Positions 1 through 33,219 of a DNA stretch of 33,219 nucleotides are shown piece after piece. This DNA is from a virus. The stretch's first letter is position 1; each line of letters starts with the position of its first letter. The notes beneath the pieces were generated by a model that saw nothing but the letters and a program-made list of their open reading frames with translations, was not told the origin of the DNA and did not search any database. Location of the stretch: positions 1-33,219 of the IMG/VR virus record IMGVR_UViG_3300046012_000230; one strand, given 5' to 3'. The position numbers and the translations under genes are program-made.

Positions 1-1525
1 AAGTCTTGGTGCCCTTGGCCGGGAAAGCCTGGACGGGAATGCCGGTGGCGGGCAGCTCCATGACCTTGGGCACGTGCGGCCACAGCTCGGTGAGGTCGCG
101 CTGAAGGCGCACGATCTCCTCCGGCTCCGCGTCGTCGCGGGCCAGCGCCTTGGCCGCCTCGAAGATCAGTTCGCCGTCGGGCTGCTCCGGCCGGCGCCGG
201 AACTCCGAGCCCTTGTAGGGGTCGAGTTCGTGGAGCTTGCGCGCCTCGCGCAGCAAGTCCTTCCACGCCTTGCGCCCGATCCGGCGGAGCCCGGACAGCG
301 ACTTCTCGTAGCGCACGGCGGAGGCGTCGTGTCGAAGGGCCGCGATGAAGGCGACCCGGAACCAGCGGCCGGAGGTCATGTGCCCGGAGTCGTCGGCGAG
401 CACGTACAAGTGCTGGTCCTCCGCGCCCCGGCCCATCGTGATGATGCCCGCTTCGTCGCCCTCGCCTTCGTTGTCGGCGGGGTCCACGAAGACCTCCACC
501 ACCGACAGCTCCGGCGCCACTGGTCGCCGGTGGTTCTCGATCCATTCCAGCTGGAAGATTCCCCCGGCCGGGGGATGCGGCTCACCCATGTACAGCGCGG
601 ACCAGAAGCGCTCCCCGACACGCTTCCGGATGCGCTTCCACTCCGCCACGGTGCGCCCTCGGGTGGACTTCAGGTACTGGCCAGGGCGACGCCCCAGCGG
701 GTCCTTCCCCTTGGCGATAGCCGGGATGACCAGCTGGCGAAACTCCGCCACGCCTTCCTTGTCCTGCTTGATGATCCGGCCGATCAGGTCGTCTTCGTGC
801 CACCGGGTCCCGATCACGATCACGATGGCGTGCGGGGAAAGCCGGGTCGTCGCGACGGCCTGGTACCACTCCCAGATGAGCTGCCGCTGGGTCGGGTTGT
901 CGGCCTGCTTGGAGTTCTTGATGGCGTCGTCAATGATCATCACGTCCGCCGACCGGCCGGTGAGCGAGCCACCGACGCCCACCGCGACCATGCCGCCGTT
1001 GCGGCGGCCGGGGCCGTCGATCAGGTTCCAGTTCGCCTGCTTCGCCTGGTCGGGGTCCAGGATCAGGCCCAGGTGGTCCTCCTGGCCGGCGTAGTTGCGA
1101 TCGCCCTTGTACCCGGCGCCGAAGGTCTCGATGGCCTGTCGGACGGCGAGCGTGGAGCGCGCGGCCAGCGTCTGCTCGTAGGAGGCGATGACGATCCGGC
1201 GCGTTGGGTCGCGCATGAGCAGCCACAGGGGGACGGCCGTCCCCATCCGCATCGTCTTGCCCTCCTGCGGAGGGGTGCTGATGATCCATCGGCGCTGGAA
1301 GCCAGCGTCCGCCGCGATCGCGATCTGGTCGAGCGCGGTCATCATCTTCGTTTGGACCGTGTCCGGCTGAATCAGCTGGGCGAGGTGGCCGGGGCTCGGG
1401 TACCTCGCGAGCGCGCGCTTCCGGCGCAAGATCCGGTCGATCCGGAGCTGGGCCAGGCGTCGCTCACCGGGGTTCAGCTGGTCGAGCTTGGCCCGGATCT
1501 GGGCCACCAGGTCATCGTCATTCAT
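1..1525 (-). CDS. terL: Terminase large subunit (3' end beyond the window edge)
   Basis: This is the ATPase/nuclease of the DNA packaging motor. The ATG at 1525 overlaps the terS stop (ATGA), which fixes the start. About 508 residues are visible and the reading frame is still open at position 1, so the C-terminus is missing. The N-terminal half carries a Walker A-like motif TPPQEGKT (about residues 84-91), Walker B MIIDD (196-200) and the coupling motif GTRWHEDDL (239-247). The C-terminal half shows the start of the RNase H-like nuclease, with VDPADNEG (about 348-355, first catalytic Asp) and YVLADDSG (about 374-381). It forms an operon with the small terminase and the P-loop gene upstream. 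The family assignment is secure from motif order. A portal gene would be expected beyond the left edge. Confidence 0.93.
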   Translation of the reverse strand, partial: MNDDDLVAQIRAKLDQLNPGERRLAQLRIDRILRRKRALARYPSPGHLAQLIQPDTVQTKMMTALDQIAIAADAGFQRRWIISTPPQEGKTMRMGTAVPLWLLMRDPTRRIVIASYEQTLAARSTLAVRQAIETFGAGYKGDRNYAGQEDHLGLILDPDQAKQANWNLIDGPGRRNGGMVAVGVGGSLTGRSADVMIIDDAIKNSKQADNPTQRQLIWEWYQAVATTRLSPHAIVIVIGTRWHEDDLIGRIIKQDKEGVAEFRQLVIPAIAKGKDPLGRRPGQYLKSTRGRTVAEWKRIRKRVGERFWSALYMGEPHPPAGGIFQLEWIENHRRPVAPELSVVEVFVDPADNEGEGDEAGIITMGRGAEDQHLYVLADDSGHMTSGRWFRVAFIAALRHDASAVRYEKSLSGLRRIGRKAWKDLLREARKLHELDPYKGSEFRRRPEQPDGELIFEAAKALARDDAEPEEIVRLQRDLTELWPHVPKVMELPATGIPVQAFPAKGTKT

Positions 1526-2085
1526 CCCGCCGCCGTCTCGTCTTCGTCCTCTGCTTCGTCTTCCTCGGACTCGACTACCGGGGCTTCGATGACCAGCACT
1601 CCAGACTCCAGCAGCCGGGGCACCTGGTCCTCCGCGCTGCCTTCCAGGATCTCCACCAGCTCCGCCACGGTGGCGTCCACGCGCTGGTTGCTGATCTGGA
1701 TCTTCAGCGACTGGTTCAAGCCGGCCAGGTTGGCTACCCGGTCGACCACCTTCAGGATGATGTTCGCGGCCTTGTCGTCACCGTTGAGCGCCGGGCCCAT
1801 CCAGTGCTTCTTCAGTAGGCGCAGGGATTCCAGCTCGCGCTCCAGCATGGCTTGGCGAAGCGAGGTGTCCGACTCGATCACGCGGGCCAGGGCTTCGTTG
1901 TAGAGCCGGCTCGCCTTCTGCTGGCTCAGCGGCGGGTCGAATTCCTTCCCCGCCTCCGTGATCGTGTAGCCCCGAGCGACCAGCCGGAAGATCTTGTCCC
2001 CCTGCTCCAGCAGCTGGGCCGCCGTGGCGCGAGGCGCGGACTTCCGGCTGCCGACGGCGTGGAGGTTCGGCTTCCTGGGGGACAC
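1522..2085 (-). CDS. terS: Terminase small subunit
   Basis: This 187-residue protein should recognise the packaging site and regulate the large subunit. An N-terminal helix-turn-helix-like stretch (about residues 25-62, containing GYTITEAGKEFD) is followed by helical segments rich in Leu and charged residues. Residues after about 165 are a very acidic tail (EEDEAEDEDE). Length, HTH position and immediate overlap with terL fit the phage small terminase family. The call rests mainly on context and the N-terminal HTH, since small terminases are poorly conserved. The start ATG at 2085 has a GGAAGGAGA-type ribosome binding site just upstream. Confidence 0.82.
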   Translation of the reverse strand: MSPRKPNLHAVGSRKSAPRATAAQLLEQGDKIFRLVARGYTITEAGKEFDPPLSQQKASRLYNEALARVIESDTSLRQAMLERELESLRLLKKHWMGPALNGDDKAANIILKVVDRVANLAGLNQSLKIQISNQRVDATVAELVEILEGSAEDQVPRLLESGVLVIEAPVVESEEDEAEDEDETAAG

Positions 2086-2119
2086 CGCTGTCTCCTTCCT
2101 GGCGTGCGACTGGGCCGGA

Positions 2120-2719
2120 TCAGCGGGAGACAGGCGTGGCGAGACCGGCCATGGCCAGCAGGTACCGCGAGGTGTCCTCCAGGGGCCGGTGGGCGGGCAG
2201 CACGTGCGTGCTGATCTGGTGCTCGGTGTTCCGCATCCGGTCGCACAGCTGGTAGAAGTTCGCGGCAGCGGTCTGGCGACCCTTCACCCAGCGCTCATCC
2301 TGGTGGTAGCCGCGCACGCCCCGGCGCTCCCGGGCGACCTCGGGGCCGTAGAGGTAGAAGAGCCAGAGAGTGTGCCCACCGGCCAGGGCGGCGGTCACGA
2401 AGCGCTTGTTCGCCAGCCGGGTGCCCTCCAGTGCGACGAAGCCGAGGTCGTCCGCGCCCGCGCGCAGCCATTCGTCCACGCCCACGATGGCGGTCTGGCT
2501 CATCGCGTCGGTGCCGGGGAAGGTGGTCCGGCCGGAGGTGGCCATCCGGCGCCCCAGCTCGCATCCCACCAGGTCGGGTCCGTTCCACAGAAGCTCACGC
2601 ATCGGTCCGCCGGCCGCGCGGTGGTCGACAGCAGCCCGCTCCAGGTGTCCGAAGGTCTCCGCCATCAGCGTTGACTTCCCGACTCCCGGCTCACCGACCA
2701 GAAAAAGGATCTTGCTCAC
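2120..2719 (-). CDS. P-loop NTPase-like protein of the terminase operon
   Basis: The 199-residue protein opens almost at once with a Walker A motif (GEPGVGKST, about residues 9-17) preceded by a hydrophobic strand (KILFLV), the layout of a P-loop kinase or ATPase. No clear Walker B is obvious; FVALEGTRLANKRF near the middle could supply it. I chose GTG at 2719 because GGAAGG lies at proper distance upstream and the P-loop then sits in its usual N-terminal place. An in-frame GTG at 2800 would add 27 residues that lack recognisable features. The gene precedes terS and lies behind a palindromic-spacer promoter and a large hairpin. The position suggests a packaging or DNA-metabolism role, but the function is unknown. 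Confidence 0.75.
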   Translation of the reverse strand: MSKILFLVGEPGVGKSTLMAETFGHLERAAVDHRAAGGPMRELLWNGPDLVGCELGRRMATSGRTTFPGTDAMSQTAIVGVDEWLRAGADDLGFVALEGTRLANKRFVTAALAGGHTLWLFYLYGPEVARERRGVRGYHQDERWVKGRQTAAANFYQLCDRMRNTEHQISTHVLPAHRPLEDTSRYLLAMAGLATPVSR

Positions 2720-2804
2720 GTGTCCCGACCTTCCGCCCGGTGATCGGTCTCGCTGTCCGGCCGCTCCCGACGCGGCGAGACATGGCGCGAGACCGATCAC
2801 CCAC
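2691..2804 (-). other. Possible leaderless 37-codon ORF in the P-loop gene leader
   Basis: A GTG at 2804 stands exactly 7 nt after the -10 of the promoter at 2812-2842, the same spacing seen at the leaderless genes of 12942, 16282 and 30876. It opens a short Arg-rich frame that stops at 2691, overlapping the first 29 nt of the P-loop gene in another frame. It could be a translated leader peptide coupled to the P-loop gene, or only a chance frame in an untranslated leader. There is no family evidence. Confidence 0.25.
2739..2801 (-). repeat. Perfect 15-bp inverted repeat in the P-loop/terminase leader
   Basis: The arms GGTGATCGGTCTCGC (2739-2753) and its exact complement (2787-2801) flank a 33-nt loop. 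On the minus strand the hairpin begins only a few nt after the predicted transcription start and ends just before the GGAAGG ribosome binding site of the gene at 2719. It could control translation or transcript stability, act as an attenuator, or bind a protein as DNA. Confidence 0.7.
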
Positions 2805-2811
2805 AGGCGTG

Positions 2812-2842
2812 ATCATAACCCCCAGTTTGGGGGGCTACACAA
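2812..2842 (-). promoter_or_regulatory. Palindromic-spacer promoter for the P-loop/terminase operon
   Basis: On the minus strand TTGTGT (2837-2842) and TATGAT (2812-2817) are separated by 19 bp that include a C6-AAACT-G5 inverted repeat. The architecture matches the sites at 10972, 12950, 16290 and 30884. If the 17-bp register of the best copies is used, the -35 would be the poorer GTGTAG. Confidence 0.65.
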
Positions 2843-2864
2843 TGTGACGCTCAGTTGTTGCGCG

Positions 2865-3146
2865 TCACGCCGGAACGACACTGCTTCCGTCGTAGTCGAT
2901 GTAGGGCCGCTCCTCGGGGCCGTCGCGGAACACGACGAACCAGCCGGGCTGGACTTCGAGGAACCCGAACTGCTGCGCGTTCGAGTCGTGGCGGAGCACG
3001 ACCGGCGCGTTCTCGCCCTCGCCCGGGTACACAGCCCAGTTCCACCAGGCATTGGTCTCCGCCTGGAGTTCGGCGAGGAAGGCGGCGGGGTCGCCGGTGA
3101 ACTGGACGCGCTTGTAGATCGTCTGCTTCTTCACGTAGTCGGTCAT
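2865..3146 (-). CDS. Small hypothetical protein
   Basis: A 93-residue protein rich in aromatic residues (NAWWNWAVY, PGWFVVF), probably a compact globular fold. I do not recognise the family. It lies 10 nt after the tail fibre gene at 3157 and is the last gene before the terminase promoter. This suggests co-expression with the tail fibres; a fibre-associated or chaperone role is only a guess. The ATG at 3146 has no strong ribosome binding site, so translation may depend on coupling. A much longer frame running upstream to 3965 is an artefact of reading antisense codons of the fibre gene. Confidence 0.65.
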   Translation of the reverse strand: MTDYVKKQTIYKRVQFTGDPAAFLAELQAETNAWWNWAVYPGEGENAPVVLRHDSNAQQFGFLEVQPGWFVVFRDGPEERPYIDYDGSSVVPA

Positions 3147-3156
3147 GCCGCACAGG

Positions 3157-4011
3157 CTATCCGGCGAACATGCCCCAGATCCGAACACGCGGCAGGCGGG
3201 TAAGCGTGGTGGCCGTAGCCGTCGCCGTGTTGTTGTAGAAGTAGAAGGTCCAGGCGGTCCCCGCCGTGAGCCAGATGCACCCGGACAGGCCCGTGTCGCC
3301 CCAGGTTGGCTGCATCGGGTGCTTCGGGGCCATGAGAAGAGTCGCGTCCGAGTAGCCACCGGATCCGGGTGTAAGACCCATCGCAACACCGCTGGCGACG
3401 ACGGTAGACATCCGGAACTGAACGTCGATGAAGTACAGGCCCTCAAATTCGTTCGTCCAGTCCCGGCCGCCATTGGTGACCGTGATCCCGTTGCCCGCCG
3501 CCTTCGCGGTGTCCCGCGTCGGGAAGAGCAGCGCGTTCGCGTTGGCCCCGAAGTTCTGGACGGAGCCATTCGTCCACTCGCCGCCGATCGCCTGGCCAGT
3601 CGCGACGGAGACGTTGATGGGCTGCCAGCCCAAGCCGACGCCGGATCCGAGATACTGCCAGCGGCGGTACTCGTCACCGGCGTTGATGACCTGCTGGCCG
3701 ATCTGGGGCGTGGTGATGTCCGCCGTGGAGGAGACGACCACCGTGCCCTGGACGATCCAGTTGGTGCCGTCGTAAACCTCAAGGAAGTTCTTGTCCAAGC
3801 GCCAATAGCCTTGCCCAGCAAGGGGAGCGACCGGCCGCCCCGCCGTGCCGGTGCCGGTGATGATGCCCGGCCCCTTCGCGTCCACGTACCCCTTCGTGGC
3901 CGCGTCCGTGCTCGCCGTCGGCGTGCCCAGCAGCGTGGCCTTCGAGCCGCCGAAGGACACGTCACCGCCAGTGAAGGCGGCTGGCGCGATGATCGGGACA
4001 GCAGCGGCCAC
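3157..4011 (-). CDS. Tail fibre / minor tail protein
   Basis: This 284-residue, Gly/Thr/Ala-rich protein has a phage-fibre composition. Residues about 25-46 contain the ATKGYVDA element common in tail fibres and collars, also present in variant form (NKTYVD) in the neighbouring fibre at 4015. The C-terminal half, with many aromatic and beta-prone residues (about 150-284), could be a receptor-binding or trimerising domain with a C1q-like or jelly-roll fold. The start is GTG at 4011, with GGAG upstream in the end of the preceding gene. It lies in the fibre cluster 5938-2865, far from the tail genes proper. The exact role is inferred from composition and context. Confidence 0.72.
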   Translation of the reverse strand: MAAAVPIIAPAAFTGGDVSFGGSKATLLGTPTASTDAATKGYVDAKGPGIITGTGTAGRPVAPLAGQGYWRLDKNFLEVYDGTNWIVQGTVVVSSTADITTPQIGQQVINAGDEYRRWQYLGSGVGLGWQPINVSVATGQAIGGEWTNGSVQNFGANANALLFPTRDTAKAAGNGITVTNGGRDWTNEFEGLYFIDVQFRMSTVVASGVAMGLTPGSGGYSDATLLMAPKHPMQPTWGDTGLSGCIWLTAGTAWTFYFYNNTATATATTLTRLPRVRIWGMFAG

Positions 4012-4014
4012 GGG

Positions 4015-5277
4015 TCAGCTCCGGATCTCGGCAGAGTACTGGCCGGCCGTCGGCGCCGTGCCCATGTCGATCGTGACGCTGGCGGAGCCGGGCGCGTTCA
4101 CGATCGAGCAGAACACCTGGGCGTTGTCCGAGTTCCGGTAGACCTGGACCTGGAGCCGCCGTCCGGCCGGTGGGGCGTACGGCGACGTGATCGTGACCGA
4201 CGTACCGGCGCCGGGCGCCGGGATCGCCACGGTGGCGGTCCGGCTCACCGTGTTGTCGACGGCGAGGCCGCCCGTGGTCGCGATGCCGCCGCCGCCGGTC
4301 GCCACCGCGCTGATCGTGGAGCCGACCACCTGGACGCCGTTGGTGCCGGTGTAGGTGACTTGGGCACCGAACTGCTTGATCACCACGGGGTCGGTGCCGA
4401 TGACCGGGTTCGTGGCGTTGGTGACGATCCACTGAGTAGCGCCGTTCGCCGTGCCGTTCTTAACGAACCAGAACGCGCCCGGAAGCTCCTCCTGCGGGGT
4501 CGCTCGCGCCCAGCTGCCCGCCGCCGCGATCCAGACGCCGTTCGAGACGTGGCCACCGGCGACGGCCTGGAGCACGCGGTCCCCCGCCACCAGGGTGTAG
4601 CCGTCGATCGTGGTCAGCCCGGACTTCGTCACGTTCGTGGTCGCCAGCACGGCCACGTCCGTCTTCACGTCCAGACCGGCGGTCGCGTTGGCCACCGCCG
4701 TGTCCACGTAGGTCTTGTTCGCGCCGTCGGTGCCCGTCGTGGGCGTGGCCACTGCCGTGAGCCGCTGGGAGTTGATGTTCAGCGGGTTGATCGGCGCGGC
4801 GAACTGGTCCAGCCGGTCGGACAGCGCGGCGGTGGCGGCCGCCGTCGCGAAGTTCGAGATAGCCGCGTCCGTGCGCTGGCCAGTGGTCAGGCTGAAGTCG
4901 CGCACCTGCGCGAGGGTCTGGCCGCCCAGCTTGTTCGAGTCCAGCGCCGTGGTGGCGGTCGTCGCCGTGGTCGCGCTGCCGGCCGTGGTGGCCGTGGTGG
5001 CGTTGTCGGCGTTCGTGGCGTGGTCGGCGTTCGTGGCGTGGGCCGCGTCCGTGGCAGTGGTGGCCGTGGTCGCCGTCGTCGCGGAGTCAGCGGTACCAGC
5101 GTCCGGCTTCTTCCACGCGGAGCCGGTGCACTCCCAGACCGTGTTCTGGTACCAGACCAGCCGGCCAGTCTGCGCGGCGGTGGCGGTGGGCAGCGCGCCC
5201 ACCGGCTCGATGTTCAGGTTCAACGGCGGGTAGTTCGCCAGATCCTGGCTCGCGGTGAACGGGATCGTTGCGACCAT
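4015..5277 (-). CDS. Tail fibre protein with Ala/Thr-rich repeat region
   Basis: A 420-residue fibre-like protein. The N-terminal region (about 1-60) contains GRLVWYQNTVWECTGSAW, a pattern seen in phage fibre head domains. Residues about 60-115 form a low-complexity run of short A-T-x repeats (for example HATNADHATNAD), typical of fibrous shafts, ending in SNKLGGQ. A central NKTYVDTAV motif is the common fibre element also found in the gene at 3157. The C-terminus is beta-rich. The ATG at 5277 has a good GGAGGT site that lies inside the last codons of the preceding gene. It probably builds the host-recognition appendage with its two neighbours. Confidence 0.78.
   Translation of the reverse strand: MVATIPFTASQDLANYPPLNLNIEPVGALPTATAAQTGRLVWYQNTVWECTGSAWKKPDAGTADSATTATTATTATDAAHATNADHATNADNATTATTAGSATTATTATTALDSNKLGGQTLAQVRDFSLTTGQRTDAAISNFATAAATAALSDRLDQFAAPINPLNINSQRLTAVATPTTGTDGANKTYVDTAVANATAGLDVKTDVAVLATTNVTKSGLTTIDGYTLVAGDRVLQAVAGGHVSNGVWIAAAGSWARATPQEELPGAFWFVKNGTANGATQWIVTNATNPVIGTDPVVIKQFGAQVTYTGTNGVQVVGSTISAVATGGGGIATTGGLAVDNTVSRTATVAIPAPGAGTSVTITSPYAPPAGRRLQVQVYRNSDNAQVFCSIVNAPGSASVTIDMGTAPTAGQYSAEIRS
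5005..5040 (-). repeat. Perfect tandem 18-bp repeat in the tail fibre gene
   Basis: Two adjacent identical 18-bp units (5005-5022 and 5023-5040) encode the doubled HATNAD element. They are embedded in a longer degenerate hexanucleotide-like array (about 4940-5095) encoding A-T-x repeats. Such arrays can change copy number by slippage and so alter shaft length. Confidence 0.85.
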
Positions 5278-5278
5278 G

Positions 5279-5938
5279 TCAGGTGACCTCCATCGTGCCG
5301 ATAACGGGGTCGCCGTGCTCGACCCTCACGGTGTTGGCGTCCGGCCAGCTGACGGAGCCGAAGAACTGCTTCCCGTTCTGATCACGGGTGGTCGGAAAGG
5401 GGTGCCGGTTCAGGCCGTGCTCGAACAGCCAGATCTTCGTGGGCGTGCTGAAGGTCTTCGACTGCCCGAGCAGGGGCGCGCGCTGAGCGATCCACTGGCC
5501 GTTGGGCCCGTACGCCAGGTGGTCGCCTACCTGCTTCCCGGCGGTGTCCACGTCGGAGAGGTCGTCCAGGGCCATGGACCACGGCGGGTCAGTCCCCGGC
5601 GGCGGGACGGCGATCAGCAGTTCCGACAGCCAGTGCGTCTCCCCCTCCGCCGTGATGCGGAAGGGCCACGCCATGCCGCCGGGGGCGCACCGTTCGTCGG
5701 CCAGGTAGTAGTTCCCGGCCTGCTCGATGTCCGCGTTCAGCAGCAGCGTGGCGGACCACTGGCCGGTGTGGTCAGTGTCGACGGGCGTGGTGCCCAGCAC
5801 CTCGCCGATACCGTTTGCCAGGAACGGATCGCCCGGGGCTATGAGCTTGATCAGCACGGTGACGTTCTGGAGGGCGCGGCCGCTCCCGTCCATCAGCGTG
5901 TTGATCACCGTCCCCCGACGGCCCACGGGCTCCGTCAC
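5279..5938 (-). CDS. Minor tail / baseplate-associated protein
   Basis: A 219-residue protein. Residues about 1-105 look like an immunoglobulin or transthyretin-type beta domain of the kind at the N-terminus of baseplate adaptors. LDDLSDVDTAGKQVGDHL (about 124-141) is a motif widely repeated in phage tail proteins. It is probably an adaptor between tail tip and fibres. The start is GTG at 5938 with GGGAGG six nt upstream. The first 167 nt overlap the extended 3' end of the RusA gene in another frame. It is the first of three fibre-cluster genes. Confidence 0.68.
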   Translation of the reverse strand: MTEPVGRRGTVINTLMDGSGRALQNVTVLIKLIAPGDPFLANGIGEVLGTTPVDTDHTGQWSATLLLNADIEQAGNYYLADERCAPGGMAWPFRITAEGETHWLSELLIAVPPPGTDPPWSMALDDLSDVDTAGKQVGDHLAYGPNGQWIAQRAPLLGQSKTFSTPTKIWLFEHGLNRHPFPTTRDQNGKQFFGSVSWPDANTVRVEHGDPVIGTMEVT

Positions 5939-6341
5939 GCGTCACCTCCCGGATCTCCAGGATCACTGTAGGGGTGGTCCGGTGCTCGGGGTCGTACGAA
6001 CGCGGGACCACCTCGGTGGAGGTCCGACGCACGTAGCGCGCCCGGTCGTCCGGCCACACGCCGGCCAGCGTGAGCCCGTCCAGGATCGGCTTCAGGGTGT
6101 CGCTGATGTTGTCCGAGTCGGCGCGGCGGTCGTCGCCGGGGTACCAGACCAGGTGCACGTCCGCGCGGGCGCCAGGCTGGAGGTGAAGGCCGTACTGCTG
6201 CTGCCAGTGCTTGCCCAGGTAGAACAGGTCATTGCGGGTCTCGGTGTACTCCTTGTGCGCTGGTGACCAGTGCTTCCGCCGGTTCGCGGACAGGGGTGGC
6301 CGCACGTACGGCAGCACGAACGACCACACCCCATCCGTCAT
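5772..6341 (-). CDS. rusA: RusA-family Holliday junction resolvase
   Basis: RusA-type enzymes cut Holliday junctions and branched DNA, helping recombination and resolving concatemers before packaging. The first 130 or so residues fit the family: LPYVRPPLSANRRKHW near the start, then the acidic signature DSDN (about 75-78) with K84 and D88 in DTLKPILDGL. The frame continues about 55 residues past the expected end, into the start of the next gene. A stop in the adjacent frame lies right where the family would end (5945-5947). The long tail may therefore be real, or reflect an indel. The gene sits between holin and fibre genes rather than with the replication genes. Confidence 0.85.
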   Translation of the reverse strand: MTDGVWSFVLPYVRPPLSANRRKHWSPAHKEYTETRNDLFYLGKHWQQQYGLHLQPGARADVHLVWYPGDDRRADSDNISDTLKPILDGLTLAGVWPDDRARYVRRTSTEVVPRSYDPEHRTTPTVILEIREVTRDGARGPSGDGDQHADGRERPRPPERHRADQAHSPGRSVPGKRYRRGAGHHARRH

Positions 6342-6344
6342 CAG

Positions 6345-6719
6345 TCAGCCCGCCCGCAGGTTGGTGACCTTGGGGACCACCTGGCCGCGCGCGTCGATCG
6401 GCGCCACGACCTGCGGACGCACCAGGAGGCCCAAGACCGCCTGGACCATGAACATGACTTCGGCCTGCTGCTCGGGGGTCCACTTCAGCCCGAACGCCAG
6501 GCCCAGCGCGATGCCCGCCTTGAACAGGCCGGTGACGGCCGGGACGGCGGAGCCGTCGCGGACCACGATCGCCTGGATCACGCCCACGATCGCCAGCGAG
6601 AAGGCCGCGATCAGGCCCTGGGTCTCGATGCTGATCGGGGTCAGGAAGGCGGACACGAACTGGACGATGGCCGCCACCAGCCCCAGCCACAGCACCGGGT
6701 CCCTGCCGAAAATCTTCAT
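6345..6719 (-). CDS. Holin-like membrane protein
   Basis: The 124-residue protein has at least two clear transmembrane segments (about residues 9-27 and 34-53) and further hydrophobic stretches (about 62-78 and 86-100). The C-terminus is polar with basic residues. It follows the GH25 endolysin by 19 nt, the standard position for a holin, which would time membrane lesion formation and let the endolysin reach peptidoglycan. The ATG at 6719 has a GAGAGGA site upstream. The sequence itself is not diagnostic; the call is topology plus position. Confidence 0.75.
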   Translation of the reverse strand: MKIFGRDPVLWLGLVAAIVQFVSAFLTPISIETQGLIAAFSLAIVGVIQAIVVRDGSAVPAVTGLFKAGIALGLAFGLKWTPEQQAEVMFMVQAVLGLLVRPQVVAPIDARGQVVPKVTNLRAG

Positions 6720-6738
6720 GATCGTTTTCCTCTCGATG

Positions 6739-7755
6739 TCACCCGAGCAGGTAGCTCGGGACGAACGTCACAGCCGTGCGGCCGTTGCTGGACAGCTGGT
6801 AGGCCACCCGCGTAGTGCCCTTCGGCACCTCGTACGCCTGGGCGTTGTTCCAGTCGCACCGGCGCTCACTGTTGCCCAGCCACTTCGCCGACGGCACCAC
6901 GGAGTGGCCGCCGCCCGTCCCGCCGCCGGGACCGAAGCAGTAGACCGGGGCGCCCGGGTCCGGGTTCCCGAAGAAACAGATCTGGTCGTCGATCGGCTGG
7001 ACGACCAGCTGGCCGCCGCACGGCGGGACCAGCTGCCATGCCTTCTCCACCTGGTTGCCCTGGCTGTCGATCGGGGTCTTCTGGTGGATCACGGGGTTGA
7101 ACATCGCTTCCTCCATCTGTGCGACGGTCAGCCGGCCGCCGGGGGTTGGGGTCGGGGTGGGCGTCGGGCTCGGACCGGGACCGGGCCGGGGACCGACGAT
7201 CACCGGGGCGTCGCCGGTGTTCAGGTCGACGCCGGACGCCGTGATGCCCGGGACCACGCCCGAGCTGCTGTGCTGCCACGTCCGGTACCAGTTCTTCGGC
7301 GAGGCGCCGTACCGGGCGATCCAGGGCCACGTCCCGGCGACCGCGTTCCGCACGGTGGCCAGGATGTAGCTCATCATGGAGTCGTTCGCGTAGAAGACCG
7401 GGATCTGGCTGTTCGCTTCCGCCCGGCGAAGCCACGCGATGGCGAACTGGGCTGCCGTGTTGCCCGGCACGAACGGGTCTTCGAGGTCGAGCGCCGGGGA
7501 CAGGTCCAGGGCGTTGCGCGCCCGTGCGGTCCTCAGCAGGAGGTCGTACTGGTCAGCAGCGGAGCCGGGCTGGGCGTAGCCGTAGAGCCCCACCGCGATG
7601 CCCGCTGCGCGCGCCCTCGCCGGCCAGTCCGAGGTGTCCCGGGTGGTCATGCCGTCGGTGCCCTTGAGGTACGCGAAGGTCTTCCCGGAGCGCCGGACGG
7701 CGGCCCAGTCGCGGACGTTCTGGTACTTCGTGTACACGTCGATGCCGTCAGCCAC
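6739..7755 (-). CDS. lysA: Endolysin, GH25 lysozyme domain plus C-terminal domain
   Basis: The 338-residue enzyme should cut the glycan strand of host peptidoglycan. Residues 1-182 match GH25: GIDVY at 4-8 (Asp6), the catalytic pair in ALDLED (Asp90, Glu92), and the typical end WQHSSSGVVPGI...VDLN. A Pro/Thr linker (about 190-207) leads to a C-terminal domain with four cysteines (CGG, ICF, YCF, RCD) that probably binds the cell wall. GTG at 7755 is chosen because a GGAGGAG site precedes it and it lies right after the protease stop. A longer in-frame opening to 8280 is antisense noise. Holin follows and the papain-like protease precedes it. Confidence 0.92.
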   Translation of the reverse strand: MADGIDVYTKYQNVRDWAAVRRSGKTFAYLKGTDGMTTRDTSDWPARARAAGIAVGLYGYAQPGSAADQYDLLLRTARARNALDLSPALDLEDPFVPGNTAAQFAIAWLRRAEANSQIPVFYANDSMMSYILATVRNAVAGTWPWIARYGASPKNWYRTWQHSSSGVVPGITASGVDLNTGDAPVIVGPRPGPGPSPTPTPTPTPGGRLTVAQMEEAMFNPVIHQKTPIDSQGNQVEKAWQLVPPCGGQLVVQPIDDQICFFGNPDPGAPVYCFGPGGGTGGGHSVVPSAKWLGNSERRCDWNNAQAYEVPKGTTRVAYQLSSNGRTAVTFVPSYLLG

Positions 7756-7757
7756 GG

Positions 7758-8549
7758 TCAGCTCCTCCCGGTCGGCACGGCCACGTCGCCGTGGAGCTTC
7801 AGCAGCTGGTCCAGGTGCGTGAAGCGCAGGTACGCCTTCCCGTGCACGCCCCAGCCGTCGCCCCAGCTGTTCGTCAGCTCGACCGCCTGCCGCTCGAAGT
7901 CCACGCCGGTCGCCTCGATCTGGTGCCCGCCGGCCAGGCCGGTGAAGGGCTGGACGATCAGGTACCCGGCGTGGTCCACCGAGAACATGGAGTTGAACCA
8001 GGGCAGCCCGAGGGAGATCGGGGAGACCTGGAGCAGGCGCTTCACGGTGGCGAGCGAGAAGGCCCAGCGATAGCCCGGGATCAGACCGTCCGCGCGGAGC
8101 TGTTTCATGCTCCACAGGCCGGTGCTTCCGGTGTCGTCGGGCGGGTACTGCCCGGGGATCTGGCGGTCGTCCAGCGCGGTCTCCCGCGAGTAGAACGCCA
8201 GGGCGTCGGCCGTGGTGAACAGCTTCGAGCCCACGAAGGGCTCGGTGTTCATCAGCCCGAGCGCGGCCATGCCGGTGCACGCGCCCACGCTGCCCTGGTC
8301 GAAGATCTGGCCGTACCGCTGGTGATAGGTGGTTCGCTCGGTGGTGACGTGCTCGACCAGTGCGGCCGCGTCGTACTCCAGCGAGCGGTTGTCGTGGAGC
8401 ACGTGGCGCCCGAGCCCGGGGCCTTGCTCCAGCCGGTGGAAATACTGACCGGTGACCGATGGGACTCCTAGGTCAAAGTCCCCGGTGTCCGGCTGGCGCG
8501 GCGGGCCGTCGGCCACCCCGTCGCCGTTCTCGTCAAAGTGGTTGCCCAT
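7758..8549 (-). CDS. Papain-like (C1 family) cysteine protease
   Basis: The 263-residue protein has the full papain signature: QGSVGAC (oxyanion-hole Gln85, nucleophile Cys91), AGGHQIEATG (His209) and LTNSWGDGWGVHGKAY (Asn227 plus the conserved Gly/Trp pattern). There is no obvious signal peptide or propeptide; the first 30 residues are acidic and polar. ATG at 8549 has GGAGGT seven nt upstream. The gene begins the lysis cassette, directly before endolysin and holin. It may cut peptide cross-links or host surface proteins at lysis, or act on virion proteins. Activity is well supported by motifs; substrate is unknown. Confidence 0.88.
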   Translation of the reverse strand: MGNHFDENGDGVADGPPRQPDTGDFDLGVPSVTGQYFHRLEQGPGLGRHVLHDNRSLEYDAAALVEHVTTERTTYHQRYGQIFDQGSVGACTGMAALGLMNTEPFVGSKLFTTADALAFYSRETALDDRQIPGQYPPDDTGSTGLWSMKQLRADGLIPGYRWAFSLATVKRLLQVSPISLGLPWFNSMFSVDHAGYLIVQPFTGLAGGHQIEATGVDFERQAVELTNSWGDGWGVHGKAYLRFTHLDQLLKLHGDVAVPTGRS

Positions 8550-8579
8550 GTGGCTTACCTCCGAGGGGCAGCCTACGCG

Positions 8580-8606
8580 ACTCACCCCCCGAACTGGGGG
8601 GTGAGT
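8580..8606. promoter_or_regulatory. Palindromic operator/terminator between replication and lysis genes
   Basis: Eleven-bp perfect arms (ACTCACCCCCC and complement) flank a 5-bp centre. The 17-bp core C6-AGTTC-G6 (minus strand) has the same C6-N5-G6 form as the promoter spacers at 12956 and 30890. Here the flanks CACTCA and TGAGTC are poor -35 and -10 elements. It lies 8 bp after the helicase stop, so it may be a terminator, an operator without promoter, or both. Confidence 0.65.
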
Positions 8607-8614
8607 GCGTCGCA

Positions 8615-9934
8615 TCAGTGGCCGCCAATGGGGTCCCAGTCCACCGGCACATCGTGGTACTGCTGAAGAGTCAGCTCACCGCATCCCCACGGGAGCAGGC
8701 CCTGGCCGTGCGTCTTGATCAGGTCGATGGGCCAGCTTCGCTCCTCGCGGGCGCCACGCCAGCTCACCACGTCGGCCTTGCGCTCGGGGTCGGCCTTGTC
8801 CCGCCGGAGCCCGAATCCGAACTCCGGCCACCCCAGAAACAGCGAGGACCCGCGCGGCCGCATGAGCCGGTTGCCTTCCGAGTCCTTGGCGTTGCCCGCG
8901 TGCGCCTCCGTGATCACCGCGACGCCGTACCGCTCGCGGAGTTGGTCCAGCTTCGCCGTCAGCTCGCGGGCCGGACCCTCCGCGTTGATGTCCTCGCGGT
9001 GGAGCTTGTACAGCGGGCCGACCGCCAGCACGTGCGGGGCGGTGGCGGAGACGAAGCGCTCCAGCCGGACGAAGTCCCCGCCCTTGAGTAGGTCCATTCC
9101 ACCCGGCGCGAAGTCGATGAACAGACGCTTGTCCCAGGTGATCGGCGGGAGCCCGTTCTGGGCACGGACGTGGTCAACCAGCTGGACGATCCGGCGGTAC
9201 CGACGCTGGCTCTGCTTCGGGCTGTTCTCGCAATCCATGACCGTGACGCGCAGCTCCGGGGAGCCGGTGATCTCCTCCGTGGTGAACGGGTGGATGCCCG
9301 CCGCCACAGCGCACAGGGTCTGGGCCACGAACTCGGACTTCCCGAAGCCTTCGTCCCCGGTGAGGATCAGCCGGTCCATGCGCTCCAGCAGGCCGGGCAC
9401 GATCCAGTCGTACTCCGAGGTCTGGGCGAGCAGGTCCGCCAGCGTCGGCGGGCTCCACTCTGCCGACGGAGCCGCCACCGCCGCGATGTCCGACAGCATG
9501 AGCCGGACGCGCTCGATGGTGGCCGCCACGTCGGCCGGCTCGCCGGTGTCCCAACTCGCGTCCAGGTGCTGGATCTCGCGGGTGAACTCATCGGCCAGGC
9601 GGCGGCGGGCGTACAGCTCACAGATCCGCTCCGCGTACGCGGGCGCGGCGGCCGGGCCAACGTGCTGGCCGTGCTCCACGATCTCGAACAGCTCGACCGC
9701 GTGGATTCGGGACGCCAGCCCCTGGTCCAGGATCGCGGCGTGCACCGTGTTGGCGTCGATCGGGTCGTTCCGGATCAGCAGGTCCCGGATGATCGCGGCG
9801 ATGGCCTGGTGCTTCAGGCCGTAGTACGCCTCCACCGGCACGGAGAGGAAGGCGGCCCCGGCTTCGGCGGGACGGTTGATCATCGCGGCGAGCAGGGCCT
9901 TCTCGATGATCATGTCGTGCGCGTTGCGTGCCAT
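8615..9934 (-). CDS. DnaB-like replicative helicase / RepA-type ATPase
   Basis: The 439-residue protein should unwind DNA at the phage fork. Residues about 5-115 resemble the DnaB N-terminal helical domain (EKALLAAMI..., HQAIAAIIRDL). A RecA-fold ATPase follows with Walker A GDEGFGKS (193-200), a MDCEN element (233-237) and a hydrophobic strand HVLAVGP (Walker B position, about 283). EAHAGNAKDSEGN further on fits the sensor region of AAA_25/RepA-type helicases. The C-terminus lacks a clear arginine-finger motif. It is immediately preceded (1 nt gap) by the winged-helix gene that may load it. Confidence 0.84.
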   Translation of the reverse strand: MARNAHDMIIEKALLAAMINRPAEAGAAFLSVPVEAYYGLKHQAIAAIIRDLLIRNDPIDANTVHAAILDQGLASRIHAVELFEIVEHGQHVGPAAAPAYAERICELYARRRLADEFTREIQHLDASWDTGEPADVAATIERVRLMLSDIAAVAAPSAEWSPPTLADLLAQTSEYDWIVPGLLERMDRLILTGDEGFGKSEFVAQTLCAVAAGIHPFTTEEITGSPELRVTVMDCENSPKQSQRRYRRIVQLVDHVRAQNGLPPITWDKRLFIDFAPGGMDLLKGGDFVRLERFVSATAPHVLAVGPLYKLHREDINAEGPARELTAKLDQLRERYGVAVITEAHAGNAKDSEGNRLMRPRGSSLFLGWPEFGFGLRRDKADPERKADVVSWRGAREERSWPIDLIKTHGQGLLPWGCGELTLQQYHDVPVDWDPIGGH

Positions 9935-9935
9935 G

Positions 9936-10721
9936 TCAGAACTCCAAGCGCTGATTGCCGACGACGCGAGCAGCGTTCGACGGGCGAGCGGGGGCCGGGC
10001 GAGCGGGGGGCTTCGGGCCGCCCCGGAGCGTGTTCGCGAGGCGTTCGGCGGTGAGGGTCCAGTTGTGCTCCGCGATGTAGGCCAGCGCGTCGTCCACGGC
10101 CTTGTCCGGCCAGTCGTGCGTCAGGGCCTGTTTGATGATCTTCGCGAAGGCGGGCACGTTCCCCATCTTCCCCAGCCGCTCGTAATGCTGCCCGGCAAGT
10201 GCGTTGGCCCGCTGGTTGATCGTGAGCGGCTTGGCAGGGGCGTCTTCCTCGCGCTGCTCGGGGACCTCGAAGAGCGCTTCCGACGCGGCAGCGGCGGGGG
10301 TCTGGTCTTCTTGCTTGTTGATCTTCTTGGAATTGGTCTTCTTATGTGTGCCGGTTTCCCGGGCACCGGCTTCACCGTCGCCGGGCGAGCCGTGTACGGA
10401 AAACCCGGATGCGGTTTCACCTGCGGGAACGTCCGAAATCCGGTACTCCACGCCCGTGAACTTGCCGTGCTCGCCGGTCTGCTGCTCGCGGATCAGGTAG
10501 CCCGCGTCCTCCAGCTCCTTGAGCCCCGACTGGACCGCCTCCGCCCCGGCACCCACCTGGGTCGCGATCGAGCGGATGGAGAGCTTCCAGCCCTCCGTGT
10601 GGCTCAGCAGCCAGATCCCGAGCCCGCGAGCCTTCAGGCTCAGCCGGGCGTCACGGATGATCTTGTTCGACACGATGGTGAAGTTGTCGGCAGCCAGCGG
10701 GCCGCGCCGGATCACGCTCAT
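9936..10721 (-). CDS. Winged-helix DNA-binding replication protein
   Basis: A 261-residue protein. Residues about 28-85 form a winged helix (LSLKARGLGIWLLSHTEGW, SIRSIATQVGAGAEAVQSGL, LEDAGYLIREQQ), a pattern known from RepA/DnaD-like phage initiators. A Lys-rich, low-complexity linker follows (about 110-160). The C-terminal third (HDWPDKAVDDALAYIAEHNWTL) is helical, and the tail is Pro/Arg-rich. With the helicase directly downstream, this is probably the origin-binding or helicase-loading protein. ATG at 10721 is preferred over GTG at 10730 because GGGGTG lies at a fair distance. The neighbourhood has no other obvious initiator. Confidence 0.74.
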   Translation of the reverse strand: MSVIRRGPLAADNFTIVSNKIIRDARLSLKARGLGIWLLSHTEGWKLSIRSIATQVGAGAEAVQSGLKELEDAGYLIREQQTGEHGKFTGVEYRISDVPAGETASGFSVHGSPGDGEAGARETGTHKKTNSKKINKQEDQTPAAAASEALFEVPEQREEDAPAKPLTINQRANALAGQHYERLGKMGNVPAFAKIIKQALTHDWPDKAVDDALAYIAEHNWTLTAERLANTLRGGPKPPARPAPARPSNAARVVGNQRLEF

Positions 10722-10762
10722 GCCGAGCACCCCGCCGGGGGGAAAACGTCGGGGGTCGTTGC

Positions 10763-10788
10763 TACAATCACGCGAGAACTCCAGTTCT
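10763..10788 (+). promoter_or_regulatory. Possible plus-strand promoter with dyad at its start site
   Basis: TACAAT at 10763-10768 is a good -10 on the plus strand, and the perfect dyad AGAACTCCAGTTCT (10775-10788) lies where transcription would begin. No convincing -35 is visible. GAAC-N4-GTTC resembles the core of actinobacterial LexA boxes, but such a short match can occur by chance. The transcript would run antisense to the replication-operon leader and into the hairpin at 10850. Confidence 0.3.
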
Positions 10789-10849
10789 GTCGGAGGGACT
10801 GTGAGGGGCTTTAGCTGGGAGCCGTTCGGGCGGACTACCTCAGCACGGA

Positions 10850-10879
10850 GAGCCGGACCCTTGAGCGGGGGTCCGGCTC
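10850..10879. terminator. Hairpin in the replication-operon leader
   Basis: Perfect 11-bp arms GAGCCGGACCC (10850-10860) and complement (10869-10879) enclose an 8-nt loop. No U-tract follows on either strand, as is common for actinobacterial terminators. On the minus strand it lies between a six-codon minigene and the winged-helix gene, an attenuator-like position. On the plus strand it could end a short RNA from 10763. Confidence 0.6.
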
Positions 10880-10886
10880 CTTCGCG

Positions 10887-10907
10887 TTACGGGGGGTGTA
10901 GCGTCAT
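10887..10907 (-). other. Possible six-codon leader minigene (MTLHPP)
   Basis: ATG at 10907 is preceded by GAGGG at a suitable distance and stops with TAA at 10887, just before the hairpin at 10850-10879. It lies in the leader of the replication operon. The tandem proline codons before the stop could stall ribosomes. It is too short for any family evidence. Confidence 0.25.
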
Positions 10908-10971
10908 CGCGCCTGCCCTCTCGTGGCTCGGTGTCCGGGAGGGCGGGCCCGTCCCGGTAGGGCGTCCGCCG

Positions 10972-11002
10972 ATCATAACCCCGTGGTGAGGGGTCAGAAC
11001 AA
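10972..11002 (-). promoter_or_regulatory. Palindromic-spacer promoter for the replication operon
   Basis: TTGTTC (10997-11002) and TATGAT (10972-10977) are 19 bp apart on the minus strand and enclose the inverted repeat ACCCC-N7-GGGGT. It shares GATCATAACCCC (plus strand) with the site at 2811. It overlaps the end of the gene at 10994. No start codon lies 7 nt after the -10, so a leader of about 240 nt is expected before 10721. This is the most degenerate copy. Confidence 0.55.
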
Positions 11003-11554
11003 CTGCTGTGGCCCAAGGGTTTCCGGCTTGGTAGCGGAGGCGCCCTCCGTTCCCAGCAGCTTCTCCGCTGCCGCCTCGCCGGCCAGGGTCAGTTGCCAGC
11101 ACTGCCACCACCGGCCCCGGTGCTCGCGCGTCACGGCCTTCCCGTTGATGACCACTGGAACGACCAGCTGGGCGTCCACCAGCTCGCCGCGCCGGGGTCG
11201 CTCGGTGTTCGGGTCCATCTTGAGCTTCTGCTGGATCTCCCAGTCCGTGAGGTCCCCGAAGCGGTAGATGGCCAGCAGAACCTCCGCGCGCTTCGAGCCC
11301 GGCCGCATGACGCCCAGCGCGGCGGCCCGGCTGGTCGCCAGCGCGTCGTTCCGGACCTTCCCGGCGTGATCGTCCGTGGCGGCACCCACCATGGCATCCC
11401 GGGCATCTGAGAGCCGCTGGATTGCGCAGTCCAGTTCGCGTCGGAGACCGGAGGCGATCTGGGAGAGCGAGCCCTGGTCACGGACCTTGTCCAGGTCGCG
11501 CGCCAGCACCAGCGCGCGCTCCGTGCACGCCAGCGCATCGGTGATATGGCCCAT
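10994..11554 (-). CDS. Hypothetical protein with winged-helix-like C-terminal half
   Basis: The 186-residue protein has an amphipathic helical N-terminal half (DALACTERALVLARDLDKVRDQG...). The segment about 105-180 resembles a winged helix: RAEVLLAIYRFGDLTDWEIQQKL, RRGELVDAQLVV, then the wing-like CWQLTLAGEAAAEKLL. It could be a DNA-binding regulator, but no specific family is recognised. It is the last gene of the five-gene unit starting at 12942. ATG at 11554 follows the previous stop by 2 nt; AAGGGA, within the end of the upstream gene, is the ribosome binding site. The gene ends inside the replication-operon promoter. Confidence 0.68.
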   Translation of the reverse strand: MGHITDALACTERALVLARDLDKVRDQGSLSQIASGLRRELDCAIQRLSDARDAMVGAATDDHAGKVRNDALATSRAAALGVMRPGSKRAEVLLAIYRFGDLTDWEIQQKLKMDPNTERPRRGELVDAQLVVPVVINGKAVTREHRGRWWQCWQLTLAGEAAAEKLLGTEGASATKPETLGPQQLF

Positions 11555-11556
11555 GA

Positions 11557-11817
11557 TCAGTGTCCCTTCACGGGCTTGCGAAGGCCCCAGTCGATGGCGG
11601 CCGCGTAGCCCTTGCCGGTGAAGACCTCGCCGATGATCAGGCCCGCGCGGGAGAGGTCGTGAAAGGCCCGCTGGAGGTTCGGCGCCAGCGGCTGGTTGGT
11701 GGCGTTGCTGATCGCGTCACCCGCCCAGGTGTGGATCTTCTTTTCCAGCACCATGTCCAGCACCATGCGGCGCTCGGGCGTCTCGGACAGGTCGTACGCG
11801 TCGCGGTCGGCGGCCAT
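11557..11817 (-). CDS. Small hypothetical protein
   Basis: An 86-residue protein with helical content (ERRMVLDMVLEKKIHTWAGDAI, NLQRAFHDLSRAGLIIGEVF) and a C-terminal KGYAAAIDWGLRKPVKGH. The pattern helix, turn, LSRAGLI, strand resembles the second half of a winged helix, like its downstream neighbour, but this is only suggestive. Its ATG (11815-11817) overlaps the stop of the 45-residue gene upstream by one base (TGATG), so translation is probably coupled. Confidence 0.65.
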   Translation of the reverse strand: MAADRDAYDLSETPERRMVLDMVLEKKIHTWAGDAISNATNQPLAPNLQRAFHDLSRAGLIIGEVFTGKGYAAAIDWGLRKPVKGH

Positions 11818-11954
11818 CAGTCTTCATCGCCTTCCCGGCGCGCGGGCCGCTTGCGCTCGACGTACGCCCAGGCGATCCCCCAGACCACCAGCACGACCAT
11901 GGCGCACGCGGCCAGAATGCCGATCAGCCACACGAACGCGGTGTTGTCGTCCAT
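11817..11954 (-). CDS. Small single-pass membrane protein
   Basis: A 45-residue protein. Residues about 7-31 are one transmembrane helix (AFVWLIGILAACAMVVLVVW) and the C-terminal tail is strongly charged (ERKRPARREGDED). By the positive-inside rule the tail should be cytoplasmic. ATG at 11954 has an excellent AAGGAG site formed by the last codons of the preceding gene. The function is unknown; small early membrane proteins of phages often act in host takeover or exclusion, but nothing here proves that. Confidence 0.68.
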   Translation of the reverse strand: MDDNTAFVWLIGILAACAMVVLVVWGIAWAYVERKRPARREGDED

Positions 11955-11956
11955 CG

Positions 11957-12658
11957 TCACTTCTCCTTCGGTTGCTCACGCTCGATCTTGAAACCCTTGA
12001 GCACGGTCGTCTTCTTGATCGCCCCGGTGACCGTGCTCGACAGCGAGTCGTTACCGGAGGCGGCCGCCGCTTTCGCCAGCGCGCGGACCTTCGTCACCTG
12101 GGGCTCGAACTTGCCGGTGGCCAGCACGCGACGCACCGCCTCACCGAGCACCCACGACAGCGAGCGGATCGCGTTCTCCCCGTCGCCCTTGAACTCGGAC
12201 TGGAACATCTCCGCCAGCGCGTCGTTCACCTCGCCGTCGGCGAGCATGTTCACCACGGTGCCGCTGATGATCGAGTCCAGGTCGAAGCTGTAGCTGTTCG
12301 CGTGGTCCCGCTTGATCTTGAGGGTGGTGCCGTCGGTGTCCGGCACCGTGGCGTCGTCGTTCGGGACGCCGTCCTGCTCGCCGTACATTGTGGACAGTTC
12401 ATCACCAGCGCGGCCGCGTACTTCCTTGGCGAAGTCGCCGAAGGCGCGGGCGTAGTCGGTGGCGGTCTCTGCCATGGCGCCGTACCGCCGGAGCAGGGCG
12501 TACGCGTCCTCGGGCTTCTCGACCTCCGCCCCGCCGCGCTTCTCGTACTCCTCCGCCTGGACCGCGTCCAGGCCCTCGCGGAGCACGGTCCGCAAGTCCT
12601 TCGTGGTTGGCAGGTGGCGCCCGTCGTGGAGCGCCAGGCCCTTCTCCTGGTCGGGCAT
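11957..12658 (-). CDS. Hypothetical protein, early operon
   Basis: A 233-residue, mostly helical protein with a charged N-terminal half (DLRTVLREGLDAVQAEEYEK, DAYALLRRYGAMAETATDYARAFGDFAKEV) and a Lys/Thr-rich C-terminus. I do not recognise the family. The middle part contains TLKIKRDHANSYSFDLDSIISGTV. It is the second gene of the unit behind the 12950 promoter. The ribosome binding site AAGGAG is built from the last codons of the upstream gene, and its own last codons provide the site for the 45-residue membrane protein. Confidence 0.7.
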   Translation of the reverse strand: MPDQEKGLALHDGRHLPTTKDLRTVLREGLDAVQAEEYEKRGGAEVEKPEDAYALLRRYGAMAETATDYARAFGDFAKEVRGRAGDELSTMYGEQDGVPNDDATVPDTDGTTLKIKRDHANSYSFDLDSIISGTVVNMLADGEVNDALAEMFQSEFKGDGENAIRSLSWVLGEAVRRVLATGKFEPQVTKVRALAKAAAASGNDSLSSTVTGAIKKTTVLKGFKIEREQPKEK

Positions 12659-12660
12659 GA

Positions 12661-12942
12661 TCAGTTCTCCTTGGCGTACTCGATGATGGCGTCTCGACCC
12701 GGGTCAAGCTGGCCATGGTCCACGACGGCGTGGGGTGCGCAGCAGCGGCACGTGTTCAGGAGGTCGGTCCCGCCGTCGTAGGTGGGCACGTAGACGTTGC
12801 ACTCGATCGTGCGGCCTTCGAGTTGGCAGACCGGGCACGCCTCGCCGTGGTTGTCGATGTGATCGGGCCACTCTTCGCGGAAGATCAGGTGCACTTCCGG
12901 GCGGCCGGTGATGCTCCGCTGGAGCGGGCGGTGGGTGGTCAT
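12661..12942 (-). CDS. Small zinc-knuckle protein from a leaderless transcript
   Basis: The 93-residue protein carries CPVC (about 37-40), a further Cys in ECNVY, and CRCC (about 69-72) followed by APH. This set could bind one or two zinc ions. The function is unknown. ATG at 12942 is chosen because it lies exactly 7 nt after the TACGAT -10, so the mRNA should begin at the start codon; no ribosome binding site is present. The longer frame to 12978 would begin upstream of the promoter and cannot be expressed from it. First gene of a five-gene unit. Confidence 0.74.
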   Translation of the reverse strand: MTTHRPLQRSITGRPEVHLIFREEWPDHIDNHGEACPVCQLEGRTIECNVYVPTYDGGTDLLNTCRCCAPHAVVDHGQLDPGRDAIIEYAKEN

Positions 12943-12949
12943 ATTCCGG

Positions 12950-12978
12950 ATCGTACCCCCCATTTTGGGGGGACACAA
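12950..12978 (-). promoter_or_regulatory. Palindromic-spacer promoter, leaderless
   Basis: TTGTGT (12973-12978), a 17-bp spacer that is wholly the inverted repeat C6-AAAAT-G6 (12956-12972), and TACGAT (12950-12955) on the minus strand. Seven nt later comes the ATG at 12942. The spacer is identical to that at 30890-30906. A terminator hairpin abuts the -35. Confidence 0.82.
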
Positions 12979-13014
12979 GTAGACCCCCGGGTGCCGTCAG
13001 TCCCGGGGGTCTAC
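12979..13014. terminator. Hairpin terminator after ssb, abutting the next promoter
   Basis: Perfect 13-bp arms GTAGACCCCCGGG (12979-12991) and complement (13002-13014), 10-nt loop. It is the second of two hairpins after ssb and ends directly beside the -35 at 12973-12978, insulating the two transcription units. Confidence 0.8.
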
Positions 13015-13058
13015 TGCTCGCGTTCACCGACTCGCGCCACGAGACCGGGTCGCGCTCA

Positions 13059-13090
13059 CCGGCGGCAGACCCGCACCTGTCTGCCGCCGG
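13059..13090. terminator. Hairpin terminator after ssb
   Basis: Perfect 12-bp arms CCGGCGGCAGAC (13059-13070) and complement (13079-13090), 8-nt loop, 6 bp after the ssb stop codon. There is no U-tract, which is usual in high-GC actinobacterial systems. Confidence 0.78.
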
Positions 13091-13096
13091 GAGTCA

Positions 13097-13672
13097 TCAG
13101 AAAGGCGGTTCGTCCGCGAAGCCCTGCGGGCCACCCTGGTTCCACCCGCCGCCGCCCTGCGGGGGCTGGCCCCACGGGTCGTCAGCCGGCCGACTGCCGC
13201 CGCCACCCTGCGGACGACCGCCGTACTGGCCGCCCTGCTGCTGGCGTCCCTGGCCGCCGCCGCCCTGGTTCCAGCCGCCGCCCTGACCACCACCGCCGCC
13301 GCCCTGCTGGCGGTCCGCACGCTGGCTCCGCGCCGTGGCGAAGCGGAGGTCCGGCCCGACGGCGTCCACCTCCACCTCCCAGGACACGCCCTTACCGCCG
13401 TCCCGGTTCTCGTACGCGCGGGACTTGATCGTCCCGAGGACCAGCACGCGGTCACCTCGGTTCAGGGACTCCGCGATGTTCTCCGCGAGGGTGCGCCAGG
13501 CGTTGCACCGGTACCAGGTGGTCTCCCCGTCCTCCCAGGCGCCCTCCTGGGTCTTGCGACGCTCCGCCACGCCCACGCTGAAGTTGACGACCGCCGCGCC
13601 GGACGGCGTGAAGCGGAGTTCGGGGTCACCCCCGAGGTTCCCCACGAAGCTGATGTTCGCGTTTCCAGCCAT
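13097..13672 (-). CDS. ssb: Single-stranded DNA-binding protein
   Basis: The 191-residue protein matches bacterial and phage SSB. An OB fold spans about residues 1-112 (ISFVGNLGGDPELRFTPSGAAVVNFSVG, WYRCNAWRTLAENIAESLNRGDRVLVLG, SWEVEVDAVGPDLRFA). A long Gly/Gln-rich linker (about 118-180) follows, and the acidic, hydrophobic tip DEPPF is the kind that docks partner proteins. It coats ssDNA during replication and recombination and should work with the ERF annealing protein in the same operon. ATG at 13672 has GGAGGA upstream. Two terminators follow it. Confidence 0.95.
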   Translation of the reverse strand: MAGNANISFVGNLGGDPELRFTPSGAAVVNFSVGVAERRKTQEGAWEDGETTWYRCNAWRTLAENIAESLNRGDRVLVLGTIKSRAYENRDGGKGVSWEVEVDAVGPDLRFATARSQRADRQQGGGGGGQGGGWNQGGGGQGRQQQGGQYGGRPQGGGGSRPADDPWGQPPQGGGGWNQGGPQGFADEPPF

Positions 13673-13710
13673 GATCTCGTTCCTCCGGTTGTTGATCTAG
13701 AAAGGGCAGG

Positions 13711-14994
13711 TCAGGGGTAGCGCGGCGGCTCGGGCGGCAGCGGCGGCCGGTCGCGCCCGTCCAGCGAGTTGACCATGGACACCGCGAGGGAGCGGGCCAC
13801 GGACTGGAAGCCGGACAGCTGGGCGCGGAGGTTGTGCTGGGAGTCGCGCAGGGCGCGCACCAGCATCTCCGCCTCCGTCATTTCGTACGACTCGCGCTCG
13901 GTGGCCAGCACCGCATCCGCCTTGCGCTGGCCGTCGCTCCGGCCGTCACTGGTCTTGTACGCGAGGTTGTACCGCATGTTGTAGTTGTGCGTCGCCTGGT
14001 GGAGTCGGGCCAGCTGCTGACGAAGGAACAGCTCGGAGTTCTCCAGCTGCTGGAGGATCGCGACGATCTTCAGTTCCACGTCGGCCGGCGTGTATGGGCG
14101 CGTCGGGTCCAGGGGCGCCAGGCTGCTGTTCAGCGGGTCCAGGTGCTCCGCCTTCGTGGGCATGATCGGCGTACCGGAATACGGCACCAGGTCACGCCCG
14201 ATCTCCTCCGTCGGAATTCCCTCATTTGAGGGGATCTCGGGCTCCGCGTTGTGCTCGGGGAACGGGCTCTCCGAGTGCTTCGTGAACTCCACCCCGGCCA
14301 CGGTGACCGTGTCGCCGACGGCGTACTTCGGCGCGTCGTCCACGCCCTCCCACGGCGGCGGCTCCACCGGTGACGGGTCGGAACCCCACGGCGTGGTTTG
14401 GGCTTCGTCGGCCGGCTGGCCGTAGCTCATCCCGCCGGAGATCATGTTCCCGCGTTCGTCCGGTACGGCGTCGGCGGGGATCGGGGCGCTGCCCACGTCT
14501 TCGCTGTCGCCGTCTTCGATCGTCAGCACCTCGGGCTCCGGCTCATCGGCGGGCGGCTCGCCCCAGTCCACGTCCGCGTCCTCGGGCTCATCCGGGCCTG
14601 GGTCGTCGTCGTGCCGGGGCGGCCCCTGGACCTCGGGGTCCGGGTAATCGCCGGGCTCGCGGTCGTCGTCGCCCAGCCCAGCCGTGACGACCCGGGCGGG
14701 ACCTTCCGCTACCGGGTCGCCGTCGTCGCCCCGGGGGTACGACCCGAAGGCACCCTTCACGCGACCGGGTGCGCTGGCCGCGTCCACCTGCTCCTGAGCC
14801 ACCCGCTTCGTGTACTGGCTGTAGGTCTCGCGGTGCTCGGGGTTCGGCCAGCCGAGCACATCCCCGCACGCGCACACGACCCCTTCGGCGGTCGACCAGC
14901 GAGCGTGCCGCGATCCGGACTTGTGCTCCGCGTGCGCGGGCCAAACGCGTTCGATGGTGGTCTGGGCGCTGGTGACCGCTGGTGCCCCGCTCAC
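13711..14994 (-). CDS. Acidic protein of unknown function between ERF and SSB
   Basis: A 427-residue protein in three parts. The N-terminus (about 15-75) contains H...CACGDVLGW...H, a CxCG-H zinc-knuckle pattern frequent in actinophage proteins. A long acidic, Pro-rich, probably disordered region follows (about 75-280, rich in D/E/P). The C-terminal 130 residues are helical with coiled-coil character (LKIVAILQQLENSELFLRQQ, ESYEMTEAEMLVRALRDS). No nuclease or polymerase motif is visible. GTG at 14994 is preferred because it overlaps the ERF stop (GTGA). Its place between recombination genes suggests a DNA-transaction partner; the function is unproven. Confidence 0.7.
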   Translation of the reverse strand: MSGAPAVTSAQTTIERVWPAHAEHKSGSRHARWSTAEGVVCACGDVLGWPNPEHRETYSQYTKRVAQEQVDAASAPGRVKGAFGSYPRGDDGDPVAEGPARVVTAGLGDDDREPGDYPDPEVQGPPRHDDDPGPDEPEDADVDWGEPPADEPEPEVLTIEDGDSEDVGSAPIPADAVPDERGNMISGGMSYGQPADEAQTTPWGSDPSPVEPPPWEGVDDAPKYAVGDTVTVAGVEFTKHSESPFPEHNAEPEIPSNEGIPTEEIGRDLVPYSGTPIMPTKAEHLDPLNSSLAPLDPTRPYTPADVELKIVAILQQLENSELFLRQQLARLHQATHNYNMRYNLAYKTSDGRSDGQRKADAVLATERESYEMTEAEMLVRALRDSQHNLRAQLSGFQSVARSLAVSMVNSLDGRDRPPLPPEPPRYP

Positions 14995-15866
14995 TGCTGG
15001 CCACCGCCCTGCTGCTGAGCCATCCACTGCTGGGCCTGCTCGGGCGTGGGCATGGCCACGTTCGGGTCAAAGCCGAAGCGGGCCAGCTCCGCGCGGATGC
15101 GCTGCTCCAGCGGGACCCCGGCCGCGTCGATGCCCAGGAGACCCCGCTGCTTCGTCATCATGTGGATGTACGCCAGCCGCTCCAGCGTCATGGCGTCGTT
15201 CTGGAACTCGCGCTGGACCCAGGCGACCCACTGGGCGTTCTTCTCCTCGCGGTTGCCGGACTGCTCCGGCGGCGTGACACCGGCGGCGGCCGCCTGCTCA
15301 CGCTGCTGAGCCGCACGCTGGCGGGCCGCCTGGTTCGGGTCGTACCCGCGACCCTGGCCCACCGCCGGGCTGTAGTCGTCGTCACCCGGGCGGGTGGCGT
15401 CGGGGTCCGGGTCGTCGGTGGCGACCATGAACGCCTGGGTGAGCGCCGACTTCATGGCCATGGTCATGGCCTTGGCGCTCGCCTTGTCGCTGGAGTCCTT
15501 GCCCTCGCCGATCGCGGACGCCTCCAGTACGGAGCCGTCCTCCAGGCTGGTGAAGCGGTACCGCACGGTGACGTACACCTGGGTCCACAGGGTGTAGCCG
15601 CTGCCCGAGCTGTAGGGCTTCCGGTCGGGCTCCGCGATCTCGCGGCTGACCACTTCAGACTGGACGAAGATCAGGTGCTCGCGGAAGGCGGCCCCGAGCG
15701 CGGCGGCGGTGTCCTCGAACTTGCGGAAGCTGTAGCTGCCGGACTTGCCGCCGTCGTACTGGCCCGCCTTCGGGACGTACGTCACCTTCTTCATGACGGC
15801 GGCCACGGCGGAGAGGATCGCCGGAGGGCTGGACGTTTCGGGCTGGGCAGGTGCGGTCATGATCAC
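14991..15866 (-). CDS. erf: ERF-family single-strand annealing recombinase
   Basis: ERF proteins anneal complementary ssDNA and circularise or recombine phage genomes. The signature GEGKDSSDKASAKAMTMAMK (about 118-137), continuing SALTQAF and ending in ATDDPDPD, is the ERF core. The upstream strand region YTLWTQVYVTVRYRF also fits. After about residue 165 a Gln/Ala-rich linker leads to a helical C-terminus ending in QQGGGQQ. The start may be GTG at 15866, overlapping the upstream stop (GTGA), or ATG at 15860; both are in frame. It is co-transcribed with SSB two genes downstream. No exonuclease partner is visible in this window. Confidence 0.88.
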   Translation of the reverse strand: MIMTAPAQPETSSPPAILSAVAAVMKKVTYVPKAGQYDGGKSGSYSFRKFEDTAAALGAAFREHLIFVQSEVVSREIAEPDRKPYSSGSGYTLWTQVYVTVRYRFTSLEDGSVLEASAIGEGKDSSDKASAKAMTMAMKSALTQAFMVATDDPDPDATRPGDDDYSPAVGQGRGYDPNQAARQRAAQQREQAAAAGVTPPEQSGNREEKNAQWVAWVQREFQNDAMTLERLAYIHMMTKQRGLLGIDAAGVPLEQRIRAELARFGFDPNVAMPTPEQAQQWMAQQQGGGQQ

Positions 15867-16282
15867 TCGCTCTCTTCGTCGGTGGTGTCGGTGGCGGGCG
15901 GCTCGGGGATCACCAGCGCAGCGAAGCCGATGATCGAGCCGTGCTCCACGTAGTACTCCAGCATCTGCTCCACGGCGGCCGGGACGCTGATCCCGGCGGA
16001 CTCGATGGTGTCCCGGGTCGCGGTGCGCTGGGCTCGGGGCACCCGGAAGCGGATGCGTTCGCGGTCTTCGCCGTACGGACGGGGGCGGATTCGCGCCTTG
16101 CCGCCCTCGATCGGCTTGGCCAGCGCGGCGGCCGCGAAGTAACAGGCGCGCGTCACACTAGCCAACGTCTCGCCCTGGTCCTTGGCGCGGTCCAGGGCGT
16201 CGTTGTAGAGGTCGGTCCGGATCATGATCTCCTCCGGCACCTTCTTCTCTTCCGCCTCTTCGGGGGTCGTCGTGCTCTCCAT
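15863..16282 (-). CDS. Tandem ribbon-helix-helix-like DNA-binding protein, candidate regulator
   Basis: This 139-residue protein seems to hold two ribbon-helix-helix-like units. Unit one (about 18-54): strand EIMIRT, helix YNDALDRAKDQG, helix ETLASVTRACYFAAAAL. Unit two (about 75-115): strand RIRFRVPR, helix TATRDTIESAG, helix SVPAAVEQMLEYYVEHG. Such proteins usually bind inverted repeats as repressors. It is the first gene behind the palindromic-spacer promoter at 16290 and should be translated from a leaderless mRNA: ATG at 16282 lies 7 nt after the -10. That context suggests autoregulation and control of the whole promoter family. This is inference; a MobC-like or unrelated role is possible. 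Confidence 0.68.
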   Translation of the reverse strand: MESTTTPEEAEEKKVPEEIMIRTDLYNDALDRAKDQGETLASVTRACYFAAAALAKPIEGGKARIRPRPYGEDRERIRFRVPRAQRTATRDTIESAGISVPAAVEQMLEYYVEHGSIIGFAALVIPEPPATDTTDEESE

Positions 16283-16289
16283 GTTCGCC

Positions 16290-16320
16290 ATCTTACCCCC
16301 TATAATGGGGGTAAGTGCAA
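16290..16320 (-). promoter_or_regulatory. Palindromic-spacer promoter, leaderless, possibly divergent
   Basis: On the minus strand TTGCAC (16315-16320) and TAAGAT (16290-16295) enclose a palindrome with arms TTACCCCC and GGGGGTAA (16293-16314). The ATG of the ribbon-helix-helix gene lies 7 nt after the -10. On the plus strand the palindrome centre reads TATAAT (16301-16306), a perfect -10, and could start the HNH gene 40 nt downstream, although no good -35 is seen. Confidence 0.68.
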
Positions 16321-16345
16321 TACCCGCCGGCCAAGGAGATCGACC

Positions 16346-16801
16346 ATGGGCAAGAAGCGACCGGACCCGAACTGGCGCCAGCTCCGGGACACCCTCTGGG
16401 TGCGGAGCGACGGGTTTTGCGAGGTGAGCGGGCGGGCGCTCGACTACGAGACGTTCGATGCGCACCACCGCCGCCCGAAGGGGATCGGGGGGACGTACCG
16501 CGAGGACACCGACACCGCCGCCAACCTGCTGGCGCTGGACCCCGAGGTCCACAACGGCGCCCCGTGGTCGGTGCACCAGCTGCCGTCCTGGAGTCGCCCG
16601 CGCGGGTACCTGCTCCGGCAGCATGTGGAGGAGGCGACCCTGGAGCCGCTGCTGTATCGGGGGCGCACCTGGATGATCTTGGACGTGGAGGGTTCCATGG
16701 GTGAGCTGTCGGACCGCTCCCAGCGCTACCTCTGGCGCACGTTGGAAGCGACCCAGGGCGTGGTCCCCGCAACGCGCCCGACGCGCAGCCAGTACCGGTG
16801 A
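16346..16801 (+). CDS. HNH endonuclease
   Basis: This is the only plus-strand gene. The 151-residue protein carries an HNH core: FCEVSG (about 23-28), DAHHRRPKGIGG (about 37-48; the HH pair), TAANLLAL (Asn at about 59) and VHNGAPWSVH (final His). It lacks a second CxxC pair, so zinc binding is uncertain. AAGGAG seven nt before ATG at 16346 fixes the start. Phage HNH proteins may assist terminase cleavage or be homing endonucleases. This one is far from the terminase, reversed relative to all neighbours and between tail and early modules, which favours a mobile or selfish origin, but that is unproven. Confidence 0.88.
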   Translation: MGKKRPDPNWRQLRDTLWVRSDGFCEVSGRALDYETFDAHHRRPKGIGGTYREDTDTAANLLALDPEVHNGAPWSVHQLPSWSRPRGYLLRQHVEEATLEPLLYRGRTWMILDVEGSMGELSDRSQRYLWRTLEATQGVVPATRPTRSQYR

Positions 16802-16807
16802 CGAGCG

Positions 16808-16837
16808 AAGGCCCCCGATCGCTGCACCGGGGGCCTT
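16808..16837. terminator. Bidirectional terminator between HNH and tail operon
   Basis: Perfect 10-bp arms AAGGCCCCCG (16808-16817) and complement (16828-16837) with a 10-nt loop, ending in TT on the plus strand and, by symmetry, on the minus strand. It lies between the convergent HNH and minor tail genes and should stop both. Confidence 0.82.
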
Positions 16838-16894
16838 GCCGGAGGAACACCGCACCTGCCCAGCACGGTTGCCCAGGGGAGGGCTGGCCCCAGA

Positions 16895-19444
16895 TTACGC
16901 CGCGAACGTGCGGATCGTGAGCTTGTCCGTCAGCTTGCCGCCGGAGCATGTCCGCTTGATCCCGACCACCGAGCCGTACGCCTGGGTGGCTCCGGTCATG
17001 CCTGGCTGTCCGCCGGCCGCGTCACGGTGGAGGATGCGGCACACGTCCTGGAGCTGGCGGCGGGGATCCCCCACCACCTCGATCTCCTGGAACTGCACTG
17101 TGGGGGTCTTCGTGTCGGCCAGCAGTGACGCGGACAGGGAACGAAGCCAGAGGATGTCCTGGTGCCATTCGTCGGCCGGGATGTTGTAGACACGCTCCTT
17201 GTACCGCGCGATCGAGGTTGCGTCGCTCACCGACTCGACCACGGTGGGCCGGTCGGCGAGCACGGTTCCGCCGATCTTCATAAAGGCGGTGGAGTCGTCC
17301 ACGGCCGTCTCGGTGGCGGAGGTGAAGCCGCCCCCGATCGCGATCCGGATGTGCCGGTTGTTGATGTCCACGTTGAACCAGCCCGGTAGGCAGTAGACGA
17401 ACATGCCCGTGGCTGGCGGCGGCGGCCCGTTGCTCGGGCGCGTGCCGGGGATGTACAGGCACAGACCGTTGTTGTAGTACGACGGAGTGTAATATTGCAT
17501 GTACTGCTGCCAGTACAGCGTGGGCGGGCTCAAGCCGGGGTCGTACCCCTGCGGGAACGTCAGGGGCGGGATGCTCCCGCAGTAGAACGACTGGACATCG
17601 GACAGGCTGGTGAGGTAGACCGGCGCCTTTCCGGGCTGGGTAAGGAATTGGTCCGGCTTGCTCGCCGCGTAGACCGTGGAGTACGGCACGGCGAGCTTGA
17701 CCGCCGCCGTGTACCCGATCCGGTTGGCTACCGACAAGTAGGCAGCGACCGGCGTCAGGTTCGTGGCGTTGTCGATCGTCACGTCGAAGACGGAGTTCGC
17801 GGCCAGCTGGCGGCCCTTCACGGTGGCGCGGCTGTCGAACGTGGCCACGCCCTGCTCGGTGAAGTAGAAGGCGCCCAGGTCCGCGTTCGTCAGGGCCTTG
17901 ATCACGTCGCCCGCCGCGTCCTGCTCGATGTTCGGGAGCCAGATCATGCGCTGGCCGGCCAGGTCCACTTTCGCCTGCTGCCGGGGGATGGTCGGCGGCG
18001 TGCTCTGTGGCTGGATGTAGTTCGCCAGCGGGGTGTTGTACCCGCTGATCCACTGGACGTACTGGCAGATCCCTTCCACATTCAGCAGGGCGGTGTTCGT
18101 GCACCCCTCGATCCAGGTGTACGTGAGCGTCCCGAGCGCGCCGGCCAGGCCGCCGGTGGTGTGGTTGATGACCTGCGCGCCGTCCAGCCACACCGAGCCG
18201 AACACCTGGGTGCTGGTGAACTGGACCACGCCGGAGTAGTAGTGCCAGCCGGTGGCGCCCAGGCTGATGGTCCACTTCCAGTTCTTCGTGTACCCCTCGT
18301 TGTTGACCTCCATGACCGCGCTGGCCGTCTTGTGCTTGATCGTGACCACCATGTTCGCGGGGTAGCGGTCGGACCCGGAGAAGTTCTGGTGGTACGCGGA
18401 GAGGAAGAACTGGGCAGTGGTCCACGGGTCGCTGGCCGTGGCAGTGTCCACATAGAACCATCCGGAAAAGCCCAGGAGGTTCGAGTTGTTGCCCGCGTAC
18501 TGATCCGCGCCGTACCAGGTTGCCGCCTGGACGTTCGTGTCCACCTCGGTGATTCCGCGCGAGCCGGTGGCGGCGTAGTTGCCCAGGTTGTACTTCCCCT
18601 TGAACGCTGGGCCGTACTTCCCCACGGCCTTGCTCCACAGCTCACCGGTGGACTGACACGCGGGCGTCTGGTTCGGAAGGCTTTGCCTCATGCCGAAGTC
18701 GTAGGTGTTGGTGAAGTTCCACTGGGTGATCTGGTTCCAGGCCCCGACCTCCGGCAGCGCACCGCCGCGCAGCGTCCAGCCCACCATGGCGTTCGGGTGG
18801 AATGGCGGCCCCTCGTAAAAGCCCGAGCGCCGAAGCACGGAGTCGATTAGCCAGCACGCGGAGAAGGTGCCGGACTCCAGTGCCTCACCCGTGTTCGCGG
18901 CGGTGTCGCCGTAGTAGCTCTCCCGCCGGTAGGCATCGGCCGCCCAGCGGTTGATCGTGATCCCGCCCTCCAGCTGGCCGCCGCCGTCGAAGCACACCAT
19001 CGTCACGGTTCCACTGGCGAGATCTGGAATGGCGCTGTCGATCCACCCGGTGATCTGGTCGACCTGCCAGAAGCCCAGCGGGCTTTGGACTGTGGACTGG
19101 AGGACCATCGGGATGTTCAGCGCCCCGCCGGAGCCGTACGTGCCGTACGCGCTGAAGGGGCTGAAGACCTTCCACAGCGGCGTACCGTCGCCGGTCGGCG
19201 TGTTGCCGCTCAGCTTGATGGTGATCTTCGCCGTGGAGAAGCCCTCCGTGGTCTGGAGTTCGTCCGGCACCACGCCGGCCAGCGAGCGCTCCAGGCTCCA
19301 CTCCTCCACATTCGCGGAGAGGTCCGACAGCGGGTCGGCGAAGGTGTTGTTTCGCGCCCAGTCGATCTTGAGCACGGTCCCGTGGTAGCGCTTCTGGCCG
19401 GGCGCGAGCGCGGCGGCCAGGTTGGCGTCTCCTGCCAGCTGCAC
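16895..19444 (-). CDS. Large distal tail / minor tail protein with LamG-like domain
   Basis: The 849-residue protein is the third gene of the tape-measure, distal tail, tail-associated series and should form part of the tail tip. The first 170 residues look like a tail-hub domain (LKIDWARNN, VEEWSLERSLAGVVPDEL, SGWI...). About residues 300-480 have the beta-rich pattern of a concanavalin/LamG fold (GFSGWFYVDTATASDPWTTA, GWHYYSGVVQFTSTQVFG, SVWLDGAQVINHTTGG), which may bind host glycans. The remainder returns to hub-like sequence. ATG at 19444 overlaps the preceding stop region. Host-surface contact is inferred from the lectin-like domain. Confidence 0.8.
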   Translation of the reverse strand: MQLAGDANLAAALAPGQKRYHGTVLKIDWARNNTFADPLSDLSANVEEWSLERSLAGVVPDELQTTEGFSTAKITIKLSGNTPTGDGTPLWKVFSPFSAYGTYGSGGALNIPMVLQSTVQSPLGFWQVDQITGWIDSAIPDLASGTVTMVCFDGGGQLEGGITINRWAADAYRRESYYGDTAANTGEALESGTFSACWLIDSVLRRSGFYEGPPFHPNAMVGWTLRGGALPEVGAWNQITQWNFTNTYDFGMRQSLPNQTPACQSTGELWSKAVGKYGPAFKGKYNLGNYAATGSRGITEVDTNVQAATWYGADQYAGNNSNLLGFSGWFYVDTATASDPWTTAQFFLSAYHQNFSGSDRYPANMVVTIKHKTASAVMEVNNEGYTKNWKWTISLGATGWHYYSGVVQFTSTQVFGSVWLDGAQVINHTTGGLAGALGTLTYTWIEGCTNTALLNVEGICQYVQWISGYNTPLANYIQPQSTPPTIPRQQAKVDLAGQRMIWLPNIEQDAAGDVIKALTNADLGAFYFTEQGVATFDSRATVKGRQLAANSVFDVTIDNATNLTPVAAYLSVANRIGYTAAVKLAVPYSTVYAASKPDQFLTQPGKAPVYLTSLSDVQSFYCGSIPPLTFPQGYDPGLSPPTLYWQQYMQYYTPSYYNNGLCLYIPGTRPSNGPPPPATGMFVYCLPGWFNVDINNRHIRIAIGGGFTSATETAVDDSTAFMKIGGTVLADRPTVVESVSDATSIARYKERVYNIPADEWHQDILWLRSLSASLLADTKTPTVQFQEIEVVGDPRRQLQDVCRILHRDAAGGQPGMTGATQAYGSVVGIKRTCSGGKLTDKLTIRTFAA

Positions 19445-20316
19445 TAGATCTCCCTAAACGTGAAGGACCCGTCTGTGTACGGCCCGACCGCGTGGCGCGT
19501 GCCGCTGGCGGACTCCAGCATCATGACCTTCGGAACCCCGAGCCCGAGCGCCCAGGCGGTCGGTGTGAGCGTGCCGCCTTCGAGCTGCCAGGCGTGCGTC
19601 ACAGTGGTTCCACTGGTCGCTTGCCGGATCTGGACCTGGACGGCCACGATCGTGCCGTTGGTGGGCACCGTGTAGGAGACGTACCGACGCGGCGGCGTGC
19701 CTGCCACGATCACGGTTCCGGTGACCGGCGCCTGGGCTACCAGTGCTGCGTTGTAGGGCACGATCTCCAGCGTCGGCGTGCCGGACTGGACATAGGCCGA
19801 GAAGCACAGCTGTTCGCCCGGCAGCACCGGAATCACGGCTGTGTCGGTCATCAGCCGGTTCGCGTTGTTGGCGAACCAGGACACGGCCTTGGATGGCGCC
19901 GGGGTCAGCTCCTCGCCGGGGATGGAGGCGGGGAGCAACACGTTGGTGGCAGCCACGGAGGTCACGGTGTCCCCGGCGCCCGGCGCGCTCCAGTCGGTCG
20001 AGCCCGGCAGCGCGAAGATCGTGCTGGTGGTCGAGCTGACCCGCGAGCGGAGCAGGTTCTTCTCCGTCGACTCGCGCAGGTACAACGGCCCGGCGATGGC
20101 CTCCGTGTAGAGCATCCGGAACCAGGCGAGCGCACGTGGCGTCAGCCCGTCGGTGTCGATGGTGAATTCGTGACGCCGGGAGAACACGTCTTTCGTCCGG
20201 AGCCCGGACAGCGGAACATGCTCGGAGCCGTACTCCACGTAGTCGTGGGTGTAACCAGCCGTCGGCACGTCCAGCGCCATCAGCCGGCCGATCGGCCCGA
20301 GGTAGATCCGCTCCAT
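19444..20316 (-). CDS. Distal tail (Dit-like) minor tail protein
   Basis: A 290-residue protein directly after the tape measure, the usual place of the distal tail protein that caps the tube and carries the hub. The N-terminal part (MERIYLGPIGRLMALDVP..., about 1-90) has the beta-rich layout of tail hub domains. The C-terminal part (about 95-290) contains a carbohydrate-binding-module-like stretch (FSAYVQSGTPTLEIVPYN, AWQLEGGTLTPTAWALG). The latter pattern is common in actinophage minor tail proteins. Start ATG at 20316 overlaps the tape-measure stop by one base (TAATG), indicating coupled translation. Confidence 0.8.
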   Translation of the reverse strand: MERIYLGPIGRLMALDVPTAGYTHDYVEYGSEHVPLSGLRTKDVFSRRHEFTIDTDGLTPRALAWFRMLYTEAIAGPLYLRESTEKNLLRSRVSSTTSTIFALPGSTDWSAPGAGDTVTSVAATNVLLPASIPGEELTPAPSKAVSWFANNANRLMTDTAVIPVLPGEQLCFSAYVQSGTPTLEIVPYNAALVAQAPVTGTVIVAGTPPRRYVSYTVPTNGTIVAVQVQIRQATSGTTVTHAWQLEGGTLTPTAWALGLGVPKVMMLESASGTRHAVGPYTDGSFTFREI

Positions 20317-23300
20317 TACCGCCTCCGGGCATCCTGCTGGTTGACCGACCTCACGCCGCTGGCTACTTCGTTGGCGGAGACTACGACACGGAGCTGTTCG
20401 AGGGCCGCCGCCAGCTCCTCCGGGAGTGTCTTCCCCTGCGCGGTCAGGTGGTCCACCAGCCCCTGGAGCGCGAGCAGCTGGGCCTCCGCCATGGCCTGCT
20501 GGGTGCTGGAGGTGGACAGGTCCGGCACGGACGGCGAGCCGCCCAGGGACGCGGCGCCGATCGTCGGGGTGATGCCCAGTTCGGCTTGGACGGCGGCCGC
20601 CAGCGCGGCGGCTTCCCCGATCGCGGAGCCGGCCATCCGTCGGATCCCGTCGGCGATCGCCAGCGGGATGGACATGCCGGAGTAGAGCACCCAGCCGCGC
20701 CCGGAGAACGGACCCTCCTTCGCGGGCGAGAACGGGAGCAGCCGCCGCGCCTTCGCGAGCACGTCACCGATGGCGCCCGCGACCGCCCCGGCCGCGTTCT
20801 TGATCCCGTTGATCAAGCCCTGGATGATCCGCTTCCCCGCCTCGAAGAGCATCCCGCCCACGTCGCCCAGGGCCGACCAGATCCGCCCCGGCACGGAGCT
20901 GATGAACGACCAGACACCCTGCGCGGTGGAGGTCAGCCCGTTCAGGAAGTTGTTGAACCCGTTCACCGCCGCGTCGCGCAGCGTCTGGGCCAGCGACGAC
21001 AGCCCGGAGCGGATGCGCCCCGGGATCGAGGTGATGAACGACCACACACCCGCCGCCGTGGAGACCAGCGAGTTGAGGAAAGACTGGATCGCGTTCGTTC
21101 CGGTATCGCGCATGAAGTCGATCACGGCGTGAATTCCGTCGCGAATTCGGCCGGGAATTGACGTGACGAAAGCCCACAGCCCCTCTGCTGTGGTGACGAT
21201 CCCATTTATGAATGCGTTGAACGCGGAGACCGCCGCGTCCCACAACATTTGTCCGAGCGCGGCGATTCCGTAGATGATCTGGAACGGCAGTGCGATGAAC
21301 TCCGCCAGCACCCACTCCACGCCCTGGATGGCGGCGTTCAGCATGGCCTTTCCGGCGTCCAGCAGGGCATTGCCCACGATGCCGGGCAGCGAAGCGAGCC
21401 AGCCGCCCACCTTGCCCGGCAGCCCAGAGAGGAAGTCCACCCCGGCCTGGAACCAGCCGACAATCTTCTCGCCGATTCCACTAAAGAAGCCGCCGATGGA
21501 GTCGCCGATTCCCTGGAAGAAAGAAACGATGTGCTGCCAAATGGAAGACACATTCGTGTCGAAATCGGTAAAGAAATCAACGACCTTTCCGACGACGGTC
21601 GTCACCACGCCCAGGAAGGAAACCAGCGCGGGCACCACCTGGTTGAGCACGGTGGAGGCGAACTCCAGCGACGGCTTCTCGATCAACAGCCACAGGCGGA
21701 TCAGGCCGGGCAGGATCGTGGCGACCAGCTGAACCAGCGGCGGGATCAGCGGGATCACGGCCTTCACGATCTCCAGGAAGGCGGGCGCCAGCTGGACGAT
21801 CGCGCCGACCAACTGGGGGATGATCGGCAGCAGGGAATCGAGCGCCTGGACCAGCGCGCCAGCGAGTTGATCAAGAACCGGAGCGAGCGCGGCGCCCAAG
21901 GACTCGAACGCCTGTGCGATCTTGGGCAGCACCGGGGCGAGCCCGGCGGACAGCCCCTGGATCAGCTTGGTGAGCGGTGGGGCCAGCACGGAGATCGCGG
22001 TACCGAGCACGCCACCGATCAGGCCGGCCACCTGGCCGACCAGCGGGAGGATCGCCTGGAGCGCAGGGGCGAGGGCGACGAACGCCTTTGCCACCCCGTC
22101 GGCGAACGCCTGGAGCCCCGGCATCGCGGCCTGGAGCCCCGCCGCCACGGCGTTGATCACGGTGGCCAAGGGCCCCTGGAGGGTGGCCGCGAGCCGGCCG
22201 AATAGCTCCAGGATCGGGCCCAGCAGCGTGCCGATCGAGCGGAAGACCTGGGCCAGCCCGTCGATCGCGGGCTTCACCAGCCCGAGCGACTGGAGCCGGT
22301 TGAACGCGTCACCGATGGAACCGAGGATGGAGCCCAGCGCGGCCCCGAGTTCGTGGAGCTGTGGCGCCACGGCGGAGGCGAGGTTGAGGAAGCCCTGGAA
22401 GAAGGCATTGATCCCCGGCTGCATCCCCTGGATGAAGCGAGCCGTCTGCTGGAACAGGTCCCGGATCTTGGCCAGGTTTTCGCCCTGGGTGACCATGTTC
22501 ACCAGCTGGGTGACCGTGCCACCCAAGGCCGTGGCCATGCCCTGGATCCCCGGCTGGACGGCAGCAAACAGCGCTGGCAGCTTCGCCACGGCGGGCGCCA
22601 GCGCGGACTCGAAGGACGCGGACACGGCCGTCTTCAGCCGGGTTAGGTCGTCCTCCAGCGGCTTGAACGCCCGCTTGATCCCGTCCATGCCCAGCGCGAT
22701 GGCACCGAGCGCGGCCACGCCCACGGTCGCCAGTGCCGGGAAGGCGATGATCAGCCCGCCGATCACCCCGAGCAAGGGCGCGATGGCAGCCGGGAGCAGT
22801 ACCGCCTTACTCGTGAGCGTGGTGAAGATGCCCTCACCGACGGAGCCGAAGGCGGACAGCTGGCCGGTTTGCGACTTCAGCGCCGCGCCCAGCACGCCGT
22901 CCAGGATGCGGCCCAAGCCGCTGGCGTCGCGCCCGCTGTCGCGCATCTTCGAGCCGGTCCGGGTGCTTTCGTCCCCGGCGTCCTTCGTCCGGCGCCCGAA
23001 GATATTGATCTTCGACACCACGGTGTCGATCACGTTGGACGACCCGAGCACCGAGCGAATCCAGGACCGCTCCTGGGTCTCACCCTCGCGCTGGGCCTTC
23101 GTGAGGTTGCCGTGCGCGCCGGCCAGCTTCTGGGTAGCGACCGTGACCCGGTCGGCCGCCACTGCCTCCTCCGCGCGAGCCCGGGTCAGCGACCGCTCCG
23201 CCGCGCTGATCTCGTTCGCCGACGCCGTGCCGTCGCGCCGGAGTTCGATCAGCCGGGCTTCGGTCTCCTGGGTCCCCCGGTGGGCGGCCTGGAGCTGGTC

Positions 23301-23471
23301 TTCGGCCTTGACCAGCTCCAGCTCCGCCCGGTTCAGATCCTGGGTCATCTTCACCAGGGGGTCGCTGTCGATCTTGACCCCGGCCAGTGCTTCGTTGATG
23401 TCCCGGTTGATCGTCCTCTTCAGGTCGTCGGCGATCGCGTCCAGCCGAATCGACGCCTCACCGATCAGCAC
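20316..23471 (-). CDS. Tape measure protein
   Basis: The longest gene of the window (1051 residues) sits directly after the frameshifted tail chaperones. It sets tail length and is threaded through the tube. The N-terminal part is coiled-coil-like (DLNRAELELVKAEDQLQAAHRGTQETEARL). A strong hydrophobic region (about 220-275, LLPAAIAPLLGVIGGLIIAFPAL) and many further hydrophobic helices follow. Repeats of the form SFLNSLVSTAAGVWSFITSI occur near residues 750-900. By the usual rule of about 0.15 nm per residue it predicts a tail near 155-160 nm. GTG at 23471 has GGAGGG at proper spacing. Confidence 0.95.
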   Translation of the reverse strand: MLIGEASIRLDAIADDLKRTINRDINEALAGVKIDSDPLVKMTQDLNRAELELVKAEDQLQAAHRGTQETEARLIELRRDGTASANEISAAERSLTRARAEEAVAADRVTVATQKLAGAHGNLTKAQREGETQERSWIRSVLGSSNVIDTVVSKINIFGRRTKDAGDESTRTGSKMRDSGRDASGLGRILDGVLGAALKSQTGQLSAFGSVGEGIFTTLTSKAVLLPAAIAPLLGVIGGLIIAFPALATVGVAALGAIALGMDGIKRAFKPLEDDLTRLKTAVSASFESALAPAVAKLPALFAAVQPGIQGMATALGGTVTQLVNMVTQGENLAKIRDLFQQTARFIQGMQPGINAFFQGFLNLASAVAPQLHELGAALGSILGSIGDAFNRLQSLGLVKPAIDGLAQVFRSIGTLLGPILELFGRLAATLQGPLATVINAVAAGLQAAMPGLQAFADGVAKAFVALAPALQAILPLVGQVAGLIGGVLGTAISVLAPPLTKLIQGLSAGLAPVLPKIAQAFESLGAALAPVLDQLAGALVQALDSLLPIIPQLVGAIVQLAPAFLEIVKAVIPLIPPLVQLVATILPGLIRLWLLIEKPSLEFASTVLNQVVPALVSFLGVVTTVVGKVVDFFTDFDTNVSSIWQHIVSFFQGIGDSIGGFFSGIGEKIVGWFQAGVDFLSGLPGKVGGWLASLPGIVGNALLDAGKAMLNAAIQGVEWVLAEFIALPFQIIYGIAALGQMLWDAAVSAFNAFINGIVTTAEGLWAFVTSIPGRIRDGIHAVIDFMRDTGTNAIQSFLNSLVSTAAGVWSFITSIPGRIRSGLSSLAQTLRDAAVNGFNNFLNGLTSTAQGVWSFISSVPGRIWSALGDVGGMLFEAGKRIIQGLINGIKNAAGAVAGAIGDVLAKARRLLPFSPAKEGPFSGRGWVLYSGMSIPLAIADGIRRMAGSAIGEAAALAAAVQAELGITPTIGAASLGGSPSVPDLSTSSTQQAMAEAQLLALQGLVDHLTAQGKTLPEELAAALEQLRVVVSANEVASGVRSVNQQDARRR

Positions 23472-23474
23472 CTG

Positions 23475-24298
23475 TCAGCCCTCCATCAGCCTGCCGCCCA
23501 AACCCTGCTGTTCCGGGGTGGCGCCCCACGTCTCGCGAGCTGCCTTCGGGTCCACCTGGGCGTCAGCGACGGCCAGCTGTTCCTCCAGCTTCTTGATCTG
23601 CTCCACGGGCGTCTCCAGGAGGATGACAAACACCGCGTCCATCCAGTCGGCGAGCCGTGTCCGTGGACCGATCCCGGACATGGCCAGCTTGCCGTTGGTG
23701 TAGTAGTTCCGGTACGTAGCGTTAGCGATCGCGTGGAGGGTCTTCAGGCGGACCCATGGCCTTTTCCCGCTGCCGCGAAGAGGTCGCGCATGATCTCCGC
23801 CACCGTCTGCATTTCCACCTTCACGTTCTCGTCCACGAACATCAGGTTGTGGAGCCGCCGCCGCGAACTGCCCGCCTCGAACGCCTCGAAGCGGTGACGC
23901 TCGGGCTCCGGGTAGATCTCGCCGTCCGGCCCCCGGAAGTTCGGCTTCGGCTCTTCGTCGATCGTCCCGAGCACCGCGAGGTCCCCCGGGCCCGCCTGGG
24001 TGATCGTCGGTCGCACGCCGCGCGGGAGTTCCTGGTACTCCCATTGCATCGGCACGCCGTCGTCGTTGACGATCATCCGGGGCAGGATCTGCCCGAGCAC
24101 GATCAGCAGCGAGCCGCCGCCCTTCTCGCTGGCGAGGGCGAACCGGTGGAAGTCGCCGGCCGACGGGTCCGGCGCTGCCATGAATTCGTGGGTCTTGATC
24201 ACCTTCTCCCCGGTCACCGGGTCTTCGTGGACCGCGCGCAGGGCGAAGGGAATCCGGGGCACTTCCGGCACGGTCTCCGGCCCATAAGTCTTTGGCAT
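23475..24298 (-). CDS. Tail assembly chaperone, frameshifted long form (G-T)
   Basis: A -1 ribosomal frameshift at GGGAAAA (23762-23768) joins the first 179 codons of the short chaperone to a second frame ending at 23475, giving about 274 residues. The T part (KRPWVRLKTLHAIANATYRNY..., VFVILLETPVEQIKKLEEQL) has no start codon of its own placed for expression and is typical of the siphophage long chaperone that guides the tape measure. The tape-measure gene starts just downstream. The slippery heptamer is in the correct codon phase (G GGA AAA). Confidence 0.85.
23744..24298 (-). CDS. Tail assembly chaperone, short form (G)
   Basis: The 184-residue protein is the zero-frame product of the chaperone gene and is needed for tail tube assembly round the tape measure. 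Its C-terminal region is helical (VEMQTVAEIMRDLFAAAGKGHGSA) and contains the slippery site six codons before the stop. ATG at 24298 has a strong GGAGGA site four nt upstream. An alternative ATG at 24400, overlapping the preceding stop (ATGA), would add 34 residues with a hydrophobic helix (LIILPLWMVIALVLGG). Such a segment is not expected in a cytoplasmic chaperone, so the downstream start is preferred. Confidence 0.82.
   Translation of the reverse strand: MPKTYGPETVPEVPRIPFALRAVHEDPVTGEKVIKTHEFMAAPDPSAGDFHRFALASEKGGGSLLIVLGQILPRMIVNDDGVPMQWEYQELPRGVRPTITQAGPGDLAVLGTIDEEPKPNFRGPDGEIYPEPERHRFEAFEAGSSRRRLHNLMFVDENVKVEMQTVAEIMRDLFAAAGKGHGSA
23762..23768 (-). other. Programmed -1 frameshift slippery site GGGAAAA
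   Basis: The minus-strand heptamer GGGAAAA matches X XXY YYZ and is in phase with the chaperone codons (G GGA AAA G). After slippage the frame reads AAA AGG CCA and continues to 23475 through the T domain. Position near the 3' end of the G gene is classical for siphophages. Confidence 0.88.
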
Positions 24299-24396
24299 GA
24301 TCTTCCTCCAGATCGTTGGTACAGCACGGAAAAGGTCGATGGTGCCACCGAGCACAAGCGCGATGACCATCCACAGTGGAAGGATGATGAGGTCCG

Positions 24397-24828
24397 TCAT
24401 CCGCGAGCCATCTTCAGCGAGTCGCGCACGAAGTTGTTGGCTCGGGTTCCCGGGTGCATGACCTCCTTGGCGAAGACGACGTGCCCACCGGCGACGAAGC
24501 GCAGGTGCGCGTTCGGCCGGTTCGGGATCGCCCGGATCACGTGCGCGTGCGTGCCGAAGAGGATGTACCCGAGGTAGGGCGTCATCCCCTCCTTGCCGAT
24601 GATCACTTCGATGGCTGGGCGGAGCGGGCCCCGGGTCGTCTCGCGCTTCCGCGAGGTCGAGACCAGCCGGCCAGTGCGACGCGGCGCCCGCCGGATCTGG
24701 TACTGCTGGACCAGCGTTCCCCGGCGGCGGAGTTCGTGGCGCACCGGGCCGTCCGGGTCGTTGATGAACCGAGCGAACTCAGCGTCATTCACCCCGCCCC
24801 GCCGACTCTTGATCACCACGCGCGCCAT
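24397..24828 (-). CDS. Head-tail connector / HK97 gp10-like protein
   Basis: A 143-residue basic protein. Patterns such as LRRRGTLVQQYQIRRAPRRTGRLVSTSRK and YLGYILFGTHAHVIRAIPN (about 85-105) match the HK97 gp10-like family of neck and minor tail proteins. The typical order is helix, A-P-x-x-T-G-x-L, then a strand and YGxxHxxI element. It should act at the head-tail joint. ATG at 24828 overlaps the upstream stop (TGATG). The longer frame to 24948 would overlap the upstream gene heavily and adds nothing family-like. Confidence 0.8.
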   Translation of the reverse strand: MARVVIKSRRGGVNDAEFARFINDPDGPVRHELRRRGTLVQQYQIRRAPRRTGRLVSTSRKRETTRGPLRPAIEVIIGKEGMTPYLGYILFGTHAHVIRAIPNRPNAHLRFVAGGHVVFAKEVMHPGTRANNFVRDSLKMARG

Positions 24829-25370
24829 CAGCCTGCCGTCCTCGCCATCAGGTCGAAGATCACGGACGCCTCGATGGCGTACATGTTCCCCTCCGGGCCG
24901 ATCGGCACCACGTCGCCCGCGTCCGCGTTGATCTCCTTCGGGTGCCACTCCGGCGGGGAGCTGGCCATGTCGACCATGAACTGAGAGAGCAGCGCCGCGT
25001 CCGTCAGCATCTGCTTCCCGACCTCGCCGTACGCATCGGTATCGGTGGTGAAGATCCCGTTACAGTCGCCCGCGCACCGGACGATCTGGACGCCGTACGC
25101 GACTTGGCGCCGCTTCAGCGCGGAGAACGGCGTGCCGGTGCGCGGAGCCCCCGACGTGGTGCCCTGGCGTCCTGGGTCGGTGATCCCGGCGAAGCCCACG
25201 GACACCTGCTCGCAATCCCAGGAGTCGAGCTGGAGCTGACCGGGCACGATCCGACGCCGGGCGGGCAGGTCCACGTTGCGCTGAGCGAAGTAGGTTACCA
25301 GCGCCGGGATCACGCCTTCGGCCCACGACAGCAGGTCGGGCGGCTCGGTGGGCAGCTGGCTGGGCTTCAC
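24828..25370 (-). CDS. Probable tail terminator / head-tail joining protein
   Basis: The 180-residue protein stands between the adaptor-side genes and the gp10-like gene, the place of stopper or tail terminator proteins. The pattern EGVIPALVTYFAQRNVDLPARR, then a strand ending QLQLDSWDCEQVSVGF, then helices (AYGVQIVRCAGDCNG, MLTDAALLSQFMVDM) fits a minor joining protein with one alpha/beta fold. The specific role is uncertain. GTG at 25370 overlaps the stop of the preceding 76-residue gene (GTGA). Overlap at both ends points to tight co-translation of the joining proteins. Confidence 0.66.
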   Translation of the reverse strand: MKPSQLPTEPPDLLSWAEGVIPALVTYFAQRNVDLPARRRIVPGQLQLDSWDCEQVSVGFAGITDPGRQGTTSGAPRTGTPFSALKRRQVAYGVQIVRCAGDCNGIFTTDTDAYGEVGKQMLTDAALLSQFMVDMASSPPEWHPKEINADAGDVVPIGPEGNMYAIEASVIFDLMARTAG

Positions 25371-25597
25371 TTCCCGCTCGACTTCCGACGGGCGCTCTCC
25401 GTCCTCACAGCCTTGGCCGGCGGCGGGGTGCGACGCGGACGGCGGGTGCGGCGGGCCGGGGCCTTCTTCTCGACCGGTTCCGGCGGCGGTGGCTGCTCTT
25501 CTGCGGGCTTCGGCGGCTCGGTGGTGTCCTTGGCCGGAGCCGGGGCTTCGTGCCCGGAGAAGGGATCGTGGGGCCTGATCAGCTCATCATCGGTCAT
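25367..25597 (-). CDS. Small Pro/Lys-rich protein in the connector cluster
   Basis: A 76-residue low-complexity protein: an acidic/Pro N-terminal half (PPKPAEEQPPPPEPVEKK) and a very basic C-terminal half (RRTRRPRRTPPP, ARRKSSGK). It is probably disordered and could bind DNA or another head protein. No family is recognised. ATG at 25597 lacks a good ribosome binding site, but no better start is in frame, and the 29-nt gap after the adaptor gene plus the 4-nt overlap with the next gene support a real gene. Confidence 0.6.
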   Translation of the reverse strand: MTDDELIRPHDPFSGHEAPAPAKDTTEPPKPAEEQPPPPEPVEKKAPARRTRRPRRTPPPAKAVRTESARRKSSGK

Positions 25598-25626
25598 GCG
25601 GGCCAGCGTAGACCAATGACACCCCT

Positions 25627-26481
25627 TCAGGCGGGGGGTGCGATCCGCGTTGCCGTCGGCAGGTCCGGGCTCCACACGCTGGCCATCCGGCGCGGCCGGG
25701 TGCCGTTCTTCCGACGGGGATTCACCGACTCGATCCACAGATCTACGGTCGGCACGCCGGTGCGCTGCTCCTCCAGGAACTTGGACACGTCCATGGTGAC
25801 CGTGATCCCCTGGCGGGTGATGGTGGAGGCGTTCGGCGGGATGGCACACCCCTGCTCGCCGCACCAGGACCGGACCAGCTCGATGGCGAGCGTGACGCAC
25901 GCCGCGATCCCGCCCACCGGCGGGTTGCTGCCCCGGTCGTAGTGGATCACCGTTGGGCCTTCGTCCCCGCACCCGGACCAGCCGGCCCCGTCGGTGCGCT
26001 GAAGCCAGCCCGAGGTCAGCAGTTCATACCGGCTCGGGTCCATCACCGAGCCGTCGCCCAGCACGACCTCCGTCACGGCGGTGGCGCTCGGATCCAGCTC
26101 CACGGCGACTGGCCGGGGGTGAGCGCCGCGCCACGCCGCATTGAACAGCCACGCATCCGCGTAGTTGGTGGCGTAGCTCAAGCCCGGCGCCTGGACCCAG
26201 CAGCCGCACGCGCCGATGTCCTGGAACGGCCAGGTGCCACTTCCGACCGCCAGCGGCCGCGTGCGGATCTCCGCCGTCTCGTGGCAACCCGAGCCGCGCC
26301 ACCGGTGACCGGTCAACTGGTACAGCAGCTCGGACGCCATCATGAGCACGGTCTGCCACTGGGGCGTGGAGACCCGCACCCGCCACTTCTCCGGGATGTC
26401 ACTCGGAGACGCCCACGGCCCGCACAGGATGGAGCTGGCCTGTGCGGGCGGCAGGTCGGGGATCGGAAGCGGGGTGGTCAC
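25627..26481 (-). CDS. Head-to-tail adaptor protein
   Basis: The 284-residue protein resembles actinophage head-tail adaptors. The C-terminal segment CAIPPNASTITRQGITVTMD (about 210-229), followed by a helix and RTGVPTVDLWIESVNP, matches the family pattern P-x-x-V-x-S-x-T-R-Q-G, then strand and G-x-x-x-V-D-x-x-I-x-x-x-N-P. The N-terminal part (PEKWRVRVSTPQWQTVLMMASELLYQLTG) is the helical core. It docks below the portal and starts the neck. GTG at 26481 overlaps the stop of the preceding gene (GTGA). Confidence 0.78.
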   Translation of the reverse strand: MTTPLPIPDLPPAQASSILCGPWASPSDIPEKWRVRVSTPQWQTVLMMASELLYQLTGHRWRGSGCHETAEIRTRPLAVGSGTWPFQDIGACGCWVQAPGLSYATNYADAWLFNAAWRGAHPRPVAVELDPSATAVTEVVLGDGSVMDPSRYELLTSGWLQRTDGAGWSGCGDEGPTVIHYDRGSNPPVGGIAACVTLAIELVRSWCGEQGCAIPPNASTITRQGITVTMDVSKFLEEQRTGVPTVDLWIESVNPRRKNGTRPRRMASVWSPDLPTATRIAPPA

Positions 26482-27149
26482 GGCACCTGCGCGACAACCG
26501 GCACCAGACCGGCGTCCAGGTCGGGCAGCGTCGCCTCACGGACGTACTGCCAGACGCGGTCCGACGGGCTGTCGAAGTCGTCGTTCGGACCGGTGCCCCA
26601 GCCAGCATTCTGGGTGCTGTAGCCGTCGAACTCCGGCAGCATGGCCGCGTCCCCACCGAGCACCCACGACCCCGAGGGGATCAGGAAGGCGCGCGGGACG
26701 ACCCAGTGGAAGTACGGCAGGTTGGTGGCCAGCGCGGAGCCGATGACCGCCTTCGTCCAGAACTCCAGGGAGACGCCGTTCGGGGTCTCCTCCACGCCCG
26801 TCTGGGGCGCCCGGTATCCGATCTGGTTGGGCGTCGGAGTGGCGGAGTCGTTGATCACGTCACCGCCGATCAGGAACGCCAGCAAGTTCGGGTCCGGGGT
26901 GCAGATCTGAAGGCCCTTGATCGAACCGCGCTTGAGCGTGTACGGCGCCTGGTAGTTGACGCACGCGACGCCCGAGCCGTTCAGCTGGGTGACCTGCTTC
27001 GCGTCTTCGTACTCCAGGCCCAGCTCCACCTTCACCAGGGCGTCGGAGGTGTAGGCGTTCGTCGTGCCCACGCTGGGCTTGCCGTCCACGTCCAGCTTGG
27101 CCACGCGCACACCGAGGGCGAACAGCGTTCCCGCACCGTCGTAGGTCAT
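26478..27149 (-). CDS. Probable major tail tube protein
   Basis: A 223-residue protein. The stretch TSDALVKVELGLEYEDAKQV (about 34-53), then TQLNGSGVACVNYQAP, LKRGSIKGLQICTPDPNLLAFLIGG and a later SLEFWTK resembles the actinophage major tail protein pattern. That pattern reads S-D-G-F-V-x-V, E-Y-x-D-G-x-E-x-x-Q-K-N, C-V, then L-K-R...C-x-x-D-P-E-L-x-A-L-x-x-G. It should polymerise into the tail tube. ATG at 27149 has AGAGGAG upstream. Its place before the connector genes, rather than just before the chaperones, is unusual, so a head-related role remains possible. Confidence 0.58.
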   Translation of the reverse strand: MTYDGAGTLFALGVRVAKLDVDGKPSVGTTNAYTSDALVKVELGLEYEDAKQVTQLNGSGVACVNYQAPYTLKRGSIKGLQICTPDPNLLAFLIGGDVINDSATPTPNQIGYRAPQTGVEETPNGVSLEFWTKAVIGSALATNLPYFHWVVPRAFLIPSGSWVLGGDAAMLPEFDGYSTQNAGWGTGPNDDFDSPSDRVWQYVREATLPDLDAGLVPVVAQVP

Positions 27150-27168
27150 GATCCTTCTCCTCTAGCCG

Positions 27169-27984
27169 TCACGGGAACTTGATCGCGACACTGGCGCACG
27201 GGTCGTAGCCAGCGACGAAGAGGCGATCGGCCCAGACCTGCTGCCGGTTCGTCCGGCGGTCGATGGTCATGGCCGGGTCGCCCATGGTGGACACTGTGGA
27301 CAGTCGCGTGAAGACGGGACCCGTTGCGTAGCCCCAGATTCCCGTCTGGACGCCCGGACCCTTGCCCGTGTACCCGGCGTCCGCAATCACCACGGCGTCG
27401 GTTGCGGTCCGGATCTCGTTCCCCACCTTGAACAGGCTGGCCGCCACCTGGGTAGCGATCACGATGGGGATGTGCAGGAAGACGCGCTGGCCCTTCGTCC
27501 GCTCCCGCGCGGCCTGCTCCAGCATCCCGAGACCCTGGAGCAGCGACGTGGCGGCGGTCAGCTCCTCCGCGTTGCCGTCGGCGAAGTACGGATTCATGAC
27601 GCCGGTCTCGCCGTGCGCCGTCACGTCGAACGGGGCCGCCCGGGTCCCGGCACCTTCGGCCAGCTCGCGCGCGAGGGCGAACGACGCTACCGCGTTGGCC
27701 TGCCGGGTGATTCGCTGGACCGCCGCGTCCAGATCCACCCCGAGGGTCGTGCACTCGCTGGTGAGCCGGTATCCGAGCGGAGACAGGAAGGTCACACCCG
27801 ACGGCGTGCCGTCCATGGTGTCCGTCTCCGCGCAGGGGTCGAACACCTCCAGCGTCGGGCAGGTCTCGCCGATGAAGGAGATGCCGTTCTCCCAGTCGCC
27901 CGAGTTGTCCGGCGGAGCGCTGGTGAGCAGGTTCGCCGACGACTGGGCGGCGGCCTGTGGTGCCTGGACTTCGACGAAGTACAC
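27169..27984 (-). CDS. Structural (head) protein of unknown type
   Basis: The 271-residue protein directly follows the major capsid protein. It contains alternating helix and strand segments, for example DLDAAVQRITRQANAVASFALARELAEGAGT, FLHIPIVIATQVAASLF, and a C-terminal RQQVWADRLFVAGYDPCASVAIKF. The end resembles capsid-type chains that finish with a strand containing VAGYDPC. It may be a second capsid, decoration or capsid-associated protein. GTG at 27984 is supported by a GAGAGGAG site. A strong hairpin between capsid gene and this one may lower its expression. Confidence 0.6.
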   Translation of the reverse strand: MYFVEVQAPQAAAQSSANLLTSAPPDNSGDWENGISFIGETCPTLEVFDPCAETDTMDGTPSGVTFLSPLGYRLTSECTTLGVDLDAAVQRITRQANAVASFALARELAEGAGTRAAPFDVTAHGETGVMNPYFADGNAEELTAATSLLQGLGMLEQAARERTKGQRVFLHIPIVIATQVAASLFKVGNEIRTATDAVVIADAGYTGKGPGVQTGIWGYATGPVFTRLSTVSTMGDPAMTIDRRTNRQQVWADRLFVAGYDPCASVAIKFP

Positions 27985-28015
27985 CTGATCTCCTCTCGCG
28001 GGTGGGCCTGATCAA

Positions 28016-28050
28016 CCGCCCGGCCCCCCGTCGGGGTGAGGGCCGGGCGG
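28016..28050. terminator. Intercistronic hairpin after the capsid gene
   Basis: Perfect 11-bp arms CCGCCCGGCCC (28016-28026) and complement (28040-28050), with a smaller CCCC/GGGG hairpin in the loop, begins 6 nt past the capsid stop. On the minus strand it is followed by TTGATC rather than a U-run. It may be a partial terminator or mRNA stabiliser that keeps capsid expression high relative to downstream genes. Confidence 0.72.
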
Positions 28051-28056
28051 AAGAAA

Positions 28057-29793
28057 TCAGGCGTCCCAGCCGCCAGCCGGGACGGCCTTGGTGCCCGCCG
28101 CCGAACCGTCCGGACGGAGCGGCAGGACCACCCGCAAGGACTCCTTGCCGGTGAACGCCACACCCTCGAAGGTCTCGATGAACGTCTGGTAGCGGTTCCG
28201 CTTGTTCAGCTCGGAGTCCCGCACCAGGCCCAGGTCCAGCGTGCCGCCGTCCAGCAGCAGCCAGTCACCCTCCACGAACAGCAGGCTGTCCACGTTGTCC
28301 GGGTACATCGGGACGACCTGGCCGGCGGCGGTGTCGTCGTAGAACTGCTGGTCGATCACGACCGTGGACACCGTGGCGCCCGCGAGCCCGTCCAGGTGCC
28401 AGGTGACGTTCACGCCGCGCGTGGAGAACCAGCGCTCCAGCTCCGCCTGTGCGATACCGAACAGCTCGCCCGGGGACGCCATGGTGAAGCGCCGCGCGAG
28501 GTCGGTCATCAGCAGGTTGATCACCCACTGGGGCATGATCGTGCGGAGCGACACCCGCGAGTTCAGGCGGTGCCGGTTCCGGTAGTAGGCGATCACCCGG
28601 TCGTAGCTGGCCAGCAGGTCGGCGACCGCCGACACCGCCGGACCGACGCCCTTCAGGATCTTGGAGGCGGAGAACAGCCGGGACAGCAGGTTGTTCTCCG
28701 TGTACCGGCTCCAGGCGATCTGTGCCGCCTGGGTCGTCGCCCGGACCCACTCGGTGTCAAACCGAGCGGTCATGTTCGGGAACTCCAGGCACATGTACGT
28801 GCTGTAGATCGAGGCTTCGAGCACGCCGGGGCAGCTCACCACATAGCACGACTTGTACGTGTTGGTGTCCGGGTCCGGCGGCGGGACCACGATCGCCTGG
28901 TCGTTCGCCTGGGTCCACATGCCCAGTCCACTGGTCATCGCCAGTGCGTCGAACGGCGCCCGGTACTGGAGGATGCCGCGCTCCGTCCGGAACGTGTTCA
29001 GCGCCTGGTGGACCGGACGGTCCGTCACGCCCAACACGTTGATGTCGTAGCGGACCTCCGGGGGCAGGCAGAGCCCGCCGGCCGCCACGATGGCCTCTTC
29101 GGAGGTGGCCGCCGCGATGCGCGCCTGGTTCGCTGCCGAGTCGTCGCCCAGCGTGCGCTCCGCCGGGTAGGCGAACTCCACGTGCGCGATGTTCGCGGAG
29201 CCGTTGCCCTTCGAGCGGGCGACGGCGGCGAACGCCTTCACGAAGGCGTCTTCGGTCAGCTGCTGGCCCGGCGAGAAGCCCGGCACTCCGGCCGCTACGG
29301 TGGTGGTCGCCTGGACCAGGCCCGCCTTCGGGCCATCCTGCTCGGGCGATCCGTCCTTGCCGATCTTGCCCAGGCCGGACGCGGTGCGGCCCTTCTTCGC
29401 GGGGGCCTTCTTGCCGTCGCCCTTGTCGTCTTCGGCCGGCTCCACGTCGGCGCCCGGGTCGGTGGTCGCTCCCGCGTCCTCCGGCTTCGGCACGTCCTTC
29501 GTGTTCTCCTCCGTCGGCTGCTCCACGTGGTCGCGCGCCGGGTCGTGCACGCCGTCCAGCTCCGCCAGGGCGGCGGTCTGCTTGCCTGCCAGCTCCGCCT
29601 TCTGGGTGAGCGCGGCGGACAGCGTCTTGGCGTCGGCCACGACCTTGTCCAGGGCGGCCACGTTGTCGGCGGTCGGCGGGTTGGCGGCCAGCTCGCGGCC
29701 CTGCGCACCCAGGGCGGCAAGAGCCGCGCGGATGTCCGCTTCGCTGGCGTTCGCGAGATCCCCCAGGATCTCCGCAATGCGCTTCGGGTCCAC
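28057..29793 (-). CDS. Major capsid protein with long N-terminal scaffold-like region
   Basis: A 578-residue protein. About the first 100 residues are helical and Ala/Leu-rich (LGDLANASEADIRAALAALG..., AALTQKAELAGKQTAALAEL), then a charged linker (about 100-150), as expected for a delta/scaffold domain fused to an HK97-fold capsid chain and removed at maturation. The capsid part starts near residue 175 (FVKAFAAVARSKG...) and contains GGLCLPPEVRYDI, APFDALAMTSGLGMW and NVTWHLDGLAG. It is unusually long for HK97-type capsids. GTG at 29793 has a good GGAAGGGG site; the open frame continues upstream to 29885 without one. Confidence 0.82.
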   Translation of the reverse strand: MDPKRIAEILGDLANASEADIRAALAALGAQGRELAANPPTADNVAALDKVVADAKTLSAALTQKAELAGKQTAALAELDGVHDPARDHVEQPTEENTKDVPKPEDAGATTDPGADVEPAEDDKGDGKKAPAKKGRTASGLGKIGKDGSPEQDGPKAGLVQATTTVAAGVPGFSPGQQLTEDAFVKAFAAVARSKGNGSANIAHVEFAYPAERTLGDDSAANQARIAAATSEEAIVAAGGLCLPPEVRYDINVLGVTDRPVHQALNTFRTERGILQYRAPFDALAMTSGLGMWTQANDQAIVVPPPDPDTNTYKSCYVVSCPGVLEASIYSTYMCLEFPNMTARFDTEWVRATTQAAQIAWSRYTENNLLSRLFSASKILKGVGPAVSAVADLLASYDRVIAYYRNRHRLNSRVSLRTIMPQWVINLLMTDLARRFTMASPGELFGIAQAELERWFSTRGVNVTWHLDGLAGATVSTVVIDQQFYDDTAAGQVVPMYPDNVDSLLFVEGDWLLLDGGTLDLGLVRDSELNKRNRYQTFIETFEGVAFTGKESLRVVLPLRPDGSAAGTKAVPAGGWDA

Positions 29794-29885
29794 GATCGGC
29801 CCCTTCCGTGTCGTCTCGGTGACGGGGGCCGTATCGGTGCTTAGAGCGCCAGCGCGGTGATCGGGCTTGGAGCCCGGAACGCGCA

Positions 29886-29924
29886 AGTGCCCCGTCTCCC
29901 GGCGAGCGTAGGAGACGGGGCACT
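29886..29924. terminator. Strong hairpin terminator before the capsid gene
   Basis: Perfect 14-bp arms AGTGCCCCGTCTCC (29886-29899) and complement (29911-29924), loop of 11 nt, 11 bp after the stop of the accessory operon. On the minus strand it ends in CTTGCG without a U-run. It should separate accessory genes from the capsid operon. I find no convincing promoter in 29794-29885. Confidence 0.78.
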
Positions 29925-29935
29925 CAGCGTGTCGG

Positions 29936-30166
29936 CTATGTGTGGGATCTACGGGAGCGACGCGACCGCAGGTAGTCCGGTGGGGCGAAGATCCGGGCCG
30001 CTCCCCCGAGCAGCTGAATGGTGGCCTGCCGGTCGAACCAGACCAGCAGGGTGGCCGTCAGGAGGACCAGCGACCAGGCAGCGAGCGCGAAGCAGAGCCA
30101 GATCATGGCCGCGAAGCACCAGAACAGGCCCTTGAACAGCAGGTACCCGAGGTACAACACGATCAT
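29936..30166 (-). CDS. Small two-helix membrane protein
   Basis: A 76-residue protein dominated by hydrophobic segments (about 4-25, YLGYLLFKGLFWCFAAMIWL, and about 27-48, ALAAWSLVLLTATLLVWF), then a basic tail (RSRRSRRSHT). This suggests a hairpin of two transmembrane helices with a cytoplasmic C-terminus. The ATG at 30166 overlaps the stop of the upstream gene (ATGA) and has only a weak ribosome binding site, so coupling is likely. Function is unknown; a second holin/antiholin-like or exclusion role is possible but unsupported. Confidence 0.65.
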   Translation of the reverse strand: MIVLYLGYLLFKGLFWCFAAMIWLCFALAAWSLVLLTATLLVWFDRQATIQLLGGAARIFAPPDYLRSRRSRRSHT

Positions 30167-30600
30167 CGGGGGTACTCGCCATCGATCCATTCGGCCGCGT
30201 AGCCAGCGGGCGTGTAGCTGTACTTCTCGGTGGTGATCAGCTCGCGCACCCACTCCGGGAAGTCGGACGCGCTCACGCGCTGCTCCGCACCCAAGGTGCC
30301 GTCCCGCTTGATGTTCGAGCCGGTCAGGGTGAAGCCGTAGTCCAGCCGCCAGGCGTCGCCGTTGATCGAGCGGAAGGTGAGGTGAAGTGCCTCCGGGCGG
30401 ACCTTGTTCGTGGAGCGCTCCGTCTTGCCGAACGGCTCGCCACCGATGATCTCGAACCGCGCGGCCACGGTCTCGACAACCGTCGTCTCCGTCGCGGTCG
30501 CGGGGGTCAGTCCGGCCGCCATGACCTCCGCCGTGTAGCTCGCCTGCTGGGTCTCCACGCGGGTGTAGCGCCAGTTCTGGATCGTGATGCTGGCGTCCAT
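30163..30600 (-). CDS. Hypothetical protein
   Basis: A 145-residue protein with mixed alpha/beta character (ITIQNWRYTRVETQQASYTAEVM, LHLTFRSINGDAWRLDYGFTLTGSNIKRDGTLG, FPEWVRELI). It has no membrane segment or recognised motif. ATG at 30600 is supported by a strong AAAGGAGG site; the open frame continues upstream to 30675 only because no stop intervenes. It overlaps the following membrane protein gene by 4 nt. A hairpin (30631-30679) lies just upstream, so either readthrough or a local promoter must drive it. Confidence 0.68.
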   Translation of the reverse strand: MDASITIQNWRYTRVETQQASYTAEVMAAGLTPATATETTVVETVAARFEIIGGEPFGKTERSTNKVRPEALHLTFRSINGDAWRLDYGFTLTGSNIKRDGTLGAEQRVSASDFPEWVRELITTEKYSYTPAGYAAEWIDGEYPR

Positions 30601-30630
30601 GACGCCTCCTTTGGGGTGGTGGTGGTTGGT

Positions 30631-30679
30631 GCGGGCTCCGGCCGTCGGCCCGGTGCCATCCGGCGGCCGGAGCACCCGC
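30631..30679. terminator. Imperfect hairpin after the 63-residue membrane protein gene
   Basis: Arms GCGGG+CTCCGGCCG (30631-30644) and CGGCCGGAG, a 2-nt CA bulge, then CCCGC (30664-30679) form a long stem with a 19-nt loop. It begins 5 bp after the stop at 30685 and probably terminates, perhaps partly, transcripts from the leaderless promoter at 30884. Confidence 0.6.
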
Positions 30680-30684
30680 GATAC

Positions 30685-30876
30685 TCAGAAGATCCAGGAG
30701 AAGACGGCCACGAAGGTGCCGATCACCCAGTCGTACGCCGTGGCAATCGAGTTCCAGGCCATCCCCGGCACGGCCACAACATCAGTGCGGACGCCGGGGA
30801 GCAGCAGGAGAAGCAGCGGGAGCACGATCAGCACGGCGGGTGCGAGCTTGGCGGCGGTGGTCTTCGCGTTCGTCAT
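30685..30876 (-). CDS. Small membrane protein from a leaderless transcript
   Basis: A 63-residue protein with one clear transmembrane segment (about 11-27, LAPAVLIVLPLLLLLLPGV) and a second amphipathic or hydrophobic stretch near the C-terminus (WVIGTFVAVFSWIF). ATG at 30876 sits exactly 7 nt after TACGAT of a near-consensus promoter, so the mRNA should start at the ATG with no leader. A hairpin follows the gene, so it may be a single-gene unit. Behind the strongest copy of the promoter family, it is a good candidate for an early or lysogeny-related membrane function such as exclusion, but this is conjecture. Confidence 0.74.
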   Translation of the reverse strand: MTNAKTTAAKLAPAVLIVLPLLLLLLPGVRTDVVAVPGMAWNSIATAYDWVIGTFVAVFSWIF

Positions 30877-30883
30877 GAGTGGA

Positions 30884-30912
30884 ATCGTACCCCCCATTTT
30901 GGGGGGTGTCAA
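30884..30912 (-). promoter_or_regulatory. Consensus palindromic-spacer promoter, leaderless
   Basis: TTGACA (30907-30912), a 17-bp spacer that is entirely C6-AAAAT-G6 (30890-30906), and TACGAT (30884-30889) on the minus strand form the best promoter in the window. It overlaps the stop codon of the upstream gene at 30909. ATG follows 7 nt after the -10. The spacer is identical to that at 12956-12972. Confidence 0.88.
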
Positions 30913-31199
30913 CGTCCGCCTCCATCGGCTGTCACCTTCAGATCGGCGAGCCCGTCCAGGTGCTCGGTGCCGCCGTGCCAGTACACGGTGGGCTTCCCCT
31001 CGCACACGGTGACTTGGTCGGCCACCCGGCCGCACCTCGGGCACCGACGGAGATCTTCCGCCAGCTTGTCGTTCAGCTTGTCCCGCAGCTCGGTGACCTC
31101 CGCCGCGAGCGTGCGCGCGATCAGCGGCCAGTTCTCCGCCTGGCCGGCGTACGCGCACCGCAGGGCCTCCGCCACGTCGTCTTCCCATGGAGTGCTCAT
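30909..31199 (-). CDS. Small hypothetical protein with CxxC
   Basis: A 96-residue protein. The first half is helical (DDVAEALRCAYAGQAENWPLIARTLAAEVTELRDKL). CPRCGRVA (about 58-65) gives a CxxC, and a further Cys lies in VTVCEG, so a small zinc site is possible. No family is recognised. ATG at 31199 overlaps the preceding stop (ATGA). Its own stop codon falls inside the -35 region of the 30884 promoter, marking the end of this co-translated gene chain. Confidence 0.67.
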   Translation of the reverse strand: MSTPWEDDVAEALRCAYAGQAENWPLIARTLAAEVTELRDKLNDKLAEDLRRCPRCGRVADQVTVCEGKPTVYWHGGTEHLDGLADLKVTADGGGR

Positions 31200-31396
31200 G
31201 TCTGCCACCTCGATGTCAGGCGGACGGCGTCCGCCAGGAAGGTTGCCGCTTCCCACAGCGCGGCGAGGTCCATCGCGTCCAGGGTCGACAGCGCCCGGTC
31301 GAGCGCGAGCCCGTCTCCAGCGGTCACCGCTCGAAGTGCTTCGGGCGCGTGCTCCTGGACGGCCGGGCTCATGGGATCCACCCCCGGGTTGAACAT
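31196..31396 (-). CDS. Small helical hypothetical protein
   Basis: A 66-residue, Ala/Leu-rich helical protein (EALRAVTAGDGLALDRALSTLDAMDLAALWEAATFLADAVRL). No motif. It starts at ATG 31396, which overlaps the previous stop (TGATG) and has GGGAGGG upstream. Its stop overlaps the next start (ATGA). Coupling on both sides supports a genuine gene despite its size. Confidence 0.63.
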   Translation of the reverse strand: MFNPGVDPMSPAVQEHAPEALRAVTAGDGLALDRALSTLDAMDLAALWEAATFLADAVRLTSRWQT

Positions 31397-31575
31397 CAGT
31401 CCCTCCCCGCCAGCGCGCGGACGTTCAGCCGGTCGGCGAACTCCTGGGCCTCCGCGCGGTAGTCCGGCCGGAACATCGCGGCGGGCGAGACCTCCGGTCG
31501 GTCCGCCAGGAGGTCGGCCACCATCAGCCAGCCCGAGCCCTGCGGGACGGGCTGCACCACGTAGCGCGCCGTCAT
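31396..31575 (-). CDS. Small hypothetical protein
   Basis: A 59-residue protein with a strand-helix pattern (TARYVVQPVPQGSGWLMVADLL, YRAEAQEFADRLNVRAL). It resembles small phage proteins with a single alpha/beta unit but fits no family I know. ATG at 31575 overlaps the stop of the secreted-type protein upstream (TGATG), and its stop overlaps the next start. Confidence 0.62.
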   Translation of the reverse strand: MTARYVVQPVPQGSGWLMVADLLADRPEVSPAAMFRPDYRAEAQEFADRLNVRALAGRD

Positions 31576-32123
31576 CACCGACCGCCCATCAGGCCCGGAA
31601 TGCCGTTGTAGATCCCGAGCTGGCCCAGCGTCGCGTTCAGGCACTCGGTGCCCGTACCCGAGCACGGGTCATCGGCCGGCGCCGGGGCGGGGTGGTAGCC
31701 CTCGGGCCGCGAGGAGCATGACCCGTCCGGCTGGAGGTAGCCGTTCGAGCAGTACGCCGTCCAGCCGTTGCCCAGGTCCATCTCCGAGTACGACGGCGGG
31801 ACCTGGCTTGGGGTAGCGGTGCGCTTCGGCTTCGGCGCGGCCTTCCGAGTGGGCGTCGTCGCCGTGCTCGGGCGCTTCGGGGTGGGCTGGGTCGACGGAG
31901 CCGGGACGGCGGTCGACGGCGGAGAGACGCGCTCAGCGGCCGGGGCGGCGGGGTGCGTGGTCGGCACCTCGGGCACCACGGTGGCGGCGGGCGGAATGGC
32001 CACGGGGACCGGGCCGCCTCCGGCCGGCTCGGGGCTCGCCGACTGCTGACCAGTGGACAGGAAGAGCACGCCTCCCGCACCGACCGCCACGACGGCGGCC
32101 GCGAGGGCTCGGGGGTTGATCAT
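31575..32123 (-). CDS. Secreted or membrane-anchored Pro/Thr-rich protein
   Basis: A 182-residue protein. The N-terminus (MINPRALAAAVVAVGAGGVLFLSTG) is a signal peptide or signal anchor. Residues about 28-110 are an extended Pro/Ala/Thr/Lys-rich linker typical of cell-wall-spanning actinobacterial proteins. The C-terminal 70 residues have four or five cysteines (YCSNG, GSCSS, DPCSG, ECLNA), suggesting a disulphide-bonded extracellular domain. The family is unknown. A role outside the membrane, such as superinfection exclusion or surface modification, is inferred. ATG at 32123 has an AAAGGAGA site; GTG at 32129 overlapping the upstream stop is an alternative. Confidence 0.72.
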   Translation of the reverse strand: MINPRALAAAVVAVGAGGVLFLSTGQQSASPEPAGGGPVPVAIPPAATVVPEVPTTHPAAPAAERVSPPSTAVPAPSTQPTPKRPSTATTPTRKAAPKPKRTATPSQVPPSYSEMDLGNGWTAYCSNGYLQPDGSCSSRPEGYHPAPAPADDPCSGTGTECLNATLGQLGIYNGIPGLMGGR

Positions 32124-32125
32124 GA

Positions 32126-32368
32126 TCACTTCTCCTTTACGAGCATGACGATCTCCTCGGGGGCCAGCGTCCAGGCAGCGCCCGGCGCGCGGTCCCCCAC
32201 GATGTAGACCAGGCCGCCATCGGTGGTGACCTCCAGAACGGTTTCGCCGGAGCGGACATTGCTCAGCTCGAACGCCTGGAACGCGCCGGCCGCGAGCTGA
32301 TCGCCCACACGGACTTCGTCGGCGCGCGTCTCCACGACGTTGGGCGCGGCCCTGCCAAGCAGGCGCAT
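32126..32368 (-). CDS. Small hypothetical beta-rich protein
   Basis: An 80-residue protein whose middle (DEVRVGDQLAAGAFQAFELSNVRSGETVLEVTTDGGLVYIV) looks like a small beta-barrel or Hint-like turn pattern. No family is assigned. The last codons (LVKEK, stop) supply the AAAGGAG ribosome binding site of the following gene. ATG at 32368 follows AAGGAG built from the end of the upstream gene. Confidence 0.63.
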   Translation of the reverse strand: MRLLGRAAPNVVETRADEVRVGDQLAAGAFQAFELSNVRSGETVLEVTTDGGLVYIVGDRAPGAAWTLAPEEIVMLVKEK

Positions 32369-32370
32369 GA

Positions 32371-32568
32371 TCAGTTCTCCTTCGCGTGAGCCGGGCAGAA
32401 GTCCCGGACAAGGGTGGTCATCTTCAGCGGTGAGCGGATGGAGGTCCAGCCGCGCGAGCGGGCGCGCTGTCGGGCCTCGCCCAGCGCCTCGCCTGGGAGC
32501 AGCCGGAAGAACTCCTGGCAGCCCTCGGGGTGGTCGCAATCGATCGACGCGACCAGGTGATACGTCAT
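32371..32568 (-). CDS. Small hypothetical protein
   Basis: A 65-residue protein with three cysteines and several histidines (DCDHPEGCQEFF, FCPAHAKEN). This spacing could hold a zinc ion (C..H..C....C..H). The rest is an amphipathic helix (GEALGEARQRARSRGW). The C-terminal AKEN and stop encode the next gene's ribosome binding site, exactly as in the gene at 12661. ATG at 32568 overlaps the upstream stop (ATGA). Confidence 0.64.
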   Translation of the reverse strand: MTYHLVASIDCDHPEGCQEFFRLLPGEALGEARQRARSRGWTSIRSPLKMTTLVRDFCPAHAKEN

Positions 32569-32978
32569 CGGGGGTAAACCTCCACGGTGAGCCCGGCCGC
32601 CTTTGCCTGCCGGATGGCGTCGGCCGTGCCGCGCGAGTTGTCCAGGTGGAATGCCAGCACCAGGTCCGGCATGTGTGCGACCAGCACGCCGTTGCGCGCG
32701 GCGCCTCCGCCTTTGCCCAGATCCCAGTTCGCCGGGAAGGCCGTGATCGGCCCCAGCCCGAAGCGGGACCACAGCGCGGCGGCCAGGCGGTCGGCGCCCT
32801 CCGCGTCGCCGTGGATCAGCTCTACCGGGAACTCCATGGGCTTCACGTGCTCCACGAAAGCCATGATCATGATCTGCTTGTGCAGTTCCCGCACGGGGCA
32901 GAGCCCGGAGACGTGGCTGCCGGGCGGGTGCTCGCACACCCCGAAGGTGCGCGAGCCCGTCACCATTACACGCGTCAC
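32565..32978 (-). CDS. SLOG-superfamily (DUF2493-like) nucleotide-binding protein
   Basis: A 137-residue protein. VMVTGSRTF (about 4-12), ELIHGDAEGADRLAA (about 53-67), FPANWDLGKGGGAARNGVLV (about 79-98) and the end DNSRGTADAIRQAKAAGLTVEVY follow the Rossmann-like SLOG pattern. That pattern reads GSR, H-G-x-A-x-G-A-D, P-A-x-W...G-x-x-R-N, and G-T-x-x-x-I-x-x-A. SLOG proteins bind nucleotides or nucleotide-derived ligands; the ligand here is unknown. GTG at 32978 overlaps the upstream stop (GTGA); ATG at 32966 is an alternative. It heads the visible accessory operon with a partial gene before it. Confidence 0.82.
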   Translation of the reverse strand: MTRVMVTGSRTFGVCEHPPGSHVSGLCPVRELHKQIMIMAFVEHVKPMEFPVELIHGDAEGADRLAAALWSRFGLGPITAFPANWDLGKGGGAARNGVLVAHMPDLVLAFHLDNSRGTADAIRQAKAAGLTVEVYPR

Positions 32979-33219
32979 GAGTGGACCAGCCCTCGCTCCA
33001 TGGCCACGCGCGCCTCGTTCATCCGAAGCCACAGCTCCGCGCGGACCAGGTGGACCTTCCAGGCGACGTGCACCGTGGTGAAGCCGGAGGCGGGCAGCGT
33101 CTGCTTCCACAGAGCCAGATCCGCGTCCGTCGCGTCGGCCACGTGCTCGCACATCTTCCGGAGCTGGGCAGTGGCCAGCGCGTTCTCCGACCACTCGCCC
33201 CGGCGGGCCAGCTCCAGTC
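32975..33219 (-). CDS. Partial hypothetical protein (5' end beyond the window)
   Basis: Eighty codons of a helical protein are visible before the stop (ELARRGEWSENALATAQLRK, DADLALWKQTLPASG, AWKVHLVRAELWLRMNEARV). The N-terminus is outside the window. No family is recognised. Its stop overlaps the GTG of the SLOG gene, showing that both are in one operon. Confidence 0.6.
   Translation of the reverse strand, partial: LELARRGEWSENALATAQLRKMCEHVADATDADLALWKQTLPASGFTTVHVAWKVHLVRAELWLRMNEARVAMERGLVHS

Follow-up and report, generated by a model that had tools for sequence, protein, structure and literature searches.

A palindrome in the spacer of sigma-A type promoters of an uncultured phage group, with a tandem ribbon-helix-helix protein as candidate regulator

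Several promoter-like sites on the minus strand of an uncultured phage fragment carry a C-run and a G-run as an inverted repeat between the -35 and -10 hexamers, which raises the question of whether this palindrome is an operator and, if so, for which protein. The window, meaning the whole stretch of 33,219 nucleotides that was analysed, is a 33-kb fragment of a tailed phage from an IMG/VR virus record and has 69% GC. Tape measure, capsid, ERF, SSB, helicase, endolysin, holin, and terminase genes are present, with the minus strand coding for nearly all of them, and the fragment belongs to an uncultured phage group of actinobacterial type. Relatives were fetched by searches with the capsid, a 139-aa protein, the tape measure, and the motif itself, and the palindrome recurs in the resulting set of roughly two dozen related contigs. 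By their gene content and the identity of their proteins, these fall into four divergent groups, namely A (G000-G006 and the window), B (G007-G012), C (G018), and D (G020 and G024), plus partial contigs. The IMG/VR relatives reach 61 kb (55 kb in G020 and G024); their completeness is unproven and absences among them are not final. Relatives of the major capsid protein (MCP) and terminase in named phages have only about 40% identity or less.

The five sites that had been proposed as a promoter family (2812, 10972, 12950, 16290, and 30884) are all present by direct sequence check, at the positions and on the strand originally predicted, and the copies at 12956-12972 and 30890-30906 are indeed identical over 17 bp (Table 1). 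Four of the five are strong sites, and 10972-11002 is a weaker variant with the form C4-N7-G4. The hexamers and arms of this variant recur in the close relatives G001, G003, and G005, and the replication-initiator gene begins about 240 bp downstream of it. Sites orthologous to 12950 are present in groups A, B, and C, and sites orthologous to 16290 in all four groups. The promoters at 12950, 16290, and 30884 look leaderless, with an ATG 7 nt behind the -10 hexamer. The unit that begins at 2812 had been assigned to the terminase, and the site does lie upstream of a P-loop/terminase-small gene (2120-about 2719) and a terminase-large gene (2-1525); however, the first gene, with the PHROG label 'terminase small subunit', is P-loop NTPase-like, and it is not leaderless. 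A strict scan for two facing copies of the half-site CCCCCCA three bases apart, with at least 12 of 14 matches, found five palindromes in the window (2818, 8585, 12956, 16296, and 30890). In 200 first-order Markov shuffles the mean was 0.63 and the maximum three, and the complementary control half-site GGGGGGT had no match in the window under the identical scan. A standard sigma-70 scan matched only 30884-30912 in positions 20,001-33,219 and nothing in 1-20,000; the other sites are missed because their -35 boxes are TTGTGT, TTGTTC, or TTGCAC.

Table 1. Promoter-like sites, the palindrome, and genes discussed in the text (window coordinates).
Feature	Position	Strand	Description
Class I site	2812..2842	-	TTGTGT-19-TATGAT around AGCCCCCCAAACTGGGGGT; palindrome 13/14; leader present
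Weak class I-like site	10972..11002	-	TTGTTC-19-TATGAT around TGACCCCTCACCACGGGGT; below the 12/14 threshold
Class I site	12950..12978	-	TTGTGT-17-TACGAT around CCCCCCAAAATGGGGGG; 14/14; leaderless-type ATG 12942
Class I site, candidate regulator's own	16290..16320	-	TTGCAC-19-TAAGAT around TTACCCCCATTATAGGGGG; 12/14; leaderless-type ATG 16282
Class I site	30884..30912	-	TTGACA-17-TACGAT around CCCCCCAAAATGGGGGG; 14/14; leaderless-type ATG 30876
Class II site	8585..8601	-	CTCACCCCCCAGTTCGGGGGGTGAG, TAGGCT (-10), Shine-Dalgarno, peptidase/lysis gene; no -35 box
Class II site	25622..25638	-	CCCCCCGCCTGAAGGGG, 11 nt, TACGCT, 7 nt, ATG 25597; no -35 box
Motif palindrome			CCCCCCATTTTGGGGGG
HTH_36 replication-initiator-like protein	9936..10730	-	Downstream of the 10972 site
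186-aa protein	10994..11554	-	Winged-helix-like C-terminal part; rival DNA-binding candidate
93-aa Cys-rich protein (zinc-ribbon-like)	12661..12942	-	First gene behind the 12950 site
Candidate regulator, tandem ribbon-helix-helix	15863..16282	-	139 aa; strands 14-22 and 74-82
63-aa hydrophobic (membrane) protein	30685..30876	-	Behind the 30884 site

In the relatives the element is the 17-bp palindrome CCCCCCA-NNN-TGGGGGG. From 145 sites, 83 non-redundant sites in 18 contigs were retained as class I, with the consensus TTGacN-(17/18)-TAagaT and the palindrome filling the spacer. The hexamers are TTGACA-like and TATAAT-like, lie 16-19 bp apart before genes, and are therefore of sigma-A type; the -35 TTG is conserved at 93, 89, and 81%, and the spacer is 17 bp long in 44 of the 83 sites and 18 bp in 31. 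The twelve outer positions of the palindrome are C or G at 87-100%, A7 and T11 are kept at 92%, and 10 bp separate the centres of the two half-sites. The triplet in the middle is free to vary (TTT, AAA, CGG, and TCT among others), which would be expected of a protein that contacts the two half-sites alone. The motif is not equally frequent inside genes, since three of the 83 class I sites are in gene interiors against 49.3 expected at random (200 draws, minimum 37). The gene found 150 nt downstream has the orientation of the site in 68 cases and the opposite one in two. A start codon follows the -10 hexamer by 5-8 nt at 39 sites, a spacing that suggests leaderless mRNAs, while 34 of the remaining 44 have a Shine-Dalgarno sequence and a start within 75 nt. 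Among strings of the form TTGAC[AT]-(17-19)-TANNNT in the motif contigs, 52 of 53 contain the palindrome, which thus appears to mark nearly every strong promoter of the phage group.

Copies are numerous in the larger contigs (20 each in G018, G020, and G024, 14 in G010, and 11 in G006), while first-order Markov sequences of the contigs have about zero to one each. BLAST of a 34-base consensus found the motif in no named phage, although the low-complexity filter may mask some. A scan for TTGACNCCCCCNNNNNTGGGGGG across 84,980 species genomes of bacteria and archaea produced 19 hits, each single and in unrelated taxa, and no genome with repeated copies of the motif. Since there was no named-phage match and only these scattered hits, the motif in its CCCCCCA-NNN-TGGGGGG form belongs, as far as searched, to the uncultured phage group. 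No matching promoter family in actinophages was found in the open-access literature searched.

The protein encoded at 15863-16282, which had been singled out as the candidate binder, has the motif in front of its gene in all contigs that include this locus and is modelled as a tandem ribbon-helix-helix (RHH) protein. Its sequence matches nothing in Pfam, PHROG, or the PDB, it has no relative in named phages, and there was no RHH hit when its alignment was used for a sequence-profile search of the PDB. The cross-group alignment has two similar repeats, and AlphaFold2, with an alignment of 12 sequences, predicts a strand-helix-helix unit twice (mean pLDDT 75.6, about 90 in the core of the first repeat; pTM 0.68), which gives the two units per DNA-binding body of the RHH fold. 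The top solved matches of the model (Foldseek, VIA-align) are F-plasmid relaxosome chains with Z 9.3, which from their fold and relaxosome membership we take to be TraY, followed by AvtR with Z 7.0; Foldseek E-values against the PDB are 0.06 and above, and named viral structural matches include RHH proteins. In the predicted second strand, R74, R76 (K in group D), and R78 share one face, which by strand alternation would fit them for guanine contacts and suit the G-runs, while E18 in the first strand is invariant. The gene co-occurs with ERF in an identical set of 15 contigs and is preceded by a motif promoter in each of the four groups, even at 28-29% identity in group D. Its own operator has 12-13 of 14 matches in every group, while 50 of the 83 class I sites have 14; an imperfect operator of this kind suits negative autoregulation with late self-shutdown. 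By linkage, fold, and elimination, this protein is most likely the regulator.

As the palindrome sequence can form a hairpin with a 7-bp stem and a 3-nt loop, it could act in RNA, stopping or processing read-through from upstream before the next promoter. In favour of this idea, the class II lysis site has a longer stem with outer bases that differ between groups while complementarity is kept. Class I sites point the other way: all 43 deviating pairs are one-sided and none is compensated, in a test whose power is limited by preselection of sites with at least 12 of 14 matches. Base identity is kept, which places the constraint on the DNA and not on RNA pairing. The fixed distance to the hexamers, the lack of a U tract, and the leaderless transcripts, which would not include the palindrome, further argue against a hairpin, making it most improbable. 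An operator in double-stranded DNA for a symmetric protein fits these features, and of the original idea of an operator in the spacer the symmetry, the half-site conservation, and the absence of compensatory change all stand in agreement; simple occlusion of polymerase does not explain the second site class described below.

Such an operator could be bound by a protein other than the RHH candidate. The hexamers are all of host sigma-A type, and WhiB-like or CsoR-like host regulators act at such promoters, so the phage might have borrowed a host binding site. This is very unlikely given the 19 single genome hits in unrelated taxa, and the two actinobacterial genomes among them have no CCCCCCA-NNN-TGGGGGG. 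The binder could also be another phage protein, either the winged-helix protein (10994-11554), the HTH_36 initiator (9936-10730), or an unrecognised one. Winged-helix dimers commonly bind palindromes with half-sites spaced in this way, the initiator matches HTH_36 at E 5.6e-7, and both proteins are conserved in nearly the same contig set as the RHH protein; however, a strong motif promoter does not lie directly before either gene in all groups, and the many phage replication-initiator families matched by 9936-10730 point to origin binding. We consider another phage binder unlikely, although less so than a host regulator. Several known kinds of regulator were also rejected. PF02583, expected for a CsoR-type G-tract operator, and PF01381 (HTH_3), expected for a Cro/CI-type repressor, were not found in 14 contigs. 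MerR-type PF13411 was not found in the same number of possibly incomplete contigs but was found in 12 of 14 control genomes, and 75 of the 83 spacers are 17 or 18 bp, not lengthened to the 19-20 bp of the MerR mechanism. WhiB is encoded in eight of 14 contigs and is lacking in G020 and G024, each with 20 sites. For the cluster 21 protein of 131 aa, whose gene lies behind class II sites, neither Pfam nor PHROGs revealed a DNA-binding domain.

The better-supported reading is that these are sigma-A promoters with an operator in the spacer that are shut jointly by a phage regulator, most likely the tandem RHH protein, and we regard this as rather likely. The element would be a promoter for the host sigma-A type polymerase with the operator built in, consisting of a pair of facing CCCCCCA half-sites that are separated by three unconstrained bases and lie on the same side of the helix. 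One RHH chain would form a pseudo-dimer that inserts its two-stranded sheet into the major groove at a single half-site; a pair of chains would cover the whole palindrome and exclude RNA polymerase from practically every strong promoter simultaneously. Early in infection, host polymerase would fire all promoters; as the protein accumulated, the whole set would be turned down together, with its own gene repressed through the weaker operator copy. Binding, repression, and timing are all inferred in this model. Because neither a tyrosine nor a serine recombinase turned up in the 15 contigs searched for an integrase, and the sequenced genomes contained no prophage copies, classical integrated lysogeny is unlikely; a better fit is early shut-off, a switch from early to late expression, or control of an extrachromosomal state.

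In the second class of sites, the palindrome centre lies about 26-32 bp before the likely start and is followed by TANNNT, and there is no -35 TTG box. The arrangement at 8585-8601 is repeated in G001, G006, G022, group B, and G018. The one at 25622-25638, before a leaderless-type ORF of the tail region (25367-25597), is repeated in groups A, B, and C with its position and sequence context kept. In relatives, class II sites are also found before the 131-aa gene and before a divergent operon for a small membrane protein, a DUF2637/HNH protein, and an FtsK-like protein. The copies before tail genes have weaker half-sites. Their layout makes class II sites candidate activator-dependent promoters. 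It is conceivable, but doubtful, that one tandem RHH protein is a genome-wide two-way switch, turning class I promoters off from the spacer (centre near -22) and class II promoters on. At about -26 to -32 the protein would substitute for the -35 contact and would turn on the lysis, tail, and FtsK/DUF2637 operons. The phage phi29 protein p4 both represses early and activates late promoters; such behaviour would resemble the split between class I and class II, although the protein and sites are unrelated. If the two-way switch is true, then a sign shifted by 4-10 bp has opposite outcomes, and activation of class II by the same protein would be a clean case of operator position alone deciding between repression and activation.

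Dispersed phage operators are a known kind of system, with the L5 stoperators (PMC9283540) and the phiC31 repeats as examples. The L5-type repressor of cluster A mycobacteriophages has more than 20 short sites dispersed genome-wide, in promoters and between genes, and these are 13-bp asymmetric sequences bound by an HTH-containing monomer (PMC9283540). The sites of the present phages are likewise many and dispersed in promoters and gene gaps, but each is a 17-bp palindrome, in class I inside the promoter spacer, and not a 13-bp asymmetric sequence. On the protein side, the HTH_3 profile found nothing in 14 contigs, and the candidate has a predicted RHH fold. The tandem RHH arrangement in one chain is shared with TraY of the F plasmid, its best structural match; TraY, however, is a relaxosome protein for different DNA, with 5-7% identity to the candidate. 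The conserved inverted repeats (CIRs) of phiC31, known for their role with its repressor, are also dispersed, mostly intergenic palindromes of an actinophage, and 13 exact copies of CTACTCACGTGAGTAG were counted in NC_001978. The palindrome of the present phages differs from the CTACTC-N4-GAGTAG form and is not a CIR, the phiC31 copies inspected are not regularly framed by TTGACA/TANNNT, and phiC31 has an integrase while none was found here. AvtR from Acidianus filamentous virus 6 is a viral tandem RHH regulator in which a single chain has two RHH motifs and binds DNA as a monomer; unlike the candidate, to which it has no detectable sequence relation, it is from an archaeal virus and binds AT-rich imperfect repeats (PMC5569661). 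The present system is set apart by its palindrome, which occupies a fixed place between the hexamers of almost all strong promoters, by the predicted leaderless transcripts, by the class II arrangement, and by the tandem RHH candidate. An uncultured phage group thereby gains a readable regulatory code in which the operator marks nearly every strong promoter and the motif names a single protein, 15863-16282, as candidate binder. The operator also gives predicted transcription and translation starts for dozens of unknown genes, and proteins behind class I sites often start with MTN, MTT, or MTE.

Between the weak 10972 motif promoter and the replication-initiator gene, the minus strand carries a Shine-Dalgarno-like GAGAGGG, a six-codon ORF (ATG ACG CTA CAC CCC CCG TAA) and, ahead of the gene, a strong hairpin (GGAGCCGGACCC...GGGTCCGGCTCTCC); this stretch looks like a leader carrying a terminator or attenuator. 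The leader of the terminase unit (2812 promoter) contains an inverted repeat, followed by a GTG start near 2719 on the same strand, and the hairpin beside the 12950 promoter is likely the terminator of the SSB unit upstream.

Features on the minus strand of the window and in related contigs
Feature	Location	Strand	Remarks
Putative leader elements	window 10840-10925	minus	downstream of 10972 site
Perfect 15-bp inverted repeat, GGTGATCGGTCTCGC...GCGAGACCGATCACC	window 2715-2805	minus	in 2812-unit leader
Perfect hairpin, AGTAGACCCCCGGG...CCCGGGGGTCTACT	window 12979-13018	minus	adjoins -35 box of 12950 promoter
Divergent operon, HNH (DUF2637) and FtsK-like proteins	L043:12585-15537		G006
Divergent operon, HNH and FtsK-like proteins	L047:14848-17840		G010
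131-aa family member	L044:1932-2327		G006; relatives also

HNH and FtsK-like proteins of the kind encoded by the divergent operon are known from actinobacterial plasmids, and a recombinase search of 15 contigs detected no integrase in the phages with this operon; together these suggest a plasmid-like lifestyle or transfer. In G006 and relatives, palindromes usually precede genes of the 131-aa family, which matches no known domain in Pfam or PHROGs and has a conserved C-terminus (ITPTGGCGCG..LK.W.P.WA....PWP). The related contigs G018, G021 and G026 have two WhiB genes each, and several of these genes lie near a motif promoter.
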